Source: a virus | IMG/VR virus record: IMGVR_UViG_3300032046_000010 | Location: 1 to 64,000 of that record | Direction: 5' to 3' (one strand) | DNA length: 64,000 bases | Part shown: positions 1 to 64,000 of the stretch, in pieces | How the letters are laid out: the number at the start of each line of letters is the position of its first letter | How positions within the stretch are numbered: the stretch's first letter is position 1 | Translations under genes and position numbers: made by a program | The notes under the pieces: generated by a model | Seen by the model: the letters and a program-made list of their open reading frames with translations, nothing else | The model's database searches: none | What the model was told of the DNA's origin: nothing

Positions 1-455
1 GGCCAACTGGACGCATTGAATGCGCAACATCTGCCGGCCCTCCCCCTGAGGCCCACCGCCCCTTTGCTCGACCTCGACAACGGCTTGGTACATCGTCAGG
101 CTCCGCCCCTCCCCTGGGGCCTCCCCTCCCCGGCCGACCTCCCAGCCCGCTCCCCCGTCCAAGCCTTGTACCCTTCGCATCGTTGATCAAGCCTTGTACC
201 CTTCGCATCGTTGAGCAGGGATGACACCTGCCCCCAGTTGATTTGCATCGTTGGTTTCGCCGCTCAAGAACTGCGCCCTGGTCCTTGTACCACCTGTCCT
301 CCCTCCGGCCTCCCCTCCCATCGCTCTGTTCGCCTCGCCGCGTTCCTGCTGGGATTCCGGTCAAGACTTCAGTGCCCGTCCCCATACCCTTTCAGGGCAA
401 TCGTGACACGAAACTTGATCAGTTTGCTCAGGTCTGACATCCCCTGGCCCATGGG
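1..455. other. Gene-free left end of the window
   Basis: No convincing coding region is seen on either strand. The plus strand is pyrimidine-rich (many ccctcc runs) and carries one tandem direct repeat at 161-215. The short open frames here have no ribosome binding site and a composition unlike the phage genes. It runs directly into the repeat field at 456-1377. Confidence 0.6.
161..215. repeat. Tandem 28-bp direct repeat, two copies
   Basis: Positions 161-188 and 189-215 match base for base over 27 positions, both starting caagccttgtacccttcgca. A shorter related piece (tgcatcgttg) follows near 245. No gene overlaps it. The function is unknown. Confidence 0.85.
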
Positions 456-590
456 GTAGGATAAGGTATGCGAAGGTAGGATAAGCGCCAGCGCCTTCCC
501 TACTCCAGCGGCCAAGGTAGGATAATGCAGGACGCATATCCTACCCCGTCAGACGACAGGGGCCAAAGTAGGATAAACAGGGACGCATAT

Positions 591-653
591 CCTACCTAGG
601 CTGATACTTCCCTACTGTAGCATACCTTTCCCTACCTTGACAGCCTAGGTAGG
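591..653. repeat. Inverted repeat, 13-bp arms
   Basis: Arm 591-603 (cctacctaggctg) is the exact reverse complement of arm 641-653, separated by 37 bases that hold further cctac pieces. It could form a cruciform or hairpin, or bind a dimeric protein. Confidence 0.8.
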
Positions 654-670
654 GAATACAGCGACGCATA

Positions 671-760
671 TCCTACCCCGTCAGATACAGTCGGTGTTTA
701 TCCTACCCCGTCAGATACAGTCGGTGTTTATCCTACCCCGTCAGATACAGTCGGTGTTTA
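671..760. repeat. Three perfect tandem copies of a 30-bp unit
   Basis: Units 671-700, 701-730 and 731-760 are identical. Each begins tcctaccccgtcagatacag, and each junction recreates the TATCCTAC octamer. A partial fourth unit, with one change, follows at 761-774. The units are contiguous without spacers, so this is an iteron-like tandem repeat and not a CRISPR array. Confidence 0.9.
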
Positions 761-787
761 TCCTACCGCGTCAGACGGGGTAGGATA
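759..787. repeat. Near-perfect 29-bp palindrome
   Basis: Arms 759-772 and 774-787 are inverted repeats of 14 bp with one mismatch around a single central base. It sits at the end of the 30-bp repeats and joins two opposed GTAGGATA octamers, a likely high-affinity dimer site. Confidence 0.8.
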
Positions 788-856
788 AGGTATGCTTAGG
801 TAGGTCAAGGTCAGCCGCGTATCCTACCTTGGGCGTCCAGTCAATGCAGTGGGTAG

Positions 857-1377
857 CCCATCCGGCCCCAGCTCCGCCCATCCGGTTGAAGCGCGTCCCA
901 TCTGCTGGTGCCTGGGCGACCGGCCGCGAACCTCGGTTCACCGCCCCTCCCATCTGCTACCTGATGGGCTCAACCCAGTGAGTGTGGCCCGCTGATGGGA
1001 CGGTGTGGCCTCCCATCACCACAGGTTGGGTAGCTGTGGGTCCTGATGGGTGCCCCATCACCGCTGTGGGTCGGCCACCAGAGCCCATCAAGGCTGCATC
1101 GAGGCCATCGCCGCCGACCTCGGCCCATCACGTTGCCATGGCTGTACATCAGGTGCCACCAGGTGCCCATCATGTGGAGCCTGGGCCCATCCCGTCCGGC
1201 TTGGGCCGGTGGTGTCGCCCACCTGATCTGGATTGGGCCCATCCCAGGCCTTGTGGGTCGGCTTGGGCCACTGTGGACCTCCCAACACTGCTGTGGGTCG
1301 CCCATGATGGCTGTGGGCCGCCCATCAGGTGCCATCAGTGCCCAACACGTGCCATCAGGGTGCCAGGCCTGCCCATC
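857..1377. repeat. Dispersed CCCATC/GATGGG repeat field
   Basis: In 521 bp the hexamer CCCATC occurs 13 times (857, 877, 897, 949, 1012, 1054, 1084, 1124, 1166, 1186, 1238, 1321, 1372) and GATGGG three times (963, 993, 1045), often extended to GCCCATCA or GCCCATCAGG. Spacing is irregular. Open frames exist on both strands only because the repeats avoid stops; their Trp/Pro/His-rich translations are not protein-like. Confidence 0.75.
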
Positions 1378-2000
1378 AGGTGCCAGCACGTTGCCATTGG
1401 TGTGGATGAGGCTCAGCCAGCCGCCGGTCGGCCGTGGCTGAGGCCTGTGGGTTGTGGGTTGGGTGCGCATCCAGGTGCTGTGGGCCTGGTGGCACCGCTG
1501 CAAGGGGTTGGCACCCTGGCATCCCCTGCATTGTGATGGATGATGGGTGTGTCGTCCAGTGCTGGTGGCTGGTGGTGTGACAGGGCCACGTGTGCTGTGA
1601 GTGGCAGGGGGACCCACCACACTCCCGACGCACCATCCTTCAATACAGCCCAAGCTGGGGACCTCCCGCCGCCCTTCCGGCACTCCACCATCCTACATCT
1701 CCGGCCAAACGCTGGTGCTTGGCGAGGGTACACGCTACATAATCCTGCTTGGACTCTACCATCTCCTGTAGTCTCCCCTCCCCCTAGGTGTACGGATACC
1801 CATCCTGATACCTGTAGACCTTCCCTACATCTCCTAGCACTCTGCATCCCCTGAACCATCCTTCCCCCTTCCCCTCCCGTCTATCCCTGAGGTGGTGATG
1901 GGGGTGTTTGGTCAGAGGTGGGATTGGGGGTGGTTTAGGTTTATTGGTAGTGTTTGATGTTGGTTAGCCTGGGATTGTACTGGAGATGGTGGGTAGGCGG
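1378..2000. other. Gene-free spacer before the first gene
   Basis: No coding region is supported. From about 1889 to 2000 the plus strand becomes G/T-rich with several GGG runs; earlier parts contain ctcctac/ctagg pieces. No clear hairpin-plus-T terminator is visible downstream of the gene ending at 2001. Confidence 0.55.
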
Positions 2001-2399
2001 TCAGTCGTCGTTGGGGGTAGGGTCATCGTCCGGCTTCGGGAACTTGATCGGCCAGGAGTGATCAGGTGGGGCGAGCAGTACTGTTGTGTCCCTAGCCCTG
2101 AACAGACGGTCCCAGATCTCCGGCCTTTGTGGCGGTCCTAGCAAGATGAGGTGTTGCTCTCCCACCGCCTCCCTCCGGTATCGGTCCTCAGCCTCTTGAC
2201 AGGGCTGGCAGCGGGTCATGATGAAGCCGGGTTGGAGTGCCAGCTTCCAAGCGATGTTGGCCCCGAACAGCCCGCATGTATGACCCTGTTGGTAGTAACA
2301 GCTGTAGCAGCGCCGTCCCTGGGCTGCGACCTCGATGTCCACCGGTCCCGTCTTGCCGTCCGGTCCCACGCCGTGCTTGGATACCAGTCTGAGCTTCAT
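2001..2399 (-). CDS. Hypothetical Cys-rich protein
   Basis: 132 aa, unrecognised. It is the last gene of the minus-strand array. Cysteine pairs (CYSC near residue 31 and CQPC near 64) with an intervening Cys suggest a treble-clef-like zinc site. The C-terminus is Pro/Asp-rich (PKPDDDPTPNDD). The start overlaps the upstream stop by ATGA, so it is probably translationally coupled. Confidence 0.75.
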   Translation of the reverse strand: MKLRLVSKHGVGPDGKTGPVDIEVAAQGRRCYSCYYQQGHTCGLFGANIAWKLALQPGFIMTRCQPCQEAEDRYRREAVGEQHLILLGPPQRPEIWDRLFRARDTTVLLAPPDHSWPIKFPKPDDDPTPNDD

Positions 2400-2716
2400 C
2401 GCCCCGACTCCCTCATCGCCCGCCGCGCCTCATCCTCTGCCGCCTGCTTGAACATCGTGATGAGCGTCTTGGCGATACGCTCGCCCTCCATCCTTGAGAA
2501 GTCCTTGACGCCCAGGACTGACATCGTCAGCACGGTGTCGTCCACCATCCGGGTCGTCATGATCCCCTCGACTCCGGCCTTGGTCAGAATCGGGATAGAC
2601 AGCGAGATCATCGTGGCCTTCTTCAACCGCTTGAAGCCCAACTGGAACTGGTGGCCGCCGATGTTGTCGATGACTCCCTCCCTGACGGCTTCCTCATCCA
2701 GCTTGTGAGTCTTCAT
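2396..2716 (-). CDS. Hypothetical protein
   Basis: 106 aa, unrecognised. The ATG at 2716 (MKTHKLDEEAV) is chosen because it forms an ATGA overlap with the upstream stop. A longer in-frame extension reaches 2806 but would be buried in the neighbour. It looks like a soluble alpha/beta protein with a hydrophobic core segment (TMISLSIPILTKAGVEGIM). Confidence 0.75.
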   Translation of the reverse strand: MKTHKLDEEAVREGVIDNIGGHQFQLGFKRLKKATMISLSIPILTKAGVEGIMTTRMVDDTVLTMSVLGVKDFSRMEGERIAKTLITMFKQAAEDEARRAMRESGR

Positions 2717-3309
2717 CTCAGCTCCTGTTCCCGAACGTGCTGATCCATCAGGCTGATCAGCTTCAGATCTTCCGCTTCGATGACGCTGGTGGCAAGGCAC
2801 GTCCAAAGCTCGGTGTCGAGTGCCCGCCGGTACTCACGCGACTGAGAGCCGGGGTTGGTGTCCTGGCAGCTGTAGCACCCTGGGCAAGCTACCAGCGCTT
2901 GTTCGATCAGCACCCGCCCATCAGCATCTTTCACCGTCGCTGGGATCAACCTCCGGCCGTTACAAACACGCTTCAGGTCCTCCAGCACCCGGTCCTTGAA
3001 CCAGAACGTCCTGGACGGCTTGTAGATGGGCTTCCACTTCGGCGGGGGTCCGAAGTCCCGCGTGATCTCCCTGATGGGGAAGTGATCCCGTTCCAGCCCT
3101 CCCGTTCCCGGCCTGACGTAGTGTGCGATGATGACCATCGTGTAGTAGCGCCCGGCCTCGCCGCGCGACTCGCCCTTCAGCATCTGGATGGCGTGGACGA
3201 TGGCGTCCTTGAGCTTGGTCAGGTAGATGCCACGGACCTTGAACACCTCATCGTGTAGGTCGTGGTGCGGGCCTCCGTACATCCTGATGGAGTAGGTGCG
3301 CCTGTTCAT
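2713..3309 (-). CDS. Hypothetical protein
   Basis: 198 aa starting MNRRTYSIRMYGGPHHD at a TGATG junction with the upstream gene. It has a CPGCYSC cysteine cluster in the C-terminal third, possibly metal binding. No family is recognised. Confidence 0.75.
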   Translation of the reverse strand: MNRRTYSIRMYGGPHHDLHDEVFKVRGIYLTKLKDAIVHAIQMLKGESRGEAGRYYTMVIIAHYVRPGTGGLERDHFPIREITRDFGPPPKWKPIYKPSRTFWFKDRVLEDLKRVCNGRRLIPATVKDADGRVLIEQALVACPGCYSCQDTNPGSQSREYRRALDTELWTCLATSVIEAEDLKLISLMDQHVREQELR

Positions 3310-3563
3310 CACTTGCCTCCGAACCGCTTGGTACAGTACACAGGATGGCTGAACTGATCCCGTGGCGGGAGCCGACACGCCAGCATCCCATCACCAACCA
3401 TCTTGTCGCAAGCGTCCTGAACCGCCTTGACCATCCCCGCCCGGCCGCGTGGATTGTTCTCCCAACGCTCCCCGAACACGATCACGGCGATGGTCCATGA
3501 GCTGTTCATCCCGTTGAGGGACCGCTCGATGACCTTGAGGCACTTGGTCTGGAAGTCGGTCAT
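3309..3563 (-). CDS. Hypothetical protein
   Basis: 84 aa starting MTDFQTKCLKVIERSLNG. The ATG at 3563 overlaps the upstream stop (ATGA). No family is recognised. Confidence 0.75.
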   Translation of the reverse strand: MTDFQTKCLKVIERSLNGMNSSWTIAVIVFGERWENNPRGRAGMVKAVQDACDKMVGDGMLACRLPPRDQFSHPVYCTKRFGGK

Positions 3564-3805
3564 CGCCCCTTCCTCACGACGATGATGCGCTTGGGCTTCC
3601 CGGTCGGCTGCGTCTGCTGCTTGGTCCCCACAGGCTGCCATCGGCCGTCCTTGAAGTCAAGTCGCCCGGTGTACACCCTGTCCATCTGGTTTGGGTACAT
3701 GATGTGGGTCGGACAGTCGGTGGGTAGCTCCTTGTCAACGCCTCCGCAACGCCGACAGTGCGTCATGCCATCCACCACTTCCAAGTCGTGCTTCACCGAC
3801 TTCAC
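3560..3805 (-). CDS. Hypothetical protein with a possible zinc site
   Basis: 81 aa with a GTG start (GTGAAGTCGGTG). THCRRCGGVDKELPTDCP contains a CxxC pair plus a later Cys, resembling small zinc-knuckle phage proteins. The C-terminal tail is basic (KPKRIIVVRKGR). Confidence 0.75.
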   Translation of the reverse strand: MKSVKHDLEVVDGMTHCRRCGGVDKELPTDCPTHIMYPNQMDRVYTGRLDFKDGRWQPVGTKQQTQPTGKPKRIIVVRKGR

Positions 3806-3807
3806 TA

Positions 3808-3894
3808 TCAGTCCTTGAGCAGCACGGCATAGGCGATCATGAGGATGACCGCCCCGATGACGATAGCGTCCACGATGGTGCTCCCTGTCGTCAC
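3808..3894 (-). CDS. 28-aa single-span membrane peptide
   Basis: A very small gene. The GTG at 3894 overlaps the upstream stop as GTGA, and the stop at 3808 lies 2 bases before the next GTG start. The peptide (TTGSTIVDAIVIGAVILMIA... ending KD) is one hydrophobic helix with a short charged tail, so it is predicted to insert in the inner membrane. Coupling on both sides argues that it is real. The function is unknown; it could be a membrane-active early peptide. Confidence 0.65.
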   Translation of the reverse strand: MTTGSTIVDAIVIGAVILMIAYAVLLKD

Positions 3895-4142
3895 TTGCCG
3901 CCTCCCTTCACCGCTTCCAAGCCGCAGAACATCCGGCACATCACCAGCCACTCGCTCAGCGGGACATCCTCCAGCGTCACCAGCTGCCCCGGCTTCCCCT
4001 CTTGCTTCGGCTGGTACATGGCGATGCGTACCACACCGCTGCCCGGAGGCCAGAGCGGCGGATCATCGCCATCGAGGCTGATCCTGGTGAAGCCCTTGTC
4101 CGGCTCCCCTTCGACAGCGTTGAAGATGAACTCTGCCTTCAT
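3891..4142 (-). CDS. Hypothetical protein
   Basis: 83 aa starting MKAEFIFNAVEGEPDKGFTR. Coupled to both neighbours (ATGA upstream, GTGA downstream). No family is recognised. Confidence 0.75.
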   Translation of the reverse strand: MKAEFIFNAVEGEPDKGFTRISLDGDDPPLWPPGSGVVRIAMYQPKQEGKPGQLVTLEDVPLSEWLVMCRMFCGLEAVKGGGK

Positions 4143-4681
4143 CGTCGCCTCCCGCCTTCCTTGATCTTGATGTTGGTCACGGGAGCATCTGGCAACCCCT
4201 CGATCACCAGCGTCCCGTCCGGCTCCCGCTTGCCGTTGTACATGTCGGATGCGAACCGGAACAGCGTGGTGAAGTCGCCGTTCTGGTCGATGAGGTCGTT
4301 GAGCGCGTTGGCGTGAGCCTGGCCAACCATGATGTTGCCCGGCTTGCCCTCAACCATCCACGGGCGAGTCCCTTCCAGCTGGTCCCTGAGCGTGGTGCGC
4401 CTGCTGTTGATGATTTGCATCAGGCTGCCAGTATCCACGCCGCCCTCGATGCCGCCCTTGAGGTCACGCTGGAGGTTGTGAAGGTAGCTGAGGCGAGTCT
4501 CGACCCTGACCGCCTCATCCGCGTTCCACTTGATGAAGTCGTACAGCCGCTTGCCGGGCTGGATCCTTTCCATCAGACTGTCCAGCCGCTCCTGCTCCGA
4601 CCGGATCATCACGCCCAGTTCCTTCAGGATTGCCTTGGCCTGCGCCTTCCGGGTCGCCGCTCCCTTCAGGGTCTCAGTCAT
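4139..4681 (-). CDS. Hypothetical helical protein
   Basis: 180 aa from MTETLKGAATRKAQAKAILK; two upstream ATGs (4693, 4705) in the same frame are possible. The N-terminal half is charged and likely coiled coil. No family is recognised. It overlaps the upstream deacetylase-like gene by about 8 bases. Confidence 0.75.
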   Translation of the reverse strand: MTETLKGAATRKAQAKAILKELGVMIRSEQERLDSLMERIQPGKRLYDFIKWNADEAVRVETRLSYLHNLQRDLKGGIEGGVDTGSLMQIINSRRTTLRDQLEGTRPWMVEGKPGNIMVGQAHANALNDLIDQNGDFTTLFRFASDMYNGKREPDGTLVIEGLPDAPVTNIKIKEGGRRR

Positions 4682-5372
4682 CTGGGCCTCCATCGCAGAA
4701 CCCATCCAGGTTCCGTATCAACATGAACTCCTCTGCGAACCTGTAGCCGACCCGTGAGCCACACAGCTCAGCGTATCGCTTCAGCATCGTCAGCGACCTG
4801 GGGTGCGGTGGCTCTGGTAGCTCGCTGGGGTAGCACTCCAGCGCGTCCAGCTTGCGCTCGATGACCGACTCGATGTCCACATACCAGTTGGGCGTGAACA
4901 CTCGGCCGGTCGTGAACGGGATCCAGTCGGTTGAGGACGGAGCCGTGTACACCAGGACTCGCCTCACGCAGCAGTCCGGCTTTGGACGGGTCGCCACCAT
5001 CGTGCTCTCATACAGGATCTGATGGTCCCTGTTGATGTCACCATGGAAGTGGGTGAACACCGTGTGCGGCTGTAGCCGCTCGATCAGGTCCTCCAACATC
5101 CGGTTGATGTCCACCTGGGACAGTGTGTCGAGCCTCTGGTTGGGTAGGTTCAGGAACGCCGGAGGCTCGATGCCCAGCTTCACGCAAGCCCGCCGACAGC
5201 AGTTGCGCATCCGCTCGTCAGCCTCCGTGGATGAGCCGTGCCGCACGATGGCATGGCCAGCCACGATGATGGGCTTGACTGCCCACCCGCTGGCTGCGAG
5301 CAGTGCCAGCGTCCCACCCAACCCAAGGGTCTCATCATCCGGGTGAGCGCTGATGACCAAGGCGCACTTCAC
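4674..5372 (-). CDS. LmbE/PIG-L family de-N-acetylase-like protein
   Basis: 232 aa with a GTG start at 5372 in a GTGA overlap. The N-terminus CALVISAHPDDETLGLGG is the hallmark AHPDDE metal-binding motif of the LmbE/PIG-L family, and THFHGDINRDH supplies the later HxxDxxxDH-type ligands. Members remove acetyl groups from GlcNAc-containing molecules using zinc. Together with a glycosyltransferase at 21598-22599 it could act on a sugar attached to DNA or another phage product (inference). Confidence 0.85.
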   Translation of the reverse strand: MKCALVISAHPDDETLGLGGTLALLAASGWAVKPIIVAGHAIVRHGSSTEADERMRNCCRRACVKLGIEPPAFLNLPNQRLDTLSQVDINRMLEDLIERLQPHTVFTHFHGDINRDHQILYESTMVATRPKPDCCVRRVLVYTAPSSTDWIPFTTGRVFTPNWYVDIESVIERKLDALECYPSELPEPPHPRSLTMLKRYAELCGSRVGYRFAEEFMLIRNLDGFCDGGPDD

Positions 5373-5968
5373 GGCCGGACTCCGCGCTTGCGAGCCTTGA
5401 CGCGCTCCCAGTCGGCCCGCGTCATGATGATGGCCACACCCCAAATGCTAGGCTTCATCAGGAACCCGGCATCCCGCAGTAGCGCCGTCGCCATCTGGTT
5501 GCGCCAACCGGCCCTGCGTTCGCCCTTCCCAGGCTTCCGGTAGATCATCACGCAGTGCTGAAGCGACAGCCCCATGTCCGACACGCTGAACTCATCGCCT
5601 GAATCTGCCACCAACAGATCTGCGATGGTGTCCAGGTTCCACTTGGCGACCTCGCCGCCTGGGAACTTGGTGAACTCATCCTTGTTGTGACACCGTGGCG
5701 GAACAGTGAAGGCTGGCTTGTGTCCGAACCGCCCTGCCGTCTCACCCGCCACTTCCATCGAGGCTGCGGCCATGTCCATCTTTTCGATGGGCGGTGTCAT
5801 GTCCGGCTCCGCGTCCAGTTCGTTGTACTGGTGAAGGCGAGTGTGATCTGCCAACGTGTTGAGCTTGGACCACTGCTCCGACATCACACCATCGCCGTCG
5901 ATGACAGTCTTGTCCGACTCCGGCCGGGGTCTGCTGAAGTGCTTGCGCCACTCTTCCAAGGTTGGCAT
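5369..5968 (-). CDS. Hypothetical protein with MPTL N-terminal peptide
   Basis: 199 aa, unrecognised. The first residues MPTLEEWRKHFS closely match the starts of the proteins at 28607-29260 (MPTLDEVRQRYS) and 37149-37787 (MPTLDDLRKRFT), although the rest differs. A linker (ELDAEPDMTPP) follows, then a mixed globular region. Confidence 0.75.
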   Translation of the reverse strand: MPTLEEWRKHFSRPRPESDKTVIDGDGVMSEQWSKLNTLADHTRLHQYNELDAEPDMTPPIEKMDMAAASMEVAGETAGRFGHKPAFTVPPRCHNKDEFTKFPGGEVAKWNLDTIADLLVADSGDEFSVSDMGLSLQHCVMIYRKPGKGERRAGWRNQMATALLRDAGFLMKPSIWGVAIIMTRADWERVKARKRGVRP

Positions 5969-5970
5969 GG

Positions 5971-6267
5971 TCAGTCCCTCTCCAACTCCGACTCACCGTC
6001 AGCGAGCAAGATAACATCGCCCACGATGTAGTCATCAGGGAAGATGGCCCTGTCCATCAGAGCCGCCTGGGTTGCGACCTCGTTGCGCCGGAGGCCCAGC
6101 GCCTTCCCGTCCTCATTGAAGATGAGCCAGGTGGGCTGGATGTTGGCCACAAACACCCGCTCCACGTAACCTCCGACCAGCCCTTGTAGCTCCTTGAGCC
6201 GGAACAGCTTGCCGTCGCCCGGCCTGATGGTGGTGATGGTCCCGTCCACTTTGATGATCTTGGCCAT
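5971..6267 (-). CDS. DUF3846-like protein
   Basis: 98 aa. MAKIIKVDGTITTIRPGDGK, followed by FRLKELQGLVGGYVERVFV and a final IVGDVILLADGE, matches the pattern of the DUF3846 family found in many phages and mobile elements. Its function is unknown. It starts at a TGATG junction with the upstream gene. Confidence 0.8.
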   Translation of the reverse strand: MAKIIKVDGTITTIRPGDGKLFRLKELQGLVGGYVERVFVANIQPTWLIFNEDGKALGLRRNEVATQAALMDRAIFPDDYIVGDVILLADGESELERD

Positions 6268-6467
6268 CAGATGTCTCTCCGCCCGTAAGGTTTGCCGTCT
6301 GGATCCACCAGTTCCGCAACCACGGTCTTGTCGTCCATCCTGCGGTCGGTCCCGCAATCCCACCCCATAAAGTACCATTGGTTGCCACGTCGCTCAGCAA
6401 GTTGCCATTTGGTCCAACCTGCTGGTTTGCTGTTGATGAACATCCGCTGCTTCACCCAGAACAACAT
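6267..6467 (-). CDS. Hypothetical small protein
   Basis: 66 aa, Trp-rich (GWTKWQLAERRGNQWYFMGW). Its stop is shared with the downstream start and its start abuts the upstream stop. No family is recognised. Confidence 0.7.
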   Translation of the reverse strand: MLFWVKQRMFINSKPAGWTKWQLAERRGNQWYFMGWDCGTDRRMDDKTVVAELVDPDGKPYGRRDI

Positions 6468-6907
6468 CAGCGCCTCCCGCTCCCGTCGTGGTCGTTCAGC
6501 GCCTCATCACGAGCCTTCAGGAACGTGCTGGGGTCATCCGTGAACTCCACGCCGAACCGCGTCATCACCCGCAGGCTGGCGACCTCGTGGAAGTGACCGT
6601 GCAGGTCCTCCAACAACCGGGAGTAGCCGACCAACTGAAGCCACTCGACCGCATCTTTGTTCCAGTCCGGCTCGTGAGGCGGCAGCTTCGCGCTGGTCCA
6701 GTTGTGATCCAGGCAGTTGACGGCGATGCTGCCCAGGATGCGCTCCCGCATGTCGTTGGGGAACTCCCGGTCACCGACCGCCAAACTCACCGTCTGGATC
6801 ACGGCAAGCTCGATGTTGGCCACGACCGTCCTGAAGCTCTCATCTGCCAGGTTCATCGAACGCGCCTCGTGAACGTCCCGCCCGACAGCGTCCCAGTAGC
6901 TTGACAT
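6467..6907 (-). CDS. Hypothetical protein
   Basis: 146 aa starting MSSYWDAVGRDVHEARSMNL, mostly helical. A GGGAGG ribosome binding site precedes the ATG in a 25-base gap that also holds the CCCGCTAG element overlapping the upstream stop. No family is recognised. Confidence 0.75.
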   Translation of the reverse strand: MSSYWDAVGRDVHEARSMNLADESFRTVVANIELAVIQTVSLAVGDREFPNDMRERILGSIAVNCLDHNWTSAKLPPHEPDWNKDAVEWLQLVGYSRLLEDLHGHFHEVASLRVMTRFGVEFTDDPSTFLKARDEALNDHDGSGRR

Positions 6908-6932
6908 CGTACATCCTCCCGCCCGCCGTAGA

Positions 6933-7697
6933 CTAGCGGGTCTTGCTGGTCTGCGCCACCTTCTGCGTGGCGGAACCCTCGCACCTGGACTCCTGTACCA
7001 TCTTCATGTGCTGGCGCAGGATGGTGGTGAACTGATCGAAGTCGCGCCGGACCTCCGGGTTGGCGCTGAACGGCTTGCGCGGCCGGATGCCCCACATACC
7101 CACACTCTCCATCCGCTTCATCCACCGGCACTGATCCTCGGCCCAACAGCCTTGCCAGTCGGCCCGCCGACCGTACTTGCGCTTGAGCCGCGTCATCTCA
7201 GCCACGTTGTCCGGTGAGATGGTGTCCCAGATGTCGTGCCATACCATCCCATAGCGGTCCTGCAGCAACAGCGGGAACCCGAAGGCATCGCCGTGGACGA
7301 TGGTCAGCCGCCGTCCGTGTCGAGCCTTCAGGGTCGGCCCCACCAGCTTGATCACATCCTCACTGGCGTCCACGACCGTGACATGTTCGACACTGGGCTG
7401 CTTCAGGATGGCATCCGTCACCATCCCCAACCCCAGGCCGTTGACCAGACAGCACCGGGTCGCACGGAAGATGGCCGTGAGGTGGTCGGCCACTTCATCC
7501 GGCGTGTCGCTCATCACCAGCGTGTCGTTGCGCATCAGCCTGATGTAGCTGCCCGGCGGCACATAGCCGCGCCCCTCGTTGGCCACGGCCCTCAGCCTGC
7601 TGAACTGGCTGTCCAGCTCACTGATGACGATGTGCTCGATGCGCCAGTCACCGCTCGCTCCGGCCGGGATGGTCACCTTGTACTTGCTCAGGTCCAC
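6933..7697 (-). CDS. Class I SAM-dependent methyltransferase-like (spermidine-synthase-like fold)
   Basis: 254 aa from a GTG start with GGGAGG five bases upstream. CCLVNGLGLGMVTDAILK is a Rossmann glycine-rich motif I, VEHVTVVDASEDVIKLV gives the acidic motif II end, and LTIVHGDAFGF motif III. The pattern resembles spermidine-synthase-type folds. The substrate is unknown. The gene lies in the small-gene region, far from the MT-A70 methyltransferase. Confidence 0.7.
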   Translation of the reverse strand: MDLSKYKVTIPAGASGDWRIEHIVISELDSQFSRLRAVANEGRGYVPPGSYIRLMRNDTLVMSDTPDEVADHLTAIFRATRCCLVNGLGLGMVTDAILKQPSVEHVTVVDASEDVIKLVGPTLKARHGRRLTIVHGDAFGFPLLLQDRYGMVWHDIWDTISPDNVAEMTRLKRKYGRRADWQGCWAEDQCRWMKRMESVGMWGIRPRKPFSANPEVRRDFDQFTTILRQHMKMVQESRCEGSATQKVAQTSKTR

Positions 7698-7708
7698 GGT
7701 TGCCTCCC

Positions 7709-8122
7709 CTACACGTGCGGGTTGTAGGAGTAATGGCGGCCCAAGCTCATCCAGCTGAACCCGCCCAGTTCCTTCCAGCTGCCCTTCTTGTCGCGCCGGA
7801 AGTAGTGGACGCCTCCGTTGGAGTTGGGGGTGAAGTCGCACGGCTTGGCGCCCTCATATTCGCCACGCCCTTCCGGCTTCACCATGTAGTTGTCGGACTG
7901 GGCGACCAGCGTGACCGCCTCGCCCCGCCCGTTCACGGTCGCGCTGATCAGCGTCCCGGGGTAGCAGTCGCCGTTGAAGCCCCAGCTGAGCCCGTCCACG
8001 CCGATGGTCAGTTCGTGGGCGACCTGGACATCGCGCGGTCCCTCGCCGGTCTGCTCCCAGACCTTGGACTGCTCCCACCGGACCACCTTCACCGTTCCCT
8101 CATTCAGCTTCTTGTTCGACAT
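7709..8122 (-). CDS. Hypothetical protein
   Basis: 137 aa, unrecognised, probably beta-rich. It is the first gene behind promoter-like copy A (8138-8164), with GGAGG seven bases before ATG. Confidence 0.75.
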   Translation of the reverse strand: MSNKKLNEGTVKVVRWEQSKVWEQTGEGPRDVQVAHELTIGVDGLSWGFNGDCYPGTLISATVNGRGEAVTLVAQSDNYMVKPEGRGEYEGAKPCDFTPNSNGGVHYFRRDKKGSWKELGGFSWMSLGRHYSYNPHV

Positions 8123-8137
8123 CGCGTCACCTCCACC

Positions 8138-8164
8138 CTAGACAGTAAGCGAAAACCGGGCCGT
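8138..8164 (-). promoter_or_regulatory. Promoter-like element, copy A
   Basis: On the minus strand this contains the invariant core TTTTCGCTTACT (8155-8144), preceded by ACGGCCCGG and followed by GTCTAG. It sits in the gap before the gene starting at 8122 and is shared with six other gaps (copies B-G). Confidence 0.7.
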
Positions 8165-8165
8165 G

Positions 8166-8453
8166 CTACCAATCCACCGCGATTCCCAGCTGCTTGGCGA
8201 TGGACTTGACCTCGCCTCCGGTCACGCAATACGAACGGTTGTCATAGCTGAACTCGTGCGGTCCCGGCCGGTGCGCCCCGTTGACCCACAACCCCTCGGT
8301 CACGTTGTGGACCCAGTACTTGCCGAACGCCGTGTCCAGGGTCGCCTCGCCTCCGTCGCGCAGCCGCTCGTTGATCTGAGTCACCAACTCATCCCACTGC
8401 GCCCGCCGCTCCGCTACCGCCTTCCGTTCCGCCGTCCGTTCTTGCTTCGTCAT
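8166..8453 (-). CDS. Hypothetical protein
   Basis: 95 aa starting MTKQERTAERKAVAERR at an ATG with GGAGG five bases upstream. Charged N-terminal helix, then a beta-rich part. A much longer in-frame extension to 8882 is rejected because it crosses promoter copy B and two other genes. Confidence 0.8.
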   Translation of the reverse strand: MTKQERTAERKAVAERRAQWDELVTQINERLRDGGEATLDTAFGKYWVHNVTEGLWVNGAHRPGPHEFSYDNRSYCVTGGEVKSIAKQLGIAVDW

Positions 8454-8469
8454 CGTCGCCTCCTGGGGT

Positions 8470-8498
8470 CTAGCCAGTAAGCGAAAACCGGGCCGTTT
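8470..8498 (-). promoter_or_regulatory. Promoter-like element, copy B
   Basis: Minus-strand core TTTTCGCTTACT (8487-8476) preceded by AAACGGCCCGG and followed by GGCTAG. It lies between genes, 17 bases before the ATG at 8453. Confidence 0.7.
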
Positions 8499-8500
8499 GG

Positions 8501-8701
8501 TCAGCTGGGGGAGTAGAAGTTGACGACTGGAAGCTGGACCTCCACGATTACAAGGGCTGCCGCATCGTGGATGGTCTCTGCCAAGCAAGCCCGCGCCTGC
8601 TCCGCCTCCTGGATGGTGGTGAAGGGCACCGACAACCCCTGCCACCGCTCGATGTTGGATTCGCACTGCGTCGCCAGAAAATACACCATCATGTATCCCA
8701 T
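8501..8701 (-). CDS. Hypothetical small protein
   Basis: 66 aa starting MGYMMVYFLATQCESN at a TGATG junction. Pattern of a small alpha/beta protein. No family is recognised. Confidence 0.7.
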   Translation of the reverse strand: MGYMMVYFLATQCESNIERWQGLSVPFTTIQEAEQARACLAETIHDAAALVIVEVQLPVVNFYSPS

Positions 8702-8937
8702 CACGCCACCTCCGTTGCCGACCACTCGACCTCGACCAGCAGGACCTCGACCTTGTTGAAGTGCCGCATCCGGCCCAACACAGTCTGCTTGGCATCCAGC
8801 CCTTCCATGATGGTGAAGAACGGGCCTGCCGCCGCGTCCCAGACCTTGCGCCGCCCGGCTCCCTCGCCGCGCTCCGGCGCAAACCGGCTGACCACCAACC
8901 ATGCTCTCACGGTCAGGCGCTTCAGCTTCATGGCCAT
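8701..8937 (-). CDS. Hypothetical small protein
   Basis: 78 aa starting MAMKLKRLTVRAWLVVSRF at a TGATG junction with the MazG-like gene. It shares the style AGPFFTIMEGLDAKQTVLGR with its neighbour's VPFTTIQEAEQARACL, so the pair may be distant paralogues (weak). Confidence 0.7.
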   Translation of the reverse strand: MAMKLKRLTVRAWLVVSRFAPERGEGAGRRKVWDAAAGPFFTIMEGLDAKQTVLGRMRHFNKVEVLLVEVEWSATEVA

Positions 8938-9287
8938 CAGCCGCCCCTCCGCTTCCTGGGCTGCTTGTTGTGCGCCAGATACTGCTTCATGTTGAACCCG
9001 GCCGGGTAGATGCGGCGGGTCTTGATCAGGTTGTAGGCAGCGCACTCTTCCAAGCTCAGACCCAAAGCATCGGCCAGAGCGGCCGTGTACCACAGCACGT
9101 CACCCAGGACCTCCCGCATCAGGTCGGTGTCGCTCTTGTGGTTGTGGTCGCGGATGGACTTGGTGTGGTCCATCACCTTGACAGCCCGCACCACCAACCC
9201 CATCGCCAGCCCGGTCAACCCATCGAGCCAGTCAGCGTATGGCCGACATGTGCTGAGCGCCTCTTTCTGGAAGTCGTTGAGCTTCAT
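8937..9287 (-). CDS. MazG-like protein with degenerate catalytic motifs
   Basis: 116 aa. The overall pattern, including LMREVLGDVLWYTAALADALG and a terminal RRIYPAGFN, matches the MazG-like all-alpha NTP pyrophosphohydrolase family. The metal-binding pattern ExxE...ExxD is not intact: the region normally rich in Glu reads LTGLAMGLVVRAVKV, and the second half is E-V-L-G-D, with Glu one place off. It may be inactive or have another role. Confidence 0.75.
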   Translation of the reverse strand: MKLNDFQKEALSTCRPYADWLDGLTGLAMGLVVRAVKVMDHTKSIRDHNHKSDTDLMREVLGDVLWYTAALADALGLSLEECAAYNLIKTRRIYPAGFNMKQYLAHNKQPRKRRGG

Positions 9288-9511
9288 GACGCCTCCCCGG
9301 CATCGGCCTGCTTGCTACGGCCAAACGCTTGCCACTCGATGGTGATGGTGTTGGACTCCCCCTCGACCCTGCGCCGGTCCAACCACGCCTGCGTGATCGC
9401 CAACGCCTCGACCGAAGTGCGAGCCCACATGACTGATCCGTCCGGCCGCACGACCGTCAGGCCGTCCCGGCGGCACTTGACGGTGAACCGGCCGTGGTGG
9501 TTGTTCTTCAT
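9284..9511 (-). CDS. Hypothetical small protein
   Basis: 75 aa starting MKNNHHGRFTVKCRRDGLTV at an ATGA overlap. Beta-rich N-terminus, then a helix (TSVEALAITQAWLDRRR). No family is recognised. Confidence 0.7.
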   Translation of the reverse strand: MKNNHHGRFTVKCRRDGLTVVRPDGSVMWARTSVEALAITQAWLDRRRVEGESNTITIEWQAFGRSKQADAGEAS

Positions 9512-9753
9512 GGCTCCCACCTGTGCTCTTCCAGCAAAGCCGCCTGGAGGCTCTGCGACTCGCGCACGATGTCGGCGGTGTCCAACCATCCTGCGTTGTC
9601 CGTCCACAGTTCCCGGCCTTCCAGCCGGATGTTGGGCTCTCCCTCTTGCGTTTCCTGCGCCAGACCATCCGCGATGGACTGGACCACCGACAGCTGGAAG
9701 GTCAGTGCCTCATGAAGCTTGTTCAGCGCCTCCTGCGTCTTGGTTCCCATCAT
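9508..9753 (-). CDS. Hypothetical small helical protein
   Basis: 81 aa starting MMGTKTQEALNKLHEALTFQ. The ATG at 9753 overlaps the upstream stop (9750-9752). The in-frame extension to 9939 is low-complexity and antisense-like, so it is rejected. Confidence 0.7.
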   Translation of the reverse strand: MMGTKTQEALNKLHEALTFQLSVVQSIADGLAQETQEGEPNIRLEGRELWTDNAGWLDTADIVRESQSLQAALLEEHRWEP

Positions 9754-10052
9754 GCCACATCCTTCCCGGCTTCCATCGCCTCCATCGTCGCCCTCGCCCT
9801 CTTGTCGAGCCGCTTGCCAATGCGCTCGACCAGACTCGCATAGAGCGAACCCGGGACCAGCTTGTTCAGCTTGGCCTGGATCCTGTCGAAGTCCCGCGCC
9901 ACGTGGTTGAGCTGGTTGCCGGTCCAACGCTCCAGTCATCGCTCATCGGCCTGCGCCGTCCAGATGAGCTGGCTACAGAGTGCCGCATGAACGCGCGACA
10001 GTTTGCGGAGCGTTCCCATCATGTCAACCGCCTTGCTGATCTTGGGGTCCAT
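9750..10052 (-). pseudogene. Small helical gene split by an in-frame TGA
   Basis: An ATG at 10052, five bases after the upstream stop with GGAG upstream, opens 38 codons ending ...IWTAQADER, then TGA at 9936-9938. The same frame continues without another stop for 62 codons (LERWTGNQLNHVARDFDRI ... ending GKDVA) and ends in an ATGA overlap with the next gene. TGG to TGA (Trp) is one base. This looks like a nonsense mutation or sequence error in a 100-aa gene; readthrough in the leaky UGA-C context is possible. The second part has no good start of its own. Confidence 0.65.
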
Positions 10053-10056
10053 CTTC

Positions 10057-10596
10057 CTACTCCACCACGAAAGCGCCCTTGGGGCCGACTCCGATGGCCT
10101 TGGGGAAGTGCGACTTGAGCAGCTTCCAGAGCGCCGGTCGCTGGACGCCCGGGACGATGTTGACCTTGCGTTCCTTGTCCCACCAGCGGCCCTGGATAGA
10201 CCGGAAGGCCATCGCAGCCGTCGCCGTGTAGGGGGTCTTGACGTGGATCCATTCCCGGCCGCTCGCCGGGTCCTTCATGACTTCGATGCGGATCGCTGAC
10301 ATCCGGTCCAACACCCGGTCGGCCAACTTGTCGAGGCCCAGCGCCCTCAGCTGCTCCGCTGCCGCCACCACGTCCAGCCCGGTCTGACGCGCCGCGATGT
10401 AGTACACCAGCCGGTTGGCTTCCCGGCGCACATCGTCCGTGATGTTCGGGTTGTCCACGCCGTACTTCACCCGACAGTCTGGGCCGATGCCCAGTTCCAC
10501 GCTCTTGGCATCCACCAGCGCGTGACCACAGCAAGCGCAGTGTGATGCCAACATCTTCGTCGCGGGCGCATTCTCATAGCTGCTATCGCTCATCAT
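10057..10596 (-). CDS. DUF6011-like zinc protein with HARP-like C-terminus
   Basis: 179 aa. HCACCGHALVDAKSVELGIGPDC resembles the DUF6011 pattern (C-x2-C...GIGP.C), a small zinc-binding module. The C-terminal half (TPYTATAAMAFRSIQGRWWD, then KERKVNIVP) resembles the HARP/SNF2-associated beta module that binds DNA next to helicases. The role is unknown. ATG at 10596 with AGGAGG five bases upstream. Confidence 0.7.
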   Translation of the reverse strand: MMSDSSYENAPATKMLASHCACCGHALVDAKSVELGIGPDCRVKYGVDNPNITDDVRREANRLVYYIAARQTGLDVVAAAEQLRALGLDKLADRVLDRMSAIRIEVMKDPASGREWIHVKTPYTATAAMAFRSIQGRWWDKERKVNIVPGVQRPALWKLLKSHFPKAIGVGPKGAFVVE

Positions 10597-10607
10597 GTCC
10601 TCCTATC

Positions 10608-10829
10608 CTAGCGGGCCTGGTACACGCCGATGTACACCCACTCTCCGGCCGTCGCCGCCGGGTCAACGGAGCCTCGGATGGCCTGCTCACAAGCATCGAT
10701 GCTCTCCTGCGGGACGGAGTGATGTCGCATCGCCTTGAGTACCTTGCCCACCACCGTGTACACCGGGTCGCCCGGGTCCAGCTTCACAGTGATGCGGTTG
10801 AAGCGCGGCTCCATCGTCGTCATCGTCAT
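10608..10829 (-). CDS. Hypothetical small protein
   Basis: 73 aa from MTMTTMEPRFNRITVKLDPG; GGAGG eight bases upstream supports this ATG over the in-frame ATG at 10844. First gene behind promoter-like copy C. Its stop is part of a CCCGCTAG element. No family is recognised. Confidence 0.7.
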   Translation of the reverse strand: MTMTTMEPRFNRITVKLDPGDPVYTVVGKVLKAMRHHSVPQESIDACEQAIRGSVDPAATAGEWVYIGVYQAR

Positions 10830-10847
10830 CGTCGTCGCCTCCATGAC

Positions 10848-10876
10848 CTACCAGTAAGCGAAAATCAGGCCGTTTG
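10848..10876 (-). promoter_or_regulatory. Promoter-like element, copy C
   Basis: Minus-strand core TTTTCGCTTACT (10864-10853) preceded by AAACGGCCTGA and followed by GGTAGG. It lies in the gap before the gene starting at 10829. A weak imperfect hairpin (CAGG...CCTG) spans its upstream edge. Confidence 0.7.
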
Positions 10877-10878
10877 TC

Positions 10879-11199
10879 TCAAACCTGGTTCTCCAGCTCA
10901 ACTTCATGACGCAGCTTCGGGATCATGCGCTCCTTGAAGGTCGCCCAGACATCCTCGCTGACTGCTTCCCGCTCCGACTCGCCCAGAGCGTTCCAGTGGC
11001 CCCAACCCACGCTGGTCCAGAACGCCCGCAGCGCCGTCGCCTTGGTTTCCCGCGTGTCCAGGTCGCTCAGCAGGTCGGCCACCGTCGTGATGGAGCAAGC
11101 ATCCTCGCCATAGGACTCATCCATCCACTCGATGGTCTCATCGATCAGCGCCTTGGTCGCTCCCAGCTTCTCCAGGGTTGCCATCGTCTCAGCCTTCAT
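10879..11199 (-). CDS. Hypothetical protein
   Basis: 106 aa starting MKAETMATLEKLGATKALID at a TGATG junction (an alternative GTG lies one codon upstream). Acidic and helical. No family is recognised. Confidence 0.75.
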   Translation of the reverse strand: MKAETMATLEKLGATKALIDETIEWMDESYGEDACSITTVADLLSDLDTRETKATALRAFWTSVGWGHWNALGESEREAVSEDVWATFKERMIPKLRHEVELENQV

Positions 11200-11453
11200 C
11201 ACGCCCTCCCAACCATCCCCAGGTCGGTCGCCCGGCGCACGATCCTGGCGTCGTATTCCGCAGCCATCCGGTCGAAGCGCACGGCCCGCTCCATCGAGGC
11301 TTCCTTGATTCCCTGGAACCGGGTCTCAGCGCCGCACTCGCTCGCCCAACGCCGCTCGCCCTGCGCCGCCGACCGGAGTGAACGCGCCTCGTGAGCGTAG
11401 CTACGGATGATCCAGTCCTGCTTTGCCGCCGCCCGCATCTCCGTCTTGGTCAT
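11199..11453 (-). CDS. Hypothetical small helical protein
   Basis: 84 aa starting MTKTEMRAAAKQDWIIRSYA with GGAGG five bases upstream. First gene behind promoter-like copy D. Rich in Arg and Ala, likely helical. No family is recognised. Confidence 0.75.
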   Translation of the reverse strand: MTKTEMRAAAKQDWIIRSYAHEARSLRSAAQGERRWASECGAETRFQGIKEASMERAVRFDRMAAEYDARIVRRATDLGMVGRA

Positions 11454-11467
11454 CTTCGCCTCCATGG

Positions 11468-11500
11468 CTAGACAGTAAGCGAAAATCATACCGTTGTATG
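11468..11500 (-). promoter_or_regulatory. Promoter-like element, copy D
   Basis: Minus-strand core TTTTCGCTTACT (11485-11474) followed by GTCTAG. The upstream half differs from the other copies (CATACAACGGTATGA) and forms a 5-bp hairpin just before the T run. It lies 15 bases upstream of the ATG at 11453. Confidence 0.7.
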
Positions 11501-11540
11501 GATGCTGGAGAACAGCGATGGATATTATTGAACTTTGGTT

Positions 11541-11843
11541 TCAGCCGGTTGCTTTGTTGGTGGAACACAACTCGCAGAACCGCTCCCAAGCCTCCAACTT
11601 CCACTCATGTAGGATGCCCAGGATCGTTCCCCTCCGCTTGTACCGATGACGGCACCGCTCCGGCCCGTTGCTCTCATGCTCTGCCCGGAGCACGGCGTGG
11701 ACCTCCTGGAACGATGGCAGGCCTGCTCTGAAGTCCCGATAGCGGCACAGTTGCTCACAACCGTCGCAGCGAACGTGACGCCAGTAGTATGATCGCTCCA
11801 GCCCGCGCCGGAGCGCCGGATGGGCAGAGCGCCGGAGGCTCAT
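11541..11843 (-). CDS. Hypothetical Cys-rich protein
   Basis: 100 aa starting MSLRRSAHPALRRGLERSYY at an ATGA overlap. CDGCEQLCRYRDF and FCELC suggest zinc coordination. Arg-rich, so nucleic-acid binding is possible (inference). Confidence 0.75.
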   Translation of the reverse strand: MSLRRSAHPALRRGLERSYYWRHVRCDGCEQLCRYRDFRAGLPSFQEVHAVLRAEHESNGPERCRHRYKRRGTILGILHEWKLEAWERFCELCSTNKATG

Positions 11844-12103
11844 ACCAGCTTGACGGTCTTGATGATGCTCCAGGGGATGTGATCGGCTTCATCCAGATCC
11901 AGCTTCAGCGCGATGGGCGTGTCCCACTCCATGCCCAACACCTTCATCGTGCGCCAGATGATCTCCGTGAGGATGCCGGACCTGTAGTGGCCGTCGTCGG
12001 TCTCCACCTCGATGCGCCGACCGATGAGCGCACTCAGGTCGATGCACCACACCAGCTGATCCTCCACCTTCATCGAGCTGGAACCCTTGATCTCCTTGGA
12101 CAT
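11840..12103 (-). CDS. Hypothetical protein, possibly Sm-like beta barrel
   Basis: 87 aa; ATG at 12103 with GGAGG five bases upstream (a GTG one codon earlier is too close). LIGRRIEVETDDGHYRSGIL has the look of an Sm-like first strand pair, but the match is weak and no catalytic motif exists. Confidence 0.65.
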   Translation of the reverse strand: MSKEIKGSSSMKVEDQLVWCIDLSALIGRRIEVETDDGHYRSGILTEIIWRTMKVLGMEWDTPIALKLDLDEADHIPWSIIKTVKLV

Positions 12104-12105
12104 CA

Positions 12106-12690
12106 CTACCTCCGCGTGGACCGTCTCACGGTCCTTGTCGGCCGCTTGGCAGGCGGCTGGTTCCTGTTCGCGCTCCCGCTGGAACTTGCTTCATCCGCCG
12201 GAGCGGCCGGAGCCTCCGGCTTCGGCGGGTAGGCTTCCATCAACGACATCCTGGGACGGGTCCGGCCGGGAGCCGTCCCCAGCTTGGTGACCTTCACTTG
12301 GAACGCTGGTTGGCCACGCCGGTCCTGGGCTTCCCCGCTCAGGTCCAGCTTGGCCTCACCGCCGATGGCGATGTGCTGGCGATGGACGGAACGGGCCATC
12401 ATCAGGCAGCGTTTGAAGGCGATGTACGGTCCCTTCCTGATGCGTGTTGGGTCACGCTGCTTCGCCTTCACCATCGCCTTCACATCGGTGATCGGAACGG
12501 GCAGCTTTGGCAGCACGATGTTGTACAGCGCAATGTAGTCCACCGGTTGGGGAGGTGTGTAGGACGGCCGGACCATCTCCAACTGTGGCTCCGGCAGCGG
12601 CTCCGGCGGCACGTCCGGCTCCGCGTCCGGGGCCATTGCCTGACCCAACACGTCGTTCATCTCATAGAACCCAGCGTGGCTCCTATCCAT
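12106..12690 (-). CDS. Hypothetical protein with Pro/Asp-rich N-terminus and basic tail
   Basis: 194 aa from MDRSHAGFYEMNDVLGQAM with GGAGG six bases upstream. The N-terminal linker APDAEPDVPPEPLPEPQ shares PDAEPDVPP with the membrane protein at 47342-47809. A central globular part is followed by a basic, disordered tail (KRPTRTVRRSTRR) likely to bind nucleic acid. No family is recognised. Confidence 0.7.
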   Translation of the reverse strand: MDRSHAGFYEMNDVLGQAMAPDAEPDVPPEPLPEPQLEMVRPSYTPPQPVDYIALYNIVLPKLPVPITDVKAMVKAKQRDPTRIRKGPYIAFKRCLMMARSVHRQHIAIGGEAKLDLSGEAQDRRGQPAFQVKVTKLGTAPGRTRPRMSLMEAYPPKPEAPAAPADEASSSGSANRNQPPAKRPTRTVRRSTRR

Positions 12691-13099
12691 GTGGCACCTC
12701 CTGACTTGCCGCCTCCCGCAGAGACTGGCCCAGCTCCAGGTGGTGTTTCCAGTGTTGTTCCAGTCGGCTCTTGATGGTCCGGCTGACGCCATCCTTGATG
12801 CTGGCACAGTGCTCCCGTACCATCTGGAACCCCTCGCGCACGCCGTTCTCACGGATGAGCACCAACCGTTCCTGCGTCCAGCCTGCCATGATCATGATGG
12901 CTTCCGCGAACCCCAACGCCGTTGCTAGAGCATGGTACACGGTCGTGATGCGTGAGATGACTTCCGTGTTCCGGTCAGCAACTCCTACCAACCGCTTGAG
13001 ATCCAGACGGCTGGTGATGAGTTTGATGAGGTCCCGCTCGATGGCCGCACGATCCTGGTGGAGCCTGGTTGCCTGATCAGCTGTCATCTTGAGTGTCAT
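12683..13099 (-). CDS. Hypothetical helical protein
   Basis: 138 aa; GGAG six bases upstream supports the ATG at 13099. Almost entirely helical with a hydrophobic stretch (TALGFAEAIMIMAGW). It overlaps the upstream gene by 23 bases. No family is recognised. Confidence 0.7.
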   Translation of the reverse strand: MTLKMTADQATRLHQDRAAIERDLIKLITSRLDLKRLVGVADRNTEVISRITTVYHALATALGFAEAIMIMAGWTQERLVLIRENGVREGFQMVREHCASIKDGVSRTIKSRLEQHWKHHLELGQSLREAASQEVPHG

Positions 13100-13454
13100 C
13101 GTTCGCTCCATCCTGTTGCGTCACCTTGATGGCGGGCGCGTGTTCGACCTCCGCCCCACTCGTGGTCAGGTTGAGGTAGCGTGCCACACGGTACAGCCGG
13201 ACGCTCTGCCTGTCGTCGGCCAAGTGAAGCAGTCGGTCGCCGGGTAGCTCCCGCCTCCGTGTTACCACGTTGCCCCAGCCAATGAACTCGACCACCGCCA
13301 GCGCCTCCCGCTTCCCAACGACTCGCCCGGGCCAGCTGTACCACCACTTCCCTTCGTACTCAGGATGCTCAGTCATCACGAACATCCCGACATCGATGGC
13401 CTGTCCGTCCGCAAAACGGCACGGTGACTCAGGCCTGGGTTTGCGGAGCGGCAT
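13077..13454 (-). CDS. Hypothetical protein
   Basis: 125 aa starting MPLRKPRPESPCRFADGQ. Trp-rich central segment (GKWWYSWPGRVVGKREALAV) and an acidic tail. A short gap carrying the CCCGCTAG element separates it from the upstream methyltransferase. No family is recognised. Confidence 0.75.
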   Translation of the reverse strand: MPLRKPRPESPCRFADGQAIDVGMFVMTEHPEYEGKWWYSWPGRVVGKREALAVVEFIGWGNVVTRRRELPGDRLLHLADDRQSVRLYRVARYLNLTTSGAEVEHAPAIKVTQQDGANDDTQDDS

Positions 13455-13464
13455 CGGTCCTATT

Positions 13465-14049
13465 CTAGCGGGTCGGTTGTGGTAAGTCCCTGAGTCTCGT
13501 TATCGAATCGCGCACATCCTCGCCGTTCAACTCCAATCCTACACATGTCCATCGAGGGTATTGCTGTCTTGCGAACATCTCCAGCTTCGGCCCGTCGAAC
13601 ATCCTATCCAGCCGCTTGTGGAATGCGTGAGTCTTGCGTGAGTGGGGCTTCAATGACCGGCCAACGAAGATGTTGCGCTGGTTGCGGACCTTGAGGAACC
13701 GCTTTGGGTTGCCTCTGACACCAACCAACGCCAGTTCGCCGCTGTAACGGAAGATGCGACCCATCCCGAAGTGTAGCAGGCCGTTCTTGGTAGTCTTGAC
13801 CCAGCCAGCCCATTGGACACACTTGAAGCCCCACGCCTTCATCACTGACAGTGCATCCTCCACGAACGGACCACCAACCCAAAGAAACAGCACAGCATCG
13901 TCGGCTGCGACACACGACACGCCGCATGACATGATGTCAGCGAGCGTCAGAGTGCTGTATTGGCTGTCGGCCCCACGCTTGACACTGGACATGGCCAGTT
14001 TGTCGTCGTACAGCCACGGAGGGTCGGCGCTGATGACGCGGAACTTCAT
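13465..14049 (-). CDS. MT-A70 family adenine N6-methyltransferase
   Basis: 194 aa starting MKFRVISADPPWLYDDK. DPPW near residue 9 is the catalytic motif of the MT-A70 group of N6-adenine DNA/RNA methyltransferases, followed by typical segments AVLFLWVGGPFVEDALSVMK and KTHAFHKRLDRMFDGPKLEM. It is an orphan enzyme without a restriction partner. It probably methylates phage DNA as protection or regulation. ATGA overlap with the upstream gene. Confidence 0.88.
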   Translation of the reverse strand: MKFRVISADPPWLYDDKLAMSSVKRGADSQYSTLTLADIMSCGVSCVAADDAVLFLWVGGPFVEDALSVMKAWGFKCVQWAGWVKTTKNGLLHFGMGRIFRYSGELALVGVRGNPKRFLKVRNQRNIFVGRSLKPHSRKTHAFHKRLDRMFDGPKLEMFARQQYPRWTCVGLELNGEDVRDSITRLRDLPQPTR

Positions 14050-14543
14050 TTGGCAGTCTTGGCCTTGGTGTTCGCGGCCGGAACCCGCAACCGCAGTTTG
14101 GAGTCCCAAAACGCTGCGGCAGCCTTGGCTCCGATGTACTTGTGAAGGTCCCGCTTGTGAACCAACGTCGGCTTCGCAGGGAAGGGAAGCAACCCCAGCT
14201 TGGCCCTGGCCACCATTGCTTGAGTCGCCTGTTCCCCCTCCGTCGTCGCCGGGATGAGCACCATCACTTCCTCACCATAGTCCTTGATGACCTGGACGAC
14301 AGGGTCGCCTTTGTCGGAGTGGTACACCACCGACATCCCCATCGGTAGCTCGCTGGGAAGCGCCTGCGTGAAGGTGAACATCCGCTTCCCATCGATGAGC
14401 CTGTTGCCCATCAGCACCACGAAGTCCTTGGGGTGTTTCACCCTCATGCCTTGATTGGTTCCCAGTTCCTTCAGAGGATGGCGCCGCTTCTGTCCCTCGC
14501 CATGACCCAGCTCCGATGCGCGCTTCACCAGGTTCCGTCCCAT
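14046..14543 (-). CDS. Hypothetical protein
   Basis: 165 aa starting MGRNLVKRASELGHGEGQKR. Basic ends around a beta-rich core. The start lies almost directly at the UDG stop. No family is recognised. Confidence 0.75.
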   Translation of the reverse strand: MGRNLVKRASELGHGEGQKRRHPLKELGTNQGMRVKHPKDFVVLMGNRLIDGKRMFTFTQALPSELPMGMSVVYHSDKGDPVVQVIKDYGEEVMVLIPATTEGEQATQAMVARAKLGLLPFPAKPTLVHKRDLHKYIGAKAAAAFWDSKLRLRVPAANTKAKTAK

Positions 14544-14544
14544 C

Positions 14545-15111
14545 TCAGCCTCCCGCCAACTCCAAGGCCAGCTTCAAGTCGCTGACCAGATGCCCGTATT
14601 CTACGCTGCCGACACCGCCTTTCCGAAGTGCCGCTGAAGGATGATAGGTCGGCAGGATGGGTATCGTGATTCCATCGAGCACACAAGGCAGCGTCTGTCC
14701 CCGCATCCGGGTGACTCCATCCTGTCCAGTCAACAACTTGGTTGCCGTGTTACCCATGGATACGATGATCCTCGCCTCCAGCGCCTCGATCATCTTCACT
14801 ACTCGCGGCCGGCAAGCCTCGACCTCGACCGGCCGGGGTGGTCGGTTGTTGGGTGGCCGGCAACCCAACACGTTCATGATGTACCGCTCGCTGATGGTTC
14901 CGGCCTCGCCCTCCGCCTCCCTCAGCATGTTCCCGGCCGCTCCCCCAAACGGCCTGCCGATCAGGTCCTCAGTCCGGCCGGGAGCCTCGCCCATTAGGAC
15001 GATGCGAGGATGGTCACGACCTCGCCCGAACACAAAGCTGTTACGCACCTTCCAAAGCTCGCACCGCTGACACCCGTTCCACGCAGCGGCCAACATCTGG
15101 AGTCTAGTCAT
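14545..15111 (-). CDS. Type-4 uracil-DNA glycosylase
   Basis: 188 aa. The four Cys of the 4Fe-4S cluster are visible at 14, 17, 84 and 100, the active-site GEAPG is at 41-45, and TYHPSAALR is the C-terminal HPS motif. Family 4 UDGs remove uracil from DNA to start base-excision repair. The ATG is chosen because GGAGA lies seven bases upstream. It suggests that the phage does not use uracil in its DNA and may guard against misincorporated dUMP. Confidence 0.9.
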   Translation of the reverse strand: MTRLQMLAAAWNGCQRCELWKVRNSFVFGRGRDHPRIVLMGEAPGRTEDLIGRPFGGAAGNMLREAEGEAGTISERYIMNVLGCRPPNNRPPRPVEVEACRPRVVKMIEALEARIIVSMGNTATKLLTGQDGVTRMRGQTLPCVLDGITIPILPTYHPSAALRKGGVGSVEYGHLVSDLKLALELAGG

Positions 15112-15382
15112 CGCCGTGTCTCCTGGTGAGACCGTCCAGGAACGGGAGGTCATCACGGTCGTCAATCTCAGCAAACGAACGGGTGGACGGCATCGTGAAC
15201 AGACCTGATCCCTTGACGGACGCGATGGGTTGGGACTCCTGCGACTTGATGGCGTGATGCATCTTCATGTTCTCTTTGCGCAGCTCCAAGAACAGCCGCT
15301 CCAGGCCAGCGTACTCACGCCGCCAGAAGCAGTCAAAGCATACGCGTGGCGGCTTCGCCGTCTGTTTGGTACGCTGTACCAC
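15104..15382 (-). CDS. Hypothetical protein with CxxC
   Basis: 92 aa, basic N-terminus (RTKQTAKPPRVCFDCFWRRE), then a helical segment and an acidic region (AEIDDRDDLPFLDGL). Only one CxxC pair is seen. No family is recognised. Confidence 0.7.
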   Translation of the reverse strand: MVQRTKQTAKPPRVCFDCFWRREYAGLERLFLELRKENMKMHHAIKSQESQPIASVKGSGLFTMPSTRSFAEIDDRDDLPFLDGLTRRHGDD

Positions 15383-15400
15383 GCTCCCCTCCCATCGCTC

Positions 15401-16342
15401 TCACCCACCCTTCAAGCGTAGCAGCTGTGCCAACCTCCCGGGCTGTGCCCATGAACGGAAGTCCAGGCTCATCATCTCCTTGACCAGCCGGTCCTTGTCC
15501 CAGCCCGTCATTGGTGTGAACCGGAGCGGCACGTTGGTACGGATGCGCGCCAGTTCGTACCACATCTTGAGCCGGTCATCGGCCAGTTGGCGCTCCAGCT
15601 CATCGTGGAACCGTTGCGGCAGGACCTCCATCGCTGTCCTGGCCACATGCTCAACCGTCAACGCTCCCGTCGCCTCCGCCGCGATCACGGCCTTGGCGGC
15701 TGTCTTCATCCCGATGCCTCGCACTCCTGGGATGCCGTCGCCATCGTCGCCAGCTAGCATCTTGGCGTACAGGAAGCCCTGCGGGCTGATGCCGTACTGC
15801 TCCATGATGGTGTTGGGCGACTCGATGTCGAACGCCCCGTGCTTGCCCGGCCGGATGATCTGGACGTTCTCATCGGCACACTGAAGCAAGTCCCGGTCGC
15901 CGGTGAACACGCCAACTCTCGCCCCGATGCGCTTCCATCGAGCCGCCAGTGTCCCCATCACATCGTCGGCTTCCCATCCCGGTGAGTGAACCTGTGGCAC
16001 GTTGAGTCCAGCCAGCAAATCACGCAGCCGGTCCTGCTGATCCCGCATGGAACGGATCAACTCCAGCCGGTCCAGCGGGATCTCGCCGTCACCGCCGCGA
16101 TGCTGCTTGTATCCTTCGAACATCCGCTGGCGTTCCAGCTTCCGGCCGTAGGAGTCCCAGCAGACCACGACATAGCCACCACCCTCGACCACCTGCGACT
16201 TGACACGGGTCACGATGATGAGGAACCCATAGATGGCACCGGTGTGGAACGTCTGCCCGTCCTGCTTTGCCGACAGGTCCTGGAAAGCATCTACAGCCCG
16301 CCAAAGGACATGTTTCCCGTCGATGAGCAGAACGTCCCGCAT
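15401..16342 (-). CDS. 5'-3' exonuclease / flap endonuclease (FEN family)
   Basis: 313 aa starting MRDVLLIDGKHVLWRAVDAF. The acidic metal-binding residues of the PIN-like FEN fold are visible (LLIDG, WDSYG, WEADDVMGTL, VFTGDRDLLQ) with a helix-hairpin-helix GIPGVRGIGMKTAAKA. Members such as T5 exonuclease, T4 RNase H and Pol I N-domain remove RNA primers and flaps. It fits the phage replication set. TGATG junction upstream. Confidence 0.92.
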   Translation of the reverse strand: MRDVLLIDGKHVLWRAVDAFQDLSAKQDGQTFHTGAIYGFLIIVTRVKSQVVEGGGYVVVCWDSYGRKLERQRMFEGYKQHRGGDGEIPLDRLELIRSMRDQQDRLRDLLAGLNVPQVHSPGWEADDVMGTLAARWKRIGARVGVFTGDRDLLQCADENVQIIRPGKHGAFDIESPNTIMEQYGISPQGFLYAKMLAGDDGDGIPGVRGIGMKTAAKAVIAAEATGALTVEHVARTAMEVLPQRFHDELERQLADDRLKMWYELARIRTNVPLRFTPMTGWDKDRLVKEMMSLDFRSWAQPGRLAQLLRLKGG

Positions 16343-17106
16343 CAGTCGGCTCCGGCTCCCCGGGCGGTCAACCACTCCCGGCCCAACAAGTTGACTGGGT
16401 GCGCCTTGGTCACTCGGTTGAACACCCTCACAGCATGTTCATCCAGGTCGGACATCAACAGGATGCCGCGCCTTAGCAAGACCTCGACTTGGACCATCAT
16501 CGCCACTGTGTAGGCTGCGGCCAGGTCCTCTGACACCGGGTAGGCGCTGCGCTTCTTGGTGGTTGTCGCGTTGAAGTGCCTGAAGTCCTGCCCCCACTTC
16601 TTGCGCACAGCCGCCTCGACCTCCAGCCCGGCGGCATCGCCGCGACCGGCCGCGAACAGCTTGACGCTGAGCGGGTCGTGAGGACGGACGGAGCGCCCGC
16701 GACAAAGCCAACGCGCCAGCCCTCCCAACTCACCATACTGGTACGCAGATGAGCTGACGGCTGTGAAAGCATAGTCCTCAATGCCCACGTGTTGGGCATC
16801 GGTGTTCCGCTTCAGGAACACGTTGAGGACGCGCCCCCACCAGACCAGCCGGTCAAAGGTGGTCCGGTCCCGCTCCTTGTACGGAGACTTGTACATCACA
16901 GCCTGGAACGGTAGCTCAGCCCTGGCAAGGCAGTTCTTGCGCTCCGTGGAGTACAGCGCATGGCGGATGTCGAACCCTCGGAGGCACACCAACGCGCCGT
17001 GGTTGAGGCTGAGGTCCATCCCGATGACGAGTGACCCGGGCAGCGCCCTGCCAAGCTCCTGCGCCCGCCTGCCAGCGATTGATAGCCAGTTGGTACTCTC
17101 GCTCAT
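16342..17106 (-). CDS. RuvC-like Holliday junction resolvase (RNase H fold)
   Basis: 254 aa starting MSESTNWLSIAGRRAQELGR. VIGMDLSLNHGALVCL carries the first catalytic Asp, VGIEDYAF the second acidic residue, and SEDLAAAYTVAMM the last acidic cluster, the order seen in RuvC-like nucleases. It lies next to SbcD-SbcC and FEN genes, consistent with resolving branched DNA before packaging. It is longer than bacterial RuvC (about 170 aa). Confidence 0.8.
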   Translation of the reverse strand: MSESTNWLSIAGRRAQELGRALPGSLVIGMDLSLNHGALVCLRGFDIRHALYSTERKNCLARAELPFQAVMYKSPYKERDRTTFDRLVWWGRVLNVFLKRNTDAQHVGIEDYAFTAVSSSAYQYGELGGLARWLCRGRSVRPHDPLSVKLFAAGRGDAAGLEVEAAVRKKWGQDFRHFNATTTKKRSAYPVSEDLAAAYTVAMMVQVEVLLRRGILLMSDLDEHAVRVFNRVTKAHPVNLLGREWLTARGAGAD

Positions 17107-20100
17107 TCCGCCCCTCCCACCACCACGGAGGACACGCCGCCGTCCTTCACCACCGTCCACACGTTGTCGAATGAACCCTTGACATCTGCATCGTGCGACA
17201 CCACGAGGATGGTGCCCTTGGTCTTGCGCAGCTCATCCAGGAGCCACAGCACCCGGGTCTTGCCGGTTGCGTCCAACCCATCGAACACCTCATCCAGGCA
17301 GAGCAGATCCACGTTCGCTCCCTCCCGCTCTGCCACCAGGTCCATCAGGGACAGCTCCACAGCAAGTTCAATCTTGCGCATCTGTCCACCACTGGGAGCC
17401 GTCTCACCGTTGTGCTCGACCTCCGCCGTGATGCTGAACTTGTCCCGCGCCTCGCCGGACTTGGTGTGGCTCACCGTGTCGATGCTGATCTTGATGTCGC
17501 CGTCGCTCAGGGTCTGTAGGTAGGCGTTGGCCCGGTCGTTCAGTGGATCAGCGATGATGTCCATCATCCACGACTGAACGCCGGTCGCCCCGAACCCATC
17601 TGACCAGAACTCGGCCATCAGCTTCTCAGCGTTCAGGACCGACATCTTGGTGCCCAACAGCTTCAGCCCCTTGTCGATGGTCTCCAGTTCCGCCTTAGCC
17701 TCACGGATCAGGGCTGTGTAGGGGTTGACCGCATCCTTGGAACGCCTCGCCTCATCCTGCTTCTGCGCAGCCGAACGTCGAAGGGCATCCGCTTCCGCCT
17801 TGGCGTCTGTAGCCTTGCGCAATGCTGATTTGGATTCCAACAAGTCACTGCGAGCCTGGGCCGCCTTCTGGTCCAACTTGTCCCGCTCGCCGGACTCAGC
17901 GCTCAGTTTCTTGTCGCGCTGCTTCTCCAGTTCCGCGTCCTTGGCCTCGATGTCGGCCAGCTGCCCTCGCAACAACTCCAGCTCATCCTTGAACTCCGTC
18001 TTGTGCTTCGCCGCCTCCCCCTTCGACAAGTCGCTGAAGCAGACAGGACAGATTCCGTTTGTCATCTGCTCCAGCCGCTGAGTGAGCGACTTGATCCCGC
18101 CCCTCAGCAGTCCCTGCTTCCCAGCGCTGACCTTCAGCGCCCGCTCGCAGTCCTCACGGACGGCCGACAACTCCTTGTCCAACTTGGAGCTGGACTCCAT
18201 CAGGTTGGTCAGCGTTTCCTCGATGGACTGAACCCGCTTCTCAGCCCTTCCGGGGTCGGCCTTGATGGCGGCTGCCTCCGCCTCCATCTCGGCAGCTTCA
18301 TCCTGTAGCCGCTTGACCTCAAGCTCGTGGGTGTCCTTCCAGTCAGCGGACAACCCACGTAGCTCCGTCAGCCGGTTGGAGTCCCGTCGCCCCGTCAGCC
18401 CGGCCTCCTGCCGCTGTAGGACATCCAGCTCATCTACGATAGCCCGGCCCGCCTTGGCGCAAGCGTCACGCGCCACATCGAACACTCCCAGTCCTAGCAC
18501 ATCACGCAGGATGGCCTTCCGGGTCGCATCTGTCGCCGCCGGGTCTGCGAACCGCTTGGTGTCGTTCTGCCCAAACAACACCGTGTTGCGGAACGTGTCG
18601 AAGTCCAGGCCCACGATGCGGAGCGCCTCATCCTGTAGCTCGTTGACGCCTCCCGCCAGAGCCTTCCCGCCGCGCTCGATGATCAGCGTTGCGCTGGAAG
18701 ATGTCGGCTTCTCACGGGTGACCTTGACCTGCTCCCCGTCCACGCTGAACGTGAGAGTGACTTTGGCCCCCTTGGAACCCTGTCGTACCAGCGCGTTGCC
18801 TGTCTCATTGCGATAGATGGTCTTGCCGTACAACGCCCATGTGATGGCCTTGAACAGTGTGGTCTTGCCCGCTCCGTTGCTATCTGCTGCCGCGCTGTCC
18901 CGGTTGTCGGCTCGCACTGACACAAGTCCGGCCCGCTTCAGGTCCAGGTCGGCCGACCCGATGGGGCCAAAGTCCTGGATAGTCAGGTGTTCCAGTTCCA
19001 CATGACAACGCTTGCTGGTGACTGTCCGCGACTCCGCGATGGCCTTGTCCAGCACTTCGGTTCCGTATCGCAGCAACGCTTTGCGGTCTGCTCCCTCCGG
19101 CATCGTGAGTGAGTCCAACCAGATGGTCAGGGACTTGCGCAAGTCAGAGCGCCCCTCGGCCATCTCCTTGGAACGCACCTTGGACTCGGTGCGTACGATG
19201 CGCTCATCCGCCACAACCCGCCGGAACCCGGTGTTGGACAACTTCGGGATCAGCCGGTCGCTGAACTTGCGGACGGCGTGCTTGGTACCACGGATGGTGA
19301 CACGCAAGTAGCCCACCGCTTCCGGTAGCCGCTCCGCCAGGTCCTTGATCGAGCCGTCGTCAAACAGGTCCACCTCGATGGTGCGGAACGGGACCGTGAC
19401 CACGGAAGGCAACGGGATAGCCGACAGCTCCAGTGTGTTGCCATCGAGCATCCAAACGCATTTTGTCCCCTCGTCACGGAAGTCGATGGGGAGTGGCGAC
19501 CCCACATACCATCCGCGTTTCACACCTTCCAGCTTCTGTTTGGTGTGGACGTGCCCCGACAGCACCAAGTCGAAGTGCTTGACATCGGATGACAACAGCC
19601 CGTCCTTGAAGGTGTGGCCGTATTCCGCCGCGCCCTTGAAGGTCGTGTGGAGGCAACCTGCCAACCCCTTCCCATTGGCCCGGTCGGCCTCCAGCGTCTT
19701 GCGTAGCTGGGGAACCGGTGCATAGGGGTACAGCCGGATGCGGGAGTCTGGGATGGTGACCGGCTCCGTGGGGACCTTCACGCCCCTGACCGCCTCCAAC
19801 CACTTGTTGGTGAAGTGGATCAGCCGCGCGTCGTGGCTCTCATGGTTCCCGGGAAGCACCCAGATCTGCGTGAACGACTTGGCCAGCCTCCGCATGGTCT
19901 GGCTCGCTGCTGTCAGCGTCACGGCGTCCAACAGCTTCCGGTCGAAGTAGTCACCCAGAATGAGCAACCCTTCTGCGCCGTGCTTCTGTCCCAAAGCAGC
20001 GATGTACTTGGCCATCCGGCGGATGTCCAACATCCGGTCGGTGACGCCGGTGTCCCAGTCCAGAACGCTGTACGGGAGTGCGTTACACCAATGCCAGTCA

Positions 20101-20120
20101 GCCGTGACGATGAACTTCAT
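17103..20120 (-). CDS. SbcD-SbcC (Mre11-Rad50) single-chain fusion
   Basis: 1005 aa in one unbroken frame. The first about 350 aa are an Mre11/SbcD calcineurin-like nuclease: TADWHW, GDYFDRK, LPGNHES, GCLHTTF and LSGHVHTKQ supply the metal ligands. The rest is SbcC/Rad50: Walker A in SNGAGKTTLFKAITWALYGK, Q-loop VLFGQNDT, long coiled coils with a zinc-hook GICPVC, ABC signature PSGGQMRKIELAVELS and Walker B DLLCLDEVFDGLD. Normally these are two proteins (T4 gp47/gp46). It should process DNA ends for recombination. The ATG at 20120 lies in a TGATG junction. Confidence 0.93.
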   Translation of the reverse strand: MKFIVTADWHWCNALPYSVLDWDTGVTDRMLDIRRMAKYIAALGQKHGAEGLLILGDYFDRKLLDAVTLTAASQTMRRLAKSFTQIWVLPGNHESHDARLIHFTNKWLEAVRGVKVPTEPVTIPDSRIRLYPYAPVPQLRKTLEADRANGKGLAGCLHTTFKGAAEYGHTFKDGLLSSDVKHFDLVLSGHVHTKQKLEGVKRGWYVGSPLPIDFRDEGTKCVWMLDGNTLELSAIPLPSVVTVPFRTIEVDLFDDGSIKDLAERLPEAVGYLRVTIRGTKHAVRKFSDRLIPKLSNTGFRRVVADERIVRTESKVRSKEMAEGRSDLRKSLTIWLDSLTMPEGADRKALLRYGTEVLDKAIAESRTVTSKRCHVELEHLTIQDFGPIGSADLDLKRAGLVSVRADNRDSAAADSNGAGKTTLFKAITWALYGKTIYRNETGNALVRQGSKGAKVTLTFSVDGEQVKVTREKPTSSSATLIIERGGKALAGGVNELQDEALRIVGLDFDTFRNTVLFGQNDTKRFADPAATDATRKAILRDVLGLGVFDVARDACAKAGRAIVDELDVLQRQEAGLTGRRDSNRLTELRGLSADWKDTHELEVKRLQDEAAEMEAEAAAIKADPGRAEKRVQSIEETLTNLMESSSKLDKELSAVREDCERALKVSAGKQGLLRGGIKSLTQRLEQMTNGICPVCFSDLSKGEAAKHKTEFKDELELLRGQLADIEAKDAELEKQRDKKLSAESGERDKLDQKAAQARSDLLESKSALRKATDAKAEADALRRSAAQKQDEARRSKDAVNPYTALIREAKAELETIDKGLKLLGTKMSVLNAEKLMAEFWSDGFGATGVQSWMMDIIADPLNDRANAYLQTLSDGDIKISIDTVSHTKSGEARDKFSITAEVEHNGETAPSGGQMRKIELAVELSLMDLVAEREGANVDLLCLDEVFDGLDATGKTRVLWLLDELRKTKGTILVVSHDADVKGSFDNVWTVVKDGGVSSVVVGGAE

Positions 20121-20542
20121 CAACCAACCTCGAATGGCGCTGGCTCTGGAACGCCGACCAACGTCACCACAGCATGAGTCGCATTGGACACGATGGACGG
20201 TGTCAAACGCCAAGTATGCGGCCCCACACAATCCAAACCCCAAGCTTGCGGGGCCTGTTCGCCTTCCTTGGGCGGCAGCGGCAATCCTACGCGCACAGGA
20301 AGCGTCAACACTTCCTTCGATGCGAGGCGCAAAATCAACTCGATGCCACGCATCCTCGACCGAACGAACCCGACAAGGTCTCCAGGACGCTCGTCAGTCA
20401 ACACGCCATCTGACCATTGCGCGAACATCGCGTCTCCCACCACCCCGATACCGCGTGCCATTTCAGCGATCTGTTCATCGCTGATGAACAATGCCCCGTG
20501 TTGACCGCAACGTGAACAACACACATCTATCTCTGCTGGCAT
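20120..20542 (-). CDS. Hypothetical protein with N-terminal zinc pair
   Basis: 140 aa starting MPAEIDVCCSRCGQHGALFI. The CxxC pair suggests part of a zinc ribbon, followed by a helical and a beta-rich region. It lies between RecA and SbcDC. No family is recognised. Confidence 0.75.
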   Translation of the reverse strand: MPAEIDVCCSRCGQHGALFISDEQIAEMARGIGVVGDAMFAQWSDGVLTDERPGDLVGFVRSRMRGIELILRLASKEVLTLPVRVGLPLPPKEGEQAPQAWGLDCVGPHTWRLTPSIVSNATHAVVTLVGVPEPAPFEVG

Positions 20543-20546
20543 CTGT

Positions 20547-21623
20547 TCACGCCTTCCGCACGGCCTTGCGGATGATCTTCATCAGTTCCGGCCGGGCCTT
20601 CACGACATCACGGAAAGCATCAGCGCCCTGCCACTTGACCTCCGCCTCGCCCTCCGGTGTGAAGCTGTACCATGCTCCTGCCCGCACGATGACCTGGGTT
20701 TCCTCCGCCCGCTTGTGGAGGCACCACAGCTTGTCGATGCCACGCTTGAAGTCGATGCGGATCATGGACTCACGGAACGGCGGGGCAATCTGGTTCTTGA
20801 TCGCCTTGACGGCGAAGTCGCAACCCACCACTCCCATCTCGCTGTCTGGGATGCCGTCTGGATACAGCTTCCGAAGCTCCGACAGCTTCTTGCCGCCAGA
20901 CATCACCTTGCCAAACTGTTCGAACGTGAGGATGAGGCAACTGTAGAACTTGACTGGGTTCCCGCCGGAGATGGTGTAGCCAGCATTCATCTTTTCACGG
21001 ATCTGGCTGATGAGCATGAAGGTCGCCCCGCTCCGCTCCAGGTGGGGCATCAACTTCGGTATGCTGGTGGCCAGAACACGAGGCTGGGGGCCGTAGGTCG
21101 GCTGGTCCTCATAGCCAGCATCCATCTGCCCCTTGGTCAACCCGGCCGTGATGGAGTCCAGGACGATGAGCAACGGCACCGCCGGGTCCGTCTTGGTGAC
21201 TGCTTCCTCGATGGTGTGGAACGCCCGCTCCAGATGAAGTGGGTTGGACGTGATGAGGTGTTCGAGGTCAACACCGTTCTTGACAGCCCAATCCAGGTCC
21301 AGCTTGTGCTCTGCGTCGATGTACAGGCCAATGCCGCCGCGCTTCTGGAACGCCGCGACTGTGGCCAGAGCCGCTGTGGTCTTGCCTCCGCCTTCCTTGC
21401 CGCTGAAGGTGACCATCCTCGACCGTGGCAGACCTCCCCGCCCGATCACGCCGTCCAGCGTCTCAATCCCGGTCGGGATGGTGACGATGTGCTGACCATC
21501 GGTAGCTCGGCGCAGGTTGGAGCCGTCGCTGATCTGCTTGTCCTCGCGCAGAGCCGTCAAGAGGTCATCGGACGAAGTGATGCCCGCGTTAGCAGTCTTA
21601 GCAGGCTTTGAGATGGTCTTCAT
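20547..21623 (-). CDS. recA: RecA/UvsX-type recombinase
   Basis: 358 aa. Walker A FSGKEGGGKTT, Walker B LLIVLDSITAG, and the characteristic IPTGIETLDGVIGRGGLP and FMLISQIREK are typical of RecA-family strand-exchange ATPases. It should load on SSB-coated ssDNA, driving recombination-dependent replication. The start MKTISKPAKTANAG is preferred; it overlaps the upstream glycosyltransferase by 26 bases. Confidence 0.93.
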   Translation of the reverse strand: MKTISKPAKTANAGITSSDDLLTALREDKQISDGSNLRRATDGQHIVTIPTGIETLDGVIGRGGLPRSRMVTFSGKEGGGKTTAALATVAAFQKRGGIGLYIDAEHKLDLDWAVKNGVDLEHLITSNPLHLERAFHTIEEAVTKTDPAVPLLIVLDSITAGLTKGQMDAGYEDQPTYGPQPRVLATSIPKLMPHLERSGATFMLISQIREKMNAGYTISGGNPVKFYSCLILTFEQFGKVMSGGKKLSELRKLYPDGIPDSEMGVVGCDFAVKAIKNQIAPPFRESMIRIDFKRGIDKLWCLHKRAEETQVIVRAGAWYSFTPEGEAEVKWQGADAFRDVVKARPELMKIIRKAVRKA

Positions 21624-22599
21624 ACAGTGGCCCCACAACGTCCGCGCCGTGGTTAGGCAGCATACGCCTGCCTCCATCGATGACGGACTTGAAACTGTCC
21701 GTGGACTTCAGCGTCTTGGCCAGTTCCTCCGGCCCATCCACAAACAGAGCATGTTCACCGTGTTTGAGGATGTTGAACGCCGGATCGGAGCAGAGCCACC
21801 CCTTGGCGTTGACCAGGATGGCACCTGCGTCCCACGACTCCAGCGTGGTGTACTGTGGCGCTCCGCCGTCGCCCCTCGCCACGGAGGTCATGTCCACTGA
21901 GAACCGGGCGGCACGGGCGCAGTCAAACCCGCCGTTGGGAGACTTGAACACGCCCATGTAGTCTTGCCGCCAACTGGGAAACTTCGGGTCCAGGTCGTTG
22001 TAGGTGTACACGTTGCTGATCTGGCCCCAGGACTTGATCCGCTTCCCCGGAGGCAACAACAGGTTCGCCGCCGCGATGACCTCCGGGTGCTTGCTCCACT
22101 CGATGCGTGTCATACAGACGGCGTGATACACGATGGACCGCACCGTCGTCGGCTCCGCCGGAGTGTACGGCAGCGGTATGTACACTGACTTGAACCCCTG
22201 CTGCTGGAGCTGGTGTACCAGCACCGGCTTGACGGCGATGATGCGACAGCCAGAGTCCTTGAACACCTTGTAGTTGCCTTTGTGAAGGTCGGTTGGGTCG
22301 TGGACGATCATGGTCGCACCGTTGAGCAACAGTTGTTCCTGGGCTTCCTTGAACTGCCTGTGGTACAGCGTTGCGACGATGCTGGGACCGTCCTTCATCG
22401 CTGTGATGGCGTCCTCCAGCGACAGGTTCCGGTAGGACACGCCGTGAGGGTACTGGCGCAGGCGAGGCTCCGACCGCTTGCGGACTGCGTACACGTTGAC
22501 CTTGTGACCACGATGCTTCAGGACCTTGGTCAACTGGTGCGTGTAGGTCATCGTGCCGCCGACCGGCGGATTGGCGAGCAGATACAGGTTGATGATCAT
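21598..22599 (-). CDS. GT-B type glycosyltransferase
   Basis: 333 aa starting MIINLYLLANPPVGGTMTYT, the N-terminal Rossmann strand plus glycine turn of GT-B (GT4-like) enzymes. The C-terminal domain shows the donor-binding region (TLESWDAGAILVNAKGWLCS and HALFVDGPEELAKTL). It transfers a sugar from a nucleotide donor. In phages such enzymes often glucosylate modified DNA bases; the acceptor here is unknown. It sits between SSB and RecA. Confidence 0.82.
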   Translation of the reverse strand: MIINLYLLANPPVGGTMTYTHQLTKVLKHRGHKVNVYAVRKRSEPRLRQYPHGVSYRNLSLEDAITAMKDGPSIVATLYHRQFKEAQEQLLLNGATMIVHDPTDLHKGNYKVFKDSGCRIIAVKPVLVHQLQQQGFKSVYIPLPYTPAEPTTVRSIVYHAVCMTRIEWSKHPEVIAAANLLLPPGKRIKSWGQISNVYTYNDLDPKFPSWRQDYMGVFKSPNGGFDCARAARFSVDMTSVARGDGGAPQYTTLESWDAGAILVNAKGWLCSDPAFNILKHGEHALFVDGPEELAKTLKSTDSFKSVIDGGRRMLPNHGADVVGPLYEDHLKAC

Positions 22600-22628
22600 C
22601 GGTCGGAGCCTCCCTGCGCGGTGGACTG

Positions 22629-23963
22629 CTACTTGGCCTTGCCCTTGTCCTTGGCCCGGGCCTTGAGCTTGGCCTCCAGTTCCTTCAGCGCCGCCTCATC
22701 ATCATCGTCGGCGGCAGCGGCTTCCGGCTCCGCCTCCGTGGCGCTGTCGTCCTGGACCTCGACCGTGACCGGCTCAACCTCCGCGTCCATCTTGACCCGG
22801 AAGATGTCGTCATCGTCCTCCACGTTGGTGAACAGGGCCCACTTGCCGGCCTTGCCGCTGAAGGTGCCGACCTTGGTGGAGCCGTCCTCCATCGTGGCTT
22901 CGTAGGTTTCGCCCTCCTGGCAGTCGCCCGCCTTCACCTTGTCGCTCGCCGCTTCCGGCTCCGCCTCCGGTTCCGGCGGAGGCGTGGGCTTTGCCACCGG
23001 CTTGTTGGCGGGCTTGGCGGGCTTGGACTCCGGCTTGGGGGTCGGCTTCGCGGCCGCAGCCGGTGTGGGCTTCGCGTCCTGGGGACGCTTCGCCGCGCTC
23101 GCCGCCCGGCACTGCTTCGTGTTCGGGCACTTGGCGCACTCCTTGGAATCGTCCCAGTCCACTCCGAAGCAGGCAGGCTTGGTGGGCTTGTCTTCCTCGC
23201 CCTTGCCCTCCAGTTCCATCCCGCCCCAGTCGGCGGCCATGGTGGTCGCGTCCTTGGTCATCGCCGCGACGATACGCAACAGGTCGCCCTTCCCGCCGTC
23301 CGCCAGCGCCTCCCGCAAAGCCGTCTTGGTCGCCTTGTCGAGCACCAGCGGCTTCTTGACGGTGGCCATGTCGGCGGTCACCTTGTAGCGGGTTTTCTGG
23401 CCGGTGCCCTCCCGGTTGATCTGGATGAGCACGGCGCTGTTCGGGTCGGTGACGTCGCCCAGCTCACCGATCACGGAGCAGATGCCGTCCCACACGGTGT
23501 ACGAGCACATGTAGGGGCGCAAGCCCTCGCCCAGTTCCACCCACGGCGAACCCTGCTTCTTGCGGAACCGCATCGGGATGATGTTGAACAGGTAGTTGGT
23601 GCGCCGCTTGACCTCGTCGGCCACCTTCTTGTCCAGCCCGTCCATCGCCTCGCAGATGGGACAGTGCCCCAGGTCATCGGTGTCGCGTTCCATCTCCCGC
23701 AGACGGTCCAGGAACGGGTCCAGCGTCAGCAGGGCGTTCTCGCCCTTGTCCAAACAGAGCGCCGAACCCTTGGCCGAACCCTGGGCCTTGGCGTTGAAGT
23801 GGAAGGTGCTGGCCACGTAGGGGAACCCCTCCACACCCGGCGGGCACGGGGCCACGTACACGAGGGTGTCGCCCTCATCCGGGGTCCAGAACTCACCCCG
23901 CTTCTTGGCCTCGCGGTCCTTGGCAACCGCATCCTTGTTGATCCCGCGAAACTCGTCACTCAT
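22629..23963 (-). CDS. gp32-like single-stranded DNA-binding protein
   Basis: 444 aa. RGEFWTPDEGDTLVYVAPCP, CLDKGENALLTLDPFLDR, a zinc site around GHCPICEAM and RRTNYLFNIIPM follow the pattern of T4 gp32-type SSBs. The C-terminal third is a long Pro/Lys/Ala/Thr linker, a beta module and an acidic stretch (EAEPEAAAADDDDEAALKEL), ending unusually in Lys/Ala (KARAKDKGKAK). It coats ssDNA and recruits replication proteins. The start MSDEFRG is preferred for Shine-Dalgarno spacing. Confidence 0.85.
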   Translation of the reverse strand: MSDEFRGINKDAVAKDREAKKRGEFWTPDEGDTLVYVAPCPPGVEGFPYVASTFHFNAKAQGSAKGSALCLDKGENALLTLDPFLDRLREMERDTDDLGHCPICEAMDGLDKKVADEVKRRTNYLFNIIPMRFRKKQGSPWVELGEGLRPYMCSYTVWDGICSVIGELGDVTDPNSAVLIQINREGTGQKTRYKVTADMATVKKPLVLDKATKTALREALADGGKGDLLRIVAAMTKDATTMAADWGGMELEGKGEEDKPTKPACFGVDWDDSKECAKCPNTKQCRAASAAKRPQDAKPTPAAAAKPTPKPESKPAKPANKPVAKPTPPPEPEAEPEAASDKVKAGDCQEGETYEATMEDGSTKVGTFSGKAGKWALFTNVEDDDDIFRVKMDAEVEPVTVEVQDDSATEAEPEAAAADDDDEAALKELEAKLKARAKDKGKAK

Positions 23964-24501
23964 CTCCGTCATCCTCCTGCGCAGAGTCCTTCACCCCGCG
24001 CTTCATGGCAGCCCTCACCTTGGCATCGTTGTCCTGGCGCTTGCCGCCGTCCTTGCTGAACACTGGGTCCAGGTCAGTTGATGCGTCCAACTCCGCTCGC
24101 CGGTCGGCACGGAGGGTCCGCAACATGTCCATCTTCTTGTCGTAGCCTTGCGCCGCCGCATCCGCGATGTCCGCTGCTTTCTGGAAGTCTGCGATGCGTC
24201 GCTTGTACAGGCTGAAGTCATCGGTGTCGGTGACCAAGTTGTCGCGCTTCCCCTCCGACAACTTGGGGTCCTTTGCTAGCAAGCTGTTCGCTTCCCTTGC
24301 GCGCCAACGCCTGTAGTCCCGGTCGGCCAAGGATACCTTCCGCCGCGCCCGCGCCGCAACGATGAGCCACCACGCGAACTTGGCAGCCGCTTGCTTGAGG
24401 TCTGGATCGTCACGGCCGGTGATGATGAGATCGGCCGGGTTGAACGTGTACACGTCCGTCCCAAGCTTGATCTCCTGTACGTTGTCGAGCTGGGACGGCA
24501 T
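23956..24501 (-). CDS. Hypothetical helical protein, possible recombination mediator
   Basis: 181 aa starting MPSQLDNVQEIKLGTDVYTF. The pattern is helical and rich in Lys/Arg/Asp with an acidic tail (SAQEDDGDE). No family is recognised. Its position between SSB and HU-like genes, and close to RecA, makes a UvsY-like loading role possible (inference from position only). Confidence 0.75.
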   Translation of the reverse strand: MPSQLDNVQEIKLGTDVYTFNPADLIITGRDDPDLKQAAAKFAWWLIVAARARRKVSLADRDYRRWRAREANSLLAKDPKLSEGKRDNLVTDTDDFSLYKRRIADFQKAADIADAAAQGYDKKMDMLRTLRADRRAELDASTDLDPVFSKDGGKRQDNDAKVRAAMKRGVKDSAQEDDGDE

Positions 24502-24803
24502 CAGTTGCCCCCGCGCTTGGTACCCTTGGCCGCCCCCTTCGGCTTGTCGTCCACCAACTCGTGCCGGGCCTGAGCGGAGGCATGGAAGGCCAGACGCTCA
24601 TACGCCGGGACCTGGGCCGTGCCGGTCGCCAGGACGCTGCTGGTGATGGTGCGGGGCTTGGACCGCTTGACCTTGAAGGTCCCGAACCCCTTGATGATGA
24701 CCGACTCGCCCGCGAAGCATCTGGCCAAGATGGCGTTGAAGATCTCAGCCGCCTCCTCATCCTTCAGCCCCGCCTGCCTCGCAACCTCGTGGATTCCTGC
24801 CAT
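24501..24803 (-). CDS. HU/IHF-like DNA-binding protein
   Basis: 100 aa. MAGIHEVARQAGLKDEEAAE and GESVIIKGFGTFKVKRSKPRT match the helical N-terminus and the GFGTF hallmark before the beta arm of HU/IHF proteins. The usual arm Arg-Asn-Pro tip is replaced (VLATGTAQVPAYERLAF). A Lys-rich tail follows. It bends or compacts DNA. Confidence 0.85.
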   Translation of the reverse strand: MAGIHEVARQAGLKDEEAAEIFNAILARCFAGESVIIKGFGTFKVKRSKPRTITSSVLATGTAQVPAYERLAFHASAQARHELVDDKPKGAAKGTKRGGN

Positions 24804-24839
24804 CTTCATACTCCCTTCTGTTTGCGCGTGACTCCCGTG

Positions 24840-27800
24840 TCACGCTATCCTAGCGCGTGCCTCCAGAACCTTCAGCCGCTCTGCGTCCCTTGACTCCAGT
24901 GTGAATGCATCCCCGTTGTTCGTCGCCCGAACCTCGATGATGTCTCCCACGTTGAACTTCCCCTTGAACGATGGCCAGGATGACCCAAAGCAGATGAGGT
25001 CGATGTAGCCCTTGTATCCCAGCAACCCCATGAAACACATCTCGCTCATCCGCTTGTCGAGCCGGATGTTCATGTGGGTTACAATGCCCACCGCCTTGAA
25101 TCCGCTCTTGGCGTTGCTCGCCGTCTGTTCGATGTCATCCTTGGAGTGCTGCTTGACAGGGTGCCGCCCCTTCAACAACGCCCGTTCAAACACGTCCAAC
25201 GGCTCCCCCGCATCGAGCCTCCGGCGAAGCAAATCCAAGTCTACCATGAAGTGGATCCTGATGGAGTGCCACTTGGCGTCGATGGTAGCGTGGAAAGCAA
25301 CGGGAGTCCCGATGCCCCTGTCGATGATCGGTCTATGCTCATCGAACGTGTCAACGTCAATCTTGGCCCTGTTGTTCTTGCCGCTGATGTCCTCCACGTT
25401 GATGTTGGCGTACCTAGCGCCCCAACGCATCTTCAGTTTGGTTTCCTCGCTGGGAGCCTCGCCGGTATGGAAGTCGCCAATCTGGTTGTACTTGATCTCA
25501 ACCAGGATGCCGTGTAGGAACCCATGCGGACGCGAGTACAGATCCTCATCATCCATCCGCTCCCACTTCACGTTCATCCTGTCGTTCAACAGTTCTTGGT
25601 AGGGAACAAGCGGATGCTTACCACTGGCAAGGGGGCAGACCTCTGCGGCCGTCCACACAGCGTCCTGTTCGCTGTGCTGAGGTTCCTTCCTCGACCGCAA
25701 CAACATCTCCGCCACATCGACATCGCCGCTAGACTTGGCCAGCGCCTTCCAGACATCCTCGATGTGCTCCACGAACCACTTGCGGTTGGGGAACAGCTGA
25801 TCCAGAGCGCCAGAGCGGGCAAGCGCCAACACCACTCCCTTGTGGACCTTCCGCCGGTCCACGCGGCCAATGAAGTCGATGAACGACTTGAACGGTTGTA
25901 CCGCCTCGATGCTCTGCGCCGCTATCCCGCCACACCCCTTCACATCCACGAGCGAACCCAGGATGTCGGGTCCGTCGATGATGTAGCTGGCCTTGCTGCG
26001 GTTGATGTCCGGCAGCTTGACCTTGATGCCCAGCCGGTCGGCTTCCTTGACGTACCTACGGATGGCTTGTTCGTCCGGCTCGCAAGACAACAGCGCCCAC
26101 ATGAACTCGATGGGATAGTACGTCTTGAGGAACATCTCACGATAGCTGATGAGCCCGTAAGCAGTGGAGTGCGACTTGTTGAATCCGTATGAACCAAACA
26201 TCGTGATCTGGTCCATCAGCTTCGCAGCCAACACCGGATCATGCCCCCTCGCCGCCGCTCCCTTGATGAAGTTTTCGCGCTCCTTGCCAAGTGCCGCATC
26301 GCCCCACTTCTTGGCGATCTTCTTGCGCAAGCTGTCGGCGGTCCCGGGAGCGAAGCCAGCGAAGTCGGTGAACATCTTGATGACATGCTCTTGGTACACA
26401 ATGACGCCGTAGGTGTCGGAGCAGATCTGGTCCACCAGCGGGTGGATGGTCTTGATCTTGCTAGGGTCCTTTTTGCGCTTCAGATACTCTGCCGCCAGAC
26501 CGCTCCGCGCCGTTCCCGGCCGGTCCAAGGCGATCATCGCGGCCACGTCCTCAAAGCTGGTGAACTGTACGCCCTCGGTGATCTTGTCTGCGCTGGGGGT
26601 ATCGTACTGGAACACGCCCGCGTAAGCATGAGCAGTGAAGTTGGCCAGCACATTCAGGTCGTGAAGGTCGATGCGGTCCCAGTTGATCTCGACCCCATGC
26701 CGTTCCTTCACAGCCTTGAGACAACGCTTCATGACGGTCAGGTTGCGCAACCCCAACACGTCCATCTTCACCAGGCCGACTCCCTGGACGCCGTACATCT
26801 CAAAGCCAGTGATGATCTCCTGCTTCCCGGCCGACTCCCTCATCTCCATTGGGATGATGTCTACCAGCGGAACCGGCGAGACCACGAAGCCCGCCGCGTG
26901 CTTGCCCAATCCCCTGACGTGGCTCTCCAGAACGCGCGCATGCTCCAGGACCTCCGGGTGGCGCTCATTGAACTTGCGGCACACCTCAAAGTCCTTGAAG
27001 CTATCCTCGATGGTCTGGCTGGCCCGCTCGTCACCACTCGACCGCTCGATCACGCTGCTGGTAACCTCGTCAACCTCCGACATCGGTATCTGGAGCACCC
27101 GTGAGATGTCCTTGATGCATTGCTTCCCCTTGAGCGTCATCAGGGTGCTGATCTGGGCTGTCTTGTCCTCCCCGTAGCGGTGTCGCAGGTATGTGAACAC
27201 CTCTTCACGGCGCTCATCCTCAAAGTCCATGTCGATGTCGGGCAGGTCGATGCGGTCTGGGTTGAGGAACCGCTCGAAAATGAGACCGTGTTCGATGGGG
27301 TCGGTGTCCGTGATGTTGAGCAGGTAGCTGACGAAGCACCCGCCCGCGCTCCCCCTCCCGGGTCCACACTCAATGTGAGCATCGTTCTTGGCCCAACGGT
27401 ACAGGTCCCAGACCACCAGGAAGTAGCGCACCACGTTCTGCTTCTTGATGGCCTTCAACTCATGTCGGAGCCGCGCGATGTACTGCTCATGAAGCTCGCT
27501 GGAAGTGATACCGCGCCGGACGGCCAACTCATCGATGCGTCGCGGCATCTCCCGCGACTCCCAACCCACCCAACACAGGTGCATCATGTACTTGAACTCA
27601 TCGTTGTCGAAGTGTTTGGGGATGTCGATGGCCGGGACCAGCGCCTTGAAACGGTCCACTTCAAAGCTGGCCTGGCACTTCTCAGCAATCTCCAGCGTGT
27701 TCAACATTGCCCGCCGGACCTCCGGCTCAGGCATGTAGGGGTGGGAGCGCCGGAACGCATCCAACATCTCATCCCACGTCTTGAGCCAGAAGTCCTGGAC

Positions 27801-28610
27801 GCTGAACTTGAACCTGTCGGGGTTGCTCATGAAGTCGTGAGTGCGGATACACAGCATGACCTCGTGGGTCTTGACGTGCTCCTTCTTGATGTAGTGGGCG
27901 TCCACGGTGGTCACCATCGGTCGGCCGAACCGCTTGTGGTACTTCAGCATCGCCCGGTTGACCATGGCCTGCTCTGGCATATTGGTCGGCTGGATCTCCA
28001 GATAGAAGTCCTCACCAAACAGGTCCACAAACCATTCCATGCGACGGTCGGCCAACTCCTGGTTGCGATGTACGATCTGGTGAGGGACCACACCCTCCAT
28101 ACAGCCGGATAGGACGATCAGCCCCTCGCGGTGCTTCTCCAGGGTCTCCAGGTCGATGCGTGGCCGCTTCCAGAACCCCTCAAGATAGCCCACAGAGGTC
28201 ATCTTGAACAGGTTGAGTAGCCCCACCTGATTCTTGGCCAAGACCGTCAGGTGATACCGTTGGCGGAGGCCCAGCTCAACCTCCCGCTTGTAGATGGCCT
28301 CCCCGATGCCCTTGCGGCCCTTGTTCTCCGCCCTGATCCGCTCGTCATCCTCCGGCGGCAGACCTCGTGCGTGGCGGCTCTCACACAGGTAAAACTCACA
28401 ACCGTAGATTGGCCACGGCCGCGCTTCGGGGTCCATGTTGAACACGTTCTCATGAAGCTTGTATGCTCCACGCATCGAGCCATGTTCTGTGAAGGCGATG
28501 GCCGGGTGCCCCAACTCGACCGTCCTGTTCAGGTAGTCTTGCTGCCGTCCCAAGCCGTCCAACAAGGAATATTCACTGTGTACGTGGAGGTGAACGAATG
28601 GCTTGCTCAT
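24840..28610 (-). CDS. dnaE: DNA polymerase III alpha subunit (DnaE family, C-family polymerase)
   Basis: 1256 aa. The N-terminal PHP domain starts HLHVHSEYSLLDG and has TEHGSMRGAYK and LIVLSGC; most metal ligands of proofreading-type PHP domains look present. The palm has CGPGRGSAGG, PDIDMDFEDERREEV with the two catalytic Asp, and VKMDVLGLRNLT. C-terminal parts include helix-hairpin-helix and an OB-like segment (VGIVTHMNIRLDKRMSEMCF). It is the phage replicase. ATG at 28610 in an ATGA overlap. Confidence 0.95.
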   Translation of the reverse strand: MSKPFVHLHVHSEYSLLDGLGRQQDYLNRTVELGHPAIAFTEHGSMRGAYKLHENVFNMDPEARPWPIYGCEFYLCESRHARGLPPEDDERIRAENKGRKGIGEAIYKREVELGLRQRYHLTVLAKNQVGLLNLFKMTSVGYLEGFWKRPRIDLETLEKHREGLIVLSGCMEGVVPHQIVHRNQELADRRMEWFVDLFGEDFYLEIQPTNMPEQAMVNRAMLKYHKRFGRPMVTTVDAHYIKKEHVKTHEVMLCIRTHDFMSNPDRFKFSVQDFWLKTWDEMLDAFRRSHPYMPEPEVRRAMLNTLEIAEKCQASFEVDRFKALVPAIDIPKHFDNDEFKYMMHLCWVGWESREMPRRIDELAVRRGITSSELHEQYIARLRHELKAIKKQNVVRYFLVVWDLYRWAKNDAHIECGPGRGSAGGCFVSYLLNITDTDPIEHGLIFERFLNPDRIDLPDIDMDFEDERREEVFTYLRHRYGEDKTAQISTLMTLKGKQCIKDISRVLQIPMSEVDEVTSSVIERSSGDERASQTIEDSFKDFEVCRKFNERHPEVLEHARVLESHVRGLGKHAAGFVVSPVPLVDIIPMEMRESAGKQEIITGFEMYGVQGVGLVKMDVLGLRNLTVMKRCLKAVKERHGVEINWDRIDLHDLNVLANFTAHAYAGVFQYDTPSADKITEGVQFTSFEDVAAMIALDRPGTARSGLAAEYLKRKKDPSKIKTIHPLVDQICSDTYGVIVYQEHVIKMFTDFAGFAPGTADSLRKKIAKKWGDAALGKERENFIKGAAARGHDPVLAAKLMDQITMFGSYGFNKSHSTAYGLISYREMFLKTYYPIEFMWALLSCEPDEQAIRRYVKEADRLGIKVKLPDINRSKASYIIDGPDILGSLVDVKGCGGIAAQSIEAVQPFKSFIDFIGRVDRRKVHKGVVLALARSGALDQLFPNRKWFVEHIEDVWKALAKSSGDVDVAEMLLRSRKEPQHSEQDAVWTAAEVCPLASGKHPLVPYQELLNDRMNVKWERMDDEDLYSRPHGFLHGILVEIKYNQIGDFHTGEAPSEETKLKMRWGARYANINVEDISGKNNRAKIDVDTFDEHRPIIDRGIGTPVAFHATIDAKWHSIRIHFMVDLDLLRRRLDAGEPLDVFERALLKGRHPVKQHSKDDIEQTASNAKSGFKAVGIVTHMNIRLDKRMSEMCFMGLLGYKGYIDLICFGSSWPSFKGKFNVGDIIEVRATNNGDAFTLESRDAERLKVLEARARIA

Positions 28611-29260
28611 GCTTTGTAACCGCTGTCTTCCATCCACTTGATAATCAGCGCCTTCAGGTCCTCACCGAAGTCCTCACGAAGCACCCATCGCAGGTAGTCT
28701 CGCTGATCCGGTCCCTCGACCACCAGCTGTGATACACGCTTCCCGCGATGTTGACCAAACATCAACACCGCATCCGGCTCCGACTCGCGGCCGGTTGGAC
28801 CTCCGACCTCAACCCATTTGGTTGGCTTCGGCTTCGTGACCAATGCCACGCGCCCCAAGATGCCGCGCCCGCACTTCTTGAACCTCCCGAAGCTAGCCAC
28901 CCTGACCGGCCTGAAACCATCCGCCTCCATCTGCTTGGCCCGCTCTTCATCGGACTTGGCGAATGCTTCCGACAGTGTGTTGCCGCAGTTGGGATGGGAC
29001 GGAGGTGTGGCCAAAATCCCGGCCACAGGATTCACTGCCCCCATCATGGGGATGTCAGGGATGCCGGTCTTTGGGCCTTTCTGCTGTGAAGGCTCCGGCT
29101 TGGACTCCGGTACAGGCACCAACCACTCAACAGCATCCTGCGTGGAAGCATCCACTTCCTGCGTGGGCTTCGGCTCCGGGTCAGGCCGCGCTTCCGGCTC
29201 CGGCTCCGCCTTGGGAGCCTGACCGCTGTAGCGCTGCCGTACCTCATCAAGCGTCGGCAT
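28607..29260 (-). CDS. MPTL-tagged protein with DUF3820-like C-terminus
   Basis: 217 aa. It starts MPTLDEVRQRYSGQ, shared with two other proteins in the window, then an acidic Pro-rich linker (EPEPEARPDPEPKPTQ). The C-terminal part (LMFGQHRGKRVSQLVVEGPD, then YLRWVLREDFGEDLK) resembles DUF3820, a small module often linked to nucleases. TGATG junction with the kinase-like gene. Confidence 0.7.
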   Translation of the reverse strand: MPTLDEVRQRYSGQAPKAEPEPEARPDPEPKPTQEVDASTQDAVEWLVPVPESKPEPSQQKGPKTGIPDIPMMGAVNPVAGILATPPSHPNCGNTLSEAFAKSDEERAKQMEADGFRPVRVASFGRFKKCGRGILGRVALVTKPKPTKWVEVGGPTGRESEPDAVLMFGQHRGKRVSQLVVEGPDQRDYLRWVLREDFGEDLKALIIKWMEDSGYKA

Positions 29261-29880
29261 CAGCCCACCGCCAGCAGTTCCTTGGCTCGTTGAAGGGTCG
29301 CAGACCGATCCAGGCCTGTCGTGTCCAGTCTGTAGACCTCCAAGCCCTCGACCCACGATACAGCCTCACAACACTTGGAGATCAGCTCAGCCTCCCTCGA
29401 CATCCACCCCTTCAAGCTCAACCCCATCTCTTCAGCACGCCCCAAGATGCGCGCTGGGAAGATCCTGTCGCCCGTCCGCTCCATCCTCTTGTTGAGGTCA
29501 CAGACCAGTTCCAGAACAACTCCATGCGCATCCCGCAACATCCGACCCCAGACGGCTGCGACCTCCCCGCCTTGCCCCTCCGGCAAACAAGTGAACACAT
29601 GATCCAGATCCATCGCATTGTAGGCAAGCGCTGAAGGCATCCCACGGTCACAGATCACGTCCGGCCGGAGCGCCCGAAACACGTCCATCTGGAACATGTC
29701 CTCGACCCACGTGTTGACCGGGAACACGGAGTGGATGCTGACCGGAAGGATGGAGCCGGGGGTGTGGTCGTCGCCGTCGCGTCTGAAGCTGCGGTACAAC
29801 GGGCGGTTGATGTCCTTGGACAGCGCTTTCCCCAGCGTGGTCTTGCCGGTCCCGATGCCGCCTTCCAACACGATGATCAT
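29260..29880 (-). CDS. P-loop nucleotide kinase (dNMP/thymidylate kinase-like)
   Basis: 206 aa starting MIIVLEGGIGTGKTTLGKAL, a P-loop typical of deoxynucleotide kinases; VICDRGMPSALAY resembles the DRxxxS lid/substrate motif of dTMP kinases. It probably phosphorylates a deoxynucleoside monophosphate. Beside ThyX-like and pyrophosphohydrolase genes it could act on a modified dNMP or on modified DNA (inference). ATGA overlap upstream. Confidence 0.75.
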   Translation of the reverse strand: MIIVLEGGIGTGKTTLGKALSKDINRPLYRSFRRDGDDHTPGSILPVSIHSVFPVNTWVEDMFQMDVFRALRPDVICDRGMPSALAYNAMDLDHVFTCLPEGQGGEVAAVWGRMLRDAHGVVLELVCDLNKRMERTGDRIFPARILGRAEEMGLSLKGWMSREAELISKCCEAVSWVEGLEVYRLDTTGLDRSATLQRAKELLAVG

Positions 29881-31145
29881 GGCTGGCCTCCGAAACAACG
29901 CGATGCCGCCCGGTCCAGTCTGGCCAAGGCTTGCTCCATCAACTCCGGCGGTGAGTTGAGTGGTGGACAGATGCGGAGCGGCCGGTGAGGCAGATGCGCC
30001 ATCAACAGCAGTCCTTCCTCCATCGCCCGATCACGGAAGGCAAAGGCATCGCTGTCTCCCCACTTCGGCGTCAGCGACCAGACCAACCCGGTCCCTTCCG
30101 CCTTGTCCACCCAACGGCGACAAGCGAAGCCGTTGCGCAGAATGGTCTCACAGTTGCGCACGTTCTCCAACACTCCGCGTTCCAAGCCGTCGATCAGCCA
30201 GTTGATGAGGTAGCCCGCCAACAGGTTCCCGCCGAACGTGCTGAAGTGGGTCCCGGGCTCAAAGCCCTTGGATGCTTCCTCCGTCGCCAAGCAAGCTCCG
30301 GCCGGGATGCCCATCGCCAACCCCTTGGCCAACGTGAGGATGTCCGGCTTGAACCGCTCGCCGCTCACGTCGGTGACAGCCGGGTTCATCCAAGCACACG
30401 GATAGCCGGTGCGCCCCATCCCCGACTGAACTTCATCGAAGATCACCAGGAACCCGTGCTTGGCCCGAAGCTCCGACAACCTGGACCAAAACACGGGGCC
30501 GTAGAAGCGCATCTGGTTGTGCGTCAGAACCGGAGACATGATGAGCGCCGCAATATCGGGCCAGTTGATGAGGAATCTCGCATCCGAAGGAACCTCAGAC
30601 GGTGTGGTGTGTAGATGGTATGTTTCCAAGTCCTGTTCGGCCATGTAGAATCCAGACGCAAACGGACCAAATCCCTGCTTGTAGTACGGCGTGGCGTTGG
30701 TCTGTGTGGCAGCGAGACTGAACCCTGTGCGACCGTGAAGTTGATCTGGCAATGACAAAATCACCTTGCGCCCTGGCTCCCCCTTGATATGGTGATAGCG
30801 CCTCGCCAGCTTGATGGCGGCTTCATTGGCCTCCGTCCCGCTGTTCGCAAAGAACACACGGTCCATGCCGCAGAACGCCGTCAGCCGGTCGGCCGTCGCC
30901 GTCCGTTCCGGCACGTTGTACCCGTTGGACACATGGACAGCCTGGGTGCTGTTGACCATGAAACACTCGATGGCACGCCTGAGATCCGTGTGCCCCAGCG
31001 AGGCCACTCCGCCATCACACCACAGGTCGAAGTATTGCCGGCCGTCCCGGTCGATCAGGAACCCATCAGCCGCGCCTTCGATGGTGGGCTCCAACGGCGG
31101 GAGCGAAGTGCGGATCAACGACCTGGGGTCAGCCTTCCCGCCCAT
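29877..31145 (-). CDS. Class III PLP-dependent aminotransferase
   Basis: 422 aa starting MGGKADPRSLIRTSLPPLEP. VFFANSGTEANEAAIKLARR, LHGRTGFSLAATQTNATPYY, FLVIFDEVQSGMGRTG and LTLAKGLAMGIPAGA (PLP lysine) are the ordered motifs of class III (ornithine/acetylornithine/GSAM-like) enzymes. It moves an amino group between an amine and a carbonyl compound. Such an enzyme is rare in a phage; in this cluster it may build an aminated base or its precursor (inference). All key motifs look intact. Confidence 0.9.
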   Translation of the reverse strand: MGGKADPRSLIRTSLPPLEPTIEGAADGFLIDRDGRQYFDLWCDGGVASLGHTDLRRAIECFMVNSTQAVHVSNGYNVPERTATADRLTAFCGMDRVFFANSGTEANEAAIKLARRYHHIKGEPGRKVILSLPDQLHGRTGFSLAATQTNATPYYKQGFGPFASGFYMAEQDLETYHLHTTPSEVPSDARFLINWPDIAALIMSPVLTHNQMRFYGPVFWSRLSELRAKHGFLVIFDEVQSGMGRTGYPCAWMNPAVTDVSGERFKPDILTLAKGLAMGIPAGACLATEEASKGFEPGTHFSTFGGNLLAGYLINWLIDGLERGVLENVRNCETILRNGFACRRWVDKAEGTGLVWSLTPKWGDSDAFAFRDRAMEEGLLLMAHLPHRPLRICPPLNSPPELMEQALARLDRAASRCFGGQP

Positions 31146-31149
31146 GACA

Positions 31150-32115
31150 TCATTCTCCCTTCGGCTTGGACCAACGGAACGGGTCGTGCCCCCACAGTTC
31201 CGCGTAGCCTGCGATGCGATCAACCGTGTCCTGATCCCCAGTCACTTCCCCGATCAGGTCGCCGTCCGGCTGGCGTCCGTGGTTCTCACAGTCGGCCACG
31301 AGGTACAGCGGGCAGGGCGCATGAGCATCCGACCCGTCGATGCGTCGCTGGTTCTCCAGGCGGTAGACGCAAGCGTTGAAGGTGTCGGTCAGCTTGTCCA
31401 CGCACGGTGGTGCGATGACCCGCCGGAACAGTGGGTCCACCTTGCGCTCCAGCTCAGCAACGATACCACGGATGATGGGTCCCCACAGACCGTATTGCAG
31501 GATCCAGCAGGACCGCTCCCCGATGATGTGGAGCAGAGCCGCCAGGTTGAGCGACCATGAGATGCGGTGCGTGGCCCCCAACGGGATCACGTCCCTGGCA
31601 TCCTCCATCGGCACGCCCGCCTCGACCAGTGCGTTGTAGGACCGCTCCGCCGATGCCATCGCCTGTTCGAACAGCGCAGCCGCCTTCGGTCGTTGGAACA
31701 CAGCATCGGCCGTCCTGTACTGCCCCTTCCTGGCGAACTCACCCATGCTCTGGATACGCATCGACTGCGACCAGAACCCGCTCTTGGCTAGGTCGGGCAC
31801 GATGTCAAGTCCCATCCGCTCCGGCGAGGCGCAGACGCCGATGCGGTGACGCACCATCTGCTCACGGAAGGACACCGACACGTCCTCCAGCATGAACACG
31901 AACCCCACGTGCTCAGCGATGGGGATGCGCTGCTCCAGGATCTGGAGGAACAGAGCATCGACCTCCCGCTTGAAGTCGGGGTCTTGGTTGCGCTTCAGTG
32001 CCAGCGCATCAGGCAGCATCAGCTGTTCCTCGCCCTTGCTGGCCTGCCAGACCGTGTAGATGGTCTCGACCGGGTTGCGGGTGCACGACAACAACGTCGC
32101 CTTGGGGTCGCTCAT
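31150..32115 (-). CDS. Diverged ThyX-like (flavin-dependent thymidylate synthase family) protein
   Basis: 321 aa, longer than usual ThyX (about 220-250). EHVGFVFMLEDVSVSFREQM and RHR at 89-91 match the conserved helix before the ThyX motif, and EDARDVIPLGATHRISWSLN matches the C-terminal helix. The rest of the RHRxxSxNExSxR motif is lost (RHRIGVCASPERMG). It may make thymidylate or hydroxymethyl-dUMP, or do another flavin reaction on a pyrimidine. ATGA overlap with the upstream gene. Confidence 0.78.
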   Translation of the reverse strand: MSDPKATLLSCTRNPVETIYTVWQASKGEEQLMLPDALALKRNQDPDFKREVDALFLQILEQRIPIAEHVGFVFMLEDVSVSFREQMVRHRIGVCASPERMGLDIVPDLAKSGFWSQSMRIQSMGEFARKGQYRTADAVFQRPKAAALFEQAMASAERSYNALVEAGVPMEDARDVIPLGATHRISWSLNLAALLHIIGERSCWILQYGLWGPIIRGIVAELERKVDPLFRRVIAPPCVDKLTDTFNACVYRLENQRRIDGSDAHAPCPLYLVADCENHGRQPDGDLIGEVTGDQDTVDRIAGYAELWGHDPFRWSKPKGE

Positions 32116-33083
32116 CCTTCCACCTTCCTGTACTTGTCCTTGATGGCCTGCTCTGCCCTTCTGGCGACGATGCGCAGGACATCAACCCAGTCCCTCGCCC
32201 GCTCGATGTTCGAGCCGTCCGCCAGCCCTTGGTTGTTGGGCTGGTCGAACATGATGGTGTGGACACCGTGTCTGGACAGTTCCCAGACCTCACGAGGCAT
32301 GTCGTCCACGGCCGCGATCACCGTCGCCGGAGCTATGCGTCTGGTGATGGCGTCCCACTTGTCGTGATCGAACAGCAGCAAGTCCCGCTGGAACCCGTGC
32401 TCATCCAACCAGTCCGTCGTGTCGAGGTACAAGCGGGGGTACTCACGCACCGGCCGCGCCGTCAACACCACGACCTTGACACCCAGTTCACGTATCAATG
32501 CGATGGCATCCGCCGCTCCAGGGATAGGCTTGAGCTTCCGCAACGCTCCGGTCTGGTACAACTCACGCCTGTGATCCAAGTAGGCTTGCGCCTTCGCAGA
32601 ATCGCCCTCCGGCACCGGGCCGATCATGCCTTGTGTCGCCGGGTCGCCCAGGAAGTCGGCCAACACACCATCCAAGTCGGTGACGAACACCAGCGTGCCC
32701 TCGCGCAGCTTGACCTGCTCTGCCTCCCACCGTTGGGCAACCGTCCGCGTCTTGGCGTGGAAGCCCTCACACCATTCACAACCCTGGATGCCGCAGGTCA
32801 GCAACACAGCGATGATGTACTTGAACGTGTCCACTGCTTCCTCAATCACCCGCTCCCGGTCAGCCGGTCGGGCAGAGGCCAACAAATGGTAGCGTGATCG
32901 GTCGGTGGCCTTCTGAAGCTCCGCCAGTTCCTCGTGCGCTCCCAACAGCAAATCCTTGATCAGCAATGCCCGCTGGTCCGGGTCCAGCTGTGCCGCATCG
33001 TGCCACAGACGCTGTTGTTCTGCTTGCGCTGCCCATAGCTTCAGGATGGGGCAATCGTCGCCTACCTTCAAGTCACAGGCCAT
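32112..33083 (-). CDS. All-alpha NTP pyrophosphohydrolase fused to HAD phosphatase
   Basis: 323 aa. Residues 1-120 have the ExxE (52-55) and ExxD (82-85) metal motifs 26 residues apart, typical of MazG/dUTPase-type pyrophosphohydrolases. Residues 130-300 are a HAD domain with DLDGVLADF (D136, D138), VVVLTARPV and AAVDDMPREV. Together they could convert a dNTP to dNMP and then to deoxynucleoside, or sanitise dUTP. It overlaps the FAD gene by 11 bases. Confidence 0.8.
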   Translation of the reverse strand: MACDLKVGDDCPILKLWAAQAEQQRLWHDAAQLDPDQRALLIKDLLLGAHEELAELQKATDRSRYHLLASARPADRERVIEEAVDTFKYIIAVLLTCGIQGCEWCEGFHAKTRTVAQRWEAEQVKLREGTLVFVTDLDGVLADFLGDPATQGMIGPVPEGDSAKAQAYLDHRRELYQTGALRKLKPIPGAADAIALIRELGVKVVVLTARPVREYPRLYLDTTDWLDEHGFQRDLLLFDHDKWDAITRRIAPATVIAAVDDMPREVWELSRHGVHTIMFDQPNNQGLADGSNIERARDWVDVLRIVARRAEQAIKDKYRKVEG

Positions 33084-34050
33084 TCGCCGCCCTCCACCGC
33101 TCCGCCCGCTCCAACGCCTTGTCCATCGTCATCCGGGGGTCCCATTGAGCGAACCGGCCCAACACCAACACGTTGGACGGATGCTGGAACACCGGAACCT
33201 CCCCGAACACATGAGCGGTGCGGATGTATCGCGGCTTGCCGACAATGCTGGCGTCGGAGCCGAACACAGAGTTCACGTCCAACATCAGCGCCCGCTCCGA
33301 CACACCTTCAGCGTTGTAGGCTCCGTCTGGCAGCGGTGACAAGCGATACAGGGAGTTGCCCGGCGTGTACGGCGTGTACACGAAGTCCCAGTCCACGAAG
33401 TCCCGACAGGATGGCGCTTCAACCCTCGCCATGTAGGCGTCTGAAGCATGGAGCGGAACCGGCGAACGGATGCCCAGCATCGACAACGTCAGTGGTAGCG
33501 GCAGCGTCCAGACCAGATGGCTGTACTCCAAGTGTTCCTGGTCGTCGCCGCTCAGGGCCGACCGGCGAACGTCCAGTGTGTTCGCTCCTGGGTACCAAGC
33601 CACAACTCCCTTGCGCAACACCTTGACTCGGTCCTCCACAGCCCGCCCCAACGCTCCCACGGACACCATGTACCGCTGCGGGCCTGCTTGCCCGCCCTCG
33701 TTCATCGCTGTGTCGTGGAACCCATAGGTGGTCCGGCGAGTCTTGGTGTAGTGGTGAAGCACAAACTGGCGCAACGGTTCCTTCCCGAAGTGGTCGGCCG
33801 CAGCCTTGAATGAGTACACACGCCCCTTCAGATACAGGCCAGAACGCACAGCCCGCTGCTCACATCGGATACCCCAGACCTTGAAAGTGCTGTCGAACAG
33901 TTCTGACTGATGGATGTAGAACAGCCCGCCTCCGCCGGGGTTGCCCCCGGTTCCAAGCGGGTCGATGACAGTGACCTCGTGGTGTTTGGCCAGCACCAGA
34001 GCCGCTGCGACTCCGGCCGGGCCTCCGCCCACGATGATGATCGGCTTCAT
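33073..34050 (-). CDS. FAD-dependent oxidoreductase / amine-oxidase-like
   Basis: 325 aa starting MKPIIIVGGGPAGVAAALVL, the Rossmann dinucleotide motif, with the second beta strand ending VTVIDPLGTGG and a C-terminal FAD contact (VLVLGRFAQWDPRMTMDKAL). It resembles small FAD enzymes of the protoporphyrinogen-oxidase or UDP-galactopyranose-mutase group. The substrate is unknown. Neighbours suggest that it oxidises a nucleotide or amine intermediate. ATGA overlap. Confidence 0.78.
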   Translation of the reverse strand: MKPIIIVGGGPAGVAAALVLAKHHEVTVIDPLGTGGNPGGGGLFYIHQSELFDSTFKVWGIRCEQRAVRSGLYLKGRVYSFKAAADHFGKEPLRQFVLHHYTKTRRTTYGFHDTAMNEGGQAGPQRYMVSVGALGRAVEDRVKVLRKGVVAWYPGANTLDVRRSALSGDDQEHLEYSHLVWTLPLPLTLSMLGIRSPVPLHASDAYMARVEAPSCRDFVDWDFVYTPYTPGNSLYRLSPLPDGAYNAEGVSERALMLDVNSVFGSDASIVGKPRYIRTAHVFGEVPVFQHPSNVLVLGRFAQWDPRMTMDKALERAERWRAANGL

Positions 34051-35159
34051 GGCGGGGCCTCCAACGGTGGCGGCTGGTTGCGTGGCGGGGGCATCTCCAG
34101 GATGCCTTCACGCATCATCCGCCCGATCAGCTTGGCAGCCGCTCGGGCAAGGTCGGGAGTCCGCACGCCTCGCCAAGCAACCGGCATCGCCGGGTCCGTC
34201 AACTGCTTCAGCTTGGCTCCCGGTAGCGCCAAAGCCTTGTCCCAAGTGGTGCTGAACGCGATGTCCAACCGCTTGGCCAGAGGCTTCAGCTTGATCACGC
34301 AGACCTTGGCATAATGGCCGCTCGTGGCGATGTACACAGTGATGTAGTTTGACTTGTCAGTCACACGGTTGACGAACACGTCGCCCGGGAGCGCCCCGCT
34401 GCGCTTGGCCTTCCAATCGTACCCCAACCTGAACAGAGACAACTGGAGCCGCTTCAGGAAAGCATCGACCAGCGGTTCAAGGTCGCTGAACCGCCCTGGA
34501 TCGGTCGGCCGCTTCCGCTTCTCACGCTTCACCAACTTGGCCACCAGCGTGCCCTTGGCCTTCCCGGTCGCCTTCGGAACCACGATGGCAGGTGGCGTGA
34601 TCTTGTTGATGTACTTCCGCTCGATGTCGGCCAGTTCCACGTTGAGCGCATGAGGGTCCGTCCGCTCATCCATGAACCGCTCCGCCGTCAAGGAGTGTTC
34701 CATCAGGTACAGCTTCAGCGAGTAGCAGCGCGCACGCCAAGTACAAGCCGACTCGACATGCCCAGACGCCTTGTTGTAGCCTCCGTCGCAGGTCGAACAG
34801 TGGTCATGGTAGCCCAGGCACTCAGGTACGGTCACCGTCATCCGCGCCTCCTGCTGCGGGAAGCCTACGTCATCAATCCACGGGATGGGAATCGAATCTT
34901 CAATGCCGTCATTGCCCCTTACCCTGAACTCATCCCAGCACACCTGGCCGACCATCACCAACGTTGAAGCCCACCCGGCATCCCCGTCGCTCACGAACGC
35001 CACTTGGCCCCAACAGTAGCGTTCTGTGTTGATCGTCCGCTTCCCATCCTTCCATGAGGCCCATCCGCCGGGCATCGGCTTCGGGCCTAGACTGTGACGC
35101 CGGATGATGCGGGACACGAACCTGAAGTCCAGAGGCTTGATGGACTCGTGGATTGCCAT
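34047..35159 (-). CDS. Unknown Cys-rich protein in the enzyme island
   Basis: 370 aa starting MAIHESIKPLDFRFVSRIIR with GGGAGG upstream. A dense Cys/His segment (CLGYHDHCSTCDGGYNKASG, then Cys at SACTWRARC) suggests a metal site. The C-terminal half has basic linkers and a beta-rich part (NYITVYIATSGHYAKVCVIK). I do not recognise it. Co-directional and overlapping with the FAD gene, it probably works in the same pathway (inference). Confidence 0.75.
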   Translation of the reverse strand: MAIHESIKPLDFRFVSRIIRRHSLGPKPMPGGWASWKDGKRTINTERYCWGQVAFVSDGDAGWASTLVMVGQVCWDEFRVRGNDGIEDSIPIPWIDDVGFPQQEARMTVTVPECLGYHDHCSTCDGGYNKASGHVESACTWRARCYSLKLYLMEHSLTAERFMDERTDPHALNVELADIERKYINKITPPAIVVPKATGKAKGTLVAKLVKREKRKRPTDPGRFSDLEPLVDAFLKRLQLSLFRLGYDWKAKRSGALPGDVFVNRVTDKSNYITVYIATSGHYAKVCVIKLKPLAKRLDIAFSTTWDKALALPGAKLKQLTDPAMPVAWRGVRTPDLARAAAKLIGRMMREGILEMPPPRNQPPPLEAPP

Positions 35160-35160
35160 C

Positions 35161-35805
35161 TCAAGCCTCCCGCAAAACCTGACGAGCACGTGCCAGAGCG
35201 GACTTGACCCTGGCGGCCGGGATGCCCAGATGTTCCGCCAACATGTTCTCGGTGATGATCGGCTTCCCGGGTCGAACGTTGCGAGCCATGATCTCCAGTT
35301 CAGGTGGAGGACACAACCGTGCAGACAACACCAGCCGGTCCACCTCATCCAACCGCTGGATGATGCGCTCGGTGACCCAGGCCTGCTGCTCATGTTCCTG
35401 GGTAGCTTCCAAACAGGCTGGGTCCGTCACGTCAGCATCGTTTTCCGCTGTGGAGCCGAACCCGGCCAAGCGCTGGTGCTTGGGAGACACACCATCGCCT
35501 TCATCGATGCGTGGTGCTCGTTTCAGCGCCAGTTCGTAGTTGACGATGGCCAACAGCGCGTTGCGCACAACCAGGTCAACCCAAGTGCGGAGTGCCCGGC
35601 CGCGCTCCGGCTTGTGCGTGGCCACGGCATAGATGGCGGCGATGCGAGCCTCTTGAAGCAGTTCAAAATGGTTCAAACCTGGGATGCGCTTGAACGGACG
35701 CGCCTTGGCATGGATCACGTCCTCCAGTTGAGGCAACAGCTTCGCCAGCGTCGGCTTCAACTCGTCAGGGCATGTCCAGCCTGTAGGAACGATATGCGGT
35801 GCCAC
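35161..35805 (-). CDS. Sigma-70-like RNA polymerase sigma factor
   Basis: 214 aa; GTG at 35805 with AGGAGG five bases upstream. FELLQEARIAAIYAVATHKP and RALRTWVDLVVRNALLAIVN match sigma region 2, and the C-terminal ENMLAEHLGIPAARVKSALA is a region-4 helix-turn-helix. Region 1 and 3 features are absent, as in phage late sigma factors. It may direct host RNA polymerase to phage promoters, perhaps the seven repeated elements (inference). Confidence 0.78.
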   Translation of the reverse strand: MAPHIVPTGWTCPDELKPTLAKLLPQLEDVIHAKARPFKRIPGLNHFELLQEARIAAIYAVATHKPERGRALRTWVDLVVRNALLAIVNYELALKRAPRIDEGDGVSPKHQRLAGFGSTAENDADVTDPACLEATQEHEQQAWVTERIIQRLDEVDRLVLSARLCPPPELEIMARNVRPGKPIITENMLAEHLGIPAARVKSALARARQVLREA

Positions 35806-35886
35806 CCATCCCTCCTGTCCCCATCCCAACGCCCGCCTGCTCCCTCTGAAGCAACCGGGCGCTGAGTCGGAACGGGAAGCCGGTGG

Positions 35887-37110
35887 CTACCAGTCCTTGA
35901 CGCCCAGCTTGAGCATCCCCATGGTGATCCACTTGGTCACCAGGGCGCGCAGGCGCGGTTCGATGGCCTCGACCACCTTGACGCGGATGGCTTCCTTGTT
36001 GCCCTGGACCTCCACCAGCGGCTTCTTGCCGCCGACCGGCTCCAGCTTGACGCTGGCTCCGGCCTTGATGGGCCGGACGGTGAGCAGGTGCGGCTTGCCG
36101 CCCATGTTCATCGTCGTGGTGTAGACGTTGCCCTTCACCACGCCGCCCTTCTCCGGCTTCGGCTCCGTGCTGCGGGGCCGTCCCGGGCCGCGCTTGGCGG
36201 GCTGCGCCGCCGGGGCGGGGGTTGCCGCCTTGGCCGCCGGGGTCGGCTTCGCGGCCGGGGTCGGCTTGGCCGCCGCCGGGGCGGGGGTCGGCTTCGCCGG
36301 GGTCGGCTTCGCCGGGGTCGGCTTCGCCGGGGTCGGCTTCGCCGCCACCTTGCTCTTGGTGTCCTGCTTGCCCTTCGTTCCCATGTTGTCCTCCTGGCCG
36401 TCATCGGCCGTGGTTGCGCCGTCGGCATCGCTGCCTTCGGCATCCTCCCCGTTCCCGTCGCCGTCGCCGGCATCATCGTCGGCATCGGCATCGGCATCGT
36501 CGTCGGCATCGTCGGGGTCGGGGTCCGGGTCCGGCTCCACGACCTTGGCCGGAGGCTTGCCGGTGCCCTTGGCCTTGGCCTTGGGCTGCTCCGGCTCCGG
36601 CTCGCCCGCGCCCGCGTCCGGCTCCGCCGTCGTGGCCTCCGGTTCCGCATCCGGCTCCGTGGCCTCCGGCTCCGTGGCCTCCGGCTCCGCCGTCGTGGTC
36701 GTCGCCTTGGCACCCTTCTTCACGATGATCTTCTTGCCCATGACGCCTTCCTCCTGTTGACGGGGTCCACCCGCCAGCTTCGTGGTCACCGGGATGTCCA
36801 ACGCCTCCCGTGTGAACCGTTTGCCCACTTCGTGGAACCGGAAGATGAACAACCCGTCCATCCCCAGACCCACGCGCTTGATGATCTCCATCAGCTGGTC
36901 GTCGGTCGGCTCCGACTCCCGGCTGTCCAACACCACCACCGACTCCCGCTGCGTCTTGCTGTAGTAGCCCGCCGCGCAGAAGCTCCCTTCCAGCAACCCA
37001 GTGGTCTTGCCGTTCTGGAACACGCCAGTCACCAGCGACACCAACCACACGTCCGGTGCGACGGGCTCAACCACCAGTTCCTTGCCGACATTGGGTTCGT
37101 ATCCGATCAT
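35887..37110 (-). CDS. Low-complexity acidic/basic protein with AT-hook and nested starts
   Basis: 407 aa. Residues 1-120 are globular; 135-235 are Glu/Asp/Ala/Thr-rich; about 250-320 are KPTPA repeats (a 15-bp DNA unit, four tandem copies); KRGPGRPRS is an AT-hook; the last 85 aa are globular. Two internal ATGs in the same frame have better Shine-Dalgarno sequences than the first (AGGAGG before 36741 and 36384), so shorter isoforms of 284 and 165 aa may be made. DNA binding through the AT-hook is likely. Confidence 0.75.
   Translation of the reverse strand: MIGYEPNVGKELVVEPVAPDVWLVSLVTGVFQNGKTTGLLEGSFCAAGYYSKTQRESVVVLDSRESEPTDDQLMEIIKRVGLGMDGLFIFRFHEVGKRFTREALDIPVTTKLAGGPRQQEEGVMGKKIIVKKGAKATTTTAEPEATEPEATEPDAEPEATTAEPDAGAGEPEPEQPKAKAKGTGKPPAKVVEPDPDPDPDDADDDADADADDDAGDGDGNGEDAEGSDADGATTADDGQEDNMGTKGKQDTKSKVAAKPTPAKPTPAKPTPAKPTPAPAAAKPTPAAKPTPAAKAATPAPAAQPAKRGPGRPRSTEPKPEKGGVVKGNVYTTTMNMGGKPHLLTVRPIKAGASVKLEPVGGKKPLVEVQGNKEAIRVKVVEAIEPRLRALVTKWITMGMLKLGVKDW
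36384..36396 (-). promoter_or_regulatory. Internal ribosome binding site and start in the AT-hook gene
   Basis: AGGAGG sits five bases upstream of an in-frame ATG at 36384 (MGTKGKQDTKSKVAAK). Initiation here would yield a 165-aa, strongly basic AT-hook protein free of the acidic region. Confidence 0.5.
36741..36757 (-). promoter_or_regulatory. Internal ribosome binding site and start in the AT-hook gene
   Basis: AGGAGG precedes an in-frame ATG at 36741 (MGKKIIVKKG) by about eight bases. It would give a 284-aa isoform without the N-terminal globular domain. Confidence 0.4.
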
Positions 37111-37148
37111 CCCGCACCGCCTAATCTAGTGACCCACCTTGGCTTCCA

Positions 37149-37787
37149 CTAGTACACCTTGTTGATCGCCATCCGCTGGAGCCAGTCGATCAGCTGTGGA
37201 GCGCCGTCGCCGCGCTTCGGGTCCGACATGAACTGGACCGTCTTGGATGCCCACGGCTTCAACTGGCAGATCATGAACTTGCGGTTCCAGACCCGGCACA
37301 CCAGCGTAGCTCCGCCCTGCCGACCGTTGGGCGACCCAAGCTTGATCTCGCCCTTGCTGTAGATGCCGCCCTTGCTGTCGGTGAACGACTCCATCGGGCC
37401 GTCCCACGGGCACGGACCACGGTGACCGGCGAGGGCATCCACGCCGCTCTTGACCGCCATCAGCACGTTGGACTGCTTGGCGATGCGGTCCCGCTTCTCA
37501 GGGGTCAAGGTCGCCGGATCAACACGCCGCTGAGCCTCGCTGGGCGGAGTGGCCTTGCCGTCCGTCGTCGTCGGGACATCGACCGGCTTGGCCTGCTGCT
37601 TGGCAGGCACCACCGGCTGCGGCTTCGGCTGTTCCACCCTGGACTCCGGCTTGGAGGTCGGGGTCTGGGACTCTGCGATGGCATCCTCACGGGCCTCCCG
37701 GGCACGCAGCTCAGCCTCAGCATCCGGCTCCGGCTGGAGTGCGACTCCAACTGTGAACCGCTTTCTCAAGTCATCCAACGTCGGCAT
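37149..37787 (-). CDS. MPTL-tagged hypothetical protein
   Basis: 212 aa starting MPTLDDLRKRFTVG, behind promoter-like copy E and GGAGG. A long charged linker (AEAELRAREAREDAIAES and more) leads to a C-terminal globular domain with TLVCRVWNRKFMICQLKPWA. The N-terminal peptide is shared with genes at 5369 and 28607. No family is recognised. Confidence 0.75.
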   Translation of the reverse strand: MPTLDDLRKRFTVGVALQPEPDAEAELRAREAREDAIAESQTPTSKPESRVEQPKPQPVVPAKQQAKPVDVPTTTDGKATPPSEAQRRVDPATLTPEKRDRIAKQSNVLMAVKSGVDALAGHRGPCPWDGPMESFTDSKGGIYSKGEIKLGSPNGRQGGATLVCRVWNRKFMICQLKPWASKTVQFMSDPKRGDGAPQLIDWLQRMAINKVY

Positions 37788-37802
37788 CGTATCCTCCTGC
37801 CC

Positions 37803-37830
37803 CTACCCAGTAAGCGAAAACCAGGCCGTT
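37803..37830 (-). promoter_or_regulatory. Promoter-like element, copy E
   Basis: Minus-strand core TTTTCGCTTACT (37820-37809) preceded by AACGGCCTGG and followed by GGGTAGG. It lies 16 bases upstream of the ATG at 37787. Confidence 0.7.
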
Positions 37831-37842
37831 CATCGCCCGCCC

Positions 37843-40041
37843 CTACTGCGCCACCCGACGCACCCGGCCGTTCATCAGCTTCGCCGCCACGGCCTTGAAC
37901 AGCGCCTTGGGGAGCGCCGCCAGATCCCAAACAACCTCCGCATTGCGATAGAAGCTCGTCACCGCATCGCTCTGGATTCCGATTCCCACGACCTCGATGC
38001 CGCGCTTTTCAGTCGCCCGCACCACGTCCTTCAGGTGCCGCCCCTCGATGCTACGCTCACGCTCATTGCGCCGGGTGTAGTTGCCGCTCACGTTGGCGCG
38101 CTTGGGGTCGTAGGTTCCGCCGGTCACGGTCGAAGTCCCGGCCGCAGGTTGACCATCCGACAGGACGATCAGCACCTTCCGCTCCTGGGGCTGCTGCGCC
38201 AGCAGGTCAGCGACCATCTGGAGCGCATCGCCGTCAGCGTTGTTCGCCCGGCCGTTGATCTTCACCAGGCGGGAGCGCACACGCCGGAACTGCTCGCTGA
38301 AGCTCTTGTACTGGTACAGGTGGATCGACTCATTGCGGCCGTTCCACCAGCTTCCAGCGTCCAGCGTGTCGTCATCAGTCGTCACCATCCCGCTGGTGAA
38401 CCCGTAGATTGCGAAGGGCACGTTGAGGGCCGTCAGCGTCTCACCCAGGGCAACCGCCGCCAGCTGGGCCGTCGCCGCCTTGACTCCGCCCATCGAGCCG
38501 GACTCATCAACCAGCACCGCAACCGCCGGGACCTCATCCAGCGTCGTGATCTTGCGGGAGAACACGCGCCGCTCGCCGGTCACCGCCCGGTACAGAGCCG
38601 CGCTGTCCAGCTTCCCTTCCTCCTGGTCGGGGTCGTTCTGGACGTCAGCCTTGCCCTTGAGGACCATCATCAACTTGGAGCGGAGGCCGCCAACGACTCC
38701 CGCGACCATCTGCTTCAGCTGGGCGTAGTGCGCATCGCTGCTCAACTCTTGGACGATGATCTTGTCAGCCGCCTTGGCGCTTGGCCGGGCCACGTAGCGG
38801 CCATCGCTCTGCGCCGCGCTGGAGGCGTCCTTGCTCAGCTGGTCGCGCACCGCGTCCATCATGTCCTTCGCAGCGTCATCGAACAGGTCATCAACCGGCT
38901 TGGAGTCGGTCGGGTCATCATTGATCTTGGTGTTGTCGCTGGCGCCCACGTTGCCGCCCGCCTCGCCGGTCTCAGCCTCGCCACCCTCCTGGTCACCCTG
39001 ATCCTCGCCAGTCCCTTCCTGCTCGCCCTTCCCGGCCGACCCTTCCTGGTTGCCTTCCTCGCCGTCCTCACCCTCAACAGCGCCGTCGTCGCCTTCCTCG
39101 CCCTCGTCACCGCCGTCCTCATCCTCGCCCTCGCCCGCACCACCCTCACCGTCGTCGCCCTCGTCGCCCTCGTCGCCCTCGTCATCCGACTCGCCCTTGG
39201 ACTCGCCCTTGGTGTCCTGCTCGCCGTCCTCAGCACCGTCGTCGCCCGCACCGTCGTCGCCCTCGTCAGCCTCGCCCTCATCACCCTCATCGGCCTTGCC
39301 CTGCTCGCCCTTGCTCTGGGGCTTGGACTCGGGCTTGGACTCGGGCTTGGACTCGGGCTTGGACTCGCCCTGCTCGCCGTCCTGCGACTCCGGCTGGGTC
39401 GGCTGGGTCATCGCGTCCCGCAGCGTCTGCTCAACCAGGTGCATCATCGACTCAACCTTGTCGTACCCAGCGCCGCGAAGCTCCGCCATCCTGGGGAGCA
39501 GCTTGGCAACCGCGCCTTCCAGCCGGGGGTCCAAGGTCACGGCCGACTCACCGAACGACCGGAGATACAGTTCAGAACCGAACCCGTGAAGCCCACTGGT
39601 GTAACCCGGGGTCGCCGCGTTGCGCTTGATCAGCTTGACGCCGTAGCGCCGGAGCGCCGACAGGTTCCGCTCAACGCCCTCAAACGGGTTGCCCATCTCA
39701 TCGTGGATGTCGGCCACGATGTTCAGGATGCTGTGGCGGGTCTTGGAGACCTTCATCGCCTCGGTGATCAGCTCACTCGGCAGCTTCACGGTGGCGCCAG
39801 CCGCCCGCGCCGCAACCGCCGCTTGCTCTTCACGAGCGTGGCAAGTCTCATGGTCCAGCATCCCCTCGACCACCGCCACAACGTCCTCACCCATCTCATC
39901 GACGTTCTCAGGCAGCTGGATCAGCTTCTGGTCGAACAGGAACCGACAGGCGGTCCCGGCCTGGACTACCTTCAACCCGGTGTCGGCGCTGAAGGTCCTG
40001 GCCACCTTCCCCATCGTTCCTTCCTGCGTCCGGTTCTTCAT
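37843..40041 (-). CDS. CobT-like von Willebrand factor A protein
   Basis: 732 aa starting MKNRTQEGTMGKVARTFSAD. N-terminal domain with a metal-protease-like DHETCHAREE, a long acidic Glu/Asp/Gly/Ser linker (about 240-400; includes 12-bp SKPE repeats), then a VWA domain whose MIDAS reads VLVDESGSMGG with later VLIVLSDGQP. The order matches CobT of cobaltochelatase. CobT partners a CobS-type AAA+ ATPase, which is the next gene upstream. GGAGG five bases before ATG; promoter copy F immediately upstream. Confidence 0.88.
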   Translation of the reverse strand: MKNRTQEGTMGKVARTFSADTGLKVVQAGTACRFLFDQKLIQLPENVDEMGEDVVAVVEGMLDHETCHAREEQAAVAARAAGATVKLPSELITEAMKVSKTRHSILNIVADIHDEMGNPFEGVERNLSALRRYGVKLIKRNAATPGYTSGLHGFGSELYLRSFGESAVTLDPRLEGAVAKLLPRMAELRGAGYDKVESMMHLVEQTLRDAMTQPTQPESQDGEQGESKPESKPESKPESKPQSKGEQGKADEGDEGEADEGDDGAGDDGAEDGEQDTKGESKGESDDEGDEGDEGDDGEGGAGEGEDEDGGDEGEEGDDGAVEGEDGEEGNQEGSAGKGEQEGTGEDQGDQEGGEAETGEAGGNVGASDNTKINDDPTDSKPVDDLFDDAAKDMMDAVRDQLSKDASSAAQSDGRYVARPSAKAADKIIVQELSSDAHYAQLKQMVAGVVGGLRSKLMMVLKGKADVQNDPDQEEGKLDSAALYRAVTGERRVFSRKITTLDEVPAVAVLVDESGSMGGVKAATAQLAAVALGETLTALNVPFAIYGFTSGMVTTDDDTLDAGSWWNGRNESIHLYQYKSFSEQFRRVRSRLVKINGRANNADGDALQMVADLLAQQPQERKVLIVLSDGQPAAGTSTVTGGTYDPKRANVSGNYTRRNERERSIEGRHLKDVVRATEKRGIEVVGIGIQSDAVTSFYRNAEVVWDLAALPKALFKAVAAKLMNGRVRRVAQ

Positions 40042-40057
40042 CTTCGCCTCCACGCTC

Positions 40058-40086
40058 CTACCAGTAAGCGAAAACCGGGCCGTTTG
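40058..40086 (-). promoter_or_regulatory. Promoter-like element, copy F
   Basis: Minus-strand core TTTTCGCTTACT (40074-40063) preceded by AAACGGCCCGG and followed by GGTAGGAG. It lies 17 bases upstream of the CobT-like start at 40041. Confidence 0.7.
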
Positions 40087-40096
40087 TGAACGGCCC
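40077..40096 (-). terminator. Rho-independent terminator-like hairpin
   Basis: On the minus strand GGGCCGTT-CACA-AACGGCCC forms a perfect 8-bp stem, followed by GG then TTTT, 13 bases after the CobS-like stop. Its 3' arm is also the upstream half of promoter copy F, so termination and initiation elements overlap. Confidence 0.55.
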
Positions 40097-40108
40097 TGGT
40101 TCCCAGTC

Positions 40109-41314
40109 CTAGTAGAACACGCGGTCAACGATGGCCTTCACGTAGGCGCGGTCATCCTTGCCCAGCCGGTTCAGGATGGCGACCGCAGCCGCCTTCCGCG
40201 CGTTGCCCCACTTCACGGTCAGCTTGGCCCAGGTGAGCAGCCGCCGGGTGCTCATCGTACAGAAGCACTCTTCACGGATCAGGCCGTCGCGGACCTTGCG
40301 AGCGATGTCCACCATCTTGCCAGCCACGTCCTTGGTGACGCCGGTCTTGGTCACGAGCACGCTGATCTCCTGGGGTCCCTGGAGATAGGAGACTTCCATC
40401 ACCACGCCGAACCGATCCAGAGTGGCCTCGTTCAGCACGTTGGTCCCGGTGTACATCCCGCTATCGTCGCCGCGCCCCAGGGTGTTCGCCGTAGCGATGA
40501 TGCGGAAGTTGGAGTGGACCTTCACGACCTCGCCGTTGTTCTCTGCCAGGACCAGCGGGTGACCGGGCTCAAGCACCGACTGAAGCCGCATCATGATCCG
40601 CGCGGGAGCCGCGTCCAGCTCATCGATGATCAGCCAGAAGCCCTTGCGCGCGCACTCCGTCAGGATGCCATCCTTCCAAAGCACGACCGTCGCACCAGAT
40701 TCCGACTCCGCCAGCACCTTCTCACCCACGAAGTCCGCCACCCTGAACTCGCCGTTCATGTTGACGCGCTTGGTGGGCTGGTTCATCAGGGACGCCAGCT
40801 CAAACGCCAGGCTGGTCTTGCCACAGCCCGCCGGGCCGACCATCAGCACGTTGGTGTCCATCTCAACGCCAACCGCCATCTGCTCCAGGGTCTCATCATC
40901 GAAGTCGAACATTTCATCGTGCTTCGGAACGTACAGTGCGTCATCCTCGCACACGTCGTCACGGACCTTCAAGACCGCCTTGCCGATGGAGAGGCAACCG
41001 GGCGGGAGCGCCGGAGCGGCCGGGGTCGGCTTCGCGGCCGGGGCAACCGGGGCGGGAGCGGCCGGGGCGGGGGTCGGCGTGGACGACGGAACGGTCCAGC
41101 CGGTGCCGCGCGCACCCTTGGTGTGGCCCTTGCTCAGCTGACGCCGTCCGTAGGTGCTGATCGTCTTGGAACCGGGGTACTGGCGGCGGTATTCCATCGT
41201 GCTCATCCCGTGGGCCGACTTGAGGTGGACGGCCAGCGTGTGGTAGTACTGCCCACAACGTTCGCACTTCACCATCGCGTTTCCGTCGCGGTCGGCCGGG
41301 TTGAAGTTTGCCAT
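40109..41314 (-). CDS. CobS/MoxR-like AAA+ ATPase with N-terminal C2H2 finger
   Basis: 401 aa starting MANFNPADRDGNAMVKCERC. C17, C20, H30 and H35 form a MucR-like C2H2 zinc finger. An Ala/Pro/Thr linker (KPTPAAPALPP) follows, then AAA+ with Walker A LMVGPAGCGKTS, Walker B FWLIIDELDAA, sensor 1 RIIATANTLGRGDD and Arg finger region NEATLDRFG. It is the ATPase partner of the downstream CobT-like VWA protein. In cobaltochelatase the pair inserts cobalt; in phages the substrate is unknown. Confidence 0.88.
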   Translation of the reverse strand: MANFNPADRDGNAMVKCERCGQYYHTLAVHLKSAHGMSTMEYRRQYPGSKTISTYGRRQLSKGHTKGARGTGWTVPSSTPTPAPAAPAPVAPAAKPTPAAPALPPGCLSIGKAVLKVRDDVCEDDALYVPKHDEMFDFDDETLEQMAVGVEMDTNVLMVGPAGCGKTSLAFELASLMNQPTKRVNMNGEFRVADFVGEKVLAESESGATVVLWKDGILTECARKGFWLIIDELDAAPARIMMRLQSVLEPGHPLVLAENNGEVVKVHSNFRIIATANTLGRGDDSGMYTGTNVLNEATLDRFGVVMEVSYLQGPQEISVLVTKTGVTKDVAGKMVDIARKVRDGLIREECFCTMSTRRLLTWAKLTVKWGNARKAAAVAILNRLGKDDRAYVKAIVDRVFY

Positions 41315-41355
41315 GTTCCTCATCCTCCATCGGCGCGTCCCTCGCGCCTCTCACC

Positions 41356-41384
41356 CGACCAAGTAAGCGAAAACCGGGCCGACC
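41356..41384 (-). promoter_or_regulatory. Promoter-like element, copy G
   Basis: Minus-strand core TTTTCGCTTACT (41373-41362) preceded by TCGGCCCGG and followed by TGGTCGGG instead of the usual TAG. It lies about 42 bases upstream of the CobS-like start, further away than the other copies. Confidence 0.65.
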
Positions 41385-41580
41385 AGCAACCCAAAATGTT
41401 CAGGCTGGGTAACTACTTGGAAACGCCCGATTCCAGCATTTTCTATGGGCATCGAGCCGATCCTAGCTGTTGAACTGATCTTCCCTTCCTTCCTTCTAGG
41501 GCCACCGCTTGGTGGCGGTTGTGGGTCGGAGCCAGCCCAGCAAAAAGTGTGTACGCGACTTTTGGATCCGGTTTGGCAGT

Positions 41581-41604
41581 TCACTATGAACCAACTAGAA
41601 ACTA
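41581..41604. repeat. 24-bp interspersed repeat, copy 1
   Basis: The 24-mer here contains tatgaaccaactagaaact. The preceding 20 bases (gactttTGGATCCGGTTTGG-like) also match those before copy 2, so the repeat between copies 1 and 2 is about 45-50 bp, imperfect. Confidence 0.8.
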
Positions 41605-41682
41605 TGTAAGAATCGCCAACAGCTTTTGGCCATTTTCCAAAAGTGTCATCACTCGACACGACTTTGAGATCCGATTTGGCAC

Positions 41683-41706
41683 TCACCATGAACCAACTAG
41701 AAACCT
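41683..41706. repeat. 24-bp interspersed repeat, copy 2
   Basis: Contains catgaaccaactagaaacct, two changes from copy 1, 102 bases downstream of it, with similar 5' flank (gactttgagatccgatttgg). Confidence 0.8.
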
Positions 41707-41896
41707 TGGATCTTTTGTTGTGTGTTTGAGTCGGCCGCTCGACATGTGAAAGCCAAACCGGATCGCGCGATCCTGGGGCCAAGGAAGCCCTGCCTTTTCC
41801 AATAGTTTGGATGTGTTGTGTGTGGTACATTCTAACCGCTTGATTCGTTTACTGTTTTGGGTGTGTACCAGCTAAAGTGTGGACCATACCCCATTT

Positions 41897-41920
41897 TCAC
41901 TATGAACCAATTAGAAACTA
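41897..41920. repeat. 24-bp interspersed repeat, copy 3
   Basis: Contains tatgaaccaattagaaacta, one change from copy 1. The 5' flank is not conserved. On the plus strand each copy begins an ATG-led frame MNQLET..., but without a ribosome binding site. Confidence 0.8.
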
Positions 41921-42105
41921 TGGAAGAAACCCAGAATCGTTTGTTGAGTTTTTGGCCTGATGCGCTCGGCATCCAATGCTCCGCGACCATCGCCGGATGG
42001 TACAGTTTCCATTTTCGTCCCACTTTTAGTGGGCCAATCGAGTTTTCCACCATGTTGGTAAGGCTGGAAAACGGTGTCGGCAGAAAGTGGGTGATCCACT
42101 TCCCA

Positions 42106-43122
42106 CTATGTGAAACGTGGCAAATCCGAAACGCGCCGCTTCAACAACATTACCCTCGCTTGGCTCGCCGGCACCGCCTTGGAAACCAGTTCCGCGATGT
42201 ACGTAGTGGGCGATTCAGCCGGATCGGACTGGTTGGCGTTAGGGTACAGCGCGATCTTGACGTTGTCTAGTTTCTCCGATTCCGCCACTACGTAGCTGGC
42301 CGCGTCTGGATCCAGTAGCATCACCTTCGGCCCGTCTAACATGAGAAGCATCGCCAATTGGGAGCCACGTATGGACTTGCCCATCAGGCCTAACGTCCCG
42401 AAACCAGCACGGAATCCAGCCAACGTATCTAATGGCCCTTCGACGATTAGCCACGGTGGTCCGAAGGGTAGTGCAACCTCCCATCCGAACAGTAGGTGCC
42501 CCACTCCGTCGCCTCCCAGGTAGCGCGGCATCATCCCCGGGAGGGTCGCCCGGGTCGTGAAGGAACGTCCCAAGGGGCAGGAAACCGGGAACACTACACG
42601 GGAAGCGTAGCGCCCGCTGAGGCAATAACCCAGGCCGTATGCCTTGATCTCTGCGTCCTGTACGCCCCTCTGCCTCAGGTAGCGCGGCACCACTAGGCGT
42701 CCGTCCTGCTCGCAAGGCGTGTACTCTGCCGGGAGCGGTGTGTCCACGACCTCCTGCTTGCGCTCCCGCCGGAGCGCCTCCAAACGCTCCGTCAGCTCAC
42801 CCTTGATGTGCGGGATGTAGGGCATCGACTCCGATGCGATGATGCGCCGTGCCTCGCCGGGTCCGACTCCAAGCACACCTTGGACCAACTGGACGGGACC
42901 TCCGGCGATGGAGCAGCACTTGCAGTCCCAAGCGCCGGTCTTGGTGTTCACGTACAAGTGTGCTGGTTTGCCGCAACTGAAGCAGTCCATGACCACGTGG
43001 TCGCGGCCGGACGGCCGGAGCCGACCCACCGACCTGCTGAGCAGTTCCTTGATGTCGAAGCGCAGCGGGTCGCGCCTCGACCCGTCCCGCCGCTCGATGT
43101 GTGCGCCGGGATCAAAGCTCAT
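42106..43122 (-). CDS. DnaG-type primase
   Basis: 338 aa. An N-terminal zinc-binding domain has C47, C50, H55 and C67/C69/C70 (DCFSCGKPAHLYVN and WDCKCC), and a TOPRIM core has WLIVEGPLDTLAGFRAGF and KVMLLDPDAAS. It synthesises RNA primers for lagging-strand replication, working with the DnaB-like helicase whose gene overlaps it by 11 bases. Shorter than bacterial DnaG because no C-terminal helicase-binding domain is seen. Confidence 0.9.
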   Translation of the reverse strand: MSFDPGAHIERRDGSRRDPLRFDIKELLSRSVGRLRPSGRDHVVMDCFSCGKPAHLYVNTKTGAWDCKCCSIAGGPVQLVQGVLGVGPGEARRIIASESMPYIPHIKGELTERLEALRRERKQEVVDTPLPAEYTPCEQDGRLVVPRYLRQRGVQDAEIKAYGLGYCLSGRYASRVVFPVSCPLGRSFTTRATLPGMMPRYLGGDGVGHLLFGWEVALPFGPPWLIVEGPLDTLAGFRAGFGTLGLMGKSIRGSQLAMLLMLDGPKVMLLDPDAASYVVAESEKLDNVKIALYPNANQSDPAESPTTYIAELVSKAVPASQARVMLLKRRVSDLPRFT

Positions 43123-44410
43123 CGTGGGTTTCCTCCGGTGCCGTGTCCATCCTCATCCGCTCCAACTCTGCGACCAAGGGCACCAACACGTTGCGCTTCC
43201 CTGAGCGCCTCTTGCCCAAGTACATCAGGAGCCGTTCCTCACCCTTGTCACCCTGGAGTGCGTTGATCGAGATGTACCAGTCCGCGATCCTCACCTTCTC
43301 ATAGTTGTCGGCCACCGCCTCCTTGGTAGCGATCTTGTTGACCCAGGACTTGTGAACCTGTGTTGTGGCCACGACAACGCAATGCTCTTCTTCAGCCAAG
43401 CCCTTCAGGTCATAGTAGACCTCGGTGGACTCAAACCTCTTGTCGTTGTACTTGCGAGCGGAGCGGAGGTGGTCAGGCGAGTCCACCAACACGAGGGTCG
43501 GCCGGCAACCAGCATTTGACCTCTCACGGATCACGGCGCGGATGTCGGACACGGTGCCGATGTTGACACCCAGCCGCTCCATCCGCAACAGCTTGTTCAT
43601 CCGGTCCCAGTTCGCCTCCATCCAACGTGATAGCAGCCGGTGCTCTGCCTTCATCAGATGTCGCTCACGGATGTTTTCTTCCAACACGCCGGTGAACCGC
43701 GACATGTAGCGCCCGGCCCTCGACTCGTTGTCCATCTCCGTCCCGACATCAAGCGTGAAGATGCTGCGGCTCACGGCCTTGGCACCGATGTTCATCGCTG
43801 TGATGGACTTGCCGACGTTGCTGATGCCTGCGATGAGGACCAGTTCGCCCACCTTGAACCCGCGCCATCGCTTGTCGAGGTAGCTGAAGCCGGTCGGCAC
43901 GAAGTCCCGCGTGTCCTCTGCTAGCTTGGGTGAGATGAGCTTCTTGACTACATCCAGGATGCCGGTGTCTCCGTCGCGGGTCGCCCTGGCCTGGACTCGC
44001 GCCTGACCATCTGCCATCGCCGTCTGAAGTGCGTCCGCATCCTCCGCCTCGATGGCCTTGACCAGCTGTTGAGCCACAGCCGTTCCCTGCTGTAGCTTGA
44101 GCCTCCGGTTCATCTCTACCAGGGAGGCTCCTGGCGAAGCATCCTCCAGCTTCATCGCCTTGATCTGGCGGATGACACGGATGACCGCCAGCAGTTCGCC
44201 ATCGTCCTTGAACTGGGCCTGCGCCCGCTCCATCAAGAACCGGAACCCGGGAGCCTCCGCGTGTTCCAGACAACACTGGCGTGCGATGTCCCAGACCCAG
44301 TTGAGCTGCGGTGAGCTGTACTGGTACCCGTTCAACTGGTTGACCGCCCTGGTCAGGAAACCGATGTCTTGTACGCAGCGCCGGAGGACACCAAGCTCAA
44401 GGTCGCTCAT
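43112..44410 (-). CDS. DnaB-like replicative helicase
   Basis: 432 aa. RecA-type core with FVPTGFSYLDKRWRGFKVGE, Walker A LIAGISNVGKSITA, LVLVDSPDHLRSARKYNDKR as Walker B region and VVVATTQVHKSWVNK, in the order of DnaB/T4 gp41 helicases. The N-terminal about 150 aa are helical. It unwinds DNA 5' to 3' at the fork and pairs with the next gene, the primase. The usual DnaB VDYL is VDSPDH here. Confidence 0.87.
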   Translation of the reverse strand: MSDLELGVLRRCVQDIGFLTRAVNQLNGYQYSSPQLNWVWDIARQCCLEHAEAPGFRFLMERAQAQFKDDGELLAVIRVIRQIKAMKLEDASPGASLVEMNRRLKLQQGTAVAQQLVKAIEAEDADALQTAMADGQARVQARATRDGDTGILDVVKKLISPKLAEDTRDFVPTGFSYLDKRWRGFKVGELVLIAGISNVGKSITAMNIGAKAVSRSIFTLDVGTEMDNESRAGRYMSRFTGVLEENIRERHLMKAEHRLLSRWMEANWDRMNKLLRMERLGVNIGTVSDIRAVIRERSNAGCRPTLVLVDSPDHLRSARKYNDKRFESTEVYYDLKGLAEEEHCVVVATTQVHKSWVNKIATKEAVADNYEKVRIADWYISINALQGDKGEERLLMYLGKRRSGKRNVLVPLVAELERMRMDTAPEETHDEL

Positions 44411-45072
44411 GAGGGGTCCTCCAGGTCCACCGCGCCCGGTCCCGCCTTCTCACGGGTCACGTACAACCCCGTGTCGGGGTCGAACACCAGCCCAGGTTCC
44501 CAAATCCAACTTGATGAGGTGGTGTGCACCATCTTCCTCGCCGCCCCTGGTCCCAGATACGCTCTGTCAAGTGGGATGGGGATCTCACATCCCTGGATCG
44601 TGGGGTCGCCGGTAGCGTCCCGGTCGCCCCAGCTTCCCGACAGGAGTGCGCTCAACACGTAGTTGCCAAAGGCCTGAGCAGGCCTTGGGAACGAAGTCTT
44701 GTACATCTGCCCGTTGCGACACAACCACACGGCGCAATCCAACATCTCCCGGGGCATGTGTCCGTGTTCATAGGCGTCCCACGCCAGCTTGAACTGGTCC
44801 CGGTACGCTCCCTTGCGGAGATGCCACCAGTCCAAGTCGGTCGGCTTCCCGCGCCGCTTCTGTTCCTCGTTGAAGGCAGCGCTGTACAACTTGGCCGCGT
44901 GTTTCGCCACAGCCTCCCTGAACGCCTTCACCAATGCTGGGTCGCCGGAGGCTCCGGCCGCTTGTCTGTCCGTCAGCGGCACTCTGGACAGCATCAACGG
45001 GATGGTGTTGGGCAGCACCTTCATGCCTGAGGGCAACAGCCAGCCAGCATCCAGCTTCGTGACTTCGCTCAT
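44407..45072 (-). CDS. Hypothetical protein, possible helicase accessory
   Basis: 221 aa starting MSEVTKLDAGWLLPSGMKVL. Helical, Trp/Tyr-rich middle (KPTDLDWWHLRKGAYRDQFK). ATGA overlaps on both sides. Directly upstream of the DnaB-like helicase, so a loader or accessory role is possible (position only). Confidence 0.75.
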   Translation of the reverse strand: MSEVTKLDAGWLLPSGMKVLPNTIPLMLSRVPLTDRQAAGASGDPALVKAFREAVAKHAAKLYSAAFNEEQKRRGKPTDLDWWHLRKGAYRDQFKLAWDAYEHGHMPREMLDCAVWLCRNGQMYKTSFPRPAQAFGNYVLSALLSGSWGDRDATGDPTIQGCEIPIPLDRAYLGPGAARKMVHTTSSSWIWEPGLVFDPDTGLYVTREKAGPGAVDLEDPS

Positions 45073-45434
45073 GGTGTCGCCTCCCGCGCTCGCGCGTTGA
45101 TTGCGAGCGAAGCGAAGCACTTCACGAGCGAAGCGAGTGAAGGGATAGCAGAGGGGTTGAGGGAGGGGTTCAAGGGGAGGGAGCAGGGGAGTGCCGACAC
45201 ACTCACGAAGTTTGGGCAATCCCAGCACTTGTCTTGGCTCACCATCTCATCGCCTTTGTGTTGCCAGAGCGTCAGGCCGTCGCACCCGGTCGGCTGACTT
45301 GGTGAGGCTGGGTGGACCCCAGGGGAAGGCTGCCCCATCGCGTCAGTTTGGCCCGCTCCGGCGTTGAACCGGGCCGATGCGCAACGATAGCCTAGCGGGC
45401 AGCTTGTATCCGCCAGTCGTTCCAGCGCTTTCAT
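45069..45434 (-). CDS. Hypothetical Cys-rich protein, unusual C-terminus
   Basis: 121 aa from MKALERLADTSCPLGYRCAS. Cys pairs (CPLGYRC, CWDC) suggest zinc binding. The C-terminus (LPLNPSLNPSAIPSLASLVK...) is encoded by DNA with a gagcgaagcga repeat around 45106-45141, so the true end may have been altered, although the ATGA overlap downstream is kept. Confidence 0.65.
   Translation of the reverse strand: MKALERLADTSCPLGYRCASARFNAGAGQTDAMGQPSPGVHPASPSQPTGCDGLTLWQHKGDEMVSQDKCWDCPNFVSVSALPCSLPLNPSLNPSAIPSLASLVKCFASLAINARAREATP
45106..45141. repeat. gagcgaagcga short repeat with inverted flanks
   Basis: Two copies of a gcgaagcga/gagcgaagcga motif flank a cttcac...gtgaag inverted pair. It looks like a small REP-type palindrome inside a coding region. 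Confidence 0.55.
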
Positions 45435-46852
45435 ACCCCACAGGCCTTGATGCTGAAACACTTCTCAGCCTTGTAAGCCTTGATCCGTTCCAGCGAGTGT
45501 TCTGCCAGGTATGGGTTGGTGAGGTCCACGAAGTCGATGATGGTTGCTCCTGTCTTGCCCTCGCTTGGCGTCATATTGCGAAGCCGCTGGATGGTACTCT
45601 TGCGAGCCGCCCCGCCCTCCGCGTTGATCACCACTTCCAACTCAGGGATGTCAACGCCCTCGCCCAACAGTGTGCTCACGATCACGTCCAGCCGTCCGGC
45701 TCGGAGCCGTGCCACTGTTTCAGTCCGTTCCTCAGATGTGGACTTGTTGATGAGCAGCTCTGCCCTGAGCCCTTCCGACCTCAGCATCTCCAACAGGTTC
45801 TCGCCGTGCTGGATCCTGCCGATGTCCACGAGGGTCCGCAGCCCTTCCGCGCTGGCCTCGACCGCGCACTGGACGATGCGATGATTGCGGGGTCTGTTGT
45901 GCGTGATCAACCTGTCGTAGATTCCACTGCTCCAGTCGCTGTCATCGCTGGGGGACTTGATGGTGTACAGCCGGACCTCTGTGGGGACCAGCCATCCCTT
46001 CCGCACGAGGTAGGCCATGTCCACTTCGTACACGACCGGCCCACAGATTGCTTTGAGCCAGAGCGCCGCTCGCTCGTTGGGCTTCCGCCGTGAGATGTAC
46101 GCCGTTGCGCTCAGACCCACACGCGCTGCGGCCGGGCACTCCATGAGTGGACGCCGCCATTCCTCAGCTTCCAAGTGATGGCACTCATCAACGATCAGCA
46201 ACCCGGCCCGGTTCAGGACTTCCCTGACATCCTTGGAGCCGGAGCCACTCATCAGCGACTGGAACGTGGCGACTGTGATGTCGCCCGCCGTCCGCTCACC
46301 ATCTCCTATCTCCCCCACGGCCAGCCCGCTGAAGACGGAACGGAACACCGTCGCAGCCTGCTCCAGCAACATGATGGATGGGACCACGAACAGCGTACGC
46401 AGGTTCAGCTTGTGGATCAGCAACGATGCCGTGAGCGTCTTGCCAGACCTGATCGGCATCTTGAGGATGCCCAGCTGCTTGACATCGGCCCGGCCGACCT
46501 CGATGGACTCCACTGCCTGGTCCTGGTACGGCCGGAGCCGCTTGCCGGGGTCGTACAGATGCTCTGGGAGTGGTTCGCCCGGCCCGCGCCGATCCTGGAC
46601 TCTGAAGACAACCCCCATGTTGCTCAAGGCTGTCTTCACATCTGGCAACAACCCGATGGGGAATGTGTAACCACCGCTGCGTCGCTTCACACGAATGAAA
46701 TGGACCTTGCCATCCCATCTTTTCATTCTGTAAGCCTTGGAAAACCAAGCACCTTCGACCGGGTATGAAAGCAGTTCATCGAGTTGGCGTGCCACTTCAA
46801 GCGGAGCCTCGGAAACGGTGACTTTTGAGCCTTCAAGCTCGATGACGATCAT
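45431..46852 (-). CDS. UvsW-like DEAD/DEAH superfamily 2 helicase
   Basis: 473 aa. The N-terminal part (MKRWDGKVHFIRVKRR) matches T4 UvsW. Motif I is MPIRSGKTLTA, II VDECHH, III GLSATAY, and V-VI STLLGEGVDIPELEVVINAE and STIQRLRNMTP. UvsW-type helicases unwind R-loops and branch-migrate junctions, switching replication to the recombination mode. The gap before ATG contains GTAGGATA, the octamer of the left-end array. Confidence 0.88.
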   Translation of the reverse strand: MIVIELEGSKVTVSEAPLEVARQLDELLSYPVEGAWFSKAYRMKRWDGKVHFIRVKRRSGGYTFPIGLLPDVKTALSNMGVVFRVQDRRGPGEPLPEHLYDPGKRLRPYQDQAVESIEVGRADVKQLGILKMPIRSGKTLTASLLIHKLNLRTLFVVPSIMLLEQAATVFRSVFSGLAVGEIGDGERTAGDITVATFQSLMSGSGSKDVREVLNRAGLLIVDECHHLEAEEWRRPLMECPAAARVGLSATAYISRRKPNERAALWLKAICGPVVYEVDMAYLVRKGWLVPTEVRLYTIKSPSDDSDWSSGIYDRLITHNRPRNHRIVQCAVEASAEGLRTLVDIGRIQHGENLLEMLRSEGLRAELLINKSTSEERTETVARLRAGRLDVIVSTLLGEGVDIPELEVVINAEGGAARKSTIQRLRNMTPSEGKTGATIIDFVDLTNPYLAEHSLERIKAYKAEKCFSIKACGV

Positions 46853-46856
46853 GCCC

Positions 46857-46864
46857 TATCCTAC
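46857..46864 (-). promoter_or_regulatory. GTAGGATA octamer before the UvsW-like gene
   Basis: Exact copy of the octamer present 12 times at 456-827, here five bases before the helicase ATG, overlapping its ribosome binding region. It may be a shared binding site or a chance match of eight bases. Confidence 0.35.
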
Positions 46865-46887
46865 GTGTACAGCTACAGCGTCAACGA

Positions 46888-47076
46888 TCAGTGCTGGCTC
46901 GGTCCATCCTCCGGCGGAGGCTCATCCGATGGTCGTTCGCTCGGATGCTCAGATGCCCCGTTGCTCCGCCGGTTGCGCAGCTTCCGCCGCGCCTCCCGCA
47001 GTTCCTGCATGGTGGTGTCGAGCCGCTGACCGCTCTCCAGCGTGTCCTGTTCCAGTTTCTCCAACTGTGGCGTCAT
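46888..47076 (-). CDS. Hypothetical small coiled-coil protein
   Basis: 62 aa starting MTPQLEKLEQDTLESGQRLD with GGAGG five bases upstream. Helical N-terminal half and Ser/Pro/Glu-rich tail. It follows the membrane genes and may be part of the lysis cluster. Confidence 0.7.
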   Translation of the reverse strand: MTPQLEKLEQDTLESGQRLDTTMQELREARRKLRNRRSNGASEHPSERPSDEPPPEDGPSQH

Positions 47077-47077
47077 G

Positions 47078-47338
47078 TCAGCCTCCGCCATCCCCCAGCC
47101 CCTCTGTGAACTTCTTGTAGGGGCAATCCTCGCATGACTCGTTCAGGTCAGTGATGGCACCCGTGACCTCCGTCGCCAACTGGGCGTTCCGGGTAGCGTC
47201 TGCTACCAGCTGCTCTGTGTAGCGCCGGTACAGGTCCCACATCTGCCGGTCCCGCTTCCAAAGTGCCAGGAGTGCCAGGAGGCACACCAGCCCCAGAACA
47301 CCTCGCTCAAGGAAAGCTGCGATGATCTGCTCGGTCAT
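47078..47338 (-). CDS. Holin-like small membrane protein
   Basis: 86 aa. One N-terminal transmembrane helix (GVLGLVCLLALLALW), then a charged helix with DRQMWDLYRRYTEQLVADAT, in the style of BhlA/UviB holin-like proteins. C-terminal CEDCPYKKF. Next to spanin-like and other membrane genes, so a lysis role is likely but not proven. Confidence 0.6.
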   Translation of the reverse strand: MTEQIIAAFLERGVLGLVCLLALLALWKRDRQMWDLYRRYTEQLVADATRNAQLATEVTGAITDLNESCEDCPYKKFTEGLGDGGG

Positions 47339-47341
47339 GGC

Positions 47342-47809
47342 TCACATGCACTCCAACAGCGCTACTCCCCCGAACACCAGCCCGATTCCACCAACCAACC
47401 CGATGATGATCCCGATGGTCAGCGCGTAGCGGTCCCACCAGGACTCCTCACTGATGGTGGCCACTTGTCGCATCGCGCCTTCGTAGATGGTCTGTTGCTC
47501 TTCCAGCAAAGATGCTCGGATGCCGGCCAGCCCTTGGGCTTCCTGTAGGTCCAGATCCAGCTTGAGGTAGCCCACGAACGTTGCCTCAGGCACCAGTAGC
47601 CCGTTCCACGGGGCCGACTCGCCCTGTAACAACGGAACGACCGGCGGCACATCCGGCTCCGCGTCCGGCTCCGTTGCTCCCGCGTCCGGCTCCGCCTCAG
47701 CTTCAATGGTGGCAGTTCCACCGTCAGTGCTGTCCGCAAACGCCAGCTGGGGCAGGAGTAGCGGCGGGATCAAGATGGGCAGCAGGAACACGTATTGCGC
47801 TGGTATCAT
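47342..47809 (-). CDS. Spanin-like or membrane-anchored protein
   Basis: 155 aa. Signal peptide (LPILIPPLLLPQLAFA), Glu/Asp/Pro linker with TEPDAEPDVPP, then GESAPWNGLLVPEATFVGYL and a helix, and a C-terminal transmembrane segment (LTIGIIIGLVGGIGLVFGG). Similar architectures occur among phage inner-membrane spanin-like proteins. The linker peptide is shared with the protein at 12106. Confidence 0.6.
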   Translation of the reverse strand: MIPAQYVFLLPILIPPLLLPQLAFADSTDGGTATIEAEAEPDAGATEPDAEPDVPPVVPLLQGESAPWNGLLVPEATFVGYLKLDLDLQEAQGLAGIRASLLEEQQTIYEGAMRQVATISEESWWDRYALTIGIIIGLVGGIGLVFGGVALLECM

Positions 47810-48087
47810 CGTCGCTTCATCCTGTTGGCGAAGTCCGCCAAAGCCATCAGCCTGTACTTGTCGTTCTTGATTGCGCTGATGGTGGTCAGTTCCTTCTTGG
47901 CCTGCTCGACTTGCGCTGTGAGCAGACGCTCCTGAGCTTCCGCTCGCCGCTTGGCCAAGTTGGCGTCATCGATGGCCTTGAGCAGCTTGGCGTCCGTGGG
48001 AGTGGACTTCCACTTGACCAGGACGATGATCAGCGCCGCGATGGCGATGATCGCAATGACCAGGAACACCCAACCCGCCGTTCCCAT
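47806..48087 (-). CDS. Small membrane coiled-coil protein
   Basis: 93 aa with GGAGG five bases upstream of ATG 48087. N-terminal transmembrane helix (VFLVIAIIAIAALIIVLV) followed by a coiled coil (AKRRAEAQERLLTAQVEQAK). Could be an i-spanin or structural membrane protein. ATGA overlap downstream. Confidence 0.65.
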   Translation of the reverse strand: MGTAGWVFLVIAIIAIAALIIVLVKWKSTPTDAKLLKAIDDANLAKRRAEAQERLLTAQVEQAKKELTTISAIKNDKYRLMALADFANRMKRR

Positions 48088-48098
48088 CGCTCCCTCCC

Positions 48099-48572
48099 TC
48101 ACCACCACGGCCAACGGTCGTTCCCGGCCTCTGGGCCTAGACCGCCGATGGCCTCCCCCGCTTGACGCCTTGCGTCCAGTTCAAACGGGTTGGCGGAGTA
48201 GCTGTGGAGGCTCCGGCATGCGAGCCAGATCACCACGCTCATCTGGGCGTAGAACACCCAGTGGATCAGGCCCAGGATCAGCTGCTGCTTCAGGTGTACC
48301 CGCTCATGTAGCCGGGTCCGCTGGTCCTTGTAGCTGTTCTCACTCGTGTAGACCACGAACCAGCCCAGGGAGAATGCGGACCAGTTGGACTTGCTCATCC
48401 GCGAACCCGGCTCCACCGTCAGGTCCCAAGCTCCCTCGCGCCATCCCCGCCATGTCAGTTGACGGAAGGCAAGCAGCGGTCCCAGGTAGAACAGGAACCC
48501 CAGCACCATCGTGGGAAGGGACCAGATGCCCACGAGGATGCGGACCGCCCAGTTGCGAGGCCAGTGAGACAT
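48099..48572 (-). CDS. Membrane protein with HExxH metallopeptidase motif
   Basis: 157 aa with two hydrophobic helices (ILVGIWSLPTMVLGFLFYLG, and VFYAQMSVVIWLAC). LHERVHLKQQ is an HExxH zinc motif (H89, E90, H93) and NPFELDARRQAGE supplies a plausible third ligand (E131). This layout occurs in phage-encoded putative zinc peptidases. Role unknown; it sits within the lysis-like cluster. Confidence 0.65.
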   Translation of the reverse strand: MSHWPRNWAVRILVGIWSLPTMVLGFLFYLGPLLAFRQLTWRGWREGAWDLTVEPGSRMSKSNWSAFSLGWFVVYTSENSYKDQRTRLHERVHLKQQLILGLIHWVFYAQMSVVIWLACRSLHSYSANPFELDARRQAGEAIGGLGPEAGNDRWPWW

Positions 48573-48582
48573 CGCCGCCCCG

Positions 48583-49185
48583 CTAGCCAGTCCCGGTGCG
48601 CTTGGCGCGGCCGGTCGGAGTGACCGTGTTCATCAGCTCGTTGAAGCCGGATGACCCCAGTGCCGCTCCGATGCCGCCTAGGAGTGCGCTCCACCAGACG
48701 ACACCGCCGTTCATCGCTGCGAACACGGAACCCGCTAGGCCCAGCACCAGTGCAATGAGGGGTCTGAGCCATTTGCGGACTCCCAGCAGCGTCTTGATGA
48801 AGCCCAGCTTGGTGATCTGGATCAGCAAGTAGATGAGCGCCGTCAGGCCTGCGATCCATCCTTGCGTCTTCCAGATGTCGAAGGTGTCGCCTGCGCCCTT
48901 GACGATGTCGCCCACGGTCGGCTCCGGTTCCGTTCCGCCGTCGCCTTCTGCGTCACCCACCTGCGTGGCTCCTGCGTCGCCGGTGCTGGTGTTGGTGGTG
49001 CCTTCGGGCGGAGGTACATCCACCGCAACTGCGGCATCTGCGGTGGATTCCGCAACGGGTGCCGCCGGAGCCGCATCCGTGACAGCCGTGGCCTCCGTGT
49101 GGAGCGCCGCAACCGCTCCCGCGCCCTGTGCGGACGCGGAAGCCGCGAACACGAACATCAGGAACGTGACCAGGATTGCTTTCAT
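48583..49185 (-). CDS. Membrane protein with signal peptide, holin-like
   Basis: 200 aa. Signal peptide (MKAILVTFLMFVFAASASAQ), a low-complexity Ala/Thr/Glu region (periplasmic), then three hydrophobic segments (GLTALIYLLIQI, PLIALVLGLAGSVFAAM, SALLGGIGAALGSSG). Holin-type topology with an extra N-terminal domain. No specific family is recognised. Confidence 0.6.
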   Translation of the reverse strand: MKAILVTFLMFVFAASASAQGAGAVAALHTEATAVTDAAPAAPVAESTADAAVAVDVPPPEGTTNTSTGDAGATQVGDAEGDGGTEPEPTVGDIVKGAGDTFDIWKTQGWIAGLTALIYLLIQITKLGFIKTLLGVRKWLRPLIALVLGLAGSVFAAMNGGVVWWSALLGGIGAALGSSGFNELMNTVTPTGRAKRTGTG

Positions 49186-49640
49186 GACAGACCTTCCTTC
49201 CCCTTGCCCCCAGCTTCATCGCTGTCGGGCGGTGTCGGCGGTAGCAACGGACCACCCGCCGCTCCCCGCATGCGTCCGGCGAGGGCAAGCGCCTCAGCGC
49301 GCTTCGCCTCCGCCTTGGCCTTGATGTCAACCAGTTCCGGCGGCAGTGTGCGAGGCTCGCTGGGGTCCAGCTTCCCGGTCGGCTCGCCGCCGGTCGCCGC
49401 CGGGGCGTCAAACTCCAGCAGCATCGCCTCGATGGACTCCTGCGCGCCGATGGCCTTGAGGTGTTGCGATTCTGCTTCCTCCAAGTCATGTCGCAGCTTG
49501 GTCACGATGGATTCCATCCGCTGTCGCAACCCGTTGGTCTTGTGCCACTTGTCAATCAAGTAGCCCGTGGTGCCCTTGCGAGCCTCCTGCGGGGTCTGAA
49601 GGATGGCGGCCAACTTCTGTTTCGCATCGTTCAAGTTCAT
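49182..49640 (-). CDS. Hypothetical coiled-coil protein
   Basis: 152 aa starting MNLNDAKQKLAAILQTPQEA. Helical, with a Pro/Gly-rich middle and C-terminus. ATGA overlap with the signal-peptide gene downstream. No family is recognised. Confidence 0.7.
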   Translation of the reverse strand: MNLNDAKQKLAAILQTPQEARKGTTGYLIDKWHKTNGLRQRMESIVTKLRHDLEEAESQHLKAIGAQESIEAMLLEFDAPAATGGEPTGKLDPSEPRTLPPELVDIKAKAEAKRAEALALAGRMRGAAGGPLLPPTPPDSDEAGGKGKEGLS

Positions 49641-50138
49641 CTAAGCACCTCCTGCGCCGAAGTCTAGCGGTTTGAGTTTGCGACGTTCGCTCTGCTTGCG
49701 TCGTTCAGCAGGGTCCGACCAGCGACGGAAAGCTGCGCATCGTAGTTTCTCAATGTGTCGAGCAGTCGGAGAAACTCCTGTTTTGGCAGCGCTGATTCTG
49801 TGTCGAATCTCAGATGTCATTGTGACACCGTCGCCGCCGTCCGTGCTATTGGTCAGACGCGCTCCCCACCCACGTAAAGTTTTGATCCAGAACCGTTCAG
49901 CGCTGTCCAGCATTGACAGCGGAACCTCGGTCAACCTGACTATGGATGGACGCAAACCGTTGGTCACCAATGCTCTGATCCAACGAACACGGTGGAACTG
50001 GTATCTCTGGCATCCGGCATCTCGCATATGGGATGCCAAACGTGAACTGAGCGCAACACTTGTTTGTCCCACGTATCGGATCTGTCCGTCGCGGGGGTCG
50101 GTGAGTGCGTAGATGTATCCGACCTGTACCATTTTCAT
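49641..50138 (-). CDS. GIY-YIG homing endonuclease
   Basis: 165 aa. VGYIYALTDPRDGQIRYVGQ and SSRLASH are the GIY-YIG catalytic core with its Arg, followed by a C-terminal NUMOD3-like segment (MTSEIRHRISAAKTGVSPTA). Such free-standing enzymes cut DNA and spread their gene. It separates the tail fibre from the lysis-like genes and has a weak ribosome binding site. Confidence 0.88.
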   Translation of the reverse strand: MKMVQVGYIYALTDPRDGQIRYVGQTSVALSSRLASHMRDAGCQRYQFHRVRWIRALVTNGLRPSIVRLTEVPLSMLDSAERFWIKTLRGWGARLTNSTDGGDGVTMTSEIRHRISAAKTGVSPTARHIEKLRCAAFRRWSDPAERRKQSERRKLKPLDFGAGGA

Positions 50139-50145
50139 CACAAGA

Positions 50146-53100
50146 TCACAGGTTGTTGTTCACCGCGTTAGCTCCGATCATGTTCGCTGCCGCAAGGTCC
50201 CGCACGTTGCCTCCGGGGCAAACACAGCGGTTCAGCTGCCCGATGTTGTTCGAACTTCCAACTGCGAACGTCACACCCCAAGCACCAGCCGTCAACGTGG
50301 ACGTTACGTTGGAGCTGACCACGTTGCCGTTGCTGCTGACGTAGATGATGTCCAGCTGGATCGTCCCTGACAGCGGGTTCACGATGCCGGCCTGTCCGAT
50401 ACCGTTCATGACGTTGCCAGTGATCGAACAAGCTCCGCTGGTTCCGGCCGGAGACCAGATGGCATGACCCAGGATGTTGCGGAAGTAGTTGCCGGTGATG
50501 GCAGTGTAGGTTGCGCTGGCGTAGATGCCAATGCCACCGTTGACGTTGTTCCCGATGCGCCCCAGGTAGTTGCCGACCACCACGTGTCCCCAGCCACTGA
50601 GTCCGATTCCTACCGCACTGGTCGCAGCATCGCTGTTCCAGATTTCAACATGGTTGCCGATGACAACGCAATCGTATGTAGACTGGAGTCTGATGCCCCA
50701 GGTCCCGCCTCCCGCTCCCATCATCTTGCCTTCAACGTGATTGCCGGTGATGATGTGGCCGGTCCCCAACGCTCTGATCCCTGCCGCACCGACTCCGCCA
50801 CCTTGGGCTCCGTGACCCCAAACTAGGTTGTTTGAGATCACGTCGTATCCGCCCTCCACCAAGATGCCTTCGCGGTAGAACATCTCAACGCAGATGTTCC
50901 CATCAATCACGCATCGCTGCGGGGAACCTCCGCCCACCCAGATGCCGCCGTCGCCGTAGTAACTGATGTTGTTGGTGACGGCGCATTCCCATCCGTTCAC
51001 TGTGATGTCGAATGCTGTGGTGTAGCCACCACCATTGTAGTAGCAGATGTTGCCATCGTAGACCGACTGCCATGCCGCGCTGTAGATGGCTCCGGCTGAG
51101 TTGGTTTGCCCGGTGTCCATGACCAAGTTGTCGTTGACCTGGAACATCGCAGCGCTGGGAGACCAACAGAGGAAACCGAAGTCATGCATGACGGAGATGG
51201 TGTTGGACAGGAACTTGAGCGCCTGGTTGTTCAGGAAGTTGAACGGGACCACCAGCGCGTCCCGCGCAAGCGTGAAGTAGTTGTCCTCCACGGTCACGCG
51301 CGTGAACCCACCACGCAGATTGATGATGTCGCAATTGGTGGAGTACCCGCCGTTGAACAAGTTGTTCTGGATGTAGATGTCTTCGACAACATCGAAGTCG
51401 AACACGTATTCATTGGGGCTTCCGCTAGCGCCGGAGCGCCAGATGTAGTTGCCTTCCCAACGGCTGTTCGAAACAGGCATCCCCAACCCGCCGGTGGTGA
51501 ACACATAGTCCAGGAATCCGGCCTGAACCTCGTTGCCCTGGAACTTGAACCGCTTGATGCCGGAACCCACATCAACCAGGGCGCAGAACGTGCCGCCCGC
51601 GCCTCCGCCGTACGCAAAGAGTGTATCACGCATCGTCACGTCGCTGCACTGGATGTAGAACAGCGGAGCGCCGGTGAACGACCACGACACCATCGAGTTG
51701 GATTGCTTCAGATTGGACCGAATGGTCACAGGTGTGTTGATGCTGATCGTCTGCGTCTCCACCAACGGCCCACTGATAACGATCTCCACAGGCGCGTAGC
51801 GATGCGGGACCACGCCCCACACGTTGGTGGCCAAGTTGACCCAATCCACCGCCGCCTTCAAGCTCTGGAAGTTGTAGATGCGCGGGTTGCCGGGTCCGGC
51901 GAAGCCGACCGGCCCCACGGTCACCGACACGTTCCGGTCACTCTGACTGGTGAAGAACCGGAGATCAGACAGTCCGCTCAGGTTGGCTCCATCGCTGTAC
52001 ACGGAACAGATCTGAACGTATCCGTCCGTGAAAGCCGTTGTGTAGGTCAGGGTGGATACAAGTGCCCCGGTGTCGTCCACATACACGTAGTAGGTTCCAG
52101 GCACAGGGAAAGCGAAGCTGATTGGGGAAAGCAGTGCTTCACGAATACACCTGAGACCGCTTCCGTTGTCTTTGGCAATCAGCACGCTTCCGGCTGTGAA
52201 GCCCAGTGATGTACCAATCCCAATAGAAGGCTCGATGCCGTAGTTGACACCACATGCGAAGTGGTTGGACTCGATGTCTTGTGCCTCGTTGAGCGACTCC
52301 ACGATGGACGGATGCGTGAAGTGGCTCATCTGTCCCCACGTAGGCAGCATCACATCGAATCCAGACAGGTTGACCCCGCCCGCTCCGAACGTGTATGGAT
52401 CCCTGAAGTTGAGATCCGCTCCGCCGTATGTGATGGAGTCGATGATGGCGGTGGCACCAGCAAGGTACAGGGTGCCGTCCAAGTACACGGAGTGCGTGAA
52501 GCCGGTCCCGGCTCCCCAAAAGAACGACATGGGAGCGCCGGCAGGCCACGGGCCAGCGCCGGTGACCTCAAAGAACATGTAGCCAGCGCCCTCATAGATG
52601 CTGTAGTCATCAAACTGGAACTCTGAGGACGAAGACATGACCAAGTTGCCGATGAGGTCCACGTCGCCGCCGATGTAGGTGTCGCCATCCTCATCGACTC
52701 CGAACACCCTGGCAGCCAGCGCGTCCAAGACTGTGATCTGATCCTCGTTGACATCGAGCACATCGGCCGTGACCTGGACCTTGGTGTCACCATGGATGTC
52801 GATGCGCGTGATCTCGGACCACGCACTTGCGGTCCACGCGATGACGTGCTGGTCCACCGTGCTGATCTGGCCTGGCAGAACCGGAGTGCCCGGCCCGCCT
52901 CCGGTGATGGCGGCGAGGAACAGCACGCCCGGGGTGGTCCGCAAGTCACCGCTGGTCTGGCGCTGGAAAGTCACGCCCAGCTCCTGGACCTTGTAGTCGG
53001 CCGGGGTCGTGCTGACGCTTCCGGCCATCTGCCCCAGGAGCCCACCGGTGTCGATGAAGTTGTTGAAGCCATTCCACTGAACGGCGCAGGTCTCAAAGGC

Positions 53101-53640
53101 TGCAGCTGGGATGTCGATCAGCGGGTTGGTCAACCAGATCTTGACGTTGCGTCCCACGTGGCTGACACCAGGCTCGGTGACACTATTCACGATGACACGA
53201 ACAAACGCGCCCATGTCGGTCACCAGGTTGGGAGTCCCCAGGTTGCCGATGCTCTCCTTGTACTGGGTGTAGTGCTTCCAACCCGTCCGGGGGTTGACCT
53301 CAACGCCGTCCTCCACGATGACGTGACGCAACCCCAGATGGTACACCACGCCCAGGCTGTTCTCGAACAGGATGTTGCTCAACAGCGGGTCGGCCGCGCC
53401 GAACTCGATGGTGTATCCATCTCCGCTCGCTCCGGCAAACGCAGCCGTGATCCTCACACCGTCCACGAATGCCGTGGGGATGACCGGCGTGAGCACATCG
53501 AAGCTGCCATCGTCGTTGAACACCCGGCTGTGGATGTCGATCTCCCTGTCGCGCAGGTAGTCCAGAAAGCCGGTGCGCAGCTGATCGTAGGGCAGCAGCT
53601 TCTTGGAGTACAGGTTCGTGAAAACAGCGCCGGTTCCCAT
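50146..53640 (-). CDS. Tail fibre / tailspike with parallel beta-helix
   Basis: 1164 aa. The N-terminal third is phage-particle-like (GLLGQMAGSVSTTPADYKVQ). From about residue 600 there are repeated beta-helix turns rich in N and G (VTMRDTLFAYGGG, IYIQNNLFNGGYSTNCD, VIDGNICVEMFYREGIL, ITGNHVEGK), typical of pectate-lyase-like right-handed helices that bind or cut surface sugars. Last gene of the tail module. GGAGG six bases before ATG. Confidence 0.85.
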   Translation of the reverse strand: MGTGAVFTNLYSKKLLPYDQLRTGFLDYLRDREIDIHSRVFNDDGSFDVLTPVIPTAFVDGVRITAAFAGASGDGYTIEFGAADPLLSNILFENSLGVVYHLGLRHVIVEDGVEVNPRTGWKHYTQYKESIGNLGTPNLVTDMGAFVRVIVNSVTEPGVSHVGRNVKIWLTNPLIDIPAAAFETCAVQWNGFNNFIDTGGLLGQMAGSVSTTPADYKVQELGVTFQRQTSGDLRTTPGVLFLAAITGGGPGTPVLPGQISTVDQHVIAWTASAWSEITRIDIHGDTKVQVTADVLDVNEDQITVLDALAARVFGVDEDGDTYIGGDVDLIGNLVMSSSSEFQFDDYSIYEGAGYMFFEVTGAGPWPAGAPMSFFWGAGTGFTHSVYLDGTLYLAGATAIIDSITYGGADLNFRDPYTFGAGGVNLSGFDVMLPTWGQMSHFTHPSIVESLNEAQDIESNHFACGVNYGIEPSIGIGTSLGFTAGSVLIAKDNGSGLRCIREALLSPISFAFPVPGTYYVYVDDTGALVSTLTYTTAFTDGYVQICSVYSDGANLSGLSDLRFFTSQSDRNVSVTVGPVGFAGPGNPRIYNFQSLKAAVDWVNLATNVWGVVPHRYAPVEIVISGPLVETQTISINTPVTIRSNLKQSNSMVSWSFTGAPLFYIQCSDVTMRDTLFAYGGGAGGTFCALVDVGSGIKRFKFQGNEVQAGFLDYVFTTGGLGMPVSNSRWEGNYIWRSGASGSPNEYVFDFDVVEDIYIQNNLFNGGYSTNCDIINLRGGFTRVTVEDNYFTLARDALVVPFNFLNNQALKFLSNTISVMHDFGFLCWSPSAAMFQVNDNLVMDTGQTNSAGAIYSAAWQSVYDGNICYYNGGGYTTAFDITVNGWECAVTNNISYYGDGGIWVGGGSPQRCVIDGNICVEMFYREGILVEGGYDVISNNLVWGHGAQGGGVGAAGIRALGTGHIITGNHVEGKMMGAGGGTWGIRLQSTYDCVVIGNHVEIWNSDAATSAVGIGLSGWGHVVVGNYLGRIGNNVNGGIGIYASATYTAITGNYFRNILGHAIWSPAGTSGACSITGNVMNGIGQAGIVNPLSGTIQLDIIYVSSNGNVVSSNVTSTLTAGAWGVTFAVGSSNNIGQLNRCVCPGGNVRDLAAANMIGANAVNNNL

Positions 53641-53652
53641 CTCAGACCTCCA

Positions 53653-54825
53653 TCACAGGACCCAGTTGTAGCTCTCTGTGGTCCCGCTCGGCTCGATGAT
53701 CGCCCAACGGAGCGGTTCACGGAACAGCTCCACGTTATCCACTTCCACGTCGTTGACCAGGGCCACATGAGCCATCTTGCCGTAGGCTGGCACAGGCCCA
53801 ACGCCTCCCGCCGCGATGACCTGCGTGCTGTCGATGAACACCAAGGCCCCCAACCCTGCGAGCGCCCTGATGCGCAGCTTGTACCAGGCGTCCACAGCGA
53901 TGGGGAATGAGGCGGATACCAACATGACGTTCAACCCGCCGACCACCCGCCAAAGCTCCACGTTGTTGAGAACGCCGGGGTACACGTTCACGTAGAAGTA
54001 GTCATTGATTGACTGCGTGAAGAACCAGAACTGGTGCCCAACGCCTGGTCCCGCCGGTCCAGTGATCTTGAACTTGTGCATCGTGATGATGTTGGTGAAC
54101 GCCGTGGCTCCCTGGATGGGGATGGACGGGACCTCGATTGACCCGGCCGGGATTCTGAACGTCAGAGCCGTCGTGATCGTCGCCGGAGCGCCGGACAGCG
54201 TGGTCCACTTGCCTCGCCCCTCGTTGAACTGGTCCATGAAGTCCACCAGCGAGACTTCAAACCGCTCCGACAGCGGGCGCATGATCTCCAGGACTCGCAG
54301 CAGCAGTTCTTCATCCAGGTTGCCATCGTCCATCACACGAATCTGTGAGGTGTACTCATCAAACCGGGTGATGGCATCCCCGATGATCCAGAAGTCGAAG
54401 CCGATCTGCTCTTCGCCCAGGATGGTCTCACCGACGATGACACGAAAGTCGAACCAGTTGCGGATGTAGGGTGTCTTGCCCGTCAACAGCCGGATGGCGA
54501 CCTCCGCCCCCAGCTCAGTGTACAACCGCTTCCAGAGCGCCGCTGCCGCTAGGATGAGCTTGCGTTTGGTGGAGGGTGACAACCTGTCGAGGATGGCGCT
54601 GTAGCGGCTGGTGAAGCCGACGATGGCGGCCAGGTAGTCCAGCAGGTCATCCGGGCACAGTTCCGGGTTGATGAGATTGGGGAGTGCCTGGATGCGCGCT
54701 TCAACCCAATCGCGCCAGTACTGTGGCCGCTCCAAGTATCGCTTCAGGAACAGACCGCCCGCATCCCGGTCCTGATCACGGATGGGCCGGATGAGCCCTT
54801 TGTACAGGTCGAAGGTCGTCATCAT
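53653..54825 (-). CDS. Tail protein I-like baseplate protein with lectin-like C-terminus
   Basis: 390 aa. The N-terminal 200 aa (LYKGLIRPIRDQDRDAGGLF and CPDDLLDYLAAIVGF) resemble P2 gpI-type tail proteins that link baseplate to fibres. The C-terminal part is beta-rich, jelly-roll-like (TALTFRIPAGSIEVPSIPIQ and VDAWYKLRIRALAGLGALVF). Confidence 0.75.
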   Translation of the reverse strand: MMTTFDLYKGLIRPIRDQDRDAGGLFLKRYLERPQYWRDWVEARIQALPNLINPELCPDDLLDYLAAIVGFTSRYSAILDRLSPSTKRKLILAAAALWKRLYTELGAEVAIRLLTGKTPYIRNWFDFRVIVGETILGEEQIGFDFWIIGDAITRFDEYTSQIRVMDDGNLDEELLLRVLEIMRPLSERFEVSLVDFMDQFNEGRGKWTTLSGAPATITTALTFRIPAGSIEVPSIPIQGATAFTNIITMHKFKITGPAGPGVGHQFWFFTQSINDYFYVNVYPGVLNNVELWRVVGGLNVMLVSASFPIAVDAWYKLRIRALAGLGALVFIDSTQVIAAGGVGPVPAYGKMAHVALVNDVEVDNVELFREPLRWAIIEPSGTTESYNWVL

Positions 54826-54831
54826 CCGCTC

Positions 54832-57012
54832 CTACGGCACCAGCGTGATCGTGACGGTCCCGATGATGGGCAACTCCTGAGCCGTCAGGATGGTGTCTGT
54901 CGCAGGAGTCACCACGATCACGTTGCGCGGCCGGGGGTCCGATTCCATGATGGCCGTCACGATCTTGGAAACCGGGATCAGCTCACCGAACTCCCACTCC
55001 CATTCCGTGCTTTCTGTCCCGTCGCTGTTCTTCAGCTTCGCTTCTGGATTGAGCAGGGCTGTCACAGCCGCAACTGCTGACGTGAGGTTCCCGCCATAGA
55101 CTGTGGCCACGACGTTGATGACCCTGGGTGTGTAGTTGACGGCCACGACCTGCTGGTTCATCACGATGATGCCCCTGATCTTGCGGGCTGTGTCACCGTT
55201 GAAGTAGGTTTCCAGGTCGTCCAGCTCATCCGAAGTCGCCAACAGCCCGCCGTTCTTGACCAGCACCACCTCGACCGTCTTGGGGCCAAACCCTCCCTCA
55301 ATTGCCAAGGCTCTGCTGAACAGGTCGGAGCCATCCGTGGTCTTGTACGACTCCACCAGATCTACCACATCCGGCACTGATGTCGCCTTCCCGAAGTTGC
55401 GTAGTGAAGCTGGACCCAGGATCTTGGCCCGCTCCAATCCTTGCGGCGTGCTACCTTCCTTCGGCGCGTAGCCCTCTGCGACACGTGGGTTGCTGACGTC
55501 TGCGATGTAGGCCACGCCGCTCCGGTTCACGACGATGGTGTTGGAACCGACGTTGCCATCCTGGTCCTCCATCGTGCGGTAGGTCGCCCTGATGTTGTCG
55601 ATGCCTGCCGCCGGGACCTTCCCGTTCACACCGTCACCGAACGCGATAGTGGCTCGCCCGTCGCTGTCGAACGTGACCCTGTAGTGCTTGTCGCTGCCGT
55701 TGGAGGTGAGGAACGTCGCAACACGGGTCCAGACTTCCTCAATCGCCCCTTCGGTCACGTAGACCATGATGCCGCTGTCCAGGACCGGGAACCGCGCCAG
55801 CGTGCACTCCTGGTCCGGCAACCCGGTGGATGAGGCCAGCGGAGCATCCTCCCGGCTCCGACCTTGGACTACATCCGTGAAGGCATATTGTTTGCCGTAC
55901 TGGATGAGGATCTTGGTCAACGTAGGAGCCACGGGCGCGAACACACTGATGATGCGGAACCTGATCCAGTACGCAGTGATGCCGTTGATCTCGGTCTTGG
56001 TCCACCACTTCGTTGCGCTCTTGGGGACCGTGTAGTCCACGTCCCTCAAACCTGGAGCGGCCGTGAAGCTGACGCTCGCGTCAACAGAGTCGTCCATCTC
56101 ATCCCAATCGCGTCCCACGGTGTAGTCACGCAAGTCCAGCGACGGGACGGTCTGTCCAAGGAATCCGACCGTGTCCACGCGGTTCACGCCGCCGACGTAG
56201 GCGCTGGCGATGTCCTGGTACGCTCCAGTCTGGTTACACCTGACGCGGATGGTGGTCCCGGTACGGCTGGCCGTTCCCATCAGTCCGTTCAGTTCCAGCC
56301 GGAGGCCCGTGCCGATGTTGGTCACGTTGTCAGGCTTGCCATCGTCCCAATCGCCGTCATAGAACTCCCAGACACCGACAATGCCGGTGGCGGAGCCGAT
56401 GATGGTGTTGCGCACCTTGTTCCACCCGATGGAAGTGTGCCCGAAGTACAAGATGTCACCAGGTGTGGCTCCGGCTCCCCAAGTCGGAGACCACGGCCCG
56501 GCTCCGTTGGCGTTGGCTGTTTCGTCCGTGTAGGCGAGCAGCACACCATCGTAGGCGAAACAAGCGACCAACTGATCCGTCCGCAAGGTTGAGAACAGTT
56601 CTGACACCTCATACTCGATGGGTGGCTCCGTCGCCGTCGCCCGCGTGGCGAACACAGCGCCCTTCGGGATGAGGTTGACAGTCGATGTGAAGGCCTGCGA
56701 TAGCCTGTGGACCAACACAGCATCGGCCGGACTGGTCTGCGCCAGCTGATAGTCGATCAGCGCCAAGAGCGCCACCACGCTGTCACGGAGCCGTGCCGTG
56801 GGCAGGAACATCTCGTTGGCCGTGATGTCGAGCAGCACGTTGTTGAGGTGGGTGCTGGCGCAAATCACGGACGCCAGTTGCATGAACGGTTCCTCTGGCG
56901 ACTCGTCCAGCGACAGCCCCTGGTCCCTGAAGTACTGGATCACGTCTTCAAGAAGCTCTCCATAGTAGAACCCTGACCATTCAAAGGTCGGAACGCTCAC
57001 TGTGGCCGTCAT
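54832..57012 (-). CDS. Baseplate J-like protein
   Basis: 726 aa from MTATVSVPTFEWSGFYYGEL. N-terminal region with SPEEPFMQLASVICASTHLN and QLAQTSPADAVLVHRLSQAF, and C-terminal VNVVATVYGGNLTSAVAAVT, typical of baseplate J / T4 gp6-like wedge proteins. A central beta-rich insertion makes it longer than P2 gpJ (about 300 aa). It forms the iris of the baseplate. Confidence 0.83.
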   Translation of the reverse strand: MTATVSVPTFEWSGFYYGELLEDVIQYFRDQGLSLDESPEEPFMQLASVICASTHLNNVLLDITANEMFLPTARLRDSVVALLALIDYQLAQTSPADAVLVHRLSQAFTSTVNLIPKGAVFATRATATEPPIEYEVSELFSTLRTDQLVACFAYDGVLLAYTDETANANGAGPWSPTWGAGATPGDILYFGHTSIGWNKVRNTIIGSATGIVGVWEFYDGDWDDGKPDNVTNIGTGLRLELNGLMGTASRTGTTIRVRCNQTGAYQDIASAYVGGVNRVDTVGFLGQTVPSLDLRDYTVGRDWDEMDDSVDASVSFTAAPGLRDVDYTVPKSATKWWTKTEINGITAYWIRFRIISVFAPVAPTLTKILIQYGKQYAFTDVVQGRSREDAPLASSTGLPDQECTLARFPVLDSGIMVYVTEGAIEEVWTRVATFLTSNGSDKHYRVTFDSDGRATIAFGDGVNGKVPAAGIDNIRATYRTMEDQDGNVGSNTIVVNRSGVAYIADVSNPRVAEGYAPKEGSTPQGLERAKILGPASLRNFGKATSVPDVVDLVESYKTTDGSDLFSRALAIEGGFGPKTVEVVLVKNGGLLATSDELDDLETYFNGDTARKIRGIIVMNQQVVAVNYTPRVINVVATVYGGNLTSAVAAVTALLNPEAKLKNSDGTESTEWEWEFGELIPVSKIVTAIMESDPRPRNVIVVTPATDTILTAQELPIIGTVTITLVP

Positions 57013-57013
57013 C

Positions 57014-57412
57014 TCAGCCCTCCAGAACCCGGGCGGTGCCGAACCGCCCCACCCCAAGCCGCAGGTCCTTGGGTGTCCGTGTCTTGAGGTCGATGTACTG
57101 GATCTCGATCATCGCCTCACCGCTGTCGTTGCGTCCCAGGTTGGTGACGATGCGCTTCAGCTTCGCCCGCCCCTCCCGTTGGAACCTGGCAAAGCGCCGC
57201 TCGATGTACTCATGGATACGCCCGCGCACGGCTCCGTCGTTGATGTCGAACACGTTGTCTTCACTGATGCCGACGTTCGTGAACGGGTTGTCGCACTCGC
57301 AATCGCTCAAGGACAGCGCGATGATCTTGGCCAGCTGCTCGCTCTCATCCTCAATCATCCGTGCCTTCCCGCCGGGACCAGGCAACACGGGAATCTGTAG
57401 ACCTCGCAGCAT
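57014..57412 (-). CDS. gp25-like baseplate wedge protein
   Basis: 132 aa. CECDNPFTNVGISEDNVFDI and REGRAKLKRIVTNLGRN match the gp25/gpW baseplate wedge family. Adjacent to J-like and V-like genes as expected for a contractile tail. Confidence 0.83.
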   Translation of the reverse strand: MLRGLQIPVLPGPGGKARMIEDESEQLAKIIALSLSDCECDNPFTNVGISEDNVFDINDGAVRGRIHEYIERRFARFQREGRAKLKRIVTNLGRNDSGEAMIEIQYIDLKTRTPKDLRLGVGRFGTARVLEG

Positions 57413-57416
57413 CGCC

Positions 57417-57563
57417 TCACTCCTTGAAAGAGGATACCGCGCCCGGGTCGCCGGACGGAACCCACACCAACTTCCTGCGTGCTTCCTGGGCCCCTTCCCT
57501 TGCTACATAGGGCGACCCAGGTGTTGACCTGAGAGGCTGCAGCGCAATGGAATAGCCTGGCAT
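57417..57563 (-). CDS. 48-aa small protein between gp25-like and gpV-like genes
   Basis: ATG at 57563, five bases after the upstream stop; the stop at 57417-57419 lies four bases before the gp25-like start. The protein begins MPGYSIALQPLRSTPGSPYV and ends AVSSFKE, basic in the middle. Its perfect fit in the otherwise gene-free gap supports it. No family is recognised; a PAAR-like tip or adaptor role is possible but unsupported. Confidence 0.6.
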   Translation of the reverse strand: MPGYSIALQPLRSTPGSPYVAREGAQEARRKLVWVPSGDPGAVSSFKE

Positions 57564-57568
57564 CAAGG

Positions 57569-58291
57569 TCACTCCACCAGGTGTTTCGTGGAAAGGACTG
57601 AAGTTGGCGGTGGCGTAAGTGGCGGCGGTGATGGCGGGCTTGGCGGACCAGGAGCCGCTGTCGGGTGAACATGCCCGCTGAAAATGGGGATCAGAGTGCT
57701 GGTGATCCAGTTGACCAGGGTCTCACCCTTGACCAGGTGCTCCGTCGCTCCGGCTCCGACCTTGATGCCTGCCGCCTCCATCTCGATGCCGCTGGCCTTC
57801 CACTCGATGTAGTGCCCATCCTTGGAGAGCACCTTCACACCATTGGTGCTGAGCAACAAGCTGTTGCCGCTCTTGTCCTGTAGCAGCGCCTGTTCCTGCC
57901 CCTCCGTGTCATCAAACAGCAGGATGTTGCCGGCCGGGGTACGGATGCCGCGCCGCTTCGGGTAGTTGGTCTTGAAGTCATCCGGCAGCTGCTGTGCTTC
58001 GTTGTACAGCGCGGCCCGGTAGCGTGCGTTGGGTGCTACCAGTGACGACTCGCCAGGCATCTCATCAGACTTCATGCTGTCGGTCACTTCCAGCTCAACC
58101 TGGTCGCCCTCGTCAGGTGGAAAGAACCAGCCAGCCAACTTGCTCGACACGTAGGGGAAGCACGGTTCAATCCAGTAGGGCAACTCACGGTCGGTGCGGA
58201 CCAGCCCGGGGCATCGAGCCTTGATGCGCCCTCGCTGCTCCGGGTCCTCCACGTTGGTCACAACCCCAATCTGGATCGTCACGTTCCTCAT
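57569..58291 (-). CDS. gpV/gp5-like baseplate spike protein
   Basis: 240 aa. N-terminal OB fold (IQIGVVTNVEDPEQRGRIKA and GDQVELEV) followed by a repeated beta segment (GNSLLLSTNGVKVLSKDGHY) and a Pro/Ser-rich tail (PGPPSPPSPPPLTPPPTS). Matches phage baseplate assembly protein V / T4 gp5 spikes that pierce the host surface. Confidence 0.85.
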   Translation of the reverse strand: MRNVTIQIGVVTNVEDPEQRGRIKARCPGLVRTDRELPYWIEPCFPYVSSKLAGWFFPPDEGDQVELEVTDSMKSDEMPGESSLVAPNARYRAALYNEAQQLPDDFKTNYPKRRGIRTPAGNILLFDDTEGQEQALLQDKSGNSLLLSTNGVKVLSKDGHYIEWKASGIEMEAAGIKVGAGATEHLVKGETLVNWITSTLIPIFSGHVHPTAAPGPPSPPSPPPLTPPPTSVLSTKHLVE

Positions 58292-59742
58292 GACTCCAGC
58301 ACCTTGTTCGCCTTGAACTCCGTCTTGAAGCCCTGGTCTGGAACAAACTTGTGACGGACCATCGTCAGTTCCCAGTTGCCGTCAAGCCGCGCTCCCAGCC
58401 CCACCAGACGATGAACTTGACGTGCCTTCAGGGTCTCAATCCCGATCAACTCGCCGGTCCCGGTCACGAAGCTGTTGCGCCGCGCTCTCATCCACCTGCG
58501 CGCAAAGTCCAGCGCGTCTGCTGCGCTCGTGAACGGCCTGTCCGATACCACATCGATGGCGTGCCCAGCCGCAGCGATTCGCAGCGAGGTGGCTGATGTG
58601 ATCTCTTCTTCAACGTGTTGTGTCTCGGTCCCGGCTCGCATCCGGCCGTCCGGCCGTCGTGTTGCCGTGTGGCGGGAGGCCCGGCCCGCGCCGCTCTGGT
58701 AACGGGGGTTTGAGCCTGCTTCGGTCGCGCCTTCCTCCGTGATGTACTGCCAGTCGCCGGTCACCCGGTCCCAGTACATCACCTTGACCTCTGCCACGCC
58801 GTCGTCCAGGCTGTATTCCGGGTCAAAGCTCAGTAGCGTTGATTGACTCCCGGCCCGGTATCGGAAAGTGTAGATGGGGTCCTGGTTCTCAGGGAACGAC
58901 CGCCAGTGTAGCACCCACACCTTCCGGCCGCTGTAGTCATAGTCCACCCAGAAGTCACGGCTGTTGACGTTGGCCAGTCCCTGGACCAGTGCATAGTCGC
59001 TCATGTCGCGCTTCTGAACCACATCGTCAACCCGGTCGGTGTCGTCCACTTCAGCCAGGAACCCGTATTTGTCCGCGATGTTCCTGATGACCTCGCTGTG
59101 AGTCATCTGCGGGAACACCGCGCCCTCTTCATCGTCCTGCGCGCCCCTCCGCTCCGTCCGGCCGTTGCCCACCACCTTGATCTCGCTCCGCTCCCCCATC
59201 ATCAGCTTGGAGGCATCGAAGCCGGTGATCTCCAACCCAGACATCCCCTCCTGCGGGAACCTGGGCGCATGACGCCACAGCTTAGCACGTCCCAGATGAA
59301 CAGACCGACTGTATGGGCCGTAGCCTCCCAGGATGTCTACCTCGTTGCCGGGCAGGAACACCTTGTGGGATGTGAAGTCGGGCATCATCTGGTTCTCAGG
59401 GTCTGAAGCCTCGCCCAGCACATCGAACTGGTGAGACGGATTCAGGATGTGAATCTTGAGCTTGTCGCACATCCCGACAGCCGTCTCATACTCAACCAGT
59501 TGGATGAACCTGGTGATGTCCTGCCAGATCCACTCGCCCTCGACCTCGACCGCATAGAACGGTCCCAGGTCATCCCCGAACATCCGGCCTCCCGGCCCGC
59601 TGAACGACATCGCCGCAGCTGGATCAGGGGTCACGAACGGGTTGTTGGGCGACAACGCAATCGTGCGCGGGGTACGGAACCCGGGAACCCGCCCGCGTGG
59701 CGGTCCATAGAATGGGTTGACGCTGGACAGGGTCGGCGGCAT
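58288..59742 (-). CDS. gpD/gp27-like tail hub protein
   Basis: 484 aa. The pattern LEITGFDASKLMMGERSEIK, THSEVIRNIADKYGF and a C-terminal ARQVHRLVGLGARLDGNWEL matches late-control-D/T4 gp27 hub proteins that form the ring holding the spike. The start at a TGATG junction (59742) is preferred; another ATG lies at 59751. Confidence 0.82.
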   Translation of the reverse strand: MPPTLSSVNPFYGPPRGRVPGFRTPRTIALSPNNPFVTPDPAAAMSFSGPGGRMFGDDLGPFYAVEVEGEWIWQDITRFIQLVEYETAVGMCDKLKIHILNPSHQFDVLGEASDPENQMMPDFTSHKVFLPGNEVDILGGYGPYSRSVHLGRAKLWRHAPRFPQEGMSGLEITGFDASKLMMGERSEIKVVGNGRTERRGAQDDEEGAVFPQMTHSEVIRNIADKYGFLAEVDDTDRVDDVVQKRDMSDYALVQGLANVNSRDFWVDYDYSGRKVWVLHWRSFPENQDPIYTFRYRAGSQSTLLSFDPEYSLDDGVAEVKVMYWDRVTGDWQYITEEGATEAGSNPRYQSGAGRASRHTATRRPDGRMRAGTETQHVEEEITSATSLRIAAAGHAIDVVSDRPFTSAADALDFARRWMRARRNSFVTGTGELIGIETLKARQVHRLVGLGARLDGNWELTMVRHKFVPDQGFKTEFKANKVLES

Positions 59743-60503
59743 CAGCTCCATCTCCTGATGCTGTGGCTGATGTAGTCTCGGTTCAGCCGGTTGAAGGCTT
59801 GCTGCCGGAGTGTGACGAACGCCTCTGTGCGGACCAGCGGGATGGAGTACGGTTCCACCCTGTCATAGCGGAGGTCACGAGGGTCGGGGCAGATGACCAG
59901 TTCGCCTTCGGTCAGGATGGCCTGGTAGGGATGCCGCCTCCGCAACAGGTCGCCCAAGTGCGGGTTCAGGTAGATGGAGCTGGACACGTGTTCGTAGGTT
60001 TCGCCGCTCGCCGCTCTGTAGTAGCGCGTCCCAACCGGAGGCGCATTGGGGTCCGACAACTCGATGTCAAATGACGTGTAGCGGCGCATGGTGATGGACA
60101 GGACCGCTCCGCGCAGCGAGCCATCATTGCGCAAACTGTCGTACTTGATGCCGCCGATGCCCTCGACCACCACGCGCTCGTTGACGACCGTTCCCCAGAC
60201 AAACCGGAAGATGTGCGGCCGTCCCAGGTCTGCGTCCGGCTTGATCAGGTCCTTGAGTTGCTTCAGCCGGTCATCGATGTTGTCCTGGCTGTGCTTGGCG
60301 AACAGCCGGACCTCGATGCGCACCTGCCGACTCTGTCCGTGGGTCCACTGCGTGATCGGGTCCTCACGGCTCAGCGCGAACACTTCACTGAACGATGTGG
60401 AGACTTCCTCACCCACGCTGATGGCGGGGTACTCACCCTCAAACTCATCGCCACCGTCCAGGTCGATGAGCTTCCAATGCTGCTGGTTTCCCGGCTTGCT
60501 CAT
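59742..60503 (-). CDS. LysM-containing baseplate/tail adaptor protein
   Basis: 253 aa. N-terminal beta-rich part, then a LysM-like module (RYYRAASGETYEHVSSSIYL, then NPHLGDLLRRR) as in T4 gp53 or gpX-like tail proteins. It lies between tape measure and hub, the usual place for such adaptors. Confidence 0.75.
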   Translation of the reverse strand: MSKPGNQQHWKLIDLDGGDEFEGEYPAISVGEEVSTSFSEVFALSREDPITQWTHGQSRQVRIEVRLFAKHSQDNIDDRLKQLKDLIKPDADLGRPHIFRFVWGTVVNERVVVEGIGGIKYDSLRNDGSLRGAVLSITMRRYTSFDIELSDPNAPPVGTRYYRAASGETYEHVSSSIYLNPHLGDLLRRRHPYQAILTEGELVICPDPRDLRYDRVEPYSIPLVRTEAFVTLRQQAFNRLNRDYISHSIRRWS

Positions 60504-60512
60504 CTCGCGCTC

Positions 60513-63500
60513 CTACGCCGGTGCCGGCAGGTCGGTTGCCCGAACCACCGCCGCTCTGCGTTGCCACGGTGTCGTCTCAAACCCGGCCCGCTCCCGCGTC
60601 TCACGGGTATGCCTGGAGCTAGCAGAGGACACGCAGCGTCCGTCAATGTTGGTCTGCGCCGTGATGTCGAAGTTGGCGTCAACCGTTGGTGCTCCGCCCG
60701 GGGTATCCTCCGGCCTTGGCGGAGTAGTCTGCGCCGCCCGCTCTGCCCCGATGGCTCCTGCTGCTGCTGGGAGCCGCGATGGGATCACCATCATCGTCGC
60801 CGGTCCTGCCGCCTCGACATATGACTTGGGAGCGGCTGCCTTGTCTAGCGCAGCTTGCCCCTCTTTGATCCTTCTGACTTGATCAATGATTCCTTGGGCT
60901 TGTGAAATGCCTCCCAGAATCCCGCTAACCTTGTCCCAGACCCATTGCAGTCCCTGTACGATTCCGGTGATGACCGCTCCGACTGCTTTGAACGCAAGCG
61001 TCAGTGCCCCGCCGACCGTGTCCACCAACGGCTTGATGATGTTGTTGTAGACCCAGCCCAGCACATCGAAGATGCCCATCACCACGACCTTGATGGCCTC
61101 AAACGCAGGCTTGAGATTCTCCCACAACCACTTGCCGATGGCAGAGATGACGCTGAAGATGGGCTGGAGAATGGACCAGATTGCTTGGAGCACCCCGTAC
61201 ACGAATCCCATCAGGACTCGACCGATCTCCCAGACGGCCGCAAGGATGGGTCGCAACACTGTCATGATGGTGTTGAAGGCGAATGAGAGGACATCGGCCA
61301 ACCAACTGAACTCGTTGATCAGCCATGCCACCTTCTCACCAACCCAACCAACGATGGTTCCCACGAACGCAAACACTTCACCAAGGAAGCTGAAGGCGTC
61401 CGACAGGATGCCCATCAGGGATGCCAACCCTTCCCTGATTCCGTTTACGAACCTCATCGTGAAGCCCCAAACAGCGTTCAGGATGGCGAACACACCGCTG
61501 AAGATGCTGGCGAGTCCGTTGGCCAGCCCGTAGATAGCCGCCCGAATCGAAGCGCTGAGGATGTTCCACTGCTCGGCTAGACCGACCGTTAGCATGTTGA
61601 GAACGCTGCCAAGGTTCTGGACCACGGTCATGATGAAGCCGAACGTCTGCTGGATGGCCGGGATGAGCGCTTGCGTGAACAGGAAGGTCACGCCGTCTGC
61701 GATGTCGAGCAGGATGCCACTCACCAGACTTGCGAAGCTACGCCACCAAGCCAGGATAGACTCGCCGCTGGTGGTGAAGACAGACACGATGTTGCTCCAC
61801 ACCGCCGACAGCATGTCCGCAAAGCTGATCACGGCAGGCATCAGGACCTCGCCCAGCTGCCGACCGAACTCAATGACCGGCTTCAGGATGGCTTCAAAGA
61901 CAGCCAACGCCCTCCGGCCAAACTCCACGGTCATGTCCTTCATCCGCAGCAGGGTGTCGGTGACTGAGTCCCCATCTTCCCTGGCGGCGAGGAAGAACAC
62001 ACCAAGCGCCGCTCCTACGATTGCGAGGACAGGCAGGAGTGCGGTCATAGCCATCAGCAAGCCTCCCGCTCCGCTGATGATATTGACCAGACCGCCTGCG
62101 ATCATCCCCACCCACTTCAAACCCATCATCAAAGGCATCAACGCCGCTGCGGCCATCGTGATGACTGTGACCCACTTCATGATCTGCGCCGTATCGGTTT
62201 CCCCAAACACGCCGCCGATCTTATCAGCCATCTCGCTGAATGCCGACTTCACGGACGCCCAAGCGGAGCGGAGCGTGTTGAACCCGTACAACACGCCCAA
62301 AGCCATCTGAACGGTCGTGCGTCCAAACTCTTGCTCAAGCGCTGTGACGTCGATGATGCCGGATGAGGTATCCTTGAGCCTGTTCAGCGTGTACAGGAAC
62401 TTGTTCAGCGCCCCTACAGCATTCAGGACGGCCCCAGCCATCGGCTTGAGGAAGCTGACGAACATCGTGATGCCCAATCCCTGGAAGCTGGACCTGAGCA
62501 GTTTGATGGCACCTTCCAAGTTGTCCAAGCGCCTCGCCGCCATTGCTGAAGCCGCACCGACCTTTCGGCCGTACTGGTCTGTCATGTCTCCCGCGTCTTG
62601 TAGCTCCGTCGTCAGCGCCCTCAGCGCGTCCGTTCCCTGCGCTTCCAATGCTCTGAAAGCGCGTGTGCCCGTATCCCTGAACAGCGTGAACAACAGCTGG
62701 TCACGCTTGATTGGATCTTCGATGTTGGTTAGCGCCGCTGATACGTTGTCCACGATGTCAGCAATGGGTCTGAGGCTCCCGTCCGCGTTGCGGAACGATA
62801 GGCCAAGCTGTGTCGCAGCCTTGGCGGCACGGGGCGTCATGGTCAACAGCCCCTTCAGCATCGCCTCCATCGCCGTTCCCGATTGACTCGACTGAAGGCC
62901 AGCGTTTGACATCATGCCCATCGCTGCGGTAGCTTCCTCAAACGACACACCGGATGAGGCTGCCATCATTGCGACGTATTTGAATCCCTCGCCCAGCCCT
63001 GAGATGGAAGTGTTCGTGCGAGCCGAAGCCAAGGCCAGCACGTCAGCGACTCGCTGAGAATCTGACATCTCCAAGCTCATGCCGCGCAACACGGTAGTGA
63101 TGATGCTGGCGGCTTGCTCAAGCCCCATCCCTTCGGCCGCTGCCGCTCCCAACACGCCGCCGATGGCGTCGATGGATGCCTGCGTGTCGAAACCAGCGCG
63201 TGCAAGAATCTCCAAACCTTGCGCAGCTTCCGTCGCTGTGAAGACAGTTGAGATCCCCAGTTCCATCGCCGTGTCGGCTAGCCGCTTCATGTCGGATTCC
63301 GATGCTTGCGACACCGCCGATACAGCGCCCATCTGTGCTTCAAACTTGTACGCCGAACGGGCCAAGTATCCTAGCCCGATTCCGACCGGCAGAAGCGCCA
63401 TCCCCAGGCTGGAGAAACCAGAAGACATCGTTGCGATGGAAGCCTTGGCCCGCATCGCGCTGGCCTGAAGTCCCTTGAACCCCAGATTCGCCTTGTTCAT

Positions 63501-63566
63501 CCCCGACAGCGCTTGTGTGCTGTCGAAGGTTAGGACTCCGCCCAGTCCGATGGTCTCATACGCCAT
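60513..63566 (-). CDS. Tail tape measure protein (TP901 family)
   Basis: 1017 aa. KFEAQMGAVSAVSQASESDM, GISTVFTATEAAQGLEILAR and LGEGFKYVAMMAASSGVSFE are typical of TP901-type tape measures. Several hydrophobic segments follow (AAAALMPLMMGLKWVGMIAG, LLPVLAIVGAALGVFFLAA), and helical repeats make up the rest. It sets tail length and may help DNA pass the inner membrane. At roughly 1.5 angstrom per residue it suggests a tail near 150 nm (rule of thumb). Confidence 0.93.
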   Translation of the reverse strand: MAYETIGLGGVLTFDSTQALSGMNKANLGFKGLQASAMRAKASIATMSSGFSSLGMALLPVGIGLGYLARSAYKFEAQMGAVSAVSQASESDMKRLADTAMELGISTVFTATEAAQGLEILARAGFDTQASIDAIGGVLGAAAAEGMGLEQAASIITTVLRGMSLEMSDSQRVADVLALASARTNTSISGLGEGFKYVAMMAASSGVSFEEATAAMGMMSNAGLQSSQSGTAMEAMLKGLLTMTPRAAKAATQLGLSFRNADGSLRPIADIVDNVSAALTNIEDPIKRDQLLFTLFRDTGTRAFRALEAQGTDALRALTTELQDAGDMTDQYGRKVGAASAMAARRLDNLEGAIKLLRSSFQGLGITMFVSFLKPMAGAVLNAVGALNKFLYTLNRLKDTSSGIIDVTALEQEFGRTTVQMALGVLYGFNTLRSAWASVKSAFSEMADKIGGVFGETDTAQIMKWVTVITMAAAALMPLMMGLKWVGMIAGGLVNIISGAGGLLMAMTALLPVLAIVGAALGVFFLAAREDGDSVTDTLLRMKDMTVEFGRRALAVFEAILKPVIEFGRQLGEVLMPAVISFADMLSAVWSNIVSVFTTSGESILAWWRSFASLVSGILLDIADGVTFLFTQALIPAIQQTFGFIMTVVQNLGSVLNMLTVGLAEQWNILSASIRAAIYGLANGLASIFSGVFAILNAVWGFTMRFVNGIREGLASLMGILSDAFSFLGEVFAFVGTIVGWVGEKVAWLINEFSWLADVLSFAFNTIMTVLRPILAAVWEIGRVLMGFVYGVLQAIWSILQPIFSVISAIGKWLWENLKPAFEAIKVVVMGIFDVLGWVYNNIIKPLVDTVGGALTLAFKAVGAVITGIVQGLQWVWDKVSGILGGISQAQGIIDQVRRIKEGQAALDKAAAPKSYVEAAGPATMMVIPSRLPAAAGAIGAERAAQTTPPRPEDTPGGAPTVDANFDITAQTNIDGRCVSSASSRHTRETRERAGFETTPWQRRAAVVRATDLPAPA

Positions 63567-63780
63567 GACCGCCTCGCCGCTTCGCCAAGCTGTCTTGCCG
63601 TGATCGTTCTGCGCTCTTGACCTCCCGCTTCCGCTGATCGATCAGCCTCTGGAGCAGCCCATGACGCCAGGCAGGCGTCATTGACTCGATGTCCCCCAGC
63701 GTGACGCTCGTGTTGTACGTCAGCTGGAAGACTTCATCCATCAGCTCTTCCTCAGTGGAGACTGGGAGGGCATGGAGAAA
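63556..63780 (-). CDS. Tail assembly chaperone T-domain, made by -1 frameshift
   Basis: The frame from 63780 to 63556 (74 aa, FLHALPVSTEEELMDEVFQL ... RRGGHGV) is open back to the slippery site in the upstream gene. As a GT-type fusion it would extend the upstream protein beyond its stop at 63741. Alternatively, it could start at ATG 63741 in a TGATG junction (61 aa). It overlaps the tape measure start by 11 bases, the classic position for gpG/gpGT. Confidence 0.75.
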   Translation of the reverse strand, partial: FLHALPVSTEEELMDEVFQLTYNTSVTLGDIESMTPAWRHGLLQRLIDQRKREVKSAERSRQDSLAKRRGGHGV

Positions 63781-64000
63781 AAACCCTCACTGGCCCACTC
63801 CAGCAAGCCGAACATCTCGCTGGAGCACCGCTCGCAGCGCGACTCGATGAGCATCCGGGGTCCGGGGCTGTTGTCCTCGATGGACTTGGAGATCAGCTCC
63901 ACGTCCCACTTGGACATCTCGTCCACATCCGCATCGAACAGTACCGGAGGCCCGTCCAGTCCCTCCGCCGTGACCAGAGCCGCCTTCAGCATCATGATCT
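63741..64000 (-). CDS. Tail assembly chaperone G, 5' end outside window
   Basis: The frame is open to the window edge; an ATG at 63995 may not be the real start, because upstream sequence is missing. It ends ...LLEWASEGFFSMPSQS and has CERC, possibly a zinc site. Zero-frame product of the frameshift pair upstream of the tape measure. Confidence 0.7.
   Translation of the reverse strand, partial: IMMLKAALVTAEGLDGPPVLFDADVDEMSKWDVELISKSIEDNSPGPRMLIESRCERCSSEMFGLLEWASEGFFSMPSQSPLRKS
63780..63786 (-). promoter_or_regulatory. Programmed -1 frameshift slippery heptamer
   Basis: On the minus strand the heptamer G-GGT-TTT (63786-63780) lies in the correct zero frame (codons GGT 63785, TTT 63782). 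It has the XXXYYYZ form. After slipping the next codons are TTT CTC CAT GCC, open to 63556. Confidence 0.75.

Follow-up and report, generated by a model that had tools for sequence, protein, structure and literature searches.

Plasmid iterons generally lie in helical phase with one another, and a disturbance of that phase can inactivate the origin (review, PMC5043065). The same review describes weak DnaA sites that form two phased arrays, and bent DNA at the iterons of lambda (PMC5043065). In the PLE origin, one of several repeat types is the initiator iteron (PMC7145576). The centromeres bound by ParR consist of 10-, 11-, 17- or 20-bp repeats, and their DNA is wrapped in a solenoid (PMC9426499). 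An iteron array at the control region of a phage is of a kind that is already known. What varies in the locus described here is its extent, the presence of two unrelated motifs that nearly share one register, and the mixed orientation of the sites.

The locus belongs to a virus record of 93,062 bases, of which bases 1-64000 make up the window (the whole 64,000-nucleotide stretch that was analysed). The ends of the record share an overlap of about 135 bases with two mismatches, both within the last nine bases, which gives a circular map of about 92,927 bp. Its GC content is 62%, and every gene called by a simple gene caller (ORF/hexamer calls) lies on the minus strand. Matches to families of the Pfam and PHROGs type include the terminase large subunit (terL, 81771-83255), portal, protease, tail sheath, baseplate and tape measure proteins, as well as a UvsX-like recombinase. 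The phage also encodes a replication set: a DnaE-type DNA polymerase (24840-28637), a primase, a DnaB-like helicase and an SSB. Judged by these matches, the source of the window is a contractile-tailed, circular-mapping phage of 93 kb.

A few other genes may be mentioned. An ORF of 1046 aa (window 17103-20243) combines an SbcD-like family (42-410) with an SbcC-like family (356-1041) in a natural SbcD-SbcC fusion. At window 37843-41323 the gene for a CobT-type VWA protein adjoins one for a CobS-like AAA ATPase, an arrangement mostly kept in relatives. Genes for a PIG-L deacetylase and a class-III aminotransferase (window 4674-5444 and 29877-31223) suggest sugar or nucleotide modification by the phage.

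Among the same ORF/hexamer calls, no gene-like ORF was found from 1 to about 2000. This stretch is part of the following feature.

1-2000 of the window and 92555-92927 of the record, no strand: the only large non-coding region, about 2.4 kb across the record ends (ORF/hexamer gene calls, end overlap)

Past it, the first gene (record 91460-92554, beyond the window) codes for a lipoprotein that has a signal peptide and a long Asp/Pro/Glu-rich spacer, which is odd in a phage and may be a hint to the host. Within the region, window 160-214 holds two perfect 28-bp tandem copies of CAAGCCTTGTACCCTTCGCATCGTTGAT that are unrelated to either of the arrays listed below.

456-827, no strand: array 1, 17 sites of the GTAGGATA type, 12 exact and 5 degenerate
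456, 476, 517, 568 and 780 (plus), 537, 588, 669, 699, 729, 759 and 820 (minus): exact sites of array 1
649 and 800 (plus), 496, 608 and 628 (minus): degenerate sites of array 1, two mismatches each
669-758, minus strand: three perfect 30-bp tandem units, TATCCTACCCCGTCAGATACAGTCGGTGTT as read on the plus strand, with a partial fourth to 775
758-788, no strand: near-perfect palindrome made of two facing octamer units with 15-nt arms
591-653, no strand: inverted repeat with perfect 13-nt arms at 591-603 and 641-653, read from the sequence
836-1411 (approximate start), plus strand: array 2, units of the GCCCATCA type, mostly 20-21 bp apart and clearest at 1011-1390

Much of array 1 had been seen in the initial annotation. 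The 12 octamer copies it reported in both orientations are indeed there, as exact GTAGGATA (5 plus, 7 minus); the chance expectation is 0.20 for the whole 64-kb window, and none of 100 shuffles reached 13. Both its three 30-bp tandem units and its inverted repeat with 13-bp arms were found again. The palindrome is present too (15-nt arms, 93%, 1-nt loop), though it measures 31 bp and not 29. The 372 bases said to be non-coding are non-coding, but this extent proved too small, as a second phased array follows. The five degenerate copies occupy gaps between the exact octamers, giving 17 consecutive sites with spacings of 20, 20, 21, 20, 31, 20, 20, 20, 21, 20, 30, 30, 30, 21, 20 and 20 bp.

Array 2, which the first reading overlooked, adjoins array 1 and is built on a different motif. 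Occasional steps of 10 or 11 bp between its units preserve the phase, and it continues more weakly towards 1535.

Both arrays consist of short asymmetric sites and are helically phased. The 12 exact sites of array 1 give R=0.976 at 10.10 bp, and R=0.983 if the tandem copies are left out; in neither case were any of 5000 random sets as high. All 17 sites share one 10.1-bp register regardless of orientation, and none of 100,000 random-spacing sets was equally regular. For array 2 (plus-strand sites, 1000-1400) R is 0.92 at 10.30 bp, a value reached by none of 3000 random sets, none of 100,000 jittered sets matches its regularity, and its Fourier peak is at 10.3 bp. Picking the motif sites by eye makes these tests somewhat favourable; autocorrelation does not depend on that choice. 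It has peaks in both arrays at about 10, 20, 30/31, 40-42 and 51-52, and when 3.2 Mb of viral DNA was scanned for 10-bp phasing with one score, the two arrays ranked first (22) and second (11), the next best stretch scoring 9, which is the noise level.

In non-coding DNA, a register of 10 bp that is kept whichever way the sites face points to the double helix, with proteins on one of its faces. Neither RNA structure nor coding sequence, the latter with its 3-bp period, would be expected to produce such a register. Array 1 does fold strongly as a single strand (z -8.8), because its copies are inverted, and there is no Rfam match within the window; the phasing in both orientations argues for duplex DNA and against RNA. 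Relaxed DNA has 10.5 bp per turn, and the shorter register of 10.1-10.3 bp would suit left-handed wrapping of the DNA.

Further features, the last of them outside the region, are the following.

563-642, no strand: segment of low stability within array 1, in the lowest 0.08% of the genome's 80-bp windows
1934-1983, no strand: low-stability segment beyond array 2, candidate unwinding element (50-bp window, lowest 0.05% of the genome)
1729-1889, no strand: tract that is pyrimidine-rich on the plus strand (the coding strand is purine-rich), with the strongest purine skew of any 160-nt window in the 30 kb upstream of terL
24501-24809, minus strand: HU/IHF-family phage protein of 102 aa (PF00216, above the curated cut-off)

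By wedge parameters, the predicted curvature of the two arrays lies at the 99.9th percentile of the genome (105-bp windows); this is a prediction only. By nearest-neighbour values, the segments 1934-1983 and 587-636 rank among the six 50-bp segments with the lowest stability in the genome. A strongly A+T-rich element is absent, and the candidate segment (lowest 0.05-0.1% in stability) is weak only relative to a 62%-GC genome. Phasing, predicted curvature, low duplex stability and the position in the sole large non-coding region together fit a nucleoprotein assembly site. It is very probable, going by these features of the sequence, that the region is a phased protein-binding site acting in cis, at which many protein copies would sit on one face of the DNA.

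What such an assembly would do is less certain. The initial annotation likened the region to replication origins, partition sites or master control regions. The class was well chosen, with an origin as its most likely member, while partition has lost ground, no partition genes having been recognised among the called genes. Clustered short repeats in cis, helical phase and (predicted) bending of the repeat DNA, as known from iteron origins, all occur here. We regard an iteron-type cis site serving as the replication origin of the phage as the leading interpretation, and put the chance of its being correct at about even. The phage's own polymerase, primase, DnaB-type helicase and SSB speak for it, and so do the motif clusters that several relatives have in the corresponding arc of their genomes. 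If so, copies of one or two phage DNA-binding proteins would occupy one helix face over about 1 kb and would bend or wrap the DNA, possibly with help from the phage HU/IHF-like protein. Stress from wrapping might then open weak duplex, in array 1 itself or at 1934-1983, as a loading point for the phage's primase, DnaE-type polymerase and DnaB-type helicase. The HU/IHF-family protein (24501-24809) is a possible architectural partner of the arrays, although nothing links it to them directly.

Iteron origins usually have the gene for their initiator close by. No initiator of the Rep, O, P4-alpha or DnaA-like kind was recognised among the called genes, more than half of which were scanned against only one of Pfam and PHROGs; many of the small genes are without any family match. 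Nor did a candidate array-binding protein stand out among the phage genes. The consensus DnaA box TTATNCACA has no exact copy in the genome and a single one-mismatch copy in 1-2000. A partial likeness of TTATCC(TAC) to a DnaA box was considered and rejected. The GC-skew profile proposed in the initial annotation turned out to be uninformative: third-codon GC skew does not mark the region as an origin. The half-genome shift in this skew falls where structural genes give way to replication genes, and bidirectional replication starting at the array region should have given it the opposite sign.

Another potential role is transcriptional. A phage regulator might sit on the arrays and, through looping, activation or silencing, act on the promoter or promoters of a unidirectional genome, the first downstream gene starting at 92554. 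With all called genes on one strand, the region is a natural start of the transcription circuit, and an enhancer could take the form of phased operator arrays with predicted bending. But the array is about 830 bp away from the first downstream start codon, and a scan covering promoters of the sigma-70 type found none above chance; no terminator was found either. The octamer before other genes amounts to nothing beyond Shine-Dalgarno matches. Related sites had been reported before genes and did not hold up: those at 46857 (GTAGGATAGGGCATG) and 10604 (CTAGGATAGGAGGACATG) are both in the Shine-Dalgarno position just before an ATG, and the one near 24846 belongs to the 3'-terminal part of the DNA polymerase gene. 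Outside the array there is one exact GTAGGATA, again at a Shine-Dalgarno position, so that the many genomic copies typical of dispersed operators (stoperators) were not found. In a one-mismatch search over the record, array included, the reversed control was as frequent as the octamer (44 against 35). We rejected the dispersed octamers as a regulon; they are ribosome-binding sites or coding sequence. On balance a master control site for transcription seems unlikely.

Phage pac sites can be repeat clusters, that of P1 being an example. The phased repeats could then be the place where an oligomer of the small terminase binds and headful packaging starts. The assembly break of the record, about 320 bp from the start of array 1 (456) plus the overlap, would agree with this, and the initial annotation had raised the possibility of a genome end. 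That possibility is weakened by the overlap of about 135 bp, which makes the map circular; circular relatives break elsewhere, and the break is best read as an accident of assembly. A pac site usually lies in or adjoining the small-terminase gene, where the packaged DNA physically begins, but on the circular map roughly 9.7 kb separate array 1 from terL and its upstream neighbour (81771-83648). Known pac sites also make do with less than two long arrays of different motifs. Packaging is, in our judgement, an improbable function of the arrays.

Partition of a plasmid-like stage of the phage is less probable still, and we consider it remote. The region would be a centromere-like site wrapped by a ParR/TubR-like protein, and steps of 10 and 20 bp are the rule in array 2, as in ParR centromeres (PMC9426499). 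The sites of array 1, however, are in both orientations, the called genes include none like ParM, TubZ, ParA, ParB or ParR, and a search of the genome collection gave no prophage relative.

Searches with the polymerase and the terminase bring in a large family of uncultured phages, colinear with this phage from the terminase to the exonuclease; the collection of bacterial and archaeal genomes yielded no relative, prophages included. For the genes that adjoin the arrays there are almost no relatives (none was found for 91460-92554 and 2713-3378, which served as search anchors); these genes lie in a variable arc from the exonuclease gene to terL. In the window's phage the array region is about 10-12 kb upstream of terL. 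Several relatives have, in the same arc, long non-coding stretches with significant clusters of other motifs.

G012: CAGTTACCC, 11 copies
G013: AGTTACCCG, 9 copies
G021: ACAATCACC, 11 copies
G019: CCAATC-type cluster
G023, G011 and G016: weaker motif clusters
G039: copies of the GGGTATGGTT type
G037: copies of the GGTAAGTGTGTGACGG type

No significant cluster was found in G010. The distance from the motif region to terL is about 11-14 kb in G010, G019, G021 and G023, and 22-28 kb in G012, G013 and G037. In G019, G021 and G023, as in the window's phage (G000), this region contains the 160-nt window with the strongest purine skew in the 30 kb upstream of terL. Some of the contigs are incomplete, and the pattern is not met by every relative. 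Phasing at 10 bp was not found in the motif clusters of the relatives and was seen solely in the window's phage; candidates for it from an automatic scan were 3-bp coding repeats in an SSB-like gene. This absence of phasing counts against the origin reading, as does the missing cluster in G010. What recurs, then, is the position and the presence of a cluster, not the motif or the phasing.

Four relatives have a conserved element of about 110 nt next to their motif clusters (core TGAGGGCTCCCT ... ATGGCKGACCCA). It is non-coding, is absent from the window and has no Rfam match in the relatives' regions.

L237, 7398-7506, plus strand: element of about 110 nt
L232, 4134-4243, minus strand: the same
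L370, 10695-10803, minus strand: the same
L367, 6926-7063, plus strand: the same

Clusters of the GTAGGATA pattern also occur in unrelated phages (L204, L175, L142 and L137 among the matches listed), and a stricter scan of viral contigs for the pattern gave 5 stretches. Since millions of contigs were scanned, such octamer clusters are not evidence of kinship. In one of them (L204:2406-2670), 11 GTAGGATA copies within 265 bp come immediately after a helicase-like gene of the DUF5906 family; this is possibly an origin with the same octamer. A nucleotide search with 430-1600 against 50,697 phage and 72,556 plasmid records returned one chance match of 31 bases and no counterpart.

A more speculative suggestion can be made. 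The arrays could be a scaffold of over 30 phased sites spread across about 1 kb, wrapped by an undescribed phage protein and serving as an origin or DNA organiser without any known initiator or partition family. The motif at this kind of locus would then have evolved separately in each lineage. We think this rather unlikely as a whole. We know of no description in the literature of replication initiation in this family of widespread, uncultured, contractile-tailed phages of about 80-110 kb with DnaE-type polymerases. If the origin reading is true, about 1.1 kb of DNA is the place to look for their origin and initiator. The extreme phasing permits a clean test, in which insertions of half a turn are compared with insertions of a full turn. 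The change of motif among relatives would then be a natural experiment on the co-evolution of a DNA-binding protein and its array of sites.

How does the locus compare with described systems? The type II plasmid centromeres (ParR-parC) resemble it in their 10/20-bp repeat units, which organise a wrap of DNA round a protein core (PMC9426499); it differs from them in its mixed orientation, its two motif types and the lack of partition genes found in the phage. The PLE satellite origin of Vibrio cholerae is, like this region, non-coding with several repeat types, but its RepA_N initiator is known (PMC7145576), whereas no such gene was recognised in the window's phage. With the iteron origins of plasmids P1, RK2 and R6K and of phage lambda the locus shares clustered cis repeats that are helix-phased and, here by prediction, bent (PMC5043065). 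The repeats of those origins lie near weaker duplex (PMC5043065), and the arrays lie near segments that are weak relative to the rest of the genome. Unlike them it has no recognised adjacent initiator gene, no strongly A+T-rich element and no DnaA boxes. The orientation of array 1 is mixed, and there are far more sites (17 and about 20), set out over about 1 kb in two arrays of unrelated motifs.

Follow-up and report, generated by a model that had tools for sequence, protein, structure and literature searches.

A 23-bp block ahead of seven non-structural genes of a phage, probably part of a promoter class

What is the short element that recurs in the gaps between minus-strand genes of this phage? 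The window analysed is a stretch of 64,000 nt from a viral record of 93,062 bp, which is probably complete because its two ends are identical over 126 bp. The earlier note described a 12-base core, identical in seven copies, and read it as a phage-specific promoter class tied to a sigma-like factor. Seven exact minus-strand copies of the core are indeed found, at 8144, 8476, 10853, 11474, 37809, 40063 and 41362; the whole record holds these seven on the reverse strand, none on the forward strand and none of the reversed control. A search of the window allowing up to two mismatches returned the same seven only (100 shuffles: mean 1.06, maximum 4). The conserved unit is longer than 12 bases, however: it is a sharp block of 23 bp, ACGGCCYGRTTTTCGCTTACTGK, with little conservation in the flanks. 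A matrix of this block scores the seven copies at 35-40 bits in the whole record, where the next best site reaches 7.7 bits, a gap unlike that of a degenerate promoter set; six Markov shuffles of the window gave peaks of 5.4-10.3 bits and, once, 20.3. The upstream motif ACGGCCYGR is present in five copies rather than six, copy D having ACGGTATGA and copy G TCGGCCCGG instead. TAG follows the core by 2-3 nt (2-4 had been claimed) in six copies and is absent from copy G. The features are as follows.

Copy A, 23-bp block: 8142..8164, minus strand; core 8144-8155, -10-like CTTACT 8144-8149
Copy A, -35-like TTGGTA: 8167-8172, minus strand; spacer 17, overlaps the stop codon of the preceding gene
Gene after copy A: 7709..8122, minus strand; 137 aa, no family found
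Copy B, 23-bp block: 8474..8496, minus strand; core 8476-8487, -10-like hexamer 8476-8481
Copy B, -35-like CTGACC: 8499-8504, minus strand; spacer 17, overlaps stop codon
Gene after copy B: 8166..8453, minus strand; 95 aa, no family found
Copy C, 23-bp block: 10851..10873, minus strand; core 10853-10864, -10-like hexamer 10853-10858
Copy C, -35-like TTGAGA: 10877-10882, minus strand; spacer 18, overlaps stop codon
Gene after copy C: 10608..10829, minus strand; 73 aa, no family found
Copy D, 23-bp block, ACGGTATGA variant: 11472..11494, minus strand; core 11474-11485, best -35-like hexamer 3/6
Gene after copy D: 11199..11453, minus strand; 84 aa, no family found, start set manually (gene calling: 11489)
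Copy E, 23-bp block: 37807..37829, minus strand; core 37809-37820, best -35-like hexamer 2/6; leads 37149-37787, then 35887-37110, then the sigma-like gene
Gene after copy E: 37149..37787, minus strand; 212 aa, no family found
Sigma-70-like protein: 35161..35805, minus strand; region 2 and region 4 matches below Pfam cut-offs
Copy F, 23-bp block, upstream of the CobT-like gene: 40061..40083, minus strand; core 40063-40074
Copy F, -35-like TTCACA: 40085-40090, minus strand; spacer 16
Copy F, terminator-like hairpin: 40077-40096; overlaps the upstream half of the block
Gene after copy F, CobT-like von Willebrand A protein: 37843..40041, minus strand; 732 aa, start set manually (gene calling: 40053)
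Copy G, 23-bp block, upstream of the CobS-like gene: 41360..41382, minus strand; core 41362-41373
Copy G, weak -35-like TTGCTG: 41384-41389, minus strand; 3/6, spacer 16
Gene after copy G, CobS-like AAA ATPase: 40109..41314, minus strand; 401 aa

Gene calling places all seven copies in non-coding DNA, on the strand of the genes; a listed ORF of 159 aa (41351-41830), which would overlap copy G, was rejected by it. The window has 16 between-gene gaps of at least 40 nt, and seven of these carry exactly one copy each. The rough chance of such placement by zone and strand is 1e-11 if the copies are treated as independent. The copies do point along transcription as claimed, but the distance of 15-45 bases first given is tighter in most cases: from core end to the ATG it is 21, 22, 23, 20, 21, 21 and 47 nt for A to G. 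All precede non-structural genes.

A diverged version of the block, CGGYMYGRTTYTCGCWTA, occurs in two related phages, with five copies in G001 and two in G002. These were scanned with the matrix built from the window copies alone. In G001 (40 of 102.5 kb scanned) five sites score 20.4 bits and the next 9.8; in G002 (20 of 25 kb scanned) one site scores 21.6 bits and the next 13.1. None of 25 shuffles reached the site scores, the highest being 16.7 (G001) and 20.6 (G002). Like copy F, the first G002 copy lies upstream of cobT, about 60 nt from the likely start; the second ends 32 nt ahead of an ATG with GGAGG. Four of the five G001 copies have a start codon 14-17 nt past CGC, with no clear ribosome site and almost no leader. 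The three related phages that share the element differ in base composition (about 62, 55 and 48% GC). The matrix scan did not find it in a further relative, G003. With up to one mismatch allowed, it was present in one of 78 records surveyed, G026, as two 18-base sites the same as those of G001; these records, many of them fragments, represent the 80 head-gene loci less L274 (which is in G001) and L328. Another relative, G016, has ordinary promoters in the corresponding slots: a terminator and TTGACT-17-TACAAT upstream of cobS, and a terminator and TTGACT-17-TAGACT upstream of cobT, both near consensus, with six copies of TTGACT-17-TATAAT elsewhere.

Relatives were also sought through single genes. 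Scans of the viral collection with the CobT-like and SbcCD-like proteins singly found none, while a scan with an alignment of CobT brought up 26 loci, all distant (21-33% identity). From the best 80 of 579 stretches matching DnaE, four nearly full-length ones (L125, L126, L127 and L135) were followed. Scans for the core with three further bases, which cover the window form and not the CGATTTT variant, picked up 80 loci, in none of which ACGG and TAG both accompany the core. Neither the tail sheath protein nor the sigma-like protein had a match among phage records.

According to the earlier note, the element is unlike a standard -35/-10 pair in appearance. A general promoter scan likewise gave no sigma-70 match at any of the seven copies, and as a -10 the hexamer CTTACT is poor (3/6 against TATAAT; the relatives have CATAAG or CATAGR). 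As a statement about the group, however, the claim is probably wrong. In a free -35/-10 search CTTACT ranked first as the -10 for five of the seven copies. With it so placed and spacers of 16-18 allowed, the summed matches to TTGACA come to 26, which was reached by none of 5000 flank shuffles and none of 5000 random genome placements, a significance that is partly post hoc because the -10 column was picked after the free search. Allowing spacers of 16-19 the sum was reached in 4/5000; adding three sites from relatives gave 2/5000 (16-18) and 0/5000 (16-19). The excess is limited to spacers of about 14-19. By copy the matches are 4 (A and B), 5 (C and F), 3 (D and G) and 2 (E) of 6, so that a -35 is missing from D and E and weak in G; the likeness in A, B and C may be partly TGA/TAG because their hexamers overlap the preceding stop codon. 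At spacer 19, each of the two G002 copies shows such a hexamer, TTGTCA or TTGACC. TAG itself was considered as the -10 and dropped, on the reasoning that the implied start would cut into the ribosome site.

We think it probable, from the sequence comparisons above, that the block comprises the spacer and the -10 of a class of phage promoters, of sigma-70-family build, from which non-structural operons start. This reading draws on the positions, the conservation across three phages, the promoter slots in a fourth and the group-wise -35 excess, and from it we infer where transcription starts, that the polymerase is the host's, what the spacer does and the timing. A degenerate TTGACA-like -35 would be followed, across a spacer of 16-18 nt (in one relative 19), by CTTACT, or by CATAAG or CATAGR in the relatives. 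To judge by the TAG and the position of the ribosome site, transcription would begin about 6 nt past the -10, near TAG, giving six of the copies a leader of some 15-18 nt with the GGAGG ribosome site in it. In ordinary sigma-70 promoters the spacer is not fixed; here the nearly invariant spacer, CGGCCYGRTTTTCG, would most likely be bound by a phage or host regulator or make an extended sigma contact, and the operons would thereby be switched together.

A role other than that of a promoter, either as a regulator operator that merely overlaps one or as an RNA-level element like the start-associated sequence (SAS) of cluster K mycobacteriophages, seems unlikely. The single orientation and the restriction to non-structural genes downstream recall SAS, which in PMC3203893 is a 13-bp sequence, GGGATAGGAGCCC, a few bp from the start codon, typically 3-7 bp, and includes the ribosome site. 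The block has another sequence and does not include that site, in six copies 20-23 nt separate its core from the start, and in G002 the cobT copy stands farther off still. By its own sequence the block lacks dyad symmetry. No hairpin is common to all copies: terminator-like calls fall at E, F and G and at none of A-D, and in both regions fewer were made in total than in the average shuffle. An intrinsic terminator, with GC hairpin and T run, was rejected on the same distribution. A contiguous, nearly invariant 23 bp with no degenerate copies has the shape of a promoter for a T7-type single-subunit RNA polymerase, but this reading is largely refuted and we give it hardly any weight: PF00940 finds nothing in the phage or in four relatives (one a 25-kb fragment), against 9.9e-110 for the T7 control, and the flexible TAG spacing and the -35 excess are a misfit. 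A sigma-54 (-24/-12) promoter for host RpoN is improbable, if less so. The GG-N10-GC spacing holds in all seven copies and both relatives and is shared, together with TTTCGCTT, with E. coli glnAp2 (the reference was confirmed upstream of glnA). The likeness is above chance (6/3000 column shuffles; 180/20000 with a sigma-54 consensus), and a start about 11 nt past GC would land on an invariant G. Yet every copy has CGG and CGC where sigma-54 promoters have TGG and TGC, and a sigma-54 matrix gives the window variants 4.4-7.0 bits and the relatives 4.1 and 5.2, against a leave-one-out minimum of 14.1 for 29 Salmonella sites. No phage sigma-54 domain was found in five records, and the CobS-like ATPase is the only match to the activator domain in the phage. 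A standard sigma-54 promoter is not supported.

The remaining rival makes the block the full recognition site of the sigma-like protein acting with host core polymerase, its own operon included. The gene is probably real, as the earlier note had it: the protein resembles sigma-70 in regions 2 and 4, and two orthologues pass the Pfam region 2 cut-off, just, although its own matches do not and its predicted fold (mean pLDDT 41) is uninformative. In the three phages with both, the gene lies downstream of a copy: third after E here, next after cobT in G002 and the fourth ORF after copy a in G001. Orthologues occur, however, in G003 (7e-18), where the matrix finds no element, and in nine of 20 further relatives (1.9e-37 to a weak 2.8e-5), none of which has the element at up to one mismatch. 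G026, a part record of 56 kb, has the element and no sigma match. Phage sigma factors usually act before structural genes, and no copy stands in front of one. The link proposed earlier is unproven because one of the nine, G016, has near-consensus promoters at cobS and cobT. This uneven co-occurrence is not decisive, as specificity might have co-evolved, but we consider the rival rather unlikely.

Returning to the sigma-70-type promoter class, it may be, though this is less likely than not, that the phage encodes a dedicated factor that recognises the nearly invariant spacer, CGGYMYGRTTYTCG; the sigma-like protein or some other activator would have that role. A phage-specific promoter code would then be common to the three related phages, at sites that in a further relative are filled by host-type promoters. 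If the fixed spacer were such a recognition site, a phage could separate its own operons from host promoters without a polymerase of its own. In either case cobS and cobT, with near-consensus host-type promoters in one phage and the fixed-spacer class in others, offer a testable case of promoter turnover within one lineage.

The core sequence does not occur in the paper texts searched, which take in few subscription journals, and several known systems bear comparison. Similar in position are the G016 modules (L345, L347), which occupy the same cobS and cobT slots and likewise come in several dispersed near-identical copies; they are of the TTGACT-17-TATAAT type with a terminator upstream, whereas in the window copies the -10 is poor, the -35 varies or is missing, and the spacer is fixed. 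The ESAS of the cluster K mycobacteriophage Adephagia are also alike in seven intergenic copies with conservation beyond the hexamers; in PMC11373665 they span a conserved 46-47 bp with putative -35/-10 hexamers 17-18 bp apart. Their imperfect inverted repeats, and their tie to an SAS at the start codon, have no counterpart in the block, an asymmetric 23-bp spacer and -10. Halovirus HF2 is alike in that intergenic repeat families of one virus were assayed as promoters, but its repeats (PMC8707807) are 58 and 29 bp long with AT-rich motifs and belong to an archaeal virus. In ANB28 (100 of 108 kb) one palindrome was the only 12-mer found four times in gene direction. RHEph10 carries dispersed near-palindromic repeats, different in kind from the block.

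The core TTTTCGCTTACT is found seven times in the window, always on the minus strand, as the earlier note had claimed. The scan of the whole genome that it called for returns the same seven only, with no additional exact core on either strand of the 93,062-bp record. Allowing up to two mismatches adds no window sites (shuffle mean, 1.06 such matches). Column counts over the seven copies delimit a conserved block of 23 bp, with slight conservation upstream and an invariant G four bases beyond it. When the full record is scanned with a matrix, the copies score 35-40 bits and the next-best site 7.7; six window shuffles peaked at 5.4-10.3 bits, one at 20.3. The block is real and highly conserved.

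Gene strands and gaps were taken from a simple gene caller, which puts nearly all genes on the minus strand; seven of the 16 window gaps of at least 40 nt hold one copy apiece. From core end to ATG there are 20, 21, 21, 21, 22 and 23 nt in six copies (start codons after copies D and F were placed by hand), each with a GGAGG site. The claimed range of 15-45 bases before a start therefore suits these six and fails for copy G, at 47 nt. Downstream lie four small unknown genes, one unknown gene of 212 aa, a CobT-like gene (copy F) and a CobS-like gene (copy G). Core search and matrix scan of the whole record place no copy before a structural gene. Those genes (tail sheath, baseplate wedge, tape measure, portal) and a terminase identify a contractile-tailed phage, which also encodes a DnaE-type polymerase, a UvsX/RecA protein, an SbcC/SbcD fusion, primase, DnaB and one further helicase. 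Because its ends are identical over 126 bases (window 1-126 and the record end, L009), the record is probably complete, the identity being either a terminal repeat or an assembly overlap of a circular map.

Relatives were collected by a DnaE alignment scan (best 80 of 579 matching stretches), four matching nearly the full protein at 37-50% identity. The related phages G001, G003 and G004 have structural and replication genes in common with the window phage, and of G002 there is a 25-kb piece, which carries replication genes. G001 (DnaE 50%) has CGGCCTGATTCTCGCATA five times, each directly before a gene; G002 (48%) has CGGTATGGTTTTCGCATA twice, once upstream of cobT. Scored with a matrix built only from the window copies, the G001 and G002 sites outrank all others in the scanned pieces and in 25 shuffles, for G002 narrowly (21.6 bits versus 20.6 for the best shuffle). 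No site in G003 (43%) or G004 (37%) rises above background. A head-gene alignment led to 78 more records, many fragmentary, of which G026 alone carries the element within one mismatch; its sites are identical to those of G001.

In G001 the element closes a repeated stretch of ~190 bp in five copies (L214, L217). Several hairpins are possible upstream of the element; by eye, copy c retains a hairpin with different sequence. One copy folds well as RNA (z -3.6); in the consensus fold of the five sequences the covariation term is unfavourable, with both-side changes in only 4 of 60 pairs.

A free -35/-10 search of the 90 nt leading up to each of the seven starts placed the -10 at CTTACT, within the core, in five of seven. 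With the -10 column chosen after that result, TTGACA matches at spacers 16-18 sum to 26 of 42, which none of 5000 flank shuffles and none of 5000 random genome placements reached. With spacers 16-19, 4 of 5000 shuffles reach the observed sum; adding one G001 and two G002 sites gives 2/5000 (16-18) and 0/5000 (16-19). The excess is limited to spacers of ~14-19. Matches by copy are as follows.

Matches to TTGACA upstream of each element copy (all minus strand)
Copy A: -35-like hexamer, 4/6
Copy B: -35-like hexamer, 4/6
Copy C: -35-like hexamer, 5/6
Copy D: best hexamer, 3/6
Copy E: best hexamer, 2/6
Copy F: -35-like hexamer, 5/6
Copy G: -35-like hexamer, 3/6

The hexamer is thus absent from D and E and weak in G, and those of A-C overlap the preceding stop codon. 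G002 has TTGTCA and TTGACC at spacer 19, G001 TTCATC and TTCACC at spacer 18. A general promoter scan called no sigma-70 site at any copy; it requires an A at -10 position 2, which CTTACT lacks. The view that there is no standard -35/-10 pair is probably wrong for the copies as a group, where TTGACA-like hexamers are in excess upstream of CTTACT.

Relatives supply the best evidence for reading the element as a promoter. In G016 (DnaE 48%, CobS 41%, CobT 34%) a terminator and TTGACT-17-TACAAT lie upstream of cobS, and a terminator and TTGACT-17-TAGACT upstream of cobT. TTGACT-17-TATAAT occurs in six more copies in three 20-kb pieces (60 of 107 kb), and one more TTGACTTC match has no good -10. 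Modules of terminator plus near-consensus sigma-70 promoter stand at eight places, those before cobS and cobT included (L345, L347). G003 has TTGCGTTGAAGCG ten times in one 20-kb piece (L221), followed by a TANNNT-like hexamer; most have a possible start codon a few nt downstream and may give leaderless transcripts. The dispersed promoters of these relatives therefore sit where the window phage has its element, which favours the phage-specific promoter class already proposed: most likely, the element is a promoter class of one phage lineage.

Were transcription to start at the invariant G, leaders would be 15-18 nt in six copies, ribosome site included. In G001 the start codon follows CGC by 14-17 nt in four of five copies, so the leader there would be almost nil. 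Sigma-70 promoters do not need a fixed spacer. CGGCCYGRTTTTCG, nearly invariant in the window copies and recognisable in two other phages, is a candidate regulator binding site or extended sigma contact.

A sigma-54 promoter would account for the GG-N10-GC spacing of the block and for TTTCGCTT, common to the block and E. coli glnAp2 (sequence verified). It is nevertheless improbable: the element sites reach 4-7 bits, whereas the lowest of the 29 published Salmonella sites used as reference (PMC3844500) has 14.1; a search of five phage records gave no sigma-54 domain; and the sole activator-domain match in the window phage is the CobS-like ATPase. Still harder to credit is a T7-type polymerase promoter, as PF00940 found no match in the window phage or four relatives, one a 25-kb fragment, while detecting the T7 control. 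Action at the RNA level, like the start-associated sequences (SAS) of cluster K mycobacteriophages, is less likely than a promoter because different phages have the element at different distances from the start, and the ribosome site lies outside the element.

The proposed sigma-like factor (window 35161..35805, minus strand) does resemble sigma regions 2 and 4, under Pfam cut-offs. Its orthologues are present in G001, G002 and G003, with matches in 9 of 20 further relatives, G016 among them; judged by this distribution, the gene does not appear tied to the element, and that part of the claim is not supported. Stenotrophomonas phage ANB28 and Rhizobium phage RHEph10 have a similar clustered set (CobT, CobS, a sigma-70 region 2 gene, DnaE, RecA), in which the sigma gene adjoins cobS. 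The N-terminal stretch of the CobS-like ATPase (window 40109-41314) resembles Ros/MucR zinc-finger regulators, just under the Pfam cut-off.

Other repeats were seen. Three copies, 73-100% alike, of a 33-bp repeat (window 41580-41612, 41682-41714 and 41896-41928) lie within the 791 nt that separate the primase gene from the CobS-like gene, a stretch that may serve as an origin or in regulation. Tandem 30-bp repeats of TAGGATA type (window 511-775) lie in a left-end stretch of ~2 kb with a single called ORF of 48 codons. In RHEph10 (L094-L096) a near-palindromic repeat around TCAATATTTACTGA is dispersed in either orientation and resembles a set of operators for a repressor.

Follow-up and report, generated by a model that had tools for sequence, protein, structure and literature searches.

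Described systems of thymine replacement

The pathway of phages M6, ViI and PhiW-14 is directed at thymine. It combines folate chemistry, kinases, and PLP and flavin enzymes, and its end products can carry amino groups on the C5 side chain. We know of no route of phage thymine hypermodification in which an aminated dUTP analogue is made before polymerisation. Among known phage bases is 5-aminomethyluracil (PMC11550810). The Bacillus phage SP-15, whose thymine is proven to be hypermodified, has 5-dihydroxypentyluracil DNA and two Thy1 proteins, gp9 and gp130; its authors proposed the second, diverged Thy1 protein as the hydroxymethyluridylate synthase (PMC5977210). A further element is exclusion of the canonical nucleotide. 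In PBS1, PhiR1-37 and T4-type systems, dTMP is destroyed by a PF06941 phosphatase or dTTP by a pyrophosphatase (PMC12697855), as is proposed here for a viral MazG-HAD fusion protein.

The locus considered here lies in a stretch of 64,000 nucleotides from an uncultured phage (the window; positions 1 to 64,000 of IMG/VR record IMGVR_UViG_3300032046_000010). Like the M6, ViI and PhiW-14 pathway, it has a folate-type enzyme, PLP and flavin enzymes and a kinase, and it appears to be directed at thymine.

Organisation and conservation of the operon

The genes form one minus-strand operon of seven translationally coupled genes, with a sigma-like gene 5' and dnaE 3'; nearly all starts and stops overlap.

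35161..35829, minus strand: sigma-70-like protein at the operon head (Pfam Sigma70_r2, 6e-5)
34047..35159, minus strand: Cys-rich protein of unknown function (ATG at 35159, with GGAGG)
33073..34050, minus strand: FAD oxidoreductase resembling UDP-galactopyranose mutase (UGM), renalase and amine oxidases (profile and fold comparison)
32112..33083, minus strand: fusion of an N-terminal MazG-like NTP pyrophosphohydrolase (ExxE/ExxD) to a HAD 5'-deoxynucleotidase (PF06941, 1.7e-9)
31150..32115, minus strand: diverged ThyX (Thy1 domain, PF02511, 9e-21)
29877..31145, minus strand: class III aminotransferase, ArgD-like (PF00202, 1e-57; ATG at 31145, ORF reaching 31223)
29260..29880, minus strand: thymidylate-kinase-like P-loop dNMP kinase (PHROG 'thymidylate kinase', 1e-10)
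28607..29260 (probable), minus strand: Pro/Glu-rich protein, function unknown, encoded between the kinase and DnaE genes (ORF call)
24840..28610, minus strand: DnaE-type DNA polymerase III alpha subunit, translationally coupled downstream (ORF overlap, conserved order)

Pfam, PHROG and profile matches recover all the families named in the original prediction, on the minus strand, and the start of the Cys-rich ORF is at 35159, in line with it; the eight overlapping genes that it placed between 28607 and 35159 are seven by our count. A longer Cys-rich ORF (to 35393) would overlap the sigma-like gene. The Cys and Gly positions of the Cys-rich protein are invariant across orthologues; it has no match in Pfam or PHROG, and its AlphaFold model (pLDDT 44) is too poor to use. 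The Pro/Glu-rich ORF reaches 29356 if a GTG start is used, and its ATG at 29260 overlaps the kinase stop.

Conserved co-occurrence of these families had been suggested as a check, and it was found. Six other IMG/VR viral contigs (L011-L016), from about four lineages, share the order flavoenzyme, MazG-HAD, ThyX, aminotransferase, dNMP kinase, DnaE, at 25-51% identity; the island is thus not a chance assembly. The sigma-like gene has tblastn matches at the equivalent place in L011-L015. These relatives come from an alignment-based ThyX search. IMG/VR scans with a single aminotransferase or single ThyX sequence returned no matches, nor did megablast of the region against phages or single-sequence tblastn with the kinase or flavoenzyme.

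A ThyX subfamily lacking the active-site tyrosine

The catalytic motif of the window ThyX reads RHR, an insert of about 19 residues, then WSQSMRI; the C-terminal tail is Cys-rich. This departs from the canonical RHRx7S plus xRY motif. In all five window-type proteins RHR is kept, 15-20 residues are inserted and the Tyr is Ile or Leu. Residue numbering follows a Thermotoga maritima sequence; the canonical phage set alone gives the same motif. Across phages, the SxRY tyrosine is replaced in 47 of 85 ThyX loci, and a Cys-rich tail is usual in this subfamily. Within about 8 kb, the Tyr-less loci have the flavoenzyme in 39 cases and DnaE in 41; none of the 38 canonical loci has such a neighbourhood over the same distance, a contrast that is partly phylogenetic because the canonical loci fall into two sequence clusters. 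Judged by its sequence, the window protein is not an ordinary ThyX and belongs to the Tyr-less phage subfamily.

The second Thy1 protein of SP-15 is likewise strongly diverged and lacks the SxRY tyrosine; an SDR reductase is encoded directly upstream. The resemblance has limits. SP-15 gp130 is only remotely related to the window ThyX, and a profile search of SP-15 detected no member of the flavoenzyme family. Unlike the window, SP-15 has teichoic-acid-like tailoring genes and no described block of class III aminotransferase and thymidylate-kinase-like (TMPK-like) genes.

The ThyX/flavoenzyme core in cultured phages

The window flavoenzyme has a GxGxxG FAD site and an overall UGM/renalase/amine-oxidase-like fold (model pLDDT 83). 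Foldseek matches the model to renalase (1e-13) and UGM (4e-13), with TM of about 0.6-0.7. The profile also matches UGM; identity to UGM proper is only 12-14%, and membership of that family is not claimed. Phage homologues were tied to the window protein by profiles and include proteins of Banzai, WFC and one Rhizobium phage at 1e-60 or better.

Phage-wide counts of flavoenzyme and ThyX agree: 291 and 290 in Pseudomonas phages, 27 and 27 in Escherichia phages, and 26 and 26 in Mycobacterium phages. Pbunavirus, Wifcevirus and Rhizobium phages have the pair, and so do phages of mycobacteria and of Gordonia. The actinophage flavoenzymes are a very distant branch (hhalign probability 69 to the window type); their link to it is weak by sequence and is supported mainly by intermediates and fold. 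Pbunavirus, Wifcevirus, Plotvirus (mycobacteriophage cluster D) and Lambovirus (Gordonia DV) resemble the window in combining a ThyX variant, a UGM-like flavoenzyme, HAD or MazG, and DnaE. Several of these cassettes also carry a FabG-like SDR. Unlike in the window, neither a class III aminotransferase nor a TMPK-like kinase is annotated in these blocks. This widespread core is a bigger finding than the island itself. The direction of the original prediction largely stands; it overlooked this spread.

Phosphatase, kinase and aminotransferase

The match of MazG-HAD to PF06941 (NT5C) is above the cut-off, and the HAD motifs are kept in most of ten relatives; the orthologues in the L012, L013 and L015 records fall below the Pfam threshold for PF06941. 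The PBS1 enzyme, a proven dTMP phosphatase, belongs to PF06941 (PMC12697855). The window HAD domain is accordingly classed from its sequence as a member of the PBS1 Dtm family and a putative dTMP phosphatase. The kinase has a Walker A motif and the DR..S..AY signature, with GxGK, D84, R85, S89, A92 and Y93 invariant; the best PDB match of its profile is thymidylate kinase (1e-4). The aminotransferase keeps the catalytic Lys, the PLP-binding Asp and the substrate-binding Arg region, and its active site is intact in five orthologues (K300, D263 and H163-G-R-T invariant).

Proposed pathway

The original prediction drew a parallel with thymidine hypermodification. A nucleotide- or base-modification role holds up; the known post-replicative pathway does not, as its hydroxymethylase, 5hmdU DNA kinase and amino acid:DNA transferase (ADDT) are absent. 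A ThyA-family dUMP hydroxymethylase (PF00303) was not found in the 93-kb record, which is possibly incomplete (the control was positive in 9 of 14 genomes). The 5hmdU DNA kinase (PF18723) and ADDT (PF18724) are absent from the G000, L012, L013 and L015 records, with M6 positive at 1e-57 and 2e-48 respectively. The window kinase is instead dNMP-kinase-like. Together with MazG-HAD, this TMPK-like kinase points to modification at the precursor level. Unlike dU-DNA systems, the window has a ThyX variant, an aminotransferase and a flavoenzyme, from which a substituted uracil, not a bare one, would be expected.

Base modification is the best-supported reading, given the conserved operon, a ThyX locked to the flavoenzyme and DnaE, the dTMP-phosphatase-family domain, the TMPK-like kinase and the aminotransferase. 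Whichever chemistry is used, the operon is probably dedicated to making a modified pyrimidine nucleotide that goes into phage DNA. We infer an aminated pyrimidine as product, and likewise the identity of the base, every reaction and the reaction order. A C5-substituted uracil would take the place of some or all of the phage thymine, at the precursor level. The diverged ThyX would transfer a one-carbon unit from methylene-folate onto dUMP; lacking the active-site Tyr, it would probably leave reduction to dTMP unfinished and yield an oxygenated or trapped product, e.g. 5-hydroxymethyl-dUMP. The flavoenzyme could oxidise the C5 side group, e.g. to 5-formyl-dUMP, and the aminotransferase, with glutamate as donor, could convert the aldehyde to an amine, e.g. 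5-aminomethyl-dUMP. Phosphorylation by the TMPK-like kinase and the host NDP kinase would give the triphosphate for DnaE to polymerise into DNA, while MazG-HAD would destroy competing dTTP and dTMP. 5-Aminomethyl-dU as the specific product is a tentative suggestion.

It is possible, though we do not favour it strongly, that the ThyX-derived enzyme and its flavoprotein partner form a second, independent route of thymine replacement in hundreds of sequenced phages, which the window lineage extends with an aminotransferase and a dNMP kinase to a pre-polymerisation aminated dUTP analogue such as 5-aminomethyl-dUTP. If so, a base-modification pathway has gone unrecognised in several hundred sequenced phages, among them Pbunavirus phages under study for Pseudomonas aeruginosa therapy and many mycobacterial and Gordonia phages. 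Reported restriction resistance would be explained, there would be consequences for sequencing these phages and for engineering them by CRISPR or restriction, and flavin-based chemistry would join the DNA hypermodification repertoire. The suggestion made for SP-15, that a ThyX relative can make a modified thymidylate, becomes directly testable.

Alternative functions

The operon might serve ordinary nucleotide metabolism: a diverged but working ThyX makes more dTMP, the kinase, MazG and phosphatase balance pools, and the aminotransferase and flavoenzyme act in unrelated host metabolism. ThyX, MazG and kinases are common among phages, and the Pfam Thy1 and TMPK-like assignments agree with this. 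It is nevertheless unlikely. The active-site Tyr is replaced in 47/47 variants, with an added motif insert in the window type, and the variant is linked to DnaE and a single flavoenzyme family, as canonical ThyX never is. An operon that made dTMP and also encoded a PF06941 phosphatase of the dTMPase family would work against itself, and the gene order, aminotransferase included, is kept at about 30% identity.

A sub-case of base modification is MnmEG-like aminomethylation, in which an amine or amino acid directly attacks the ThyX methylene-uracil intermediate; a C5-substituted dU would again result. The aminotransferase would supply or trim the amine and the flavoenzyme would act as a side-chain amine oxidase or lyase. 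The nearest folds to the flavoenzyme (renalase, UGM, amine oxidases) suit such a role, ArgD-like aminotransferases handle omega-amines, and flavin-dependent lyases reportedly (Lee et al.) act on amino-acid adducts in known pathways of thymidine hypermodification. No amine donor enzyme was identified, and we give this variant a low likelihood.

Substrate specificity is unreadable from sequence at such divergence, and phage ThyA relatives can use dCMP (PMC5175136). The product could be a modified cytosine, or an RNA or free nucleotide (e.g. a small-molecule counter-defence signal), rather than a thymine substitute in DNA. We consider this improbable: a dTMPase-family (PF06941) domain and a TMPK-like kinase suggest thymidylate analogues, and the linkage to DnaE suggests DNA.

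Three genes that the original prediction had called nearby exist, but they lie 7-29 kb off, outside the conserved block:

22599-21598, minus strand: GT4-like protein (weak match, 1e-3)
5444-4674, minus strand: LmbE/PIG-L protein (family match)
14109-13465, minus strand: MT-A70 protein (family match)

Sugar or glycan modification by the island with the distant GT and LmbE, suggested by the UGM resemblance and by the GT4-like and PIG-L genes, is very improbable: those genes lie far away and do not recur together with the block, aminotransferases that act on sugars usually belong to a different class, and ThyX, MazG-HAD, the TMPK-like kinase and DnaE do not fit it.

Restriction resistance and DNA composition

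DNA of the Pbunavirus AA20 resists 10 of 16 restriction enzymes (PMC11945000). Only two of the 16 lack sites in the AA20 genome, which encodes no PF00145, PF01555 or PF02086 methylase. A second Pbunavirus, AC20, resists fewer enzymes (seven), and AA20 DNA is cut by HindIII (PMC11945000). The HindIII site (AAGCTT) contains T, so any T replacement in AA20 is either tolerated by HindIII or partial. The published resistance fits thymine modification but does not prove it; cutting of JG024 DNA by SacII (PMC3008698) says nothing on T. The literature searched yielded no nucleoside analysis for any phage with the ThyX/flavoenzyme pair. PaP1 is a Pakpunavirus. Its 91.7 kb genome does not fit Pbunavirus, and the paper on its 'modified bases' (PMC4177049) was set aside as Pbunavirus evidence. 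Many palindromes are avoided in the window genome; hypermodified M6 avoids palindromes too, so such avoidance was dropped as an argument against modification.

Organisation and conservation of the operon

The IMG/VR virus record is 93,062 bases long, and the window covers bases 1-64000. Judged from its predicted genes, the window is of the tailed phage type: it encodes DnaE, a DnaB-like helicase, RecA, a gp32-like protein and a 5'-3' exonuclease. Replication genes were named by Pfam; the large tail and baseplate-like proteins were recognised by reading translations. Practically all genes are on the minus strand. The island is an operon, listed here in transcription order.

35829-35161, minus: sigma-like gene (first)
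35159-34047, minus: Cys-rich unknown (second)
34050-33073, minus: FAD enzyme (third)
33083-32112, minus: MazG-HAD (fourth)
32115-31150, minus: ThyX (fifth)
31145-29877, minus: class III aminotransferase (sixth)
29880-29260, minus: P-loop kinase (seventh)
29260-28607, minus: unknown protein, between kinase and DnaE (eighth)
28610-24840, minus: DnaE (last)

Most junctions are overlaps of a few bases, and most gene starts have a GGAG-type ribosome site. The original prediction was correct in observing the island at 28607-35159 and in the families it named, but the interval holds seven genes, not eight.

No close relatives of the region were found among annotated phages. Scanning IMG/VR with a ThyX alignment gave six contigs (L011-L016; L012-L014 are near-identical). 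Each has the whole set in the order of the window: sigma-like, [Cys-rich], FAD enzyme, MazG-HAD, ThyX, aminotransferase, kinase and DnaE. Identities to the window are low: 25-28% for the FAD enzyme, 31-37% for MazG-HAD, 35-51% for ThyX, 31-36% for the aminotransferase, 29-38% for the kinase and 35-50% for DnaE. Conservation of order over about four lineages at such low identity is strong evidence from sequence that the block would act as one functional unit, aminotransferase and kinase included.

Variant ThyX and its flavoenzyme partner

Canonical ThyX carries the motif RHRx7SxRY. In all five window-type proteins (those of the window and its IMG/VR relatives) the motif is RHR-[15-20 residue insert]-W(S/A)QS(M/F)R(I/L), and the Tyr is gone; by this motif, the window protein is not an ordinary ThyX. 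We compared 85 ThyX proteins together with about 8 kb of gene surroundings. The SxRY Tyr is replaced by A, F, I, L, M, T or V in 47, and 38 are canonical. A Cys-rich tail (P.C...G.C.F....C type) is found in most of the variants and is mostly missing from the canonical proteins. The flavoenzyme family is encoded within about 8 kb of 39/47 variant genes versus 0/38 canonical genes, and DnaE near 41/47 versus 0/38. Fisher p-values for these links (1e-16 and 6e-18) overstate independence, because at 50% identity the canonical proteins form only two clusters. The variants form 21 clusters, 19 of them with the flavoenzyme, an association which holds without these p-values.

By profile, the window FAD protein has near-full-length matches (5e-61 to 8e-63) to genes of Pbunavirus Banzai, Wifcevirus WFC and Rhizobium phage Y65. 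These are annotated as 'putative flavoenzyme', 'hypothetical' and 'polysaccharide deacetylase'. The last label, on a family member adjoining ThyX in Rhizobium phage RHph_Y65 (L008:5407-6369), is likely a misannotation. Flavoenzyme and ThyX counts in the phage collection agree closely: 291/290 in Pseudomonas, 27/27 in Escherichia, 8/10 in Rhizobium and 26/26 in Mycobacterium phages. An announcement on Gordonia phages independently reports an 'oxidoreductase' for clusters AE, BN, D, DG, DV and EF, and ThyX for D, DG, DV and EF (PMC11385102). In its AlphaFold model (pLDDT 83), the window flavoenzyme most resembles renalase, UDP-galactopyranose mutase and amine oxidases. Its matches among viral models include the Mycobacterium phage Phelemich 'oxidoreductase' and a protein of Pseudomonas phage PA5, which is also represented among the ThyX hits (H104). 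For the actinophage branch, the connection to the window type comes mostly through intermediates and fold.

Comparison with known systems

No ThyA-type hydroxymethylase, 5hmdU-DNA kinase or ADDT was found in the record. The latter two are also absent from the relatives searched; the M6 control was positive for both. By gene content, therefore, the operon is not the M6/ViI/PhiW-14 pathway. The direction of the original interpretation, base or nucleotide modification, stands; its appeal to this known chemistry and to distant GT, LmbE and MT-A70 genes does not.

The closest precedent is phage SP-15, in which thymine hypermodification is proven and two Thy1 proteins are encoded (PMC5977210). Like the variant ThyX, its diverged Thy1 protein gp130 was found here to lack the SxRY Tyr. 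Modified thymidylate from a ThyX relative is not a new idea, since the SP-15 authors proposed gp130 as a hydroxymethylase (PMC5977210). Within the open-licence PMC literature searched, what appears new is the variant subfamily, how widely it occurs, its tight association with DnaE and a single flavoenzyme family, and its extension by an aminotransferase and a kinase. In SP-15, the gene immediately before that of the diverged Thy1 protein encodes a FabG-like SDR reductase (gp129-gp130, L110:7026-8911). The cassettes of Plotvirus and Lambovirus carry related SDRs, and Wifcevirus has one that is more distant; they may represent a shared side-chain reductase.

Putative pathway

Known precursor-replacing systems combine a maker of an altered pyrimidine nucleotide, a kinase for it, destroyers of the canonical nucleotide and an accepting polymerase. 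Each of these four slots has a candidate in the window operon. In the P-loop kinase, a Walker A motif and the signature DR..S..AY are present, and the best profile match is thymidylate kinase. In MazG-HAD, the MazG-like N-terminal part keeps the ExxE/ExxD pattern, although Pfam recognises it weakly; the HAD domain is PF06941 with its motifs kept. The destruction step is documented (PMC12697855): the PBS1 dTMP phosphatase, of the PF06941 family, removes thymidylate, which lets uracil take the place of thymine.

The aminotransferase keeps the Lys, Asp, HGRT and (R/K)(F/I).PPLN region; activity is therefore expected, with an amino acid as donor and an aldehyde or keto compound as acceptor. In ArgD-type enzymes, the Arg of the last region binds the carboxylate of glutamate/2-oxoglutarate. 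The two extra redox/PLP enzymes suggest an order of steps in which variant ThyX would put a one-carbon unit on C5, the flavoenzyme would oxidise it and the aminotransferase would transaminate it. The simplest end product would be 5-aminomethyl-dU, a known phage base (PMC11550810); MnmEG-like direct amination would fit just as well, and so would a larger side chain.

Restriction resistance of Pbunavirus DNA

Pbunavirus has the core pair of ThyX and flavoenzyme. DNA of Pbunavirus AA20 resists 10/16 restriction enzymes, and that of AC20 resists 7/16 (PMC11945000). Of the sixteen enzymes, SmaI and XhoI are the only two without sites in the AA20 genome (PP916316), which leaves at least eight resistances, out of ten, that absent sites do not explain; six remain if the one-site (KpnI) and two-site (BamHI) enzymes are also discounted. 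A family search of this genome found no Dcm-, Dam- or N4/N6-type methylase. HindIII cuts AA20 DNA (PMC11945000); a change on T would thus be partial or tolerated by HindIII.

The 93-kb record strongly avoids 6-bp palindromes, GC-only and T-containing alike (observed/expected: CCGCGG 0/40, TCCGGA 0/42, GTCGAC 0/33, CTCGAG 0/26), and M6 shows the same avoidance.

Other genes in the window

A uracil-DNA glycosylase superfamily gene is located at 14545-15174 (minus; PF03167, 1e-25). Similar genes adjoin variant ThyX/DnaE in eight loci (L018, L019, L026, L033, L044, L066, L077 and L081), which suggests that uracil policing may be part of the wider system. At 37843-41323 (minus) are a CbbQ/MoxR AAA ATPase and a long, acidic protein that is rich in repeats and VWA-like in appearance; the two also adjoin the island in L015, L016 and, partly, L011. 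Pro/Glu-rich proteins starting MPTLxxxRxxF/Y, encoded at 37149-37787, 28607-29356 and 5369-5968 (all minus), are possibly a paralogous family. Scattered in the early region, all minus, are genes for an MT-A70 methylase (13465-14109), a spermidine-synthase-like methyltransferase (6933-7841) and a PIG-L/LmbE deacetylase (4674-5444).
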